64,000 bases of DNA, from assembly GCA_014871385.1 (NCBI GenBank), contig CM026422.1:13808228-13872227 (forward strand). Direction: 5' to 3'. The DNA comes from Ceratodon purpureus (taxonomy: Eukaryota; Streptophyta; Bryopsida; Pseudoditrichales; Ditrichaceae). How positions within the stretch are numbered: position 1 is the stretch's first letter; each line of letters opens with the position of its first letter. The position numbers were made by a program, and so were the translations under genes. The notes under the pieces are model-generated. The model was not told the DNA's origin. It worked only from the letters and a program-made list of their open reading frames with translations, and did not search any database. Below, piece after piece: positions 1 through 64,000 of this stretch.

Positions 1-3000
1 TTAAATAGGCTATAAGTTTTTAAGTAGGTAAAAAGGTACCTAAGTGTAAATGAGTTTCAATCAAAAGTAAATTATAAATAAGATTAGAAATTTAATCAAA
101 GGATTAATGAATAGTATAATTAGATCTATTAAACGAAAGTAACAGAATAATTGGATTTTATTATATACAAAGGTCTTATACAAATTTCTATCTTTAAAGT
201 ATATTTTTTGTGATTAATGTATAATATACTGAAGAAAATCCTACGATTATCCTTTAAAATGACCAAATTAGGATATAGGACAAATGCAACAAAGCCTCAG
301 TTAAATAATATCCAAAAAAGCCCAATCCAAGGAAAAAAAATTAGAAATCAATAAATTTAAAATTGATAATTAAAAATAATGAAAATTAGAAACCTCAATG
401 GCGGTAACAAAATGTCAAAAGAAACCGCCTCATACATGTTTGAAAAAGGGCTGTCAGAATCACCTATCGAAAATAGTATCAAGAAGAGCCCCCCAAAAAA
501 TACAATTAAAAAAGTAAAACTAGAAAATTTGAATTTGAGAAATTTAAAAAAAGAAAGTAAGAAAGGGTATTGACGGAAACAAAACTTGAAAAGAATCACC
601 CCTAGAAAAGAAGAAAGGCCTGAAATTTTCACGTGAGAAAAATAATATCAAATATAGCCAAGAAGTATAAAAAATAATCTTAATCATAAAATATAAGAAT
701 GGGAAAAAGAAACATTAATCGAAAGCTTAAACATAGAAAAGAAACGTAATACGGAACATCTTCATAAAAGAGCTGACATTGTGTATTCATAAAGATAATA
801 TGGATTGCTGCCATAATCAATGAAAAATTATACTATGGAGTAAATATTAAAATGATGGGGAATAATATAAAATGGAAAGCTCAATGACCAAAATGAAACA
901 AAGAAGGGGACATTCTAGTAAAAAAGAAAGGGCTGACATCATCGCCTCAAGAAAATAAGGTCGTCACCTCAATAAAATTACATCAAACGTAGCCAATTGC
1001 CATGAAATAAAAGTCTAATAGGTAAGTATTAAATTGCTATGGATTTCTTTAAAAATTTGCAAGCTCAATGACGGGAATAAAATAGAAAAGGAACATCCTC
1101 ATAATGGAGTGAGGCATGTCTGCAGGACCTTAAAAATATAAAAAAATATTACTCATTATTAAAATCAAAATGATAGGAAAGCTTGCAAAAATTCATTCCC
1201 TCTCGCTTGTCCTACAACTAGAAAAGGAAGATCCTTGTAGAACATTGTCAATTCGCTGACATATTATCTACCGTTGCATGCCCAGAATAATATGAAATGA
1301 ACCCATAAACTTTAGAAAAAATACAACTAATCCGTAAATATTTAAAAGATTGGAATCAATAAAAAATAGAAAGCTAAATTAAGGAAACGTATTAAAAAAA
1401 GGAACACCTTCAGTCCGAAGAGAGCCATGCCAGAGTGACCTTAACAAAATAATATCAAATGTACTCAACAACGAGAAAAACTTATTTTAATAAGTAAATA
1501 TTAAAAAAAATATGAAAAAATATAAATTGAAAAGCTTTACCCCTAACTACACTTAAAACCCAACATGGGTTTTTGCAATTTTGGGCAGCCTAGATAGAGA
1601 GGTTAAAAATAATATTTTTTCAAGATTTTTATTCGGAGCTCCCATTACGGTAAGGTCTATGTAGTTAAATTTTTGAAGAAAAAATTCCAATTTTAGAACA
1701 TTATTGTAGAAATTTTAGGTTTCATATCGAAAACGGACAGTCTAAAATTAGGTCTTTTTAAAAAAACCAAAATTGAAATATGTTCATAACCAAATCAATA
1801 CTCAAATTCCATAATGACCCAAGTCAAAAAAATTACCAATTTTACAAGGGCAGCCTCCAAAACTTACAAAGACAAACTTCAAAGTTTTTAGTAATTTCTG
1901 AGTTTTTCCTTAAAACATTTGTCAAAATTCAATATTTTCGAACTTTTTAAGAGTTGTTTTTTTTTTTTAAATCAGAAAATTTATAAAGGTACCTACTTAC
2001 CGTTCACTTTTTCCTTAGTTCACAAATTGTTTTTGTAATGCAAGTTTTACTATTTTGTCAATTTTATACCTTCTTATAGAAAATAATTTGCAAGGTCTAA
2101 AAAGCGTTTTGAGTCCCTAAAATTTTGCATGAGCGTATCCAACCTAGTTAAGTACATGGAAAAAAATATGACCTAAATGTTTGAGGTAACAATCTTCATG
2201 TCTCCCTTCGCACCGTGGAAGCAATGCCTCTCGAGCAATGCCCAAAAAAACTTTTAAACAAACTTTGAATATTACGATCTTCAAAAGGATAATCATCCAA
2301 CGATCAGTTTTTGGAACTAGAACTACAAATAGGCTTAAATTCAAGATCTTACGGTTGAAAGTCTTTAAAAAGTTTTAAAAATTTGTTTATACTCTTGGAA
2401 GTGCATAGAGGTAAAAAATCACAATTTTGAGGTTTCAAGCTTCCAAAAACACAAGGAAAGTTAGGGGTTAAAGACCAAAATGTAATGCCAAATATATTGT
2501 CAAATGTAGCAAAGAAATCAATATAAATTGTGGCCAAAAATTCAAAAAATAATACTATCCAATCAATTTTAAAATGATAGGAACAAAAGTAAAGTATATA
2601 GAGCCCGGAGTACATGGTAATGATGGGAGAAGACATGTAACTATGAATATTGTGTCAAAGTCAATGTTCAATTGGATGACAATATGCAGTGCATATTTTA
2701 TATGAGTCATAGAGTTCAAACATGAAATATAGAGGCGAATAGAAACTAGAAAAGAGTACTCTGTCTTCATAAAATGTATAACCACATATGAGAGGCTACT
2801 ACATTGCCAAATAAGTATGAGCTGGTAGCAATCTTCCCACAGCAAGAGAATACACTAACCAGTCGTAGTATACTCTCCCCCTAGGGATGCCAGGATGGAC
2901 TCAAGGTCACAATTTGTTGGACTTCAACCCCCCCCCCCCCCCAAACTGCAGAAATGTAGAAACATCAGCGATGTAGGATATCACGAGATCGAGATGTAAA

Positions 3001-3219
3001 ACTGGACTAAACCAAGAAGTGCTTTACATATAAAAACATGCCTCACCTCCGTAGAACATTCATTAGAACTAGGTTTGTATGGCTAGGTCTGAACGTGACA
3101 ACGTGTGTGGTTGTATAATCAAGAGAGCTGTTGGACTCTGCTCCAAAAAACTCCGCCTGAATGAGCAATCTCCGTAACGTGACTGATGCAATGGCCTAAG
3201 AGTCAAACAAAAAGATAAA
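1..3219. other. AT-rich intergenic DNA, no gene seen
   Basis: No open frame here has recognisable domain content or plausible exon structure; the short frames are what AT-rich DNA gives by chance. The only distinct landmark is a run of 15 C residues at 2928-2942. I see no promoter, RNA gene or complete transposon. Confidence 0.6.
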
Positions 3220-3760
3220 GATTTTGTAAATGTAATTCTAATATATGCACAACCAATAAAACTTAGAAAGTACTTTCTAAAAATAATGGTTATTACCTTG
3301 GATTTTAAAAGTTATAGAGGGATGTTTGCCATTATTTTTCTTGAATTTTTGACTTGTGTCTAATTTAGACAATAGTAGTCAAAAGGATGTTCATACTTGT
3401 AATATGAGTAGAATGATATTGTGGTTATTAACTCTTAAAAATAAAATATTTACGTAATTGGAACAATTTAGTGGAATTATAGATTGGAACATCACTATAA
3501 TGAACTTCAATTTGACTGTTAGATGCTTCATTCAAGATCAGAGTTATCATTTCAATTTTCATATTTAGATCATATTTTTCATCCAAAATTTACGCACTAT
3601 ATTAGTTTTTATTTTTATTTTTAAATACATGGACAATTTCCATTGATAAAGGAAAGAATACAAGGAACCAGAGGAACGATTCCCCGTCGAACATTTTTTA
3701 ATTTTCCAAAATTAGCAACCTTACCAGATTGCTTTAAAATACAAGACAGAGCCAAACAGC

Positions 3761-4330
3761 TCAAGCAAAAGCTTCCATCTTAGGGCGAGTTAGTTTCCAG
3801 CTCATCTGAAGATAAGAGCGGTGCCCAAGAAAGTCAAATTGTAACCAAGTGTTGTCGAAACGCTTGAGGAAGGTGCTATCCTTGTCCGGATAGAGTTCGC
3901 AGAGCTTGGTAGTCTTCAACCAAGCCACGCAAGCGTAATCCACAAAAGACTTCCAAAGTTCGAGTTCGAGTTGTTGGGTAGGCCGAGGTGAGTTGCTGAA
4001 ACAAATAGCATTGCAATTGAGCCAAAAGATCTAGATAAACGACCCTCTGAAAAGCGACCACATAGACGAACCTTTCTTCAAGCGCTGAGGTAGCTTGGTG
4101 CCTAACATACACTATTGCCACTTATAGGCGGGCCAATGGGCATCAACTGTTGGTATCTTCATCGCGGAGTATAAGAGTGTTAAAGCAAAATTTGAAGCAT
4201 ACCGAGTTTTCGAACAGGGCTGGAAGTGGTGGAGGATGGTTTCATCTAGGCCGGCTTGACAACTGGTGCACACCGTGGAAATGTTTGGAGCCATATGTTG
4301 ACGTTATCAGCAGAAGGCCACTGCCAAATT
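3761..4330 (-). pseudogene. Degenerate C-terminal fragment of a reverse-transcriptase-like protein (zf-RVT type)
   Basis: On the minus strand, frames broken by stops and shifts contain a cysteine/histidine cluster of the form C-x2-C, then ETILHHF, then C, beginning near 4270. That arrangement resembles the zinc-binding module found C-terminal to reverse transcriptases of plant non-LTR retroelements. A further stretch (3761-3943) follows in another frame. No reverse-transcriptase core is present. The copy at 49270-49850 carries the same motif. The family assignment rests on the motif only and is tentative. Confidence 0.45.
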
Positions 4331-5144
4331 AGGTAATTGACAAGAATTGATTCATTACATTGTACAATCTTTAGAAGATCCCACGTTAAAATTATCTACA
4401 ATATTTTAAATAATGTATGTAAAATGGAGAGTGTAGAAATACTTTGGCCTTCCCATGTTAAGAATATTCTACATGGTTCATTTAATTGAACTATCTTTTC
4501 CCAAAGATGATCTATACTTATAAAAGTTTCACATTCTCGAATTGTATATCTACCTTATTTACTAAATTTGAAAATCCTGTGAAGAAGTTAACAAACTTTA
4601 TAATATAATAATAATAAACCATATTTTTCATAATCTCAAAAAACACCTTTATTGTTTCAATCAACCTCGTGTTAATTTATATATTATTACATGTTTTTGT
4701 TAGATCAAGTTTCTAGTATAAAAAAACCTTCATATACTAATGGTAATTATCAACAAAACAATTTTAGAAACTGGAACAACAAATAATTTTCTAAAACATT
4801 GTTCAAAATCCACAATCGAATATCTTTCCTCAAATATTTTTCCAAGATTTGTCTATAACTACTAAATTTGTAATCTAAATACCCACCTTTTGTTTATCAT
4901 GAACACTTTCAACATCAAATCAGTTTTTGCTTGGTTTGCGCTCAACACTTCATCTTCTCGAACAAATTGATGGATAAATCTTTGAGAGTATAAATCCATT
5001 AATACAAAGATGGCTTCTAATTCTTAATACTAAGCAAATATATAAAGATTCTGGTAAGTTCTCATTATTTAGATGCTAGTGCCAATGCTCCACCCACGAA
5101 ATGGGCACTATATATGTCCCCAAATCTCACTTCCCACCCGGATT

Positions 5145-6237
5145 TGCATTAATTAATTAATGCAGGGGTGGGGAGGGGGGGGGGTACGTGGCGCAGTTAG
5201 GACGGTTTTGGGGGGGGGGTCTTGGGGGGGCGAAATTATCCCATAATGTTTGTACGTCCTCATCCCCTCTCAAAGTACAAGAAGGCTAGGGGTGGGTGGA
5301 GAAGTTCAAAAATACCCCAATTTGCCATATCGCACCTCCTCAAGGGAGTCTATGTGGCAGAAGTTTGATAGTGAGAATTGTGCATTGATTAATTAATGTA
5401 GAAATCTCTCTGTGGGATTATAGAGGATGATCTGGGATCTCATTACAAATTGTAATGAGATCATAGATCATACTCCAATATCCCAGAGTGAGATTTTTGC
5501 ATTAATTAATCAATGCAGAATTCTCATTGTAGGACTTCTGCCACATGGATCCCCTTGAGGAGGTGCCCTGACAAACTAGGATATTTTTGAACTTCCCCAC
5601 CCACCCCAGCCCTCTTGTACTTTGAGGGGAGGTGAGGATGTACAAACATTATGCCCGATAATGTCTCCCCCCTAGACCCCCCTCCTCCCCACCGTCCTAG
5701 CTGCGTACAGTAAGATTATCTCTAATAAGTCTACCCTCTGTAATTGTTAACCCTCGGGAGTGGATCAAAGTTAACATTTATAGAGGTGTTAACAATTAAG
5801 AGTTACAAAATAGATCTTTTGAGCAATATACAAACCTTAACATTTTTAAATATAAGCAATTGTGAAGAGTCCTTGTGAGAGAATACCATTCATAAAATTG
5901 CAAATCGAATCAAAACTTTATTCAATATCAAGTAATGTGTAGAGAAAAAGGAATGTAATATGATGTGTAGTTAACATTTAGAGAGGGTAGACTGTAGTGT
6001 CAAAAAGTAAGATTTCTGCATTAATTTATTAATGCACTAATTTCATTGAGACACTTCTGCCACGTTAAGCCCCTTGAGGGGGTGCTTCTTGGCAAACTGG
6101 GATAATTTCGAATTTACTTCCCCACCCACCCTCAACCGTCTTGTACTTTAGGGGGGGGGGGGGTGAGGACGTTTAAACATTATGGGATAATGTCGCCCCT
6201 TCAAGACCCCTCGACCATCCTAGCTGCGCCACGTACC
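5145..6237. mobile_element. Foldback element, left copy, truncated at its inner end
   Basis: The element starts with the perfect palindrome TGCATTAATTAATTAATGCA (5145-5164) followed by G-rich DNA. Roughly 280 bases then reappear inverted around a hairpin centre near 5436-5465 (GGGATCTCATT facing AATGAGATC), and a further half-copy lies at about 6000-6237. Compared with 47272-48459, the terminal palindrome is missing after 6237. There is no coding capacity. The structure is that of a non-autonomous foldback or long-TIR element; the superfamily cannot be told. Confidence 0.7.
5728..5994. mobile_element. Nested Tc1/mariner-like MITE, left copy
   Basis: The ends are inverted repeats of about 24 bases of the form (C)AGTCTACCCTCT-TAA-TGTTAAC, flanked by TA on both sides (5726-5727 and 5995-5996). 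The TA duplication and the length of about 267 bp fit a non-autonomous Tc1/mariner-type MITE inserted in the foldback element. The first C is lost here compared with the copy at 47903-48170. Confidence 0.7.
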
Positions 6238-9200
6238 TTCGTAATTGTGCAACGTCTCATACCAGATCGTTACAACGACGAGCTGAGGAAGGAGTAGTTT
6301 GAATTTTAGGATTAAGAATCTTGATTTCAAAGTATGACTTTTCTGTAATAAATATGAGGTATACCATTCATTACTATCCATCTATTGCCCTTGATGTAAA
6401 TATTTTTGAAAAACCATTCTGGATCTCACGTGAGAATAACAGTGAAAAGACACGTAATTTTTCAGAATTAAAACATTTAGGGAAACCAAGGGTGAATATT
6501 TGTGGTTTTGGATTTACTTGTTGACAATATGTGGAATTTAGAGGTTCGCGACGCACTGCCTGCGAGGAGAACGCCACTGGGAACGCCACTGGGAACGCCA
6601 AACGTAATTTAATTGTGGTTGCGAACTGAAATGGAGAAACGTAACAACATTCACAAGAAAACGTGGTTTCATTTCAGTGACGTAGCTTTTTGCCCGTAGC
6701 TTTCACCCCTAAATCCTAGTAGTGAATCATCACGACAACTGTCTAAGTGTTTCCTGTCGCGACGTGTATTGAAACTGCATCGAGGTATCTATCTATATAG
6801 CAACATTATGAATGCAGGTCCATACTGACATTGTGTGTTGAACGCCTAACAGGGCTTGAAATGTAATTAAAGACCATACAAAGCCTAACTGGACAAAAAG
6901 GAAAATCCAGAGATGGTGATTTCAGCGATCGGAAGTGTGTGAAGTTTCTGGATCACTCTGATTGTGCATGAGTGTATTCTACCAAGTTGACAGATGCTAC
7001 TTGATGAGCACACCAAAACTTTGAAGCCTATTTCTCTGTGCATCCAGGTCACCGATAATCCACCATTCGGTGATTAGTCTCTCCACATTCTCAAACCAAC
7101 AGAGGCCAGCCGCCATTTGAATGAGTTTCAGTAAAGAGGCTATTTCAGGAGACATCCATGTTGCATATGATCCGTATGGTATGCACAGATTTACCTTCAA
7201 ACAATATAGAGACCAAGGTTACAGTTTCTTTGAAATGCAATGCCGGCTCAGCATGCGTAATCCTACATAGTTGCCTTTCACTGAACCACTGGCTCCGCCG
7301 GGAGGACAGACAGTTATATCACTTCCCTTCATATTTTCCTCAATGGTATCGACCAACTCGAACTCAAGACGACATCCTGACGTTGTTGATTACGTTTTTC
7401 TTATTTGAATCTGAGTTATGATTTCTATTTGTAAGTTACCTGGTTTGGTTCCTCAATCCTTCAAAGGACCCAACCAACTCAAACCTATTGAGTTGATATC
7501 ATAACTTTGTTAATTCCATTTATCTAAGATGATGTGTCACAATTCTTATTTGTAAGTTACCTGGTTTGGTTCCTCAAACGTCTCTAATGACGTTACAGTT
7601 TCTAAGGTATTGACTTTGTCACAGGCGATTTGACCAGGTTCGAAGTGCTTGCTAGGGAGGTATATGCCAGGGAAAATAATATCAAGTTATCAGTTGTAGT
7701 GAGGCCACCGCTCCAAACTCCCTCCCTGTTTTCTCTTTGGTGTGCATAACCTAAAGCTTAACTTATCACTGAGACTTTCCCATGTTCATTGTGTTCAATC
7801 ATTTGTAGACAGTTGAACAGAATTGTGTGTACATGGTAGTTGGAACTCAAAAATTGCTCTGCTACATGTTCAAACTTCAAAGGTGGATTGCTTCATGCTT
7901 TGGGTCAACTTGGGACAAACAGAGTGCCAGATACTTGACGTGACAGCATTGACATGACACCATGATGAAGTTTTTCAAGAGAAACTTGCAAGTACGGCAC
8001 ATCTAATGGTCAATTGTGCACAGAGGTGGGTCGGAGGAAAGTTTTAAAAGTTCTGTAAACGGGTTGAAAGATGATGGGGATGACGCATTGTGGACCTGAA
8101 GAGGGCTGCATAGGTAAGTTATTAGTTGGAAGACCAGTCCAGTGGAGCAGAATTTGAGGGCAGCATCAAGATACAATCAAACAAGTTACAGGTAGTGAGG
8201 CGGTCACATTGATCTAGTAACTGATATTCTACAAGTCAACCATGGAAATAGTGAAAGTCAAATTGTCAATGTCTGGGTGCTTCAATACCTTCATTTGAAG
8301 ACCTTTCAAAAGCGACCTTTCTACTGGTCCACAACTGATGAAAATGGAATTGATCTGGTTTGTTGATGATTGAGCACACAAACAGTCTCTGGGGTACCAT
8401 GTCTTTCATGCTGGGTCTGTGGAAATAAAAAGCTCAGTGGACTTCAAAAGCACGGTTAACATTGAACTGATCCACAAAACAATTGGGGCAGGTGCATTAT
8501 TTGCACTAAGCTAATGTAGTATCATAGGAGGTCTGGACTCTGCCCAATAATGTATATATAAACAGAAAATGTGAAAATTATAAACTATTGAAGACAAAGA
8601 AAGAAATATTGAAAATAGTTGTTTTCAAGTCGTTTGAGGACATTTTTAGTGATTTTTATTATAAAACTATAAAGATCAATTTGTTTTTAAATCAATAGGT
8701 CTTTTTGTAGGAGGTGGTATACACTGCTATAGTCCTACAGATTCATACATTAATAAATAATTAAATTAATTAAGATATTATTAAAGACATTAACATTTTT
8801 CAACAAAGTGTCAAAATCATGTTTCAAAACATTTTATTGTCTTGGAATCATCTTAATTATCTAATTTAATCAACCCTATCATTTATTATTGATATCTATA
8901 TTTAATATGAATCCATAATATAAAAAACAACGGTCTATTCACATTGTATTGCATTGTTACATATCGTGACGATGTTGTGGTTCAAATTAAATTAATAATA
9001 TATTTTCCATATCATTAATTAACCATTATCCACATCTAACTCCCTCAAACATTAAATTATGCAGATACAAATATATCAACAACTTATAACTAGAAGTATG
9101 GTTCCAAATTAAGTCTAAACTTTTCTCAATCTTAAAAGCTTATATATCTCAAGCAAAATAACCTCGTCATCGTTTAATTTCTCAACTTACAAATTCAAGT

Positions 9201-9504
9201 ATGTTCCATTCAACCTTAAACCATTGCATTCACATTTAAGCCTCACCTAATAAATCCCAAATTCTAAAATTCTAAAAACTCTTTATCTTCAAAAATAAAC
9301 AAAATCGATACAAAAAATACAAGAGACGTAACCATACTAAAACTGGAAAAAGCAGAAAAGAACATTGAGAATAATCCACAAAGCATCAACAAACACCCTA
9401 AACCCACCCACCTCGAAACACTCAAAAAAGGATAACCCCCCAACACAAACGAACCAATACGAGAAACTACACGAGCGGACTCAGAAGCCGGGCCATCACA
9501 CTGA
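6238..9504. other. Intergenic DNA with short repeats, no gene supported
   Basis: A 12-base unit containing GGGAACGCCACT repeats near 6575-6600. A sequence of about 32 bases beginning TATTTGTAAGTTACC occurs twice in direct orientation, at about 7426 and 7547. The frames here have no recognisable family content or splice structure. The stretch becomes AT-rich toward the transketolase promoter. Confidence 0.5.
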
Positions 9505-9705
9505 ACATGAGTCGCCGCAGCCACTCGTTCAAAGCACTGCTCATCTAAAGCGCAAAAAGAGTGCCCTATCCTATTCCCCTCCCACACACTCTGCCCTGAC
9601 CCCCTCCCGCGACGGACCGTCCCCAGTCCCAGTCCCAGTCCCAGACCCCTCTACTGTACTTCTCCGGAGTCTGCCTGCCCCGGCATCCCCAACGCTTTAC
9701 TCACC
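9505..9705 (+). promoter_or_regulatory. Distal promoter of left transketolase, diverged from the right copy
   Basis: This stretch still aligns with the reverse complement of about 35155-35355: the run CTAAAGCGCAAAAAGAGTG and the following GCCCTATCCT are shared. Substitutions and indels are frequent, unlike the almost perfect identity inside the arm. A CCCAGT hexamer tandem (about 9623-9644) is found only on this side. Homology therefore continues past the arm edge at much lower identity. Confidence 0.6.
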
Positions 9706-9714
9706 CCCCGCTCG

Positions 9715-9762
9715 CCTATAAGGCAGTGTCCCCTGCGCAAGCCCATTGCTCTCTCTCTCTCT
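9715..9762 (+). promoter_or_regulatory. Core promoter of left transketolase: TATA box and CT-rich patch
   Basis: CCTATAAGG at 9715-9723 is a good TATA element. It is followed 26 bases later by a (CT)7 tract (9749-9762), a pyrimidine patch typical of plant transcription starts. The 5' leader would be about 130 bases. The right copy has the same elements but (CT)11. Confidence 0.65.
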
Positions 9763-9887
9763 ACTTCGCTGGAACCCGGCCTCTGATTCTAGTTACTCAC
9801 TAGGCGGATTCCGGAGCAGGGGGGCGATCGGTCGAGTGCCAGGGGGGTTGAGGGGAGCCGGGAAGTGGAGGCCAGGGAGCGATCACC

Positions 9888-12800
9888 ATGGCAGCGGCGA
9901 GGTGCAATGTGGCTGCGGTCGCGGGGGCAGTGGCGCCCGCTGCCGTGCGCGGTGCGGCTCAGGTGGAGCGCCTGGGCGCGTCCGTGCAGGGGCTGGGCGT
10001 GAGCAAGTTCGCCGGATTGCGGATTGCTAGCAGGGGCGCGAGCGTGAGCGGCGCCGGGCAGGCGAGGCGGGGCGTGAGCAAGGTGGCGGTGCGCGCGACC
10101 GCCGCCGTGGAGACGGCCCAGAAGACCGATAATGCGGTGGTGGAGAAGTCCGTGAACACCATCCGGTTCCTGGCCATCGACGCCGTGGAGAAGGCGAATT
10201 CCGGGCACCCGGGGCTGCCGATGGGGTGCGCGCCCATGGGACACATCCTGTACGACGAGGTGATGAAGTACAACCCGAAGAACCCGTACTGGTTCAACCG
10301 GGATCGGTTCGTGCTGTCCGCCGGGCACGGTGAGCGAATTGCAGTCCGGTTTTTGGTGGTTGATTGTGGTGGCGCGGTCCGATTGTTGGTGTTGTAGGCC
10401 GATGGGTGTCAATGCGGGGTCGGCGAGCTAGTTTGGAATGTTGGGAACGCATTTGAATTTGGAGTCGCGACGAATTGGTCTAGAGCCCCGAATTGTGTTC
10501 CCGGCGGGTGGTCGGGATGGAGGTTGTGAGGGGCGGGATTGTACTGACGGGGCCGGTGGTGATTGTGTTGGCAGGATGCATGCTGCAGTACGCTCTTCTG
10601 CACCTCGCGGGATACGACAGCGTGTTGGTACGTCTTGTCCAGACCCCTTAACCGCAGATATACTCTCTTGTTGGAATGAAACCAGGCCGTCCTAGGGTGT
10701 CGACGTTAGGACGAACATGTGGGTGGGTGGCTCCTTAGTTGCATGGGAATGGATGGGGATAGCATCCTGTGGCTGGGCGAATTGTTGGGACAGGGGAATC
10801 TATGGGTTCAAATTTGGGGTGCTTCCACGGTGTGTCGTGAATTGCCGATCGATCACCTGTGGAATGTGGATACGGCGGTATTTTCCTCAATCCGAAATAG
10901 AGCTTGGGAGGGGTACATGGACGGGTCATGCGAGTCGACCGTGCGCGCATGTAGAGAGGGTCGCCGGGCCTCGGTCTGAATGTTAGTTTATGGCGCTGAT
11001 ATCTGGCCATGGTTTGTTGTGCAGGAAGAGGACTTGAAGCAGTTCAGGCAGTGGGGCAGCAGGACGCCCGGCCACCCCGAGAACTTTGAGACCCCCGGAG
11101 TGGAGGTGACCACCGGTCCTCTTGGGCAAGGTATTGCCAACGCCGTGGGTTTGGCTCTGGCCGAGGCGCACATGGCCGCCCGCTTCAACAAGCCCGACGC
11201 CAAGATTGTGGACCACTACACGTAAGAAACACATCCTCGTTGTCATTGTGTGTCCGAGAGTGCCGTGGCGATGCCCGAATTGCCAGAGTGCGCATGCGTG
11301 CGCCCCGGTTGTGGACCTCGTAACACGTTCGGTTCACGCATGAGTGGCGGACGCATTCCAGAGGGTGCGTCCCGGAGGATGGTCGTGGTCGGGCGCAGCG
11401 CTTACCGGGTGTAGTGGAATGTGTGTGGATGCAGGTACTGCATTTTGGGAGATGGATGCAACATGGAGGGTATCTCGAACGAGGCCGCGTCGCTGGCAGG
11501 TCACTGGGGGCTCGGGAAGCTCATCTGCTTGTACGACGACAACCACATCTCCATCGACGGAGACACGGAGATCGCCTTCACGGAGAGCGTGGACGCTCGG
11601 TTCGATGCCCTGGGATGGCACACAATCTGGGTGAAGAACGGGAACACCGGGTATGACGAGATCCGCGCCGCCATCGAGGAGGCGAAGTCGGTGACGGACA
11701 GGCCGACGATGATCAAGGTGACGACCACCATCGGATTCGGGTCTCCCAACAAGGCGAATTCGTACTCCGTGCACGGTGCCGCCCTGGGAGGCAAGGAGGT
11801 GGAGGCGACTCGGCAGAACCTGGGCTGGCCCTACGAGCCCTTCCACGTGCCCGACGAGGTCAAGAGGTGAGCTTTGGTGGGGAGACCGCAATGTGTGAGC
11901 AGTCTGTGAGGAGGGGTTATGAGCGAGGGGGCTAGTGTGAGGGAGTAGCTGTCGTGGGATGAATGACGTCGGCGGGAGCTGGGAGGGAGGGAATGATTAA
12001 CAGGAGATCTTGTCTGAATTCGCGCTTGAAATGTTGTGACAGCCACTGGAGCCGCCACATCGATTTGGGAAGCAAGTACCAGAGCGACTGGGAGGCCGCC
12101 GTGGAGGCGTATGCCCAGAAGTACCCCGAGGAGGGCGCGGAGTTCAAGCAGCTGATCAGCGGCGAGTTGCCCGCCGGCTGGGACGCGGCCCTTCCCGTAA
12201 GTGAATGCATCATCGCTGTTTGGTTGATGATGGCAGTCGGATCCACGAGTTTAGCCTGTCGTATGGTGGGGTAGGGGTTTTTGGGAGGGGCGATAGCGGG
12301 TGCATTGGGAGCGCGGTGGGGAGATTGCTAACAGAGCGGTGGTTGGTTGTTGTGGACGAATGCAGGAGTTCACCCCCGAGGACGCTGGTGATGCCACCCG
12401 CAACCTGTCCCAGAGGTGTCTGAACGCCCTGGCAAGGACCCTTCCCGGGTTGATCGGAGGCAGTGCCGATCTGGCGTCGTCGAACATGACGTTGATGAAG
12501 ATGTTCGGGGATTTCCAGAAGAGCACCCCGGCGGAGCGCAATGTGAGGTTCGGAGTGAGGGAGCACGCTATGGGAGCGATCTGCAACGGAATCCAGCAGC
12601 ACTTGGGCGGTCTGATCCCGTACTGCGCGACGTTCTTCATCTTCACGGATTACCTGAGGGCGGCGATGAGGATCTCCGCTCTGTCGGAGACCGGAGTGAT
12701 CTACGTCATGACCCACGACTCGATCGGGCTGGGAGAGGACGGGCCCACGCATCAGCCCATCGAGCACCTGGCGAGTTTCAGGGCCATGCCCAACATGTTG

Positions 12801-13328
12801 ATGCTGAGGCCCGCCGACGGGAACGAGACCTCGGGCGCGTACAAGGTGGCCGTGCTGAACAGGAAGAGGCCGTCGACCCTGGCCCTGTCGAGACAAAAGT
12901 TGCCCAACCTGCCTGGGACGTCGATCGACAACGTGCTGCTGGGTGCGTACGCGATTTCTGACGACTCGAAGGACAACAAGCCGGACGTGATCCTGATGGC
13001 TTCCGGTTCGGAGCTGGAGATCGCCGCCAAGGCTGCAGATGTCCTGAGGGGGGAGGGCAAGACGGTGAAGGTGGTGTCGTTCGTGTGCTGGGAGCTGTTC
13101 GAGGAGCAGAGCGCGGAGTACAAGGAGAAGTTGTTGCCGTCTTCTGTGACGGCCCGTGTGTCGGTGGAGGCCGGTGCTACGTTCGGTTGGGAGAGGTACG
13201 TCGGGCTGGAGGGCAGGGCCATCGGAGTGGACCACTTCGGTGCGAGTGCCCCGGCCAACATCCTGTACAAGGAGTTTGGAATCACCGTGGACAACGTGGT
13301 GGCGAAGGCGAAGGAGGTGATGGCCTGA
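9888..13328 (+). CDS. TKL: Transketolase, chloroplast type, left copy (six exons)
   Basis: Transketolase is a thiamine-diphosphate enzyme that moves two-carbon units between sugar phosphates in the Calvin cycle and the pentose phosphate pathway; the plastid form acts in the stroma. Exons joined at GT-AG borders in consistent phase are 9888-10329, 10575-10627, 11025-11221, 11435-11866, 12043-12196 and 12366-13328, giving 746 residues, the usual length. The Ala/Arg/Val-rich first 75 residues look like a transit peptide. Visible motifs are [10 protein letters not shown], the cofactor site GDGCNMEG (236-243), [18 protein letters not shown] (457-462) and FGVREHAMG with the catalytic Glu at about 492. 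No disabling change is seen. The gene converges on its twin at 31524-34964. Coding exons are very GC-rich compared with the surroundings. Confidence 0.97.
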
Positions 13329-13965
13329 AGGCGGGATAGCATCGAATGAGTGTAGCCGTGGGTGGTGTCTGTTAGTTATTCAGTTGTAGGGGAACGTAAG
13401 CTAGCGACGACGTCTGTAAGCAGAGGGGAGTTCTATTTTTTGGGAGCAATGGAGACTATAAAGTAGCGACAGATCTGGTTGCGTTAGGCAATTCGGCCTT
13501 GGAATGTGTAGACGGCTAAATGTCCTTCGGGTCCTGGAATCGGAGAGATGATAGGGTCGCTGGATGGCTGCTGCCGCATCAGTACCACGGAGCGATAAGA
13601 TGAGCATTGTTTCCGCAATGGACAGGGCCAGGCCCAGGAGTTGATCCTTGGCCTGGTTGCCCACTGGCAAGCTGAGGCATGTATGGTGCCGACAAGTAGG
13701 AGTCTGCTAGCGTGCTGCTTTGCGAAGTTAGAATCCCAGAGCAGGATCATTTTGCAGTAAAAAGTGTGAAATATACGTATTCCTCCATGTACCTTGTACT
13801 GCATGGCACCGTTTGGTCTGCATTGAATAATTTTCGTTGGGTTTGCAAACTTGAAGCGAATGGGTGTCCCATGGTTTCGAGTGAATATGTTCAGTTAGAG
13901 GCCACTGGAGACAGAATGTGTGGTACGAGCAGTGAGTTTTAGGATATGCGCACCCTGGCTCAAAG
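13329..13965 (+). other. Transketolase 3' UTR and downstream DNA, left arm
   Basis: This is the stretch after the stop codon. Open frames on both strands are short and resemble nothing known. It probably contains the 3' UTR; no clear polyadenylation hexamer is placed. The mirror in the right arm is 30887-31523. Confidence 0.4.
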
Positions 13966-14266
13966 CACTTGGACAGGACATCCCCCAGGCTGGGACTTAC
14001 CGAGTGCCACGAGCGTTTTTCGGAGGGGCAGGGTTGATGAGCCCTTAGTTTTTGGTTTTTTATTTTAAAATTCCTAAGGGTGTCCCTCCAAATTAATTTG
14101 GGGCCGCAGGCCCCATTTTTGAATTCAAAATTACCAAAAATGGCCTGGGGAGGTCCAAATTGAAAATTTCATGGTTTTGGGAGGAAAAAGCCAACCAATG
14201 GGAGGGGCTCCTAAAAACGCTCGTAGCACTAGGTAAGTCCCAGCCTGGGGATGTCCTGTCCACGCC
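13966..14266. mobile_element. MULE-like MITE, left arm
   Basis: Inverted ends share GGACAGGACATCCC followed by CAGGCTGGGACTTACC (one end has an extra C), and similarity continues through AGTGC-ACGAGCGTTTTT. The outermost four bases do not match. The nine-base word GGCTCAAAG directly flanks the element at 13957-13965 and 14267-14275. A 9-bp target duplication with long terminal inverted repeats points to the Mutator superfamily. There is no coding capacity. It is present at the same place in the right arm, so it predates the duplication or was copied by conversion. Confidence 0.75.
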
Positions 14267-14275
14267 GGCTCAAAG

Positions 14276-15730
14276 GGTCTGCTGTGGTCGGAGTTGACGA
14301 GGAGTTTCTACTGCCGAACTCGGTTGTGGCACATTTGCTCACCATTGTCTGTTTAGAGGTAATTCGAGACGTGGGTTTCGGGGTTTGACGTCTGGAGTTA
14401 TTTGGACAGCAGGTTTTACCTGACTTGGGTTGTGCTAGTGTTCGGTGAGCCAGCTTGCAGATTTCGTGTCTTAATCTTTCGTTGAAATTGTATCGAGCTG
14501 CTCCGACTCTTGGACACAGAAGTCTGAAACTTGCATCCGTCTGTAATGTAATGGAGTCACTTATAAATTGCACCAATTGCTCTCCCATCTAAATCTTACA
14601 ACATGTTTCAGTTTTAGAACACGTGCTTGACCCATTCTAGCTACCGACACAATGTACTTCGCAAAATACAACACTCATGATCAACTCCCAAAGAACTACA
14701 AGTTCCGTTGGCTCCTTCAACTCCATGATATGCAGGCTAAATGAGGCGCGGTTGCCGCAGGAGTGGTCATGGCAGGAATGATTTTTGCAGGAGTAGCAAA
14801 GTTCTGACGATGATCTTCTACTGTTCTATGAGCAGGCCCTGTAATTCGTGGGGGAGTGCTCTGCTGTGCTCACCGAGCGTGTCAGAGCTTCACCAGCGCC
14901 TCAGAGCTTTGTGAGCCAGAATAGTCGATCGGACCAATTCGTCCAGTTGAGTTTTATCTTCAATGGTCATATCTACGGCACACGATTAACTATGTAAAAC
15001 CGTTGAGCTCTTGATCATTGTAGTATTCTAAAGGTTGCCTGATGATTGGGGGCCTTCAGCCGGGGCAGAGGTGAAGGAAGGTCAAATTAAACTGAAGGCA
15101 GTCAGATTTTATAGATTTGTGGGTGGCGCAATCCCTGTGTTTACCACTGGTAGCCATGAACATCTAATTCGTAATGAGATGCAATTGGTGGCAAGATGGG
15201 GCGAAGTAAATCTAGAGAATGCCGAATAGCGAGGTTCCATATTTGCTCTAGGTGACCCCTTCTATTTCGTAGGTACAATGGCAGCTAGTTAACATGTGCA
15301 TCAGTGCACATTGGTTTATGAGGGGATCAATATAGCTCCGACGTGACGTTGGCTACATATTCAATCACGAGGCGTGACTGCTTTCAAGGAAGCGACAGCC
15401 ATGGGATTCTGCGTGACTCAGGAGTAGGGTCGATTGTCTGTTTTGATGTTAGTCAATGGGACGGGAAAGCTAGAATGGAATGTGTAAGGTGGGAGAAACA
15501 AAGTTTTTCTCAAACCATCCAAGACAAGCTTCAGCTCGTCCGGAATGATCAGTACGTCGCTGTGCGCATGCAGTCTAGCATTGAGTCATAGAGTACGGTA
15601 ACTTGAGTTGAGGTCATTGCGAGATAAAAGGCTTCATGTTTCCCTGACTCGGCACTGGTTGCAAGGTAAGGTGCGCGTGGGACAGACAGGTGGGGAAGGA
15701 GAAGAAATGTAAACGTAAACCAGTTTGATG
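14276..15730. other. Unassigned arm DNA between MITE and U2 cluster
   Basis: No frame with recognisable content. Two of the arm-to-arm mismatches flank or fall in this region (14084 just before, 15231 inside). The right-arm mirror is 29122-30576. Confidence 0.4.
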
Positions 15731-15806
15731 ACAATTGGCCCATAAGGATGTGAGGCAGGTTAGCAGGCTCCGGAGCGTAAGAAGGGTGGGGTGCGGGGGG
15801 AGAGGT
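15731..15806 (+). promoter_or_regulatory. U2a snRNA promoter
   Basis: About 75 bases upstream of U2a align closely with the bases upstream of U2b. GGCCCATAAGGATG occupies the position of the plant snRNA upstream sequence element (consensus RTCCCACATCG, about 70 bases before the start) but is a poorer match than the U2b version. No TATA box lies near -30; TAAGAAGGGTGGGGTGCGG is there instead. Confidence 0.55.
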
Positions 15807-15999
15807 ATACCTTTCTCGGCCTTTTGGCTAAGATCAAGTGTAGTATCTGTTCTTATCAGTTTAATATCTGATACGAGGGACATCGTCCCTCATGATATTA
15901 ATCTAATTTTCCTCGGGTGCGGGTTCCATCTGCCAGCTTGCTGCCTGGTCCCGCGAGAGTCGCCTTGGTGTTGCACTACCTCCATGGCTGGCGCATCCC
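15807..15999 (+). ncRNA. U2: U2 spliceosomal snRNA, copy U2a, left arm
   Basis: The sequence begins ATACCTTTCTCGGCC as in plant U2. It contains the branch-site-pairing GTAGTA within AAGTGTAGTATCTGTTC, the stem-loop IIa CGAGGGACATCGTCCCTC, an Sm-like TCTAATTTTCC, a GC-rich stem-loop III and a terminal stem-loop with TTGCACTACCTCC. Length is about 193 nt, normal for plant U2. U2 pairs with the intron branch point during splicing. The end is placed by homology of the last stem-loop. The antisense frame covering it is not a protein. Confidence 0.95.
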
Positions 16000-16800
16000 T
16001 GTACCTCTGCCCTCCGGTAGGGGTTCCAAACGAAAACCTAAACAGGATCAATTCCTGTCGTTGGATGGGAGCTTTCGTGGGGTGTGCTGTTCTGCACTTT
16101 CAAATCATGGCGTTGAATTCTGACGTGTGGTCTTCGGCATCGAAGTGTGTTGTCTATGTTAGAAACATAATTTGCTATCCTGACGCATAGAACGCTGGGA
16201 AACATGTGGAGCAAAACAAAATCATACCTCTGCTAGTACTCATGCAATATCCTTCCGGGTTATCTGGAAGGAATCATGGTATTGTGACACCATGGGTAAG
16301 ATAGAGGGAGCCTGTTCCTTGTGTCAGTGCATTGGCAACATGAGGCTCTGCCTGTTGCTTCTAATGCATGGAGGAACGTATTGACGTGCCTCAGCTGCAC
16401 TAGGATCAAACGAATTAGTAACTGGCATTATGTGTAACCATTCCTTCTTCGGTTGTGCCAGTATGTATTGCCACATGATTCTTTGCAGTACTGAGCTGCG
16501 GATAGGACAGCTTTCGTTGCAATGGAGCGCGTTGCGGTCATGCGGTCCGAAGGGTAACTTGTGCCTCAGAGTATGTGCTATGCCCCTTGTGCCAAGCATG
16601 AGCAAATGCCTGGACTTCTTGCACAGCTCGCTGCTAATTTGATCCGAGCAGGAAAGTCGCACGCATGCATGAAGCCATTGCCAGTCAGTGCTCGAAATTT
16701 GCAGCAATGCTTTATAAGTTTTGAATCCGAGGAAGCGAGTCTCGGAGGGTGAGTCAAAAGAGGACAGTGAACGCAATTTAAGTTGAACGACGAGGGACCG
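16000..16800. other. Spacer between the two tandem U2 genes, left arm
   Basis: No recognisable gene. The U2 genes start 1072 bases apart. CCAAACGAAAACC, about 30 bases past U2a, corresponds in position to CCAATAGAAACCC past U2b; this shared motif may be the snRNA 3'-end box, though it matches the plant consensus only loosely. A 163-residue antisense frame (16324-16815) overlaps the U2b promoter and has no family resemblance. Confidence 0.4.
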
Positions 16801-16808
16801 TGGAGATT

Positions 16809-16878
16809 GTCCCACAAGGATGGGAGGCAGGTGAGCAGGCTCCGGAGGCTAAGAAGGGTGGGGTGCGGGGGCAGAGGT
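16809..16878 (+). promoter_or_regulatory. U2b snRNA promoter with upstream sequence element
   Basis: GTCCCACAAGG at 16809-16819 matches the first eight positions of the plant snRNA USE (RTCCCACATCG) and starts 70 bases before the U2b start, the expected distance. The -30 position again shows TAAGAAGGGTGGGG rather than a TATA box, the same as in U2a. Confidence 0.65.
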
Positions 16879-17071
16879 ATACCTTTCTCGGCCTTTTGGC
16901 TAAGATCAAGTGTAGTATCTGTTCTTATCAGTTTAATATCTGATACGAGGGACATCGTCCCTCATGATATTAATCTAATTTTTCTCGGGTGCGGGTTCCA
17001 TCCGGCAGCTTGCTGCCCGGACCCGCGAGCGTCGCCTTGGTTTTGCACTACCTCCTCGGCTGGCGCAGCCC
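16879..17071 (+). ncRNA. U2: U2 spliceosomal snRNA, copy U2b, left arm
   Basis: The first half is identical to U2a through the branch-site-pairing region, stem-loop IIa and Sm site. Stem-loop III differs by compensating-looking changes (CCGGCAG-CTGCCCGG against CTGCCAG-CTGCCTGG), and stem-loop IV has CCTCCTCGGCTGG. Length is 193 nt. Its upstream element matches the plant snRNA USE better than that of U2a. Its 3' part plus flank was copied into the spacer at 18717-19006. Confidence 0.95.
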
Positions 17072-17568
17072 TCTCCCTCTTCTGAGGGACCCAATAGAAA
17101 CCCAACCCGCATCAATATTCTTTATAAGATTTCAAGCTGCGTGATGCGAATGACCACTGTCTGGTTGTTTTGCATCCAAGTATCACGACATCCTTCACTA
17201 TTTTTACGTACTGGTGACATACATTTGTTTGGTGAAATGCATAGCTTGAGTATGGCACAGCTCTAATTCGCATGTCGACTTGTTCTTAATGTGGACCTTT
17301 GGCGGTTTCAATGACACTTTCCTGTATTCTGTGGCAGCGAAGTGTCACGGCACACGAGCATGCCAGTGGCATGGGAAGCACTGAATCATGAAGGATGCCC
17401 TGACGATCGTCACAAACTGCGCAGTGTCCTCTCAAGCCGCATCCGCATCATCACAGAAGAGTGTCGCATCCTCATCACTGCCTTGTATCAAATTCTAAGT
17501 TCCTTCTTTTCCACATCTAGTACTAGTAATTCCACTTCATCTCACTTATACATTCATCAAAATTGCAG

Positions 17569-17961
17569 CTCTTCTAGCTGCAGTCCGGAAGGTGTCACTC
17601 AAAGATCTGACAGCAGGAATTGCCAAAGGCTTTGCATCTCCTAGGTATCCAAGAACTTTCATCACAGAATAGAATGTTAAAGGTTTGAAATCAGTTTACC
17701 ACTTGCAGAATAGCTTAATCAATCAAGGAGAGAATTGTGTTTTAGTGACTGCAGGAAGGAAACATTGCAACCTTCTTTATTGAGCACTTTTGTATGACGA
17801 TAATGCTCTTGTTGAATCTGATCCATTTTGACTGCTTCAATACAGTTGGAAGGTACCTATGACAGTTGCTTCGGGCATGAGTGACAAGCATTTGCCCAAG
17901 TCGGAAGCACAGAGCTTCATGAAGAGTAACCTAAGCGTTCTAAAGGCAGCCATGCTTGATG
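17569..17961 (+). CDS. Two exons of an unrecognised gene, left arm
   Basis: Exon 17569-17644 is preceded by CAG and followed by GT; exon 17846-17961 is preceded by ACAG and followed by GT. The reading phase is consistent across the junction (AG|T gives Ser). The peptide contains AAVRKVSLKDLTAGIAKG and then MTVASGMSDKHLPKSEAQ. This looks like genuine protein-coding sequence, but I do not recognise the family. No start or stop is assignable. It may belong to the same broken gene as the zinc-cluster frame at 18525-18716, which continues into the spacer on the right side. It is duplicated exactly in the right arm. Confidence 0.5.
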
Positions 17962-18716
17962 GTACCTTTCCTTTCTTGATATACATTTTGGGGCCTTTCC
18001 TTAGTCTTAGTACACACCAGTGTAAATCCTAGGATTTTAGGTGTGGTGCTAAGGTGGCTACAAAGAATACATTAGAACCAAATTTTTGGCTTCATTAATT
18101 TTTTTTATGAAGAAGTCCTTTGGCGATCCTTGTTTGTTCTTCACTAATTTTAAGCATTATGTAGTATTATGTAACTCGACGCCTCAAGAGTGAGCAATAA
18201 GGCCAACTTGTTGAGGGAATGATGGCTCTATCCAAGTTACCTATTGGGTATTTTCTGGCTTTGACCAACGAGTGATTTAAGGTCTTTGGAGCCAAATATA
18301 GTAAATAGCTATTTTTAAATAGTAAACCTGGATACAACGAACTCGTTTGCACTAGCGGACTGTCTGAGGACGTTATCCAAAGCAATCAAAATTCAATTAT
18401 CTTGTTTTAATTCGTAAATGCTCTTGAAAATTTCAGGCTCAAACTACCTTTTAATACCTCTTTGTAAAGCAAGCTGGTTTTTTTGTTTCATAACATTCTT
18501 TTGCAATTTCAATCATAGGATCTTATAATTAACTCATCAAAAAGTTATTGGAAGGATGTGGAGGACGTCTACAAGCTATTACAAAAAGTAGACAATATAT
18601 TGTATGTCCAATATGTGAGCCAAAGAGAACTTTGGATTACTCTGAGCATTCCAAAGGAATTATGAATTTTTAGTTATGCCAAAAATTTGTGATATCAAGT
18701 ATTGAAGAATTTCATA
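17962..18716 (+). pseudogene. Left-arm end of the degenerate zinc-cluster gene
   Basis: From about 18525 the plus strand reads LLEGCGGRLQAITKSRQ, then a CPIC, SEHSKG, LCQKF arrangement, with an in-frame stop just before LCQKF. The frame is cut at 18716 by the palindrome junction. In the right arm the same frame continues past the junction. The AT-rich DNA before it shows no exon I can support. Confidence 0.5.
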
Positions 18717-19006
18717 GTGTAGTATCTGTTCTTATCAGTTTAATATCTGATACGAGGGACATTGTCCCTCATGATATTAATCTAATTTTTCTCGGGTGCG
18801 GGTTCCATCTGGCAGCTTGCTGCCCGGACCCGCGAGCGTCGCCTTGGTTTTGCACTACCTCCTCGGCTGGCGCAGCCCTCTCCCTCTTCTGAGGGACCCG
18901 ATAGAAACCCAACCCGCATCAATATTCTTTATAAGATTTCAAGCTGCGTGATGCGAATGACCACTGTCTGGTTGTTTTGCATCCAAGTATCACGACATCC
19001 TTCACT
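18717..19006 (+). repeat. Templated fragment of U2b (3' part of U2 plus 3' flank)
   Basis: These 290 bases match 16910-17199 with no indels and three substitutions (in stem-loop IIa, stem-loop III and the 3' flank). It starts at U2 nucleotide 32, so the 5' domain and promoter are missing and it cannot be a working U2 gene; the U2 part ends at about 18878. It sits between the left arm and the 3' end of the Copia pol gene. It has no counterpart at the right junction. Confidence 0.95.
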
Positions 19007-19008
19007 GT

Positions 19009-22000
19009 TTAGCTTGAATAGGCTTCTTGAACACCAAGTTTAATTAGGCAAACTTCGTGTTTTTCTTTTGTTAAACTTTTAGTAAATATATCCGCAATAT
19101 TCTCTGAAGTGTGACAATATTCAATTTGTACTTTATTATCTTGTACTATCTCTCTTATAAAATGATGTTGTATCTCAATATGTTTAGTTCTTGCATGGAA
19201 TTGTGGATTGTGGGTTAAAGCTATAGTGCTTTTATTGTCACATTTAATGACAGTAGGTAAAAGTTGAGGAAACTGAAGATCAGCCATTAAGCTTCTTAAC
19301 CATAAGGCTTCTTTACAAGTTTCAGTTGCTGCTTTATACTCTGCTTCTGTACTTGAAAGAGCTACTGTTTGTTGTCTTTTGCTACTCCAGCATATAGCAC
19401 CATTAGCGAGAATAAATGTATAGCCTGATGTAGACTTTCTCCCATCAATCTCCCCAGCCCAATCAACATCTGTATAACCTACTAAAGTTGTAGGGTCATT
19501 TATTTGATTGGGAAGTAAGCCATAAGTGATACCTTTATTTGATGTGCCTTGTAGATACCGAAATATTCTTTTTACAGCAAGCCAATGTGTTCTTCCAGGG
19601 TTGGAGCTATGCTGACTCACTTCTCCCACTGCATAGGCCAAGTCTGGACGTGTAATGTAACTAGCGTAAGTAATAGTACCAACAGCATTGGCATAAGGAA
19701 TGTGGGACATTTCTTGTTTCTCTTCATCAGTTTGGGGACTTTGTGATTTAGATAATTTCATGTTCACCTCAAGTGGTGTAGAGATGGGATGACAATTAAT
19801 CATATTAAAGCGTCGAAGGATTGAGATTATATATTTATGTTGGTGAATAGTAATAGTACGTTGAAGCCAATTTCGTTTAATATGAATGCCCAAGAGATAG
19901 TGAATAGAACCATGGTCTGTCATTTCAAATGCTTTGAACAATTGCATTTTAATTTTTGTAATAAGGGATAAGTTATTGGAAACTAAAATGGCATCATCAA
20001 CGTAGATGGCAAGGAGTATAAATTCCTTTGTAAAAAATTGAATGTATACATTGGAATCTGCTTTAATAGGAGAAAAGCCAATGGAGAATAGATAGGTTTG
20101 AAATTTGAAGTACCACACACGAGCAGCTTGTTTTAATCCATAGAGACTACGATTTAGTCGACAAACTTTATTTGGAGAATCTGGTTGAACATAGCCTTCC
20201 GGTTGTCGCATAAAAATAAGCTCATTTAAATTGCCATACAAAAAGGCAGTCTTCACATCTAATTGGTGAATCTCCCAATCATGAACAGCAGATAAGGCTA
20301 ATAAAACACGAATAGAGGTGATTTTAACAACAGGGGAAAAAGTGTCAGTGTAATCAACTCCATGGATTTGGGAATATCCTTTGGCAACAAGCCTAGCTTT
20401 GAAACGCTCAACCGAACCATCAGATTTATATTTGACAGTATAAATCCATTTATTATTAATAGCTTTTCGTGTTGGAGGAAGGTCAACTAGGTCCCATGTA
20501 TTATTTTTGATTAAAGAAAAATATTCATTGTCCATTGCAACTTGCCATTGTTTGCACTCAGGACTTTGAAGGGCTTCATTGTATGTTAAAGGTTCAATAA
20601 TAGAAGCTTGGCTTGAGGCATGAATGGTATGAATATTTGCATACTTGGGATTAGGCTTGTAAGTTCTACCAAAACTAGAGGTAGTCTTAAAGGGTGGTCT
20701 TGGTGTTTTAGAGGTATTTTTGCTAGATGGTTTTGGAGGGGGCTTAGGAGGAGACCACTTAGGAAGAGGTGTTGTTTGAGAGGGTGAAGAAGTATCTTGA
20801 CAAATTTCGTCAATAGAACAATTTTGAGAATGAATGGAATGAGGTGATGATGGCTCACTAGATGCAGAAGAAAATAATGGGGTTACTGGAGATTGGAAAC
20901 TCTAGATAGGAGATTGTTCAATCTGAGTGACCGGTGGATTTACTAAAGGTGGAGGAGCTTGGATAGGTTGGTAAGTTGGATGGGTTAAACTTGTGAATTG
21001 TACAACATCAAAATCTGATGGAGGCAAAAGATTATGAGTTGTGGGTTTAGAAAACGAACTAGGAAGGTGTTCGTTGAAAACAACATCACGACTTATGATT
21101 ATCTTCTTTGTAAAAGGATTATATAAGCGATATCCCTTCACTTCTTGGCTATAACCCACAAAAATACATTTTTGACTTTTAGAGTCAAATTTCTTCCGCT
21201 TGGCTTTAGGATTGTGAACAAAGGCATCACATCCAAAAATGCGGAAGAAATGAATTGAAGGGAGACGACCGGTCCATACTTCAAGAGGAGTTTGATTCTT
21301 TAAGGCTTTTGTTGTCAAGCAATTTTGTATATAATTTGCTGTCTTAATGGCTTCACCCCAAAAAGGAGAAGGGAGGGCAGCTGCTTGAAGCATGCATTGG
21401 GCGGATTCTACAAGGGTCCGATTCTTTCGTTCTGCAACGCCGTTTTGTTGCGGGGTGTATGTTGCTGTGAGTTGATGTAGAATACCATTATTTGTACAAA
21501 TCTTTTTAAAAGCATTTGACATATATTCGGTACCATTATCTGTGCGGATAATTTTAAGCTTATTAGAAGTTTGGTTTTCAACCAAAGCTTTGTATGCTTG
21601 AAAGCAAGTAATCACTTCAGATTTTCTCTTCAATAAATAGACTATAGAATATCTGCTATAATCATCAATAAAAGTGACGAAATAGAGAGCTCCGCCTAAT
21701 GAATATCCAGGCATAGGGCCACATAGGTCGGAATGTATTAATTCAAGTATTTGTAATGCTCTAAGAGCAAGTTTAGGGAATCTTGGACGTGATTGCTTAC
21801 CATACAAGCAACTTTCAAAAAACTGTAAGGGTTGAAGAGCTTTTTGTGGAAATCCATGTACAATAGCGGATTGTTGCATACGAGAAATCTTTTGTGAATG
21901 GGTATGGCCCAATCTATAATGCCATAGGTGAGAAGGAATTTTAAGATTCAATGATGTGTTGATTTGAGTCGCACATGTCATCTTACAAAAATTTGTTGAA

Positions 22001-23424
22001 ATTAGAATGGGATTAGTTTTTCCCATTAAATAAAGGCCCTCTAGATAAGGTTGGTTCAAAGTAGTAATGGAACCATTGGAACCATGTAAGACCACATCTC
22101 TTTCCGAGAATGTCACTTTGAAACCAAATTGTGTCATTTTACGAACTGAGATAAGATTTTGAGTTAAACCTGGAACATGGTAAACATGGTCAAGTTTTCT
22201 ATCATCCCCATTTACGAGGGTAATTTGTACGGAACCATAGCCAAATATTTCTTGGACTGTATTGTCCCCAAGGTAAACTAATTCATGGGGAGTTAATTGG
22301 GAATAAGTAAGAAACCATTCTCCATGGTAGGTAAGATGGTGGGTAGCCCCCGAATCTAGGTACCATTCATTTGTAAGAACAGGAGTTGTCGAATTAGTGA
22401 CAGTAGTTCGAATAACTCCAACAAATGCTGATGGTCTACTTATATTAGGTGGTTGACCGAGAATTACTTTACCGGCTTGTAAATCGGCATGATATTTTCT
22501 ACAATCCTTCTTATAATGTCCTGGTAATTTGCAATAATTACAAATACCTTTCTTTTTATAAGGAGATTGATAATTAGGATGGCTTAACTGTGAAGAAGTG
22601 CGTTGATTGTTGAATCTGGGTCGTTGACCCATTGGAATTTTACTGACTCTGTTACTCCCACTGGAACTAGGCCTGTTTTGATTAAAACTACCTTGACTGG
22701 TGTTGCCTTGATTTCTGGAATAGCCACCCTGCGAATTAAAATGAGAAAATCTATTAAGTGAAGATTTTACTCCTGTCCACAAGGCTGTGGGCACTTCGCC
22801 GTGGCTAGTGGAAACCCCACTTTTCTTCCGTCTAAGATCCTCATGTAGGATCTTGGAGATAACATCTTGAACTGTCAGAGGTGTATTACTCAACGCCTGT
22901 ATGATTGATTCATACGATTCTGGCAAACTTGCCAATAAAGTTTCTACTTGATCTTCTTCACTATAGACCAATCCAAGTGTGGCTAATTCTTCTAGCAACA
23001 ATTTAAATTCGTGAATATGATTGGTTACATTTTCACCATCGGTCATTCGAAAATTGACATATTTTCGACGTAGAAAACAACGATTCATTACATCTTTATT
23101 CTGGAATATTTTCTCCAATTGTAACCAATTTAAGTGAGCAGTGTCTAAGGTCAAATGACCAAGACATATGTTTTTGACGTTCTCAATCAAGATTGATTGA
23201 GCAATTTCGTCTTTTTCTTCCCATTCCTTAATAGATCCAGGACCAGTAGCTGGTGGATTTGTCACGGTACCGCCTGGAGAAGTGGTACCTCGTGGTTTGA
23301 TTTCGTTTCCATTAGCAATTCGCCATACTTTCTCTTTCTTTAATAAATGAGTAATGCGAATTCTCCAAGTAATATAATTATCAAGAGATAATTTCTCTAC
23401 GTTATTTATTTTATTAAAATCCAT
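19009..23424 (-). pseudogene. Copia gag-pol polyprotein interrupted by one amber codon
   Basis: One frame of 1472 codons runs through gag, a CCHC zinc knuckle (CNYCKLPGHYKKDC, about residue 293), protease (DSGATHH, about 355), integrase with the D-D-E core (RTDNGTEY, NGVAERKN), reverse transcriptase with YVDD (about 1140) and RNase H (SSTEAEY). An in-frame TAG at 20902-20904, between integrase and reverse transcriptase, splits it into 840- and 508-residue pieces whose frame agrees. The integrase zinc motif has FESC where C-x2-C is usual, so one metal ligand is missing. Domain order (integrase before reverse transcriptase) defines the Copia type. Confidence 0.93.
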
Positions 23425-23495
23425 AATTAATTTATCTAAATTATGAATACATAATTCATAGAATATATAAAGTATTCATGATGAGAATCTCTGGT

Positions 23496-23813
23496 TTATT
23501 GATGTGTTCCATCATTAATTGATTCAATTTTGTAATGTTGTCTCAAAACAACTTGAATTTCAAATTCAAAATTCAAAGTTTGAAAATGAGTTACTTTTAT
23601 AATTTCATAATTTTGTTGTATTGAAAGATTCATTATTTCAATCAATACAGGAAGTGATTCTTCATTAATTGGGATTTGAAAAAATTCATTGAACAATGTG
23701 TTTGTATTTCGGAGTTGAATTTCAACTTCTTCTCGGTCATTGTCTTCAATTAGGAGATCAAAAACATCCTCACTAGAATTATAAGCATCATTGGGTCTTT
23801 CAGGAAAACACAT
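23496..23813 (-). CDS. 105-residue leader frame of the Copia element
   Basis: This frame starts eight bases after the primer-binding site and ends 71 bases before the gag start. It is acidic and begins MCFPERPNDAYNSSEDVF. I know no homologue. Plant Copia leaders are usually non-coding, so it could be a chance frame in a 400-base leader, a translated upstream frame affecting gag, or a decayed accessory gene. Confidence 0.35.
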   Translation of the reverse strand: MCFPERPNDAYNSSEDVFDLLIEDNDREEVEIQLRNTNTLFNEFFQIPINEESLPVLIEIMNLSIQQNYEIIKVTHFQTLNFEFEIQVVLRQHYKIESINDGTHQ

Positions 23814-23820
23814 TTTTCCC

Positions 23821-23832
23821 GCTCTGATACCA
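23821..23832 (-). other. Copia primer-binding site (initiator tRNA-Met)
   Basis: The minus strand reads TGGTATCAGAGC directly after the LTR end. This is the standard Copia primer site, complementary to the 3' end of initiator methionine tRNA. Confidence 0.95.
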
Positions 23833-24074
23833 TGTTATAATTTACATAGCAACATACTTGTTGAACACGAACACGAAGAAGAAATTATTTCATATATTAT
23901 ATTATATATATTCGATGTTACACATTGTAATGATTGTATTCACCTATTCACCTAATGTCTATAAGTAAGTGTTCATGAACCAAAAGGCATAACCCAAAGG
24001 GTGTGTCCTTAAGACTTGTTATGTAACCTATACTAATCGTTTGTACATACTAATTTGTACATACTATTCTAACA
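23833..24074 (-). repeat. Copia 5' LTR (242 bp)
   Basis: On the minus strand it begins TGTTAGAATAG and ends AATTATAACA, so the TG...CA ends form the perfect short inverted repeat TGTTA/TAACA. It abuts the primer-binding site without a gap. No second copy occurs in the window. Confidence 0.9.
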
Positions 24075-24879
24075 CAAAAACAAGCAAATACTTAAGGATG
24101 TTGGTGAGAAGTTAAAGACCAAGTTGAAAAAACCAGCTATAACATCATCATCTTTTTAATAATCTCTATGTTGCGTACAATTTTTCCCTTTTTAATAACC
24201 TATATCTTGTCCCTTGCTTGTTTGGATGTTGCTTCACCTAATGAGGCTTTGCAAAGTTTTCTTTAGTGTAATGATATATCTTATAGGAATCAAAGAATAA
24301 TATTGTACCTTGTTGAGGTTTAATATATACACGCTATATTAGAAACACTAATTCTCCCCCCTCGACCTACATTGTTTCTAGATTGAAACCACATTATAAA
24401 ACTGTGGAGTGTGTCACATAAATCAATATGAGGAATCACATAATAATTTCTGATTATAGACAATAGTGAAAACGAACTACAGTCTACATCCAACTCTACT
24501 CTAGATGTCTGGTATTATATTCAGATGTAGTGCTTCTAATTCATTCACCCATCATGAAAATTTTGATTGTAGTATTTTAGATATCATTGATGTCCAATTT
24601 GCACCCATTTCATTTATTGATTCCGGAGAAAATTCATTTGTAAGTGTTGCAGACCTTCCTAGATGTGTATATTCTCCAAAATCAAATTTTGCTTCTTGAA
24701 TATACCTTCATCCTAGTAAAACCAAGAGCTTTCTCTTTGGCTAGGGGTTTCAAGTTTTATTTAATTGTGAAGATGCCAAAATAATTAGAAAATGCAAATT
24801 TTTAAAGATATAAAGAGATTGTAAATTTTATTAACAGTTTAAGGAGTAACATATGTAGATTACTATCAATTTATCTTGA
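24075..24879. other. AT-rich spacer DNA between Copia LTR and degenerate gene
   Basis: No exon or RNA gene can be supported. One 64-codon plus-strand frame (24505-24699) has no recognisable content. The stretch is unique to the spacer and not in the arms. Confidence 0.4.
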
Positions 24880-26340
24880 TTATGTACATTTGTTGAATGA
24901 ATTTACTTGATTTTTCTTTATTATATATATATATTTTTTAACTTTCTCTTTATTTAATTGTACTTGTTTAGTAGATTGTAATTCCTCACTATCTTCAACA
25001 ATGTCTCTAATGGACCATAAACTATCTCTATAACTATTTATTTCTTCTGCATTTATTAATTGATTTTTCAATCTTGTGATTAACCATGATTTATTGACCA
25101 AAGCTATACCAATTTTACAATTGTTTTTACTGAAAGTAACTTCATTAATCTAAGAGTACTATGAGTCACATGTTTATTTTTCTAATATATTCCTGCTACA
25201 TTACTTGTTTCCAAAGTATAAAAAAGATGATACAATCCAAAGTTACCTCCATTTGGAAAACCTTGTGTACACCATGTTATGATAAATGATGTCATATCCG
25301 ATTTATCAATATGGGATTGAATGGAAAAAAAATAAAAATTGGAAACATGCATTTGGTGTACATTAGTTTTAAAATTGTCCAATCCTATTGCAACACATCC
25401 AATTGGATAAAATTGTTGGACAAAAAAAGAAGTAACCTGCTTTCCAAATTTTGAAATGTTTGCCCAAATACTTGAGGCAACATTATCTTCCAATCCATGA
25501 TATGCATGTTGGAGTTCCAAACTTAGTTTACTTCTATTATACATAATAATATTGCCTTCTGATTCTTTCCCAGCGTATGCAAAGTATCTATGTTCTTTTG
25601 GCACATATTCCCCTCTTAAAGAATTAGGTTCTTTTGGCACATATTCCCCTCTTAAAGAATTAGGTCTTGTTTTGCCAACATAAGAGACAACCACAAAATA
25701 TGCATTGGCTTCAGTCTTCACTTTGGCATATACTAATCCTTTCAAATAATTTGCGATATAAATTAAAAATATATGTTCAAATAATATATCTTCCAAACTA
25801 TTAATGTTGTTATTAAAAATAGATAATTCATCCAAAATCATCATATTTTGATTAATATATGTCATAACATTACTGTCAGAAAAATGATATTCCCAAGCCT
25901 TTGCATATTTTTGGTCTTTCTAATAAGGCAAAGTTTGAAAAGATTCATCCTCATTTTGTGATTCTAAAGGGATTTTTGAATAATAAATCTGTATATTAGT
26001 AATTTCGTTTAAATCAAATTTTGATTTTAATTCAATTTCCATTTGTGGATTTCCTTTTACTGCACATTGGACCACCATAAAAGGAAAAATTTACATCTTG
26101 TAACGATGTATAAGTTTTGCAACCTAGAAGAATAGTATGAAATTCTTCAATACTTGATATCACAAATTTTTGGCATAACTAAAAATTCATAATTCCTTTG
26201 GAATGCTCAGAGTAATCCAAAGTTCTCTTTGGCTCACATATTGGACATACAATATATTGTCTACTTTTTGTAATAGCTTGTAGACGTCCTCCACATCCTT
26301 CCAATAACTTTTTGATGAGTTAATTATAAGATCCTATGAT
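24880..26340 (-). pseudogene. Degenerate unrecognised gene crossing the right palindrome junction
   Basis: Read on the minus strand, pieces follow each other: a zinc-cluster-like part (CPIC...SEHSKG...LCQKF, about 26330-26136) with one stop; a frame through EIELKSKFDLNEI to a TAG near 25921-25923; a long frame (25182-25865) holding SSIWANISKFGKQVTSFF and CVAIGLDNFKTNVHQMH; and, after an intron or gap, NEVTFSKNNCKIGIALV and NAEEINSYRDSLWSIRD (24880-25150). A 36-bp tandem duplication inside gives PNSLRGEYVPKE twice. I do not recognise the family; a decayed transposon protein is possible. Bases above 26136 are duplicated in the left arm and those below are not. Confidence 0.5.
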
Positions 26341-26890
26341 TGAAATTGCAAAAGAATGTTATGAAACAAAAAAACCAGCTTGCTTTACAAAGAGGTATTA
26401 AAAGGTAGTTTGAGCCTGAAATTTTCAAGAGCATTTACGAATTAAAACAAGATAATTGAATTTTGATTGCTTTGGATAACGTCCTCAGACAGTCCGCTAG
26501 TGCAAACGAGTTCGTTGTATCCAGGTTTACTATTTAAAAATAGCTATTTACTATATTTGGCTCCAAAGACCTTAAATCACTCGTTGGTCAAAGCCAGAAA
26601 ATACCCAATAGGTAACTTGGATAGAGCCATCATTCCCTCAACAAGTTGGCCTTATTGCTCACTCTTGAGGCGTCGAGTTACATAATACTACATAATGCTT
26701 AAAATTAGTGAAGAACAAACAAGGATCGCCAAAGGACTTCTTCATAAAAAAAATTAATGAAGCCAAAAATTTGGTTCTAATGTATTCTTTGTAGCCACCT
26801 TAGCACCACACCTAAAATCCTAGGATTTACACTGGTGTGTACTAAGACTAAGGAAAGGCCCCAAAATGTATATCAAGAAAGGAAAGGTAC

Positions 26891-27283
26891 CATCAAGCAT
26901 GGCTGCCTTTAGAACGCTTAGGTTACTCTTCATGAAGCTCTGTGCTTCCGACTTGGGCAAATGCTTGTCACTCATGCCCGAAGCAACTGTCATAGGTACC
27001 TTCCAACTGTATTGAAGCAGTCAAAATGGATCAGATTCAACAAGAGCATTATCGTCATACAAAAGTGCTCAATAAAGAAGGTTGCAATGTTTCCTTCCTG
27101 CAGTCACTAAAACACAATTCTCTCCTTGATTGATTAAGCTATTCTGCAAGTGGTAAACTGATTTCAAACCTTTAACATTCTATTCTGTGATGAAAGTTCT
27201 TGGATACCTAGGAGATGCAAAGCCTTTGGCAATTCCTGCTGTCAGATCTTTGAGTGACACCTTCCGGACTGCAGCTAGAAGAG
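26891..27283 (-). CDS. Two exons of an unrecognised gene, right arm
   Basis: This is an exact mirror of 17569-17961 (exons 27208-27283 and 26891-27006 on the minus strand). It lies upstream of, and in the same direction as, the degenerate gene at 24880-26340, so the two may once have been one transcription unit. Confidence 0.5.
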
Positions 27284-27780
27284 CTGCAATTTTGATGAAT
27301 GTATAAGTGAGATGAAGTGGAATTACTAGTACTAGATGTGGAAAAGAAGGAACTTAGAATTTGATACAAGGCAGTGATGAGGATGCGACACTCTTCTGTG
27401 ATGATGCGGATGCGGCTTGAGAGGACACTGCGCAGTTTGTGACGATCGTCAGGGCATCCTTCATGATTCAGTGCTTCCCATGCCACTGGCATGCTCGTGT
27501 GCCGTGACACTTCGCTGCCACAGAATACAGGAAAGTGTCATTGAAACCGCCAAAGGTCCACATTAAGAACAAGTCGACATGCGAATTAGAGCTGTGCCAT
27601 ACTCAAGCTATGCATTTCACCAAACAAATGTATGTCACCAGTACGTAAAAATAGTGAAGGATGTCGTGATACTTGGATGCAAAACAACCAGACAGTGGTC
27701 ATTCGCATCACGCAGCTTGAAATCTTATAAAGAATATTGATGCGGGTTGGGTTTCTATTGGGTCCCTCAGAAGAGGGAGA

Positions 27781-27973
27781 GGGCTGCGCCAGCCGAGGAG
27801 GTAGTGCAAAACCAAGGCGACGCTCGCGGGTCCGGGCAGCAAGCTGCCGGATGGAACCCGCACCCGAGAAAAATTAGATTAATATCATGAGGGACGATGT
27901 CCCTCGTATCAGATATTAAACTGATAAGAACAGATACTACACTTGATCTTAGCCAAAAGGCCGAGAAAGGTAT
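27781..27973 (-). ncRNA. U2: U2 spliceosomal snRNA, copy U2b, right arm
   Basis: Mirror of 16879-17071 with no difference found. The USE-like promoter element lies at 28033-28043. The plus-strand frame beginning at 27897 is the antisense reading of this RNA. Confidence 0.95.
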
Positions 27974-28852
27974 ACCTCTGCCCCCGCACCCCACCCTTCT
28001 TAGCCTCCGGAGCCTGCTCACCTGCCTCCCATCCTTGTGGGACAATCTCCACGGTCCCTCGTCGTTCAACTTAAATTGCGTTCACTGTCCTCTTTTGACT
28101 CACCCTCCGAGACTCGCTTCCTCGGATTCAAAACTTATAAAGCATTGCTGCAAATTTCGAGCACTGACTGGCAATGGCTTCATGCATGCGTGCGACTTTC
28201 CTGCTCGGATCAAATTAGCAGCGAGCTGTGCAAGAAGTCCAGGCATTTGCTCATGCTTGGCACAAGGGGCATAGCACATACTCTGAGGCACAAGTTACCC
28301 TTCGGACCGCATGACCGCAACGCGCTCCATTGCAACGAAAGCTGTCCTATCCGCAGCTCAGTACTGCAAAGAATCATGTGGCAATACATACTGGCACAAC
28401 CGAAGAAGGAATGGTTACACATAATGCCAGTTACTAATTCGTTTGATCCTAGTGCAGCTGAGGCACGTCAATACGTTCCTCCATGCATTAGAAGCAACAG
28501 GCAGAGCCTCATGTTGCCAATGCACTGACACAAGGAACAGGCTCCCTCTATCTTACCCATGGTGTCACAATACCATGATTCCTTCCAGATAACCCGGAAG
28601 GATATTGCATGAGTACTAGCAGAGGTATGATTTTGTTTTGCTCCACATGTTTCCCAGCGTTCTATGCGTCAGGATAGCAAATTATGTTTCTAACATAGAC
28701 AACACACTTCGATGCCGAAGACCACACGTCAGAATTCAACGCCATGATTTGAAAGTGCAGAACAGCACACCCCACGAAAGCTCCCATCCAACGACAGGAA
28801 TTGATCCTGTTTAGGTTTTCGTTTGGAACCCCTACCGGAGGGCAGAGGTACA

Positions 28853-29045
28853 GGGATGCGCCAGCCATGGAGGTAGTGCAACACCAAGGCGACTCTCGCG
28901 GGACCAGGCAGCAAGCTGGCAGATGGAACCCGCACCCGAGGAAAATTAGATTAATATCATGAGGGACGATGTCCCTCGTATCAGATATTAAACTGATAAG
29001 AACAGATACTACACTTGATCTTAGCCAAAAGGCCGAGAAAGGTAT
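28853..29045 (-). ncRNA. U2: U2 spliceosomal snRNA, copy U2a, right arm
   Basis: Mirror of 15807-15999 with no difference found. Together with 27781-27973 it makes a tandem pair on the minus strand, converging on the left-arm pair. Confidence 0.95.
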
Positions 29046-29121
29046 ACCTCTCCCCCCGCACCCCACCCTTCTTACGCTCCGGAGCCTGCTAACCTGCCTC
29101 ACATCCTTATGGGCCAATTGT

Positions 29122-30576
29122 CATCAAACTGGTTTACGTTTACATTTCTTCTCCTTCCCCACCTGTCTGTCCCACGCGCACCTTACCTTGCAACCAGTGC
29201 CGAGTCAGGGAAACATGAAGCCTTTTATCTCGCAATGACCTCAACTCAAGTTACCGTACTCTATGACTCAATGCTAGACTGCATGCGCACAGCGACGTAC
29301 TGATCATTCCGGACGAGCTGAAGCTTGTCTTGGATGGTTTGAGAAAAACTTTGTTTCTCCCACCTTACACATTCCATTCTAGCTTTCCCGTCCCATTGAC
29401 TAACATCAAAACAGACAATCGACCCTACTCCTGAGTCACGCAGAATCCCATGGCTGTCGCTTCCTTGAAAGCAGTCACGCCTCGTGATTGAATATGTAGC
29501 CAACGTCACGTCGGAGCTATATTGATCCCCTCATAAACCAATGTGCACTGATGCACATGTTAACTAGCTGCCATTGTACCTACGAAATAGAAGGGGTCAC
29601 CTAGAGCAAATATGGAACCTTGCTATTCGGCATTCTCTAGATTTACTTCGCCCCATCTTGCCACCAATTGCATCTCATTACGAATTAGATGTTCATGGCT
29701 ACCAGTGGTAAACACAGGGATTGCGCCACCCACAAATCTATAAAATCTGACTGCCTTCAGTTTAATTTGACCTTCCTTCACCTCTGCCCCGGCTGAAGGC
29801 CCCCAATCATCAGGCAACCTTTAGAATACTACAATGATCAAGAGCTCAACGGTTTTACATAGTTAATCGTGTGCCGTAGATATGACCATTGAAGATAAAA
29901 CTCAACTGGACGAATTGGTCCGATCGACTATTCTGGCTCACAAAGCTCTGAGGCGCTGGTGAAGCTCTGACACGCTCGGTGAGCACAGCAGAGCACTCCC
30001 CCACGAATTACAGGGCCTGCTCATAGAACAGTAGAAGATCATCGTCAGAACTTTGCTACTCCTGCAAAAATCATTCCTGCCATGACCACTCCTGCGGCAA
30101 CCGCGCCTCATTTAGCCTGCATATCATGGAGTTGAAGGAGCCAACGGAACTTGTAGTTCTTTGGGAGTTGATCATGAGTGTTGTATTTTGCGAAGTACAT
30201 TGTGTCGGTAGCTAGAATGGGTCAAGCACGTGTTCTAAAACTGAAACATGTTGTAAGATTTAGATGGGAGAGCAATTGGTGCAATTTATAAGTGACTCCA
30301 TTACATTACAGACGGATGCAAGTTTCAGACTTCTGTGTCCAAGAGTCGGAGCAGCTCGATACAATTTCAACGAAAGATTAAGACACGAAATCTGCAAGCT
30401 GGCTCACCGAACACTAGCACAACCCAAGTCAGGTAAAACCTGCTGTCCAAATAACTCCAGACGTCAAACCCCGAAACCCACGTCTCGAATTACCTCTAAA
30501 CAGACAATGGTGAGCAAATGTGCCACAACCGAGTTCGGCAGTAGAAACTCCTCGTCAACTCCGACCACAGCAGACC
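29122..30576. other. Unassigned arm DNA, right arm
   Basis: Mirror of 14276-15730; no gene seen. It contains the mismatch at 29621 (T on the plus strand; its partner 15231 is G). Confidence 0.4.
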
Positions 30577-30585
30577 CTTTGAGCC

Positions 30586-30886
30586 GGCGTGGACAGGACA
30601 TCCCCAGGCTGGGACTTACCTAGTGCTACGAGCGTTTTTAGGAGCCCCTCCCATTGGTTGGCTTTTTCCTCCCAAAACCATGAAATTTTCAATTTGGACC
30701 TCCCCAGGCCATTTTTGGTAATTTTGAATTCAAAAATGGGGCCTGCGGCCCCAAATTAATTTGGAGGAACACCCTTAGGAATTTTAAAATAAAAAACCAA
30801 AAACTAAGGGCTCATCAACCCTGCCCCTCCGAAAAACGCTCGTGGCACTCGGTAAGTCCCAGCCTGGGGGATGTCCTGTCCAAGTG
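30586..30886. mobile_element. MULE-like MITE, right arm
   Basis: Mirror of 13966-14266 including the 9-bp flanking duplication (here CTTTGAGCC at 30577-30585 and 30887-30895). One internal substitution separates the two copies (30768 against 14084). Confidence 0.75.
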
Positions 30887-31523
30887 CTTTGAGCCAGGGT
30901 GCGCATATCCTAAAACTCACTGCTCGTACCACACATTCTGTCTCCAGTGGCCTCTAACTGAACATATTCACTCGAAACCATGGGACACCCATTCGCTTCA
31001 AGTTTGCAAACCCAACGAAAATTATTCAATGCAGACCAAACGGTGCCATGCAGTACAAGGTACATGGAGGAATACGTATATTTCACACTTTTTACTGCAA
31101 AATGATCCTGCTCTGGGATTCTAACTTCGCAAAGCAGCACGCTAGCAGACTCCTACTTGTCGGCACCATACATGCCTCAGCTTGCCAGTGGGCAACCAGG
31201 CCAAGGATCAACTCCTGGGCCTGGCCCTGTCCATTGCGGAAACAATGCTCATCTTATCGCTCCGTGGTACTGATGCGGCAGCAGCCATCCAGCGACCCTA
31301 TCATCTCTCCGATTCCAGGACCCGAAGGACATTTAGCCGTCTACACATTCCAAGGCCGAATTGCCTAACGCAACCAGATCTGTCGCTACTTTATAGTCTC
31401 CATTGCTCCCAAAAAATAGAACTCCCCTCTGCTTACAGACGTCGTCGCTAGCTTACGTTCCCCTACAACTGAATAACTAACAGACACCACCCACGGCTAC
31501 ACTCATTCGATGCTATCCCGCCT
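30887..31523 (-). other. Transketolase 3' UTR and downstream DNA, right arm
   Basis: Mirror of 13329-13965; no gene seen beyond the likely 3' UTR of the right transketolase copy. Confidence 0.4.
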
Positions 31524-34500
31524 TCAGGCCATCACCTCCTTCGCCTTCGCCACCACGTTGTCCACGGTGATTCCAAACTCCTTGTACAGGATGTTGGCCG
31601 GGGCACTCGCACCGAAGTGGTCCACTCCGATGGCCCTGCCCTCCAGCCCGACGTACCTCTCCCAACCGAACGTAGCACCGGCCTCCACCGACACACGGGC
31701 CGTCACAGAAGACGGCAACAACTTCTCCTTGTACTCCGCGCTCTGCTCCTCGAACAGCTCCCAGCACACGAACGACACCACCTTCACCGTCTTGCCCTCC
31801 CCCCTCAGGACATCTGCAGCCTTGGCGGCGATCTCCAGCTCCGAACCGGAAGCCATCAGGATCACGTCCGGCTTGTTGTCCTTCGAGTCGTCAGAAATCG
31901 CGTACGCACCCAGCAGCACGTTGTCGATCGACGTCCCAGGCAGGTTGGGCAACTTTTGTCTCGACAGGGCCAGGGTCGACGGCCTCTTCCTGTTCAGCAC
32001 GGCCACCTTGTACGCGCCCGAGGTCTCGTTCCCGTCGGCGGGCCTCAGCATCAACATGTTGGGCATGGCCCTGAAACTCGCCAGGTGCTCGATGGGCTGA
32101 TGCGTGGGCCCGTCCTCTCCCAGCCCGATCGAGTCGTGGGTCATGACGTAGATCACTCCGGTCTCCGACAGAGCGGAGATCCTCATCGCCGCCCTCAGGT
32201 AATCCGTGAAGATGAAGAACGTCGCGCAGTACGGGATCAGACCGCCCAAGTGCTGCTGGATTCCGTTGCAGATCGCTCCCATAGCGTGCTCCCTCACTCC
32301 GAACCTCACATTGCGCTCCGCCGGGGTGCTCTTCTGGAAATCCCCGAACATCTTCATCAACGTCATGTTCGACGACGCCAGATCGGCACTGCCTCCGATC
32401 AACCCGGGAAGGGTCCTTGCCAGGGCGTTCAGACACCTCTGGGACAGGTTGCGGGTGGCATCACCAGCGTCCTCGGGGGTGAACTCCTGCATTCGTCCAC
32501 AACAACCAACCACCGCTCTGTTAGCAATCTCCCCACCGCGCTCCCAATGCACCCGCTATCGCCCCTCCCAAAAACCCCTACCCCACCATACGACAGGCTA
32601 AACTCGTGGATCCGACTGCCATCATCAACCAAACAGCGATGATGCATTCACTTACGGGAAGGGCCGCGTCCCAGCCGGCGGGCAACTCGCCGCTGATCAG
32701 CTGCTTGAACTCCGCGCCCTCCTCGGGGTACTTCTGGGCATACGCCTCCACGGCGGCCTCCCAGTCGCTCTGGTACTTGCTTCCCAAATCGATGTGGCGG
32801 CTCCAGTGGCTGTCACAACATTTCAAGCGCGAATTCAGACAAGATCTCCTGTTAATCATTCCCTCCCTCCCAGCTCCCGCCGACGTCATTCATCCCACGA
32901 CAGCTACTCCCTCACACTAGCCCCCTCGCTCATAACCCCTCCTCACAGACTGCTCACACATTGCGGTCTCCCCACCAAAGCTCACCTCTTGACCTCGTCG
33001 GGCACGTGGAAGGGCTCGTAGGGCCAGCCCAGGTTCTGCCGAGTCGCCTCCACCTCCTTGCCTCCCAGGGCGGCACCGTGCACGGAGTACGAATTCGCCT
33101 TGTTGGGAGACCCGAATCCGATGGTGGTCGTCACCTTGATCATCGTCGGCCTGTCCGTCACCGACTTCGCCTCCTCGATGGCGGCGCGGATCTCGTCATA
33201 CCCGGTGTTCCCGTTCTTCACCCAGATTGTGTGCCATCCCAGGGCATCGAACCGAGCGTCCACGCTCTCCGTGAAGGCGATCTCCGTGTCTCCGTCGATG
33301 GAGATGTGGTTGTCGTCGTACAAGCAGATGAGCTTCCCGAGCCCCCAGTGACCTGCCAGCGACGCGGCCTCGTTCGAGATACCCTCCATGTTGCATCCAT
33401 CTCCCAAAATGCAGTACCTGCATCCACACACATTCCACTACACCCGGTAAGCGCTGCGCCCGACCACGACCATCCTCCGGGACGCACCCTCTGGAATGCG
33501 TCCGCCACTCATGCGTGAACCGAACGTGTTACGAGGTCCACAACCGGGGCGCACGCATGCGCACTCTGGCAATTCGGGCATCGCCACGGCACTCTCGGAC
33601 ACACAATGACAACGAGGATGTGTTTCTTACGTGTAGTGGTCCACAATCTTGGCGTCGGGCTTGTTGAAGCGGGCGGCCATGTGCGCCTCGGCCAGAGCCA
33701 AACCCACGGCGTTGGCAATACCTTGCCCAAGAGGACCGGTGGTCACCTCCACTCCGGGGGTCTCAAAGTTCTCGGGGTGGCCGGGCGTCCTGCTGCCCCA
33801 CTGCCTGAACTGCTTCAAGTCCTCTTCCTGCACAACAAACCATGGCCAGATATCAGCGCCATAAACTAACATTCAGACCGAGGCCCGGCGACCCTCTCTA
33901 CATGCGCGCACGGTCGACTCGCATGACCCGTCCATGTACCCCTCCCAAGCTCTATTTCGGATTGAGGAAAATACCGCCGTATCCACATTCCACAGGTGAT
34001 CGATCGGCAATTCACGACACACCGTGGAAGCACCCCAAATTTGAACCCATAGATTCCCCTGTCCCAACAATTCGCCCAGCCACAGGATGCTATCCCCATC
34101 CATTCCCATGCAACTAAGGAGCCACCCACCCACATGTTCGTCCTAACGTCGACACCCTAGGACGGCCTGGTTTCATTCCAACAAGAGAGTATATCTGCGG
34201 TTAAGGGGTCTGGACAAGACGTACCAACACGCTGTCGTATCCCGCGAGGTGCAGAAGAGCGTACTGCAGCATGCATCCTGCCAACACAATCACCACCGGC
34301 CCCGTCAGTACAATCCCGCCCCTCACAACCTCCATCCCGACCACCCGCCGGGAACACAATTCGGGGCTCTAGACCAATTCGTCGCGACTCCAAATTCAAA
34401 TGCGTTCCCAACATTCCAAACTAGCTCGCCGACCCCGCATTGACACCCATCGGCCTACAACACCAACAATCGGACCGCGCCACCACAATCAACCACCAAA

Positions 34501-34964
34501 AACCGGACTGCAATTCGCTCACCGTGCCCGGCGGACAGCACGAACCGATCCCGGTTGAACCAGTACGGGTTCTTCGGGTTGTACTTCATCACCTCGTCGT
34601 ACAGGATGTGTCCCATGGGCGCGCACCCCATCGGCAGCCCCGGGTGCCCGGAATTCGCCTTCTCCACGGCGTCGATGGCCAGGAACCGGATGGTGTTCAC
34701 GGACTTCTCCACCACCGCATTATCGGTCTTCTGGGCCGTCTCCACGGCGGCGGTCGCGCGCACCGCCACCTTGCTCACGCCCCGCCTCGCCTGCCCGGCG
34801 CCGCTCACGCTCGCACCCCTGCTAGCAATCCGCAATCCGGCGAACTTGCTCACGCCCAGCCCCTGCACGGACGCGCCCAGGCGCTCCACCTGAGCCGCAC
34901 CGCGCACGGCAGCGGGCGCCACTGCCCCCGCGACCGCAGCCACATTGCACCTCGCCGCTGCCAT
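31524..34964 (-). CDS. TKL: Transketolase, chloroplast type, right copy (six exons)
   Basis: Exons on the minus strand are 34523-34964, 34225-34277, 33631-33827, 32986-33417, 32656-32809 and 31524-32486. The predicted 746-residue protein is the same as that of the left copy; the one coding difference found (34815) is silent. All splice sites and cofactor and catalytic motifs are kept. Four substitutions lie just before the start codon and the distal promoter is strongly diverged, so the two genes encode one enzyme but may be expressed differently. Large antisense frames over exon 6 are shadows of its GC-rich codon use. Confidence 0.97.
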
Positions 34965-35089
34965 GGTGATCGGTCCCTGGCGTGCACTCCCCGGCTCCCC
35001 TCAACCCCCCTGGCACTCGACCGATCGCCCCCCTGCTCCGGAATCCGCCTAGTGAGTAACTAGAATCAGAGGCCGGGTTCCAGCGAAGT

Positions 35090-35145
35090 AGAGAGAGAGA
35101 GAGAGAGAGAGCAATGGGCTTGCGCAGGGGACGCTGCCTTATAGG
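35090..35145 (-). promoter_or_regulatory. Core promoter of right transketolase
   Basis: On the minus strand CCTATAAGG (35137-35145) precedes a (CT)11 tract, four repeat units longer than in the left copy. Identity with the left copy is otherwise high to 35154 and falls sharply beyond it. Confidence 0.65.
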
Positions 35146-35154
35146 CGAGCGGGG

Positions 35155-38100
35155 GCCGTAGAGAGGGGAAGAGGGTGTGCCTGCTTCGTTGCGGGATGCC
35201 TTTGAGTTTCGAGCGCTGGAGTGGAGGAGCCAAGTGGGTGTCGCGGCAACAGGTAATAGGTCTGGGGGCGATGAACAGGATAGGGCACTCTTTTTGCGCT
35301 TTAGATGCCTGCCTTGAATGAGTGGTTGCGGCGAGCTTGGACTGGGATTTGGCTTCGGCTCCCATGACCGTGTGTGACCATCCTCGTTGGTTTGCAGAGG
35401 TGGTTATTCCGTCGTGTGTACGAGGTCGTTCGAGAGATGAGTTGATGCTGAGTCGCGTGAGTATCATGCCTCGCATATTATGCGAGGTGGTTGTGGTTTT
35501 TATCGCTTGCGTCCCGGCTTTTCGATGTTTTGTTGGTCAAGGGACTTTTGCTGCTGTTGAGGATTTGCCTTCTGTGAGGTTTGAGGTGAGGGTGTGAGTG
35601 GACTCAGGAATTGACTTGATTTTGGTGTGTGGATTTTTTGGTAGTGTTGGAAACAGCTTACTTTGTGGCGGAGGTGTGTTTGTACACTTTTCTGTGGACT
35701 GAACTTGCAAAAACAATTGACCACATTCACATGAGGCTATGACAATTTTGTATATTTTACTCCACTAAGCTCATGAAAAAGAATAATAGCACATTATTTT
35801 ATTTTTCCAGAACAACTATAGTACCTTTTAGTTTTAAAATATATCTTAGACGACTATAGTACCTTTTGGTTTTTTATACAAGAAACCCTAGATCTAGATA
35901 AACCAAATTTCAAAAGGCTGTCACTATGGACCGTCCAAATTGTAGAGACATTAATTCCTAAATGCCTAAACGACCAAAAAGTTGTTGATCTCATTATTTC
36001 AAGTTCCATAATTGTCATCCAAATGATAATTTTTTGTCCGTTTTTTTTCTTCATGTTGTAATGTTGTGAGAAATTTATCTTATTGTATTAGTGATTTATC
36101 AAAATGATAATCTTATGAATTTTGGTGCCTCCTTAAAGTCCAAAACATAAATACCGTGTGTATTCAAAAATTCCTTGATATAGATATGTGAAACACAATT
36201 TTGACTATTGGAATGATCTCTTTTGCATTTGAGGTAAACTAATGAAATGTAGCTTGAAAAATCTATATTCCAATCCAATTTTAAATTTTGAAAAATACCC
36301 AAAATTGAGTGGTTTATAGCTGGTATAAAATGAAGATGTATAACCATGGCTTCTACTTGATTTTCCATGGTTCTAGGTTTTTCATCATATTTTTGGATGA
36401 AAATAGAATTTTTGAGCACGGTAGCTAGTGTAAGGTTTTTGGTTGTCATGTACATCTACGGTAAATATTTTGTAATTTACCATAATTTATTGTCATAATC
36501 TATATTTGATATGAATTTCCTTTGTTGTTTTCATTTGAAAATTTATATCAATTACATAATGAAACCATTCATTGTGTTAAAAATATTGCTAGTAGATAAG
36601 ATGTGTATCTAACTAAGAATAATTAAAAATCATATTTTACATTATTTATAGTAGCAAAATAGAGCATCCAAAGTCAAAGTCTATTTCCTTGGTCATAAAC
36701 TCAAGCATTTGGGGGTTAAAAGTCTAGCTTTTTGACCTTCACACTAAAGACTAAAGTCAAAAGGCCATTGCCTCCCATTAAGCCTGATAATTGGCAAGCA
36801 ATTTTAGGGAGATATAGTGCCAAAGCAACCAAAATTCAATTATCTTGTTTTAAACAACAAAACATTTTGACAAAAAGGTGTAGATTTGATTTTTATAAAA
36901 TACGCACAAGTACACAAAATTGTAGATTATTAAGAGTTGGATATGTTCCACAAGTCTTATTATGCTCCATTAATTAATCCTTGGTATTATATCTATGTTG
37001 CTCCAAAACAAAATTATATATATTGTTTAATATCACTTAAAAATAATTCAATTTATTTTAGATTTTTTATGAATTTTTAAATATTGGCCTGATAGATCTT
37101 TACATCTCAACTTAGAAAATTGAACTTCACACTATAACAAGCCATCTTCAATTGGTGTATTTTAATGTCTGTAATATTTGGGTTTACCAACTTTGTTTAA
37201 TCTCAATTTTAAAAAATGCTCGTCTCAACTTGGTCACAATTTTAACCAGCCCTTACATAATTGCCTTTGATATTAAAAATAAAATAAAAAAACACTCTTT
37301 TTGTAGTGGAAATATTCGACTCTCAAGATTGTCAAAGGTTTGTCATCTTGACGGGAAATGTCCAAACAAACAATGTTGTAAACTTTTAAATATTTTTACA
37401 TTGAAGATTACTCATAATAGAAAGATTATTTTATAAAATAATCTCAATGGTTATAGTTGGCAAATCAAAAAAATTGGGATTGCGCTACATTGAGAAAAAA
37501 CAATTTTGAGGAGCATAACTTATTTTCTAGAGGTCCAAAAAAAACAAAATTCTACAATTTTCTTGTTCTTCTCTACATTTGCAATATTCTCAAGAAATTA
37601 CATTTTAAATTGACATTATAAAAAAGTCCAAAATGTTTCTTAAATTAACAAAAGAATTTTAAAGGTAAATATTTACATCATTTTTAGTGTTTTGACAAAA
37701 TGAAAGCATGATAAAAAATATTAAATTTTTTATCGTAGGATTTTTGTAAATTTACTTATTTTTAATCGTGTTATATTGTGTCATAGTAGCGTGGCACTAC
37801 CACGGGATCTGTTGAAGAAATTGTTGAAATTATGACTTGAAGAATATGTAGGTAGATAGAATTCAAGAATCAACTTTGTTGCATGGCACTTGGATATAAA
37901 ATTGAAACATCCTTTTGGCACTCCGTTAAATAAAGAATTCTAAAACCTTAAAATAATCATATTTTTGAACTCAAGCATTTGGAGGGTAATTGTATGAGAC
38001 TTTAGCTCAGGTCTTTACAAATTACAAGTGTTTATCATAATGGCACTTGTATATGGCTTGACTTGTATTGATTTTTATGGAGTTTATTTACCTTGACGGC

Positions 38101-39059
38101 TTCTTATATTTTGATTTGAAAATGTTCTGGATAAATGTATAAATGCAAGTGCAAAGATTTGGTGCAATTCATTTTGTGTTTCAATGCACTATAAAAGTGC
38201 TTTCGTGGAATTTTTAAATGTTGAAGCTGCAAAGCTCTGGGCTTTATTCACACAAGAACTTTCATCCATTGACCTTTGGATGGACAAATAACATCAGTTG
38301 AAAGGTAAATGACCTTCAAGCAACTTTTATCTTTGTTGTTAAAGTTCACCCAATTAAGTGGCATCTTCATCCTAGTTGACTTCATTGGTTTTCTTCCATA
38401 GTAGGGGTGTGGGGGAAGAAATATTGAGGTACTTTATTGCATTTGATGAGCCGTGTGACTTTTTGAGTAAATTTTATATTTGGAATTTATGCACAAGCAC
38501 TTGCACAGGAAGTTTAGAAGACACTACAAATTGATGTAGAAGTATGAGTGAGTCTTTGTGAATGGAAAGCCTCATTTACATACATACTGAAGTTGCGTTT
38601 TTCAAACCATATCTCCCCGCGAAGTGACTGAGGTCAGGCTAGGAGCCAAAGTGGGAAGCGAGCTCCTTGCCGGGTAGGAACATGATGATCAAAGGCCGGA
38701 AGAAGTACGTTGCTAGCGGACTGACATGAACAATTCAATGACATCTAAGAAGCGGCAAAGTTTTTGGTGTCAAAGTCGGCAGCTTCTTGTTCTCTATGGG
38801 TGAGAGCATGAAGGGTTGTAGCTCATCGGTGTTTGCCTTCTACAAAGACGGGGCAGTTTACCTGACGTTTATGCACCTAACATTCCTGTACTTCGGTGAT
38901 TCGTTGAAGGATGTCAAGTGCTGCAGATCTTTCCAATTTGTTTTGGATACTATTCACCTTGTTTACACTCTTCTTTTCTCTGGGACGAGGGGATATCATT
39001 ATTGAGCCTTGGTGCGTCGACTAGGAGGAGTGGTGGTACCCGCCGGCGTTTCACTTGTG
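35155..39059. other. Diverged transketolase upstream DNA, then AT-rich intergenic DNA
   Basis: The first 200 bases align with the diverged promoter at 9505-9705. The rest, to about 38.5 kb, is AT-rich with no supported gene. A stretch of about 31 bases at 36820-36852 containing ATTCAATTATCTTGTTTTAA also occurs near 18381-18412 in the arm, so it belongs to a repeat. From 38600 GC rises and frames resemble worn coding DNA, but nothing is recognisable. Confidence 0.45.
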
Positions 39060-39945
39060 TACCATTTCAAGCAGTTTTCTCGATTCTCCACGAACACAGG
39101 CTGATCCTGAACTTCTGAACCGTTGTATGATGTCGTAGCCTCATTGCATTCCATTTCTGGTGAGCGAAAGTGAAAGCAGTCAAACAAGGGGTAGTGTACA
39201 TGGCACATACCAAGAATAACACCGAGAGGGCCCTCTGTTGGCTAGTCAAAGCCTGGGTCCCGGTGAGCTTGCTCTAGAAGAGCATCTGTTGCTGGTGTGT
39301 CTGCTGCAGTCCGTCGCAACCCATGCAGCTATTCTGAAACAGAAGCGTCTGCAACCAAATTACAACAGAAATTTTAGTCACCAGTTTGCTCAAATGAATT
39401 CCAACATCTCTAGTGCACAAAAAGAATAGATAATGAAAGTAAGAGAAACCTGATATTTTCAAGCTGTGCAATTCGAGTAGAAGTATGAGAGCTGCGTACC
39501 CTTCGTCCCTGTAATCCAACACTCGATGTAGTGTAGACCTTCTTTGAGCCATAACCTAATCACATTACACCTAAAACCCCGCAATCATAATGTTGGAAAT
39601 CTTGAATTCAAAGACAGGAACCCCAAAAACTCACCACCCTCTCCTCTTTTGACCCAAATTCTTCAAAACTTGCAAAATCAATACAGCATTTATGCATCTG
39701 TCAAACACTGCCCATACATTATAAGGTACGTTTATTGATCATCAAAAACCGCAAATTCCAATAAATCACAACTTGCTTAAGTCGCCTACCCTTAATGTGT
39801 TTCAATATTCCAGCTCACAGGTTCAAGGAATCCAAGTTCACACGAAAAAAATGAAATCAAAACAGATCACCGGCAGAAAGAAAATCACTCGACAAAAGAG
39901 AGCAACATACCCGAGAGTGCCCTTGCCTCCCACCTGCATCAACAT
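39060..39945 (-). pseudogene. PEX12: PEX12 (peroxin-12) pseudogene, truncated
   Basis: PEX12 is a peroxisomal membrane RING protein of the receptor-recycling ubiquitin ligase. Minus-strand remnants match its N-terminal third: a first exon (39945-39911) with MLMQVGGKGT; an exon (39552-39450) with TLHRVLDYRDEGYAALILLL and ELHSLK; and an exon from 39348 with DASVSE-stop-LHGLRR, where the family has an ESLYGLRR-like stretch. The in-frame TAG is at 39329-39331. A frameshift follows before LTSQQRALSVLFLV. Splice borders are still visible, so this is a decayed gene copy and not a processed one. The C-terminal RING part is not found. Confidence 0.75.
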
Positions 39946-40595
39946 GTTGATCTCCCCTTAAACCCACCTCCCAAAAAATCCTTTCAAACGAACTCTACAC
40001 CCAGAACCCTCCCCTCTCCCCATTCTCCATCAAAACCCAAAGCGCAACACCTGCACACAAACCTCGCCTCCTCATCTCCTCACTCAAACCACGCGAATTC
40101 CTTCCTCCATTCCTAACATCAACTCCTTTGCTGTCCAACTCCGCAACACCGTTCAACCTCAGGCCCACATTCACCAACATAACCTGAAACGAAAAATTTC
40201 CAAATTGCAACATAAATCCCTCATCATGCAACTCATAATCTCTTGATTGTTTCACAGCGATTCTCAACAGGAAGTACAATGCAATGGTGACCTCATGGGC
40301 TCGGAGAGCACTCAAGTCTGAGAAATCCGCGACAAAGCGGCAGAGTGGACGACGAATGTCGCTATTCATCAGTTACCGACAATCAACGATCTTCGTAGAT
40401 GTCACGTCCATGTCTGTACTCCTTCGGTGTGACCTCTTCTGTCACTGTAGCAAAACCTCGCCCGGTCGAGGAACGCTTTTTCTTCCTCCGCCTCAAAACC
40501 TCCCCGTGCTCAGATCGACCTAACTCCACAACGGTTTTCTGATTTGCAGCACACTTTTAACACTAGCACATCCGACGTACTGCTACACCGCCGCC

Positions 40596-41997
40596 ATGGA
40601 ATTCTTGAAGCGTCTAACGCACCGCATCCGCCCACAAAAGAGGTACAACTCTCTCCCTTCTTCCGAATCCTTTAAATGTAGACTAGATCTTTGGAGGGCG
40701 TTGGCTTGGATTCTCCTCCTGGGCTATGTGCTTAACTGCTCTGTTTCTGCATTTCTGCGTGTCTCCGTTTCTCTAGACACCCTTTCGCTAGATTCGTAGA
40801 CATAGTTACGTTATTGTGTTGGATTTGGCGCACCAGCACTTAACCTAGCTGTGCCGTGTTTGTTTGGGTAGTCTCAAGGAGCAGATCGAGCAGTCCAAGA
40901 GCCACTGGAGCGAAATTGTGGTGACGGATACTATTTCCATCGAAGAGGAAGTCGCTGACAACCTCCGGGAGTTCCAGAGACTGCAATCGCATCCCGCCTG
41001 GGGCTGCTTTTTCAAAACATTTGGTTATGATACTCGAGATTTTTCTAGTTCTGGTTCCTTGGAGATTGGGAAGAAGCTTGCGGAGGGTGCTCAGGGGGAG
41101 CTCTTCCATGCCAAGGTCACTTGGAAGAATCCAAAGTCTAATGAGATAGATTTGGAGTATGGACGTCAGTGGGTCCTAAAGGTGTTCAAGAAGGGCACTT
41201 TGTTACGCCACTTGCAATCCCAGTGGCCCCAAGGTATGTTACAACATCATGCCGAGATACAAAAACGCAGTTCTCTTGGACTATCTCTAGGCCTCTTGCA
41301 AACATGTGATGTATGTCATGGAGTGTTGTTGGAGAACGGTAGGTTTGCATTCATGATGCAAAGAGAAAAGGAGGATCTACGTAGTTTTATTGATCGACAG
41401 ATGAAACAAAATATGAAGAAGGGATTCGGATCATTAGCACAAAATGATATAGAATACATTATGTCTCGTATTGCTCAAGGGGTAGAATGGTTGCACAATC
41501 GTAACATTGTTCACAGGGACCTCAAAGCATCTAATGTACTCCATACTAGAATAAGTAATGATTTCATAGTGGCGGACTTTGAGTGTTCAGTTGGAGTCGT
41601 TGGAACTGGGTTTTGGAGGGCACCTGAGATATTGCAAGCATGCAAAGATGGAGTTGTTTATGCTAAAATAGAATTATTTTCTAAAGAAGTAGATATTTAC
41701 AGCTACGGAATGACATGTTATGAGGTTTTGAGTGGGAAACTTCCCTTCCAAGAACAAGTAGTGACCTTGGATGATATCATCAATGGAAAGCGCCCAGAAG
41801 TGCCAGAGTATGTTGAAGATTGGATACGTGAATTGTTAAATAAGTGTTGGCAATCGGATCCAATAGCTAGACCTTCAATTGGGGAAATATTGGAGTTCAT
41901 TTTAGCTAATTCAAGACAAGCTAAAGTTGTTGACGAAGCACAAAAGAAATGGAAATTGAATCCAGCTCTTTCTCCAATGGGAGCTTTTCTCCAATAG
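40596..41997 (+). CDS. Protein kinase with DFE in place of DFG (two exons)
   Basis: Exons 40596-40642 and 40872-41997 (GT-AG, phase consistent) give 390 residues. The start has CCGCC directly before ATG; a later in-frame start at 40864 would be TTG and is not used. Kinase motifs are a glycine-loop variant AEGAQGE (86-92), the ATP-binding lysine in VLKVFKKG (about 119), HRDLKASN (230-237), DFE (251-253), GTGFWRAPE (261-269) and RPSIGEIL. The metal-binding Asp is kept but the DFG Gly is Glu. No signal peptide or membrane helix is seen. It resembles the tyrosine-kinase-like group with an N-terminal regulatory part. The substrate is unknown. Confidence 0.88.
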
Positions 41998-42409
41998 TGA
42001 TCTAGTTGTATATTGCCTAGGAAGTTGTAGCATAGTGTTGAGAATGACAAACTTGTGTAAAGGTGCTCTCCACTAATAAATACAAATATAATGTGCAAGT
42101 TCTTTTATGCTTGATGTGTAGTTGTTTGAAGCATAATGTTGAATTAGCATGAATTATCTGTAAGAAATGGCGTGTAGGTCATTGATAGTATCATTCTTGG
42201 AAGTTACAACACCTTCAACCTCCCAGCACCCCGGAGTTCTCCTTTCAGCCAACCGGGTTAGCATTTTGGTCCTCCTTAAATTCCTTCCAACTGCTTCTTA
42301 GTTGTACTTCAATGTCGAAGATTTTGCTTTGCAAAGGTATGTGGTGTAGTGTACATGCGTGTTCCAAACTGATGCTGTCTTTCACTCTGCTTTTCTGGCA
42401 CGCACTCAG

Positions 42410-42511
42410 AACTTCGAGCCCAACATCACGAGTGCCGTGACTGAAATGTCGTTCGGCGTTGCTGCAGCCACTGTGAAGAAGCTCAAGGCTTTCTACACAG
42501 GCCACCCTTGA
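42410..42511 (+). CDS. Orphan terminal exon, unrecognised
   Basis: After a pyrimidine-rich stretch ending CACTCAG, 33 codons lead to a stop: NFEPNITSAVTEMSFG, VAAATVKKLKAFYTGHP. Codon use is GC-rich, like the transketolase exons and unlike the surroundings. No upstream exon that would join it can be found, so it looks like the last exon of a truncated gene or a captured fragment. I do not recognise the protein. Confidence 0.4.
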   Translation, partial: NFEPNITSAVTEMSFGVAAATVKKLKAFYTGHP

Positions 42512-45437
42512 GCTTGGAGTGGATTGTTCACGTGCATATTTGCCTGAGGGCCAGGGAGGGAGGTGTACCGAGGAATTTCAGAATTTTAGCCAGGATAGTT
42601 TACAAATTTGTAATTACGTGTTCACCTTGAGTTTGAGTGTGGTTGGGTCACACTGATGAGTACAGGGTCAGGCATGGTCGACTTCTTCCAGCAAATTGAT
42701 AAACCAGACTCTTTCTATTGTGTTGCAGAAAATGAGTACGAGACTTAGTTCACGTATTGAGTTCAAGTGATAGGTTAACTAACTCGAGTCAGTGTCTAGA
42801 TATGAGTGCGAATGGGAAAGTAATACCATTGCTTATTATTGTATTGAATAGTCTGTTACAGCACTACGATGACCAAGAGCGTCTCGGCTGCGCGAGGGTG
42901 GGTGTGGAGTGGGAATTACTATACCGACGGTGAAGTCGAGTCTGGTATGGGCGACACGCTGCGTGTCGAGGAAAAGCCATTTTGTCAAGTTCTTTATGGT
43001 CTGCTCATCCTGTATGCATGAAATCTTTGTTTGGAAAAGTTTCATAGAACAAATGTTATGCAGCGAACCGATTCCATGTCAGTGGATTAATAATTCAAAC
43101 ATACTAGTATTCGAGGAAGAATAATCTTAGTAGACAGGTGGTCTAGCTCGCTCATGAACGCCATAAACACGTTGTTTACACGCCGACAAGAACCATGTGG
43201 TAGCTACGAGCTCCATATTGAGTTTGCATTGGTTGGGCCCCGTAAGGGGCAATCCAAAAAGTGAGATATGCCGATATGTGTATCCAGCGCACGGTATTCT
43301 TTAGTAAAAGGCGAAAGAATAGTTCGCTCTGTGCTGGACACTCGGCTTTGTGCTTCCTGAATGGAATTCTTCGGCATTTGTATAATTTGTTGCGGGAAAT
43401 TCCGCCTAAAGGGATGGTATAATTGATGCATCACTGATATGACCCAGCAGCCATATCTACCATTTGGAGATGGATCCTGAACGATGAGTTGATTTCTTGA
43501 GGTTGATTTTGAAGACAGAAGCACATATTGCGGCAAAGATGGTGTTCTTCATCGATTGAGAGCCTCGCAATACCATGTAGAGACGGCGTGCCTCAGAGCA
43601 ATATCCCTTCTTCACATATAATTTTTGATTTCCAATTCAGGAATCTATCTTCAAGTGGGACAATTCATAAACTGGTTTTTCGAATACCCTCGAAACACCC
43701 TGAATAGATCGGGAATTTTCAAACATGCAATTGAAAACTAGCACTCGGGAGCTCCAAAGAGTATCATACTAAATGTGTATACTCGACATTTCGACCAATA
43801 TTTAATTCATGAATAAGAGAGAATTTGCAGTTGACAATCTGCTCTAAAACCAGAAGGATGACAAACATCTGGTCGCCATGAGATGCATAAAGTACACCTA
43901 AAATTTGATCTGCACAACATTTACAGATTCAGGCTTTGATAACATTGGAACCTTTCATCTCTTCTGAAAGGATGCAAGTTCTACATGGTATTGATTAGGG
44001 CTCCAGCATGATTGTTTCCCGAAATGTGATTCCTTTACGCGAAAGTTGTCCTATGATATTCTTCAGCCCAATATGGAAGCTCGTCTTTAAGAAGCATAAA
44101 CAGCTTCAAGTCACTCTCCTCTAGTCTGCAAGCAATGCTCAGCCATTTCCTTCCTTCGCTAATTTCTTAACATCAACTCCTCACTCCAGCCTTGGCCCTA
44201 CGGACCTGCAAACCCAAGAATTGAAAATTGAAACTTTTGGATCTCCTTCGGATTTCATTGTAATTGTTACAGGTTCCCTTCTTCAAATCCGTCTATTCGG
44301 GGTAAAATTTTCCTGCTCTCTATGCTTCAGAATCTCATTTCCCTCAACTGACGTTCCTGTACCACAATTGTCCTCTGGAAACATCACACCTCGCAACATT
44401 GTCTACATTCAGCTCCTTCAGCTAGAATAAGTATGATCCGTATTCTGCCCCTATTCCACATGCTTATATTATTTCATCTCTTCAATGAGCACATTGTCGT
44501 CTGAGCTAACTTAAGCCTTCCAGATTCTACAATGGAAAGAAACTTCACTGTTGCTTAACTGCATATAATATTGAGGACCATATTGAATAATGCTTTGAAA
44601 CCATACACTATCCGGACATTACATGCCATCTCCCAAGTGACACATACATGCTTCAACTTTCAAGAATAGTAACAGTTCGGAGTTGACATTCATGTACTTC
44701 CAGTCTCATTCACACTGATGACCAATGCACGCCATATGCACTTGAGGAGTATGGTATACGGCCCAAACTTATTAAATAGAGTCCATCCAGACCACACCAA
44801 CCGCAAGGTCGTCATTCTGCACTGGTTACTTCAAAGTTCTAATTAAAAGGGCGACACCTGGGCCCCTTTCTGTGTCTATATTGTTGAAACGTATTGTCAG
44901 GAAATACTCTGATGTCATCGATCTCAATGCATACCCTGAAGTAGGCAGTTTCATGTCACAGGATTACAAGGTTGTCTAGTTGGTTTCAAAGACGCTCACA
45001 ATATGATTACTTAGTAAATCTTCAAACAAGAGCTAACTACAGCATTGAACTCTAGATTGCATCCTCAAAATCTTCACTCTCTCATTGTCAACCAGCGTTT
45101 AAATTGCTGGCGAATTTTTGCTAGAAACCTACCCCGTGTGGCTACTGGTACACTGGAAAAAATGAGCATAATATTGGATGAAATCGCCAAAATCTTCTAC
45201 AATCTAACCAAATTGTCAATGTTTGGATGGAAGTGTCTTATAATAGATAATTTTATGTATGAGCTTGTTCAAATGAAAGAATCTATACGTAGTTTTCTTA
45301 CCTGGCTTCATTCCTAGATGCCTGTCTCGCTAACTCCGGCAAATCAAAAAATAAAAGCTGTTGTCAACCTTCTGTATCACCACATTTGGCACGATGTACT
45401 GCACATCATGCATGAAATATTCCAAACAAGTTAATCC
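42512..45437. other. Intergenic DNA, no gene supported
   Basis: Frames are short and lack family content. One 90-codon plus-strand frame (45045-45317) is the longest and matches nothing I know. No RNA gene or terminal repeats were seen. Confidence 0.4.
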
Positions 45438-45441
45438 TTAA

Positions 45442-46452
45442 CCCTTTAGTGCCCAGGGAACCATAATGTGGTTGCGAAACTTAGTTGGAGATGAATATCT
45501 TGAAATCCAAAATGAATTTGCTCTCGATTATACCTGTTCAGATTTCTGTTCTACTCAGAGGCTCACAATGCAACAATCAGATCTCAATTTGGAGTAGTGT
45601 AGAGGCTCCAAATTGATAAGAATACGTCACTGTAGCAATATACGGCAACGAAAAGAAAGGTGAATTTGAAGAGAATACGGAGAGGAGATTACAAAAGATA
45701 AGGGTCTTGGTGGATGAACTTTGCTCATGAAGAAAGTTTTAGTCCATGAGTGGTTGTTTCCGTTGACATTGTAAATGTAGATGAATGATTCTCTAGAAAA
45801 AGAAGTGATGTGTCATTGGAGTAAGGCTAAAGATGATTGCCATAACGATACACATCCTTGTCGATACTGTATTACATAAATATTGTATATGTAGTGTATT
45901 TAGAGGAAAATACAGTAGATTTGAGGTTTTTTATTTACTTTTTTTCTTTTATGCCTACATTCTAATTCTTTAACCGTTGTAGATTGCATTACATTTGAGT
46001 CATATCAATGAGGCCTAGTGTACAAAAAACATGCTAAACCGTATACTATTTTCATGCCTAAACTTTAAAAATCCTCTAAATATTTTACTAATTTAGCACA
46101 TATATATTTTTTATTTATCCTAAAGATGTTAAGATGGGACATAGATGAACCGCTCTTTTACTGAATTTAGAAATTGATTCCAAGATTTATGGGGTTCTAA
46201 ACTTACACCCCCTGAAAAAATACACAAAACTGCAATCTAATTATCTAACTGTCCTCCATATACGGATTATACACTTCAACTTCCCACGGTTGGATTGGGT
46301 CCATGTTTTGTCCATAGTATTCTACTACCCTTAGCTACAGTACTATACAGTTAGATATACAGCAGTACGAACCTATTTTTGTATATTCCAAGAACATCGT
46401 AGAAAACAAGAAAAAACAGAGTTGCTGGAAAAAAACCCTGGGCACTAAAGGG
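45442..46452. mobile_element. piggyBac-like non-autonomous element with TTAA duplications
   Basis: A perfect 17-bp terminal inverted repeat, CCCTTTAGTGCCCAGGG, bounds 1011 bases. Both ends are flanked by TTAA (45438-45441 and 46453-46456). TTAA target duplication with ends starting CCC is the signature of the piggyBac superfamily. There is no long frame inside, so it would depend on a transposase elsewhere. Confidence 0.8.
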
Positions 46453-46522
46453 TTAAACAACACTCTTGTGACCATGAACTGCCTCCAATAGAAAAATGTT
46501 TTTATGAACATTATTCTTCAAG

Positions 46523-46662
46523 CACTAGTGGAAAGGGTGTACGAGTACACCAAAGGAGAACACCAAGCAGTGACCAATTACACCAAAAATGCAAATTTTT
46601 GGTGTAATTGGTCACTGCTTGGTGTTCTCCTTTGGTGTACTCGTACACCTTTTCCACTAGTG
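46523..46662. mobile_element. CACTA-type hairpin MITE
   Basis: The 140-bp element is an almost perfect palindrome with ends CACTAGTGGAAA and TTTCCACTAGTG around a centre near 46592. AAG flanks both sides (46520-46522 and 46663-46665), the 3-bp target duplication of CACTA elements. The arms differ at only one or two positions, so insertion is recent. Confidence 0.9.
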
Positions 46663-46665
46663 AAG

Positions 46666-47271
46666 CATCATCACTGATTTGAAAAACAATATATGTGTGT
46701 ATTTTTAGAATATTGAAATATTGCATATATATATATATGATCAAACTAAAATTCCTCCAGAACTTTCTTATCTGGGAAGTTGAAACCAGATTGATGACGT
46801 TTCAAGGGCTAAAATAAAACAGTCTCAGGCTTTGGTTACGGAGAATAAAGTAATATATTGTTGGATTTTAACATAAAATTAAAAACCTTAAGATGTGGAG
46901 TTTGGACTCGATGATGACAAGAAAGAACTCCTGGTTGATTCCTGCAGATTTGGAAGCTGTTCTCACAATAGAACGGAGAAGGGAGCAGTGGTGAATGAAG
47001 TCAACAGTGCTCCAGCTTTCTGCACTTCAGTTGTGGGGTTTGGTGAGTTTGATTGGAATCCAAACCTTGAAAGGTGCTTCGGAATCACAACTTGGGCCTC
47101 CCTGGAAGCCACGTTTTCCCTAATTCGGTGTTTTATAAGCATGAGTCACACAGCAAGTAGAAAATCTAAATGTATCGCCCCATTCAAGGTAAAATCACCA
47201 TAAACCCAGGGTTGGGGTGTATAAAGCAGGTATAACTTATAGTGTCCAGATCTCACTGTGCACAAGGTTTG
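46666..47271. other. Short intergenic stretch, possible worn coding DNA
   Basis: A plus-strand frame at about 46895-47203 lacks an ATG and has no recognisable family. Nothing else is seen. Confidence 0.35.
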
Positions 47272-47333
47272 CATTAATTAATTAATGCAGGGGTGGGGAG
47301 GGGAGCGGGGTACGTGGCGTAGCTAGGGCGGTC

Positions 47334-47424
47334 GGGGGGTCTTGGGGGGGTCTTGGGGGGTCTTGGGGGGTCTTGGGGGGGTCTTGGGGGGTCTTGGGGG
47401 GCTCTTGAGGGGGTCTTGAGGGGG
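47334..47424 (+). repeat. G-run tandem repeat (TCTTGGGGGG)n
   Basis: About eight units of TCTT followed by five to seven G stand in tandem inside the foldback element. The corresponding place in the left copy (near 5205-5230) has only one or two units, so the array expanded in this copy. Confidence 0.9.
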
Positions 47425-47902
47425 CGACATTATCCCATAATGTTTGTACGTCTTCACCCTCCCCCCTCGAAGTAGAAGAAGGCTAGGGGTGGGAAGAGAA
47501 GTTCAAAAATACCCCAGTTTGCCATGTGGCATCCCCTCAAGGAAGTCCATGTGGCAGAAGTCCCACAGTGAGAATTCTGCATTGATGCATTGATTAATTA
47601 ATGCAGAAATCTCTCTCTGGGATAGTAGAGTATGATCTGGGATCTCATTGTAATGAGATCCCAAATCATACTCTATTATCCCAGAGTGAGATTCAATGCA
47701 GAATTCTCACTGTGGGACTTTTGCCACATGGACCCTTTTGAGGGGGTGCCACATGACAAACTAGGATATCTTTGAACTTCCCCATCCACCCCAACCCTCT
47801 TGTACTTTGAGGGGAGGTGAGGACATACAAACATTATGGGATAATGTCGCCCCTCAGACCCCCCGACTGTCCTATCTGCGTACAGTGAGATTATCCCTAA
47901 TA

Positions 47903-48170
47903 CAGTCTACCCTCTGTAATTGTTAATCCTCAGTAGTGGATCAAAGTTAACATTTATAGAGGTGTTAACAGTTAAGAGTTACAAAATAGATCTTTTGAGC
48001 AATATACAAACCTTAACATTTATAAATATAAGCAATTTTGAAGAGTCCTTGTGACAGAATACCATTCCTAAAATTGCAAATCCAATCAAAATTTTATTCA
48101 ATATGAAGTAATGTGTAGAGAAAAAAGAATGTAACAAGATGTGTAGTTAACATTTACAGAGAATAGACTG
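47903..48170. mobile_element. Nested Tc1/mariner-like MITE, right copy
   Basis: The ends CAGTCTACCCTCTGTAA and TTACAGAGAATAGACTG are flanked by TA at 47901-47902 and 48171-48172; length is 268 bp. It inserted in the foldback element before the two composite copies separated, as the left copy has it at the same site. Confidence 0.75.
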
Positions 48171-49269
48171 TAGTATCAAAAAGTGAGATTTTTGCATTAA
48201 TTAATTAATGCAAAAATCTCATTGACACACTTTTGCCACGTTAAGCCCCTTGAGGGGGTGCCACATGGCAAACAGGGATATTTTGAATTAACTTCCCCAC
48301 CCACCCCAGCCCTCTTGTACTTTGAGGGAGGGTGAGGAGGTACAAACCATATGGGATAAACTCGCTTCTCCAAGTTCTCCCCCAAGACCCCCTCGACCGT
48401 CCTACCTGCGCCACGTACCCCCGCCCCCCTCCTCACCCCTGCATTAATTAATTAATGCAGATCCGGGTGGGAAGTGAGATTTGGGGACATATATAGTGCC
48501 CATTTCGTGGGTGGAGCATTGGTACTAGCATCTAAATAATGAGAACTTACCAAAATCCTTAAATATTTGCTTAGTGTTAAGAATTAGAGGCCATCTTTGT
48601 ATTAATGGATTTATACTTTCAAAGATTTATCCATCAATTTGTTCTAGAAGATGCAGTGTTGAGCGCAAACCAAGCAAAAACTGATTTGATGTTGAAAGTG
48701 TTCATGATATGCAAAAGGTGGATATTTAGATTACAAATTTAGTATCTATAGACAAATCTTGAAAAAAATATTTAAGGAAAGATATTTGATTGTGGATTTT
48801 GAACAATTTTTTAGAAAATTATTGTTTTTTCAATTTCTAAAATTGTTTTGTTAATAATTACCATTAGTATATGAAGTTTTTTCTATACTAGAAACTTGAT
48901 CTAACAAAAACATGTAATAATATATAAATTAACACGAGGTTGATTGAAAAAATAAATGTGTTTTGAGGTTATGAAAATAATAGTTTATTATTATATTATA
49001 AAGTTTGTTAACTTCTTCACACGATTTTTCCAAATTTAGTACATAAGGTAGATATACAATTTGAGAATGTAGGATTTTTGTAAGTATAGGTCATCTTTGA
49101 GAAAAGATAATTCAATTAAATGAATTATGTAGAATATTCTTAACATGGAAAGGCCAAAGTATTTCTAAACTCTCCATTTTACATACATTATCTAAAATAT
49201 TGTAGATAATTTTAACGTGGGATCTTCTAAAGATTGTACAATGTAATGAATCAATTCTTGTCAATTACC

Positions 49270-49850
49270 TAATTTGGCAGTGGCCCTCTGCTGATAACGT
49301 CAACATATGGCTCCAAACATTTCCACGGTGTGCACCAGTTGTCAAGCCGGCCTAGATGAAACCATCTTCCACCACTTCCAGCACTGTTCGAAAACTCGGT
49401 ATGCTTCAAATTTTGCTTTAACACTGTTATACTCCACGATGAAGATACCAACAATTGATGCCCACTAGCTCGCCTATAAGTGGCAATAGTGTATGTTCGG
49501 CTCCAAGCTACCTCAGCGCTTGAAGAAAGGTTTGTCTATGTGGTCGCTTTTCAGAGGGTCAGTTATCTAGATCTCTTGGCTCGATTGCAATGCTGTTTGT
49601 TTCAACAACTCACCTCGGCCTACCCAACAACTCGAACTCGATCTTTGGAAGTCTTTTGTGGATCACGCTTGGGTGGCTTGGTTGAAGACTACCAAGCTCT
49701 GCGAACTCTATCCGAACAAGGATGGCACCTTCCTCAAGCATTTCGACAACACTTGGTTACAATCCGACTTTCTTGGGCAACACTCTTAACTTCAGATGAG
49801 CTGCAAACTAACTTGTATTTTAGTGCAATTTGGTTAGGTTGCTAATCGTG
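49270..49850 (+). pseudogene. Degenerate zf-RVT-like fragment, right copy
   Basis: The plus strand reads MAPNISTVCTSCQAG from 49307, then DETIFHHFQHC, and a longer frame (49480-49845) with SALEERFVYVVAFQRV. It is the same remnant as 3761-4330, with independent stops and shifts. No reverse-transcriptase core is present. Confidence 0.45.
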
Positions 49851-50353
49851 GAAAATTAAAAAATCTTTGCGGGGGACTTCTTCCCCTGGTTTCTTTGTAT
49901 TCTTTCCTTTATCAATGGAAACTGTCCATATGTTCCAATAAATAAATAAATTAATTAATTAATTAAATAAAATTAGTGAGTAAATTTTGGATGAAAAACA
50001 TGATCTAAATATAAAAAATTAGATGATAACTATAATCTTGAATGAAAGCATCTAACATTCAAATATAAGTTCATTAAAGTGATGTTCCAATCTACAATTC
50101 CACTAAATTGTTCCAATTACGTAAATATTTTATTATTAAGAGTTAATAACCACAATATCATTCTAATCATATTACTAGTATGAACATCCTTTAGACTACT
50201 ATTGTCTAAATTAGACACAAGCCCAGAATTCAAGAAAAATAATGGAAAATATCCCTCAATAACTTTTAAAATCCAAGGTAATAACCATTATTTTTAGAAA
50301 GTGCTTTCTAAGTTTAATTGGTTGTGCATATACTAGAATTACATTACAAAATC

Positions 50354-56421
<6,068 letters not shown>

Positions 56422-56523
56422 CTCCCTCTGTCCCATAGTGACTTTCTCGTAGGTTCTCTCAAATCTACATGTGGAGGTAGATTTGAGAGAACCTATGAGA
56501 AAGTCATTATGGGACAGAGGGAG
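56422..56523. mobile_element. Stowaway-type hairpin MITE
   Basis: The ends CTCCCTCTGTCCCATA and TATGGGACAGAGGGAG form a nearly perfect hairpin of 102 bp with a short loop near 56472. TA flanks both sides (56420-56421 and 56524-56525). The CTCCCTCYGTCCC end is the classic plant Stowaway (Tc1/mariner) terminus. Confidence 0.92.
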
Positions 56524-57483
56524 TACTAACTTAGCAACTGCCCTATGTGGAAGGCAGTTTCATGAATAAGTAAGCAAAATTTGGAGTTTTTTCAAAATTG
56601 GATAAATGTTTCTTTCATTTTCTAAAAAACCCTAGAAAATTTTATGTTTTACAAATAAGTAGTTCACAAGCGTCAGAATCATCACTACCCCACAAATTCA
56701 CTAGTGGGAGGGCATGCCAATTTGAAGAATTCTATGACCACGATGGTGACTAGTTTTCAGTTCTGTGACCGTGTTCCTTCCCTGGTCATCTTCCCTTCGT
56801 GCTTGATCAAATTGCTCACTCTGAACTTAGTATTCTTGACAGGAGCATGGAAGCACTGGAATTGCAAATTAGTGGTCCCAGTGCGTCTTGAGCCCTTGTA
56901 CCGGGGAACTTGTGAAACGGTTGGGTAAACTCAGGGCAGTAACTATGCGATTCATTTATTGCTGAAGAAGCAATTGATGCTCGTTGTAAATGTATTTACT
57001 CGGATGTGGGGGTTATTTACCCACTCCCTCTTCTACGATTGGCACCCTGCAAAGCTCTGCAAAGCTATCTAGAGATCTTGTAGCGTGACGGTGCTTGCGA
57101 GCTTTCATAATCCACCACACAATTTGAGAGTAGCCGGCTAGAAGCAATTCGAAGCAGACCAAACGAACGTAATATCGCACATATGGACAATCAACTCACG
57201 ATAGAAAACCAACTCAAGAAGCGCAATTGTGCATACTGGCTTCAGAAGAATTTCTTATGGCAACGTGTCTATATACCATAAGCTTTTTAATGTCTAGGAA
57301 AACGAAATTATCAAAGCGATTCTAGCAAGAAAAGATCTCTAGATTCTTATTGCTCCGGGATGTGGTAGAGAAGTCTGGCAATGAGGTGAAGGCGGGAGAT
57401 GAGCAGCAACTGGAAGTAAACAGAAGCGGCTAGGAGCCTAGACATAGTTAGAAGAGAGAGTGTGAGGACGAAGCTTGGCAACA

Positions 57484-57810
57484 CTATGAGCGAGGGAGAG
57501 CAAAGGCCGGGAACGTTGGGCTAACGGCGCGGCCGGGCGAGTTGGAGGGAACCGGGGAGTAGTGGGCGTTGCCTGGTTCGAGAGCAGCGAGAGCAGGGTT
57601 TAGGGGATGCAATAAAAAAGAAATAGCCTCCGATCCACAATTGGCTTCTGAAGTCTCACCCGCATACTCCACTGCGACTTGTTGAGGTTCTCTGGTCCAA
57701 GCCTCCCCCAGCTTCAGCTTAGACAACGAAACGACATTCTTCACCTCAGGAGAATCACGTCTTTGCGAACTTTCGGCAAATGCTTCAAGCGTATGTTGCT
57801 CTAATTCCAT
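57484..57810 (-). CDS. Possible first exon of an unrecognised minus-strand gene
   Basis: A 108-codon frame starting MELEQHTLEAFAESSQRRD has moderate GC and a possible donor (GCGGGTGAGAC) after EYAG. I see no domain and no matching downstream exon. It could be a chance frame in the GC-rich stretch before the F-box locus. Confidence 0.25.
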   Translation of the reverse strand: MELEQHTLEAFAESSQRRDSPEVKNVVSLSKLKLGEAWTREPQQVAVEYAGETSEANCGSEAISFLLHPLNPALAALEPGNAHYSPVPSNSPGRAVSPTFPAFALPRS

Positions 57811-58599
57811 TGACGATCCGAGCTCAAACGCGGCTCATACCCGAGTTTCTTTCTTCTTTAGTGCAAGTGAAAACAAAGTAAAGTGAATTGAACTATCGTA
57901 AGGGGAAACTCTACAATAAGCACAATTACTAACTCCGGCATATTCTATGTGCGTCCACTTCGATGCCAAGGAAACCAATATTTTAATTGCCCCCCCCTCC
58001 AAATCAGGGATGCTATGTGAAAACCGCCCCCCTGCAAGGTCAACATCATAGCCAATCACAATGAACTGACATCGTTTTTAGTTACCAGGATTATTCTTGG
58101 TCCATAAGTTTTGGTCACATAAACTAGTGATTTCTAAAGTTATATAAATTTGAAGGAGGTGTGATCCATAGTGTCAACACTCTAGAAGAAGACATTGTTT
58201 TGACATTAATCTGTCTTCCTTGTATGATATCTCAAATGTTGAACAAAACACCATCAAACTGAATGACTCAGGGCAGATAATCAATTTGCTTCAAAACTTG
58301 CGTTTGAAAACAACACCAGATTGATGCATGTATGTCCCACAAGATGATCCCATATTCTGCGACATTCAATGTGCTGTCACCCAAAGAATTCAGCTGCCAC
58401 AACCCCCACAAAAACCAAAATGGACCGCAAACACTACAAATACTCGCTGTCCTGCAGAAAACCATCGGATCCCCCGATTCCGGTCACAAGTCACCAGGTC
58501 AAGTGTCCAATTCCAATTCCACCCACCCTCCCAGAACAACAGCAAGAAAGTTAACAAACTCACCCCGATTTCACAAGTCATGAATTTACCAAGTCAAGT

Positions 58600-60140
58600 T
58601 TGAAATTGCCATAACATGGGCCAGACATGGGTCACGTAGGATAGAGATCACCAAGTCCTGTGCGACCCAGACACCGCCCGAACCCCAGAACAGTCCTACA
58701 GGGACAAATCAGAACACCAGAACTGTCGACTCCTAGGAAGGTCGGAAAGGAAGAAGTGAGGAAACTCTGGGCGGAACTGCTCTGCAGGGGGGAATGTTGT
58801 GGGCGGAACTGTCCTCCGTCCCCGGCGTGGTGGCTCTGCTGGTGGTTGTACTCGCTTGCGGAGGCGGGGCAGGTGCACCAACAAACACAAGGAGTCGCAC
58901 ACAACGTTAAGTTAGTTCAACTCTTGTCGCGCCTCGCTCTCGGAGCTCCCCTCTCTTCACTCTCTAGGCTCAGTTGCAGTTCACGGCCATTGGCTCGGGG
59001 AGCCTGTCGTTGAAGCGCTTTCCAACGCGACGTTCGCCGGTCAATGCTGCCGGTAGCTCACCTGAAGCGCGGGGAGGAGGTTTTCGGGGATTGAGCGAGG
59101 GGAGGGTTATAGGACTGGAGCTTAGGAGGCGGAGCGAGGAGGTGGTGGAGGACGCTGGTGGAAGAACGGTTCTTCTCGGGTGAGGTTTTGGCTGGGAGAG
59201 GGAGAGAGCCAGGGTCGTCGAGGTGCCCAGTGTTGTGAGGAGGAGCGGAGGTTTATGTGGTGAGGCGGTTTGTGGATGCGGATTCGGCGTTAGGAGGTGG
59301 CGGTGGTGGTGGAGGACTTTGGCGGGAGAGCGGGTTTTGGAGTTTTTGGGAGTGGACGGGGTGAGGTAGGGTATGGGAGGTGTAGCGGTCCGTGGCCGTG
59401 GAGTTGTCGAGGTGGAGGTCGTTGAGAGTGAGCAAGGAGGAGTGGCGGAGGCGAGTCAGTGACGTTGTGATTGACGATGGCGTCGTCATTGACGAGGGCT
59501 TAAGTTGGGGGAAGGAGGGTGTTTGGATAAGAAGTTTGTGTTGTCTGGAGGTAGACGTGGCTGGTTTTTGAGTGTGCGTGCTCGAATCGGTCGGAGCTGC
59601 GGTTGGATCGCGCAGGGTAAGTTTGACCAGCGTCTCTTGTGGAAGGTGGTGTTGTGTTCTTCAGTAGGCCATCGGGAGGTATTGGGAGTGGTGGAGCGTG
59701 CGCGAGAGTCGGTTTTTGAACCGGACTAGACGGTGATGAGAGTGTTGCTGCTGGTTGTCTAGGGGCGAGACGACTATTGTGTGGTTTACAAGGTCCTGGA
59801 GACGACATTGACGTGCGCGTGACGATCGTCGTTTTGGATTGATAGAAGTCTTAGAGACCTAATTATCGGAGCAAAGAGACAGGGAGAGGAGGGAGTCGGC
59901 TCGGTGATGCTACACATGGTGCAAATGGTTATTTTCTTTTGGTGATTTACCTGTTCCGAGAATCTCTGTAGTTCCTGGGGCTTCGATTGTGAAGTGGAGA
60001 TCGAGCGTGCGTCTTTGCCCGCGTTTGGTGTTTCCTTAGTTTCAGTGGTAGAGTGGAAGGCAGAAATTTGTCATCGCAGAGTTAATAGCTGGTAATTCAA
60101 AACGGTTTTACTGCAGATAGTGGCTTAGGTTGCAGTTCAT
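58600..60140 (+). promoter_or_regulatory. GC-rich promoter and 5' leader of the F-box gene
   Basis: This stretch is clearly richer in G and C than the DNA on either side and has many CG dinucleotides. No TATA box can be placed with confidence. An acceptor-like GGTTGCAG ends just before the start codon, so a leader intron is possible. Frames here on both strands are low-complexity and not convincing. Confidence 0.45.
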
Positions 60141-61289
60141 ATGCATATTGAGCAGTTGTTGGCGAAGGAGCACGGCAGGAACTGCCGCCGATTATCTTTC
60201 TCAATGCCGATACCAGCGACTGACCACTTTGACAGACTACCTGACTCGCTGTTACTCGTGATCTTTAACAAGTTGGCAGACATCAAGGCTCTAGGAAGGT
60301 GCTGTGCGGTATCTAAGAGGTTTCATTCTTTAGCTCCTTTGGTGGACAACGTGGTGGTCAAGGTTGATTGTGTTATATCTGGAGAGGATAATGGTAACGC
60401 TAGAGGCAGAGGAATTATCAGTCATTTTGTACGGTTTTTCGTGGGAACCTTGGTGAAACCTCTCCAGGCTTTACAGCATCTTTTGGGACCGAAGAAGATT
60501 ATACTCCCGGAAGTGTCTCACCATTCTCCTGGGGAGGTTCTGAAGAACTTCAAGGAGATTAAGAATTTGAGGATCGAGTTACCCGGAGGTGAGCTTGGGA
60601 TTGAAGACGGCGTGTTGTTGAAATGGAGAGCTGAGTTTGGAAGTACCCTGGAGAGTTGTGTGATACTTGGAGCTGCATCACTTGTGAAGGTGGAAAAAGA
60701 GAAGAAGGCAGTAAAATTGGAGGGAGTTCGGCCTTGGTTTCAGAACAGGGAAGAGGGAATACCTCAAGAAGTAGCTGAGGATAACAACGAAACCCCAGCC
60801 TCTCCGCCTGATGAAAGCGGAACTATTCCAGAGTCCTTCTACACCGACGGTGGGCTGAAAGTGAGGGTTGTGTGGACCATCAGTTCACTCATTGCCGCGT
60901 CTGCGAGGCACTATCTTCTGCAGCAAATAATATCAGATCATCCTACACTGGAAAACCTCGTTCTTACCGATGCCGATGGACAGGGTATGCTGTGCATGAA
61001 CAAAGAGCAGCTGAAAGAGTTTAGAGACAAGCCTCTGGCAGCCTCTGCTTCATCAAACAGGACGCAGGTGCCTGCTTTGAACATGAAGCTATGGTATGCA
61101 CCTTATCTTGAACTGCCTGGAGGAACTGGTTTGAAGGGAGCTACTCTTGTCGCCATTAGGCCGAGTGAGCACCCTGTTCGCAAGGAAAAAGAGAGTTTTG
61201 TTTCGGGAGCTTTTGAAGAGCCATTCAAGACTGCTACAAATCTACTGGTGAAGCGACGGACGTACCTTTTGGAGATGAATTCGTTCTGA
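60141..61289 (+). CDS. F-box protein of the AUF1/AUF2 type
   Basis: The protein has 382 residues in a single exon. The F-box lies near the N-terminus: DHFDRLPDSLLLVIFNKLAD and IKALGRCCAVSKRFHSL (about residues 28-66). Then come EIKNLRIELPGGELG, VLLKWRAEFGSTLESCVILG and a C-terminal WYAPYLELPGG, the order seen in AUF1/AUF2 of flowering plants, which act in SCF ubiquitin ligases and influence auxin and cytokinin responses. An in-frame TAG lies 12 bases upstream of this ATG; a second ATG (codon 22, before PIPATDHF) is an alternative start. No disabling change is seen. Confidence 0.88.
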   Translation: MHIEQLLAKEHGRNCRRLSFSMPIPATDHFDRLPDSLLLVIFNKLADIKALGRCCAVSKRFHSLAPLVDNVVVKVDCVISGEDNGNARGRGIISHFVRFFVGTLVKPLQALQHLLGPKKIILPEVSHHSPGEVLKNFKEIKNLRIELPGGELGIEDGVLLKWRAEFGSTLESCVILGAASLVKVEKEKKAVKLEGVRPWFQNREEGIPQEVAEDNNETPASPPDESGTIPESFYTDGGLKVRVVWTISSLIAASARHYLLQQIISDHPTLENLVLTDADGQGMLCMNKEQLKEFRDKPLAASASSNRTQVPALNMKLWYAPYLELPGGTGLKGATLVAIRPSEHPVRKEKESFVSGAFEEPFKTATNLLVKRRTYLLEMNSF

Positions 61290-64000
61290 AGCTCATGTCG
61301 ATGTAACATAGTACATAATGAATGGTCATTACGGCACTGCTCCTCATGCGTTCTAATCATAACACTGGAGGACGTGACATTGCTATTCACATGCGATACA
61401 TTGTTCTACTTGTGAAGTCACTGGCCAGGTGTGTAAAGGGGGAAAGTTATCTCTTTCGCGTTTGAAGCCAGCTATGGAGTGGAAGGACTACGATGGGTTC
61501 CATTTCTCATGTACAAATTGCTGCAATGCGCGTATATACGGAGCCTTCTTTTCTCGCTGTACAAATTGCTGCATTGTGCGTGTCCATTCAAGCTGTGCCT
61601 CATTTGAGACCTATCTGACGACGGGAGAAGACATCAGAGAACGGATTCGAGTGACTTGCCTAGATCCGTTGGTCTCTTAATGTCATAATTGAGTTGTGAG
61701 AACAATCGGCGGGTTGGTCTGTCTTTTTATAGAGGTGCTGTAACAATGGAGAGAGGCATTTCCTGCGAAGGAAAGGAGATAAACAAACGACGCTCGCTGA
61801 GTAGATGGAAAAAGGTGCACATACTATAATGCATTCCTTCGTCTCTATTTGAGACTGTATGGATACCTGAAGTCTAAATTTTGTCGATCCATCCTGGCAC
61901 ATTCGGTCTCCATACGCAAGGCGGAGCCATACCAATAGGTTTCATAGTGGTCTGCGGTCAGGCCGGATAGACTTTTAGTACTGATAACTGCGCATTAATC
62001 CCTTCAATTCCATCTAGAAATCTTGGGGCCAGATGAACAGTAAAATACTGAGAATGCTCTGGTCACCTTTCGGCTGATCATGTTCTCTGCCCTAGCTTTC
62101 TACGCTCTAAATTGTAACGTAACCTGTTGTCTTGGGATTCCTAGTGCGGGATTGTGTCTAGGACGTGTGTTACTTATCAGGCTTAAAGTTTTTGAGCGCG
62201 AGGTTCATTGTAACATATTTTTTGGTCATAAATCTTTGGCTGGCCAAGGTAAAATTGTATACACGATTTCTTTTTATCTTCACTTTAAGCTAGTGTTAAA
62301 CTGATCATGCTGCGCTTGAGAAAGTTGGAGTTTATTCTATTTCCTCTTACCCTGCGTCGTGCAACTTGCGGTGGGACTTGTGCGGTTTAGATCATGAGGT
62401 TGGGGTGATGATAGTCTGGACATTTAGGTTGTCACTCTTGCTTTGTTCGGCAATCTACTCTTTTAGAATGTTGTGCACTTGAGGCGGCAGGTACGAAGTG
62501 GTACAAGTCCGTCTCAAACCACTTCTGTATGCTTTGCTCATGGCAAGGGTGCCCAAGGAGTTGAGTAAAGGGTGGTGCTTGAGCATCTACAGTACCGGAT
62601 TCCATCACTTGCAAGCTGTCATCTCAATTAGCTAGCTAGAATTCTCAGGCCATGATATTGGGTCAAGGAAAGCGTTGATTGTCATTTTAGGTTCATAATA
62701 TATCTAATCCACTGCAAGCATCCTCCTAGAATTAATGACCCATGGTTTGAAACTTTGATATCTGATGCTTTGGGCAGGCTTGGGCAGGCTCCATTTATGT
62801 TACCCGTTACTGCAGGTGAGGCCTGGGTCTTTGTGTAGATTCTGGAACCATCTAGCAGGAATCATGTCAAGATACGGAACACAAGGTTGCTCTACCGTGT
62901 GTGTACCGAGCTATTCAAGATTGGGACTAGTCTTGTTTCTGGTAGAGGAGGTAGTGATCGTCCTAGCGTTGGCTATGATTCGTACTTGAAGCCTTCTTGA
63001 AGCAAGTAGAATATGATATTTCTTGAGGGTCCAGATTGTAGGTGTTCCTGTGCTCAATGTGATCACCCATCTGCCAACATGATAGTCTAGTTGCAACTGC
63101 AACCTTGCTGAAAGATAGAAAGTAAATGCTTGTTGAGAGCGTATACGTCAGTAACTTAATGCCAATGAGGACTCTAGAGATCATGCTGATTGTCCATACT
63201 TAAGTTGGCCACTGGCACGACCTTCAACTCCAGATGCGAGGTGTCTGCAGTGCAGAAAAACCTTTCGGAGTGGCATTAGAAGGTAACGTCCTGGATGCTT
63301 CCAAAGGGGCTTTCAAAGTTTTGTATTTCTGAAGGGTAAATTTTTGTAAACACAACCATGGTGCTGTAAAAGTTTTTCCTGCAATTTTTCCAGTAGCATG
63401 AATTTATGGTGTATTAGTTTTGTGGCATTCTCACCAAGTCTCACATTCTCCACAAAGTATGACAAACAAAATGTTAGGCTTGGTGAAAATGTGAGACTTT
63501 GAAAAAAATGTGAGAATGTGAAAAGTTGGACAAAAGGGAATGCAAATGAAAAGCTTAAAATGAAAAGCTGGAAAATGTGAATCACCAAATTGAACCACGT
63601 TAGTTGTACCATATTTTTCTCGCTAATTTATTTGTAATCTAATAGGTTTTTAGAAGATTTTCTTTTCAAGAGATGGGCATTTGACATAATTTTAATAAAT
63701 AAGTTTCAATTATAAAGGTTCAAGGTGGTATATAGTGATAAAAAAAGGTTATCATATGAGGAGGGGGTGTAGTGATTGAAAAGTAGAACACAACAATGTA
63801 ATGTCTTATGGAAGGATGTAGAATGAAAGACAAAGAGGTGCCATATAACCAAAGTGCACAGTGATAAAAAAAGAGGCTTCTTATGAGGGGGAGTTTAATG
63901 ACAAGGGTGGAGGCTTCAATATGAGGCATGTGCACATTGGTAGGGATGAGGGCTTGATATGTCATCGAGGGAAAGTGGGTTTAGATAGTGATAGGGATTG
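61290..64000. other. F-box 3' UTR and downstream DNA, no further gene supported
   Basis: A near-repeat TGTACAAATTGCTGCA occurs twice at about 61511 and 61559, probably in the 3' UTR. Beyond it, frames are short. Imperfect inverted words of the TCTCACATTCTC type lie at 63427-63530. Nothing is recognisable to the end of the window. Confidence 0.45.

What the first reader, a model, noticed from the sequence alone, without database searches (positions are those of the whole stretch)
9706..35154. Giant near-perfect palindrome carrying two intact transketolases and four U2 genes
Seen: two 9.0-kb arms in mirror order with constant coordinate sum 44852, no indel over about 8.95 kb and fewer than ten mismatches found, separated by a 7.4-kb spacer. 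Known: long palindromes with almost identical arms are typical of sex chromosomes and other non-recombining regions, where intrachromosomal conversion preserves genes. Inference: this could be such a structure in a bryophyte (possibly a U/V chromosome) or a recent inverted duplication raising the dosage of a Calvin-cycle enzyme and U2.
Basis: partly seen in the sequence, partly recalled or inferred. Interest (0 to 1): 0.9.

Follow-up and report, generated by a model that had tools for sequence, protein, structure and literature searches.

The report
Moss autosomal palindrome of identical genes
A moss chromosome carries two near-identical 9-kb mirror-image copies of a photosynthesis gene and two splicing-RNA genes, probably kept alike by one copy overwriting the other, and the same mirror layout recurs around several other multicopy genes in this genome.

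Summary
The palindrome is real: arms 9705-18716 and 26136-35155 align over 9,020 columns at 99.8% around a 7.4-kb spacer. Both transketolases are intact, encode the same 746-aa protein and differ at one synonymous base. There are four full U2 genes, plus a truncated fifth at the left inner junction.

The sex-chromosome idea is not supported: the window lies on a 26.6-Mb contig; the chromosome of Ceratodon U/V size is another one, 110.5 Mb.

I favour an old inverted duplication whose arms are kept alike by gene conversion. Just outside the arms the two promoters are homologous but strongly diverged (132 of 165 aligned bases plus 42 gap columns), while the core differs at 2 of 8,679 bases. The last copying probably ran right to left: a repeat continuous across the right inner edge is cut on the left.

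Nine other inverted pairs whose letters I read (U2, U5, LHC, RbcS; chosen as likely candidates) are all palindromes, 95-100% identical. Cytochrome P450 genes show no equal-score inverted pair. A published moss precedent exists (Physcomitrella Hsp16.4).

The parts
9705..18716 (+). left palindrome arm
   Evidence: blastn self-comparison; mirror comparison
26136..35155 (-). right palindrome arm
9888..13328 (+). transketolase gene, left copy; six exons 9888-10329, 10575-10627, 11025-11221, 11435-11866, 12043-12196, 12366-13328; 746 aa, N-terminal extension read as a chloroplast transit peptide
   Evidence: hand-built GT-AG model, open throughout; Pfam transketolase domains; closest solved relatives 1itz and 8ci0
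31524..34964 (-). transketolase gene, right copy; protein identical to the left
   Evidence: mirror of the left model
15807..16001 (+). U2 snRNA gene a, left
   Evidence: Rfam RF00004, 161.4 bits
16879..17073 (+). U2 snRNA gene b, left
   Evidence: Rfam RF00004, 173 bits
27779..27973 (-). U2 snRNA gene b, right
   Evidence: Rfam, 173 bits
28851..29045 (-). U2 snRNA gene a, right
   Evidence: Rfam, 161.4 bits
18716..19010 (+). 5'-truncated U2 remnant with about 130 bp of 3' flank, joined to the left arm with a one-base overlap
   Evidence: 98.3% to 16906-17203; junction letters
19012..24075 (-). Ty1/copia-type retrotransposon; 5' LTR 23833-24075; no 3' LTR found
   Evidence: Pfam gag, integrase and RT domains; primer-binding site at 23832; LTR extent from other copies
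24075..26285 (.). dispersed transposon-like repeat(s): about 650 bp end segment 24075-24724, then 24719-26285, which runs across the right inner arm edge
18567..18716 (.). the last 150 bp of the same repeat in the left arm, cut off at the junction
   Evidence: mirror of 26136-26285
9512..9704 (+). left transketolase promoter region, diverged homologue of the right one
35156..35340 (-). right transketolase promoter region, diverged homologue of the left one

Best explanation
An autosomal palindrome in a moss, most likely Ceratodon purpureus. An old inverted duplication left a transketolase-U2-U2 block on both sides, genes pointing inward. Outside the arms the two copies have drifted until only promoter elements are recognisable. 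Inside, homologous recombination between the inverted copies has overwritten one with the other (gene conversion), most recently over up to 9 kb and probably from right to left. At the outer edge the copying ended in shared promoter/leader sequence; at the inner edge it ended without homology, inside a transposon-like repeat, and was joined to a remnant of a U2 gene. Shown: near-identity inside, abrupt divergence outside, the repeat continuous on the right and cut on the left, and the same architecture at other loci. Inferred: conversion as the process, one tract or several, its direction, and that selection for dosage or uniform product retains such pairs.
For: Outer flanks homologous in mirror register but diverged (132/165 aligned bases, 42 gap columns; local score 90 against a maximum of 38 in 600 control segments), found nowhere else in the genome search, and neither block found in the fetched region of the C5 paralogue. 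Core of the arms 2 differences in 8,679 bases; 5 of 7 substitutions in the outermost 289 bp. Seven copies of a dispersed repeat elsewhere match across the right inner edge. Other palindromes in the genome range from 95 to 100%, and in one the identity is uneven along the arm (39/1622 against 10/1451 mismatches, Fisher P 1e-4, split chosen after seeing the profile). Moss precedents.
Against: No second species, isolate or reads, so conversion was not seen directly. The diverged stretch is only about 190 bp; strong change in a promoter could exaggerate its age. The U2 remnant is 98.3% like U2b, which suits an older tandem copy as well as a leftover of the former left arm. The left inner junction could be a later deletion rather than the end of a copied tract. 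Same-strand copies can also be identical here (LHC, 658 bp at 100%), so homogenisation is not limited to inverted partners.
Confidence: 0.7

Rival explanations
1. A single recent inverted segmental duplication of the 9-kb block with no conversion; the identity only reflects youth.
For: Arms nearly free of differences over their length; abrupt inner ends with a one-base overlap look like a break-repair junction; the tandem U2 remnant could have existed before.
Against: It does not explain why both outer flanks carry homologous but strongly diverged transketolase promoter sequence found only at these two places, nor why 5 of 7 substitutions sit in the outermost 289 bp.
Confidence: 0.22
2. An assembly artefact (falsely duplicated or folded-back sequence).
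For: No reads available; a published assembly can contain false duplications.
Against: The two inner junctions differ, the outer flanks are homologous but diverged, the arms differ at 8 bases and one 8-bp indel, and nine further inverted pairs show the same architecture at varied identity.
Confidence: 0.05
3. A palindrome of a non-recombining U or V chromosome.
For: Same architecture as sex-chromosome palindromes of mammals and willow (abstracts in the listing).
Against: The window lies on C2 (26.6 Mb); the chromosome of U/V size is C6 at 110.5 Mb. Of 149 scored U1, U2, U4 and U5 matches none is on C6 (one U4 match there below the cut-off, left out).
Confidence: 0.02

Closest known systems
Physcomitrella patens PpHsp16.4a/b pair (PMC4228350, passages seen)
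   Same: Moss nuclear genes, 100% identical, tail-to-tail, 7,725 bp between stop codons, identity extending through 700 bp of promoter.
   Different: One stress gene per side; the authors propose recent tandem duplication and inversion; here the arm holds three genes, ends near the promoter, and has diverged homologous flanks.
Tandemly arrayed genes of Physcomitrella attributed to gene conversion (PMC3045890, passage seen, citing Lang et al. 2008, not seen)
   Same: Near-identical neighbouring copies in a moss, explained by concerted evolution.
   Different: The passage does not describe inverted arms, spacers or snRNA genes.
Gene-bearing palindromes of mammalian X/Y and willow W chromosomes (abstracts in the listing, e.g. 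PMC3723533, PMC8981503, PMC7023750)
   Same: Inverted gene-bearing arms above 99% identical around a unique spacer.
   Different: Here on an autosome-sized chromosome of a haploid-dominant plant, with housekeeping and photosynthesis genes.

Membership tests
Gene-conversion palindrome (sex-chromosome type) | Inverted arms above 99% identical, kilobases long, around a unique spacer | tested here: met
   99.823% over 9,020 columns; 7.4-kb spacer
Gene-conversion palindrome (sex-chromosome type) | Arms carry intact genes | tested here: met
   transketolase open in both arms; U2 genes over the cut-off
Gene-conversion palindrome (sex-chromosome type) | Lies in a non-recombining sex-linked region | tested here: not met
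   window on C2, not on the 110.5-Mb C6; species and autosome status inferred from sizes
Gene-conversion palindrome (sex-chromosome type) | Arms more alike within a genome than between species, or variants shared between arms in a population | not testable with these tools
   no second moss genome or isolate; indirect signs only
Moss tail-to-tail identical gene pair (Hsp16.4 type) | Convergent, near-identical neighbouring genes several kb apart on a moss chromosome | tested here: met
   transketolases convergent, one synonymous difference
Moss tail-to-tail identical gene pair (Hsp16.4 type) | Identity extends through the proximal promoter (700 bp in Hsp16.4) | tested here: not met
   near-identity ends at about the TATA-like block, 9705
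Ty1/copia element in the spacer | gag, integrase, RVT_2 in copia order with tRNA-type primer-binding site | tested here: met
Ty1/copia element in the spacer | Two LTRs | tested here: not met
   5' LTR only; the other end abuts the U2 remnant

The most novel reading that the evidence does not exclude
In this moss, and perhaps in mosses generally, autosomal palindromes are a common way of keeping uniform copies of high-output gene families (U1, U2, U5, light-harvesting proteins, RuBisCO small subunit, transketolase). Inverted pairs cannot be lost by simple deletion between direct repeats and can overwrite each other in a highly recombining haploid genome, doing on autosomes what palindromes do on the human Y.
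Probability: 0.35. Interest if true: 0.7.

Novelty: new member of a known kind. Interest (0 to 1): 0.55.

Why it matters
Gene-bearing palindromes are usually discussed as a remedy for chromosomes that cannot recombine. Finding them repeatedly on autosome-sized chromosomes of a haploid-dominant plant, around genes needed in bulk, suggests another reason to keep them: uniform high dosage through concerted evolution. The two transketolases here encode one protein but have different upstream promoter sequence, so they are also a natural test of expression divergence under forced coding identity.

Tried and rejected
Sex-chromosome reading: rejected by contig identity. A first guess of Sphagnum (note) was dropped when C6 proved to be 110.5 Mb. 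An apparent rule that all inverted snRNA pairs converge (note) was rejected: U5, U4, LHC, RbcS and histone pairs also diverge. The idea that every family forms such pairs was rejected: among 91 P450 rows (22 lower-scoring of 113 matches left out) neighbours within 50 kb are 8 same-strand, 0 convergent, 3 divergent, and no inverted pair has equal scores (the hand-picked 18 rows are superseded). The control was faulty (some segments overlapped the query) and was redone. The U2 remnant as a retro-copy of the RNA was rejected because it carries about 130 bp of 3' flanking DNA. Paper searches for a description of moss palindromes or palindromic snRNA genes led only to the two Physcomitrella leads cited, as far as the listings show. 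The Ceratodon 2021, P. patens 2018 and P. patens 2008 genome papers were asked for by DOI and are not held. PMC6521618 was searched for inverted-repeat recombination in P. patens without use.

Limits of the counts: scored/candidates were U2 40/110, U1 42/6515 (42), U5 47/25830 (64), U4 41/24237 with 20 over the cut-off (66), LHC 109/109 (68), P450 92/382 (80), RbcS 44/44 (83), histone 52/52 (89), so the capped ones are lower bounds. From LHC I used the top 32 of 85 rows; the rest hold more inverted equal-score pairs and also same-strand runs, uncounted. From RbcS 26 of 41 rows (one per gene), from histones 21 of 30. Equal bit score stands in for identity and was checked by letters at nine loci only.

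Full report
WHAT IS THERE. The inverted repeat is real: 9705-18716 against 35155-26136, 9,020 columns at 99.823%, with 7 substitutions in the 8,968 bases from 9749 to 18716 at constant coordinate sum 44852. Each arm carries a six-exon gene for a 746-residue transketolase; the two proteins are identical and the coding sequences differ by one synonymous base (Pfam; closest solved relatives 1itz and the chloroplastic 8ci0). Each arm also carries two U2 snRNA genes. Genes point inward. A third transketolase lies on C5 with matching exon stretches 73-85% identical; a 2.3-kb query found these three loci only.

SPACER AND INNER JUNCTIONS. From right to left the 7.4-kb spacer holds a dispersed transposon-like repeat (24075-26135), a Ty1/copia element (24075 down to 19012) with a 5' LTR but no 3' LTR, and a 5'-truncated U2 with about 130 bp of 3' flank that is joined to the left arm with a one-base overlap. 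Seven copies of the repeat elsewhere (87-90% identical) match across the right arm edge 26135/26136, six of them as far as 26280-26285. The left arm holds only the last 150 bp of it (18567-18716) before the U2 remnant. I read the right side as the original and the left inner junction as the derived break; a later deletion on the left is not excluded.

OUTER JUNCTIONS. Outside the arms the sequences do not become unrelated at once. 9512-9704 aligns with 35340-35156 in mirror register at 132 of 165 bases with 42 gap columns, including a perfect block of about 30 bases; 9705-9748 aligns at 43 of 44 with an 8-base gap and a TATA-like block. The local score is 90 against a maximum of 38 in 600 control segments. 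In the genome search this sequence occurs only at these two places, and neither block was found in the 9.9-kb region fetched around the C5 paralogue. Farther out nothing stands out (score 32). Five of the seven substitutions lie in the outermost 289 of 8,968 bases (P = 7e-7 if uniform). The simplest account is an old inverted pair whose inside was overwritten later.

WHERE IT IS. The window is C2:13808228-13872227 of a 362.5-Mb assembly in 151 contigs. C1 to C13 are 16.5-29.0 Mb except C6, 110,524,308 bases; C14 and C15 are below 0.2 Mb. A paper gives Ceratodon purpureus U and V assemblies of 110.5 and 112.2 Mb (PMC9273592, passage). I infer Ceratodon purpureus and an autosome; the species was not proved by sequence.

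IT IS NOT ALONE. A U2 query showed many copies in inverted pairs of equal score. Counting neighbours there, eight convergent U2 pairs lie outside the window; I read letters for six of these eight, and for one LHC, one RbcS and one U5 pair. All nine are palindromes: C9 8.86 Mb (2.3 kb, 2 mismatches), C3 4.36 Mb (at least 3.3 kb, 97.4-99.4%), C1 5.83 Mb (1.76 kb, none); C1 7.19 Mb (at least 1.6 kb, none), C4 6.03 Mb (at least 3.1 kb, none), C4 6.07 Mb (at least 3.1 kb, 95.2-98.9%); LHC on C4, two genes per arm (at least 5,977 bp, 1 mismatch), RbcS on C9 (2,083 bp, 4 mismatches), U5 on C11, two genes per arm (2,632 bp, 10 mismatches). They were chosen because they looked like mirror pairs, so nine of nine is not a random sample; N stretches were left out. 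One same-strand U1 pair read as a contrast shares 260 bp at 95%. Against a strict inverted-only rule, the two same-strand LHC genes of one arm share 658 bp at 100%. Without letters, three U5 loci (one of them the C11 locus read above) and one LHC locus (likewise) show two gene pairs with exactly the same coordinate sum.

COUNTS. Neighbours within 50 kb (same strand/convergent/divergent): U2 4/9/3 of 40 matches, U1 9/6/0 of 42, U5 9/6/2 of 47, U4 2/0/1 of 20, LHC 7/3/3 of 32, RbcS 8/4/4 of 26, histone 1/0/3 of 21; in sum 40 same-strand and 44 inverted. P450, as a contrast, 8/0/3 of 91 with no equal-score inverted pair. For comparison, 72-94% of tandem genes in vertebrates are parallel (PMC2547482, abstract in the listing). 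So near-identical inverted pairs mark several multicopy families but same-strand copies are also common, and orientation is mixed. None of the 149 U1, U2, U4 and U5 matches is on C6, about 30% of the assembly; 2 of 32 LHC and 1 of 21 histone matches are.

MECHANISM. Shown: identity inside, divergence outside, a repeat cut on the left, recurrence. Inferred: repair of a break in the left copy using the inverted right copy, ending in homology at the promoter side and by end joining at the U2 side. Whether one long tract or several made the present arms is open. The U2 remnant, 98.3% like U2b, may be a leftover of the earlier left copy or an older tandem copy. In another palindrome the mismatch rate differs along the arm (39/1622 against 10/1451), as patchy conversion would give. 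Mosses have high meiotic recombination (PMC9946827, section 6 read); similar tandem genes in Physcomitrella have been attributed to conversion (PMC3045890, passage); a tail-to-tail pair of 100% identical genes is published (PMC4228350, passages). That inverted pairs outlast direct ones because they cannot be deleted by simple recombination is general knowledge applied here, not tested.

VERDICT. Observation confirmed. Sex-chromosome interpretation not supported. Conversion supported indirectly. The locus is a new member of a known kind; the recurring autosomal pattern is the more interesting lead and needs a whole-genome self-alignment and a second moss genome.

Noticed in passing
window 43235-43347 (-): A U5 snRNA gene (92.4 bits) about 8 kb outside the right arm, with no mirror partner in the window.
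   Followed up: partly
window 3203-6237 and 47235-50370: A repeated element of about 3 kb in two copies, largely inverted to each other (85-91% over the longer pieces), on either side of the palindrome but not centred on it; probably two insertions of one transposon family.
   Followed up: no
window 46523-46662 and 56414-56532: Two short self-complementary elements (140 bp at 96%, about 119 bp at 88%), MITE-like in look.
   Followed up: no
window 40849-41994 (+) and 60129-61286 (+): A protein-kinase-like frame and an F-box-like frame (Pfam).
   Followed up: no
G000:C4:6014000-6078000: A cluster of U1 and U2 genes with two U2 palindromes about 25 kb apart and a same-strand relative (L028) 90-93% like one of them: several palindromes side by side.
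   Followed up: partly
G000:C11:7839523-9438979: Three U5 palindromes on one chromosome, two divergent and one convergent, each with two gene pairs of exactly equal coordinate sum.
   Followed up: partly
G000:C4:5111321-5190422: An inverted pair of a weaker LHC-family match with two exons mirrored to the base, 78 kb apart (rows): possibly a much larger palindrome.
   Followed up: no
G000 U4 genes: U4 genes are mostly dispersed yet have equal scores on many chromosomes (11 of 20 at 107.9 or 107.2-108.1 in several places), so palindromes cannot be the only way copies stay alike.
   Followed up: no
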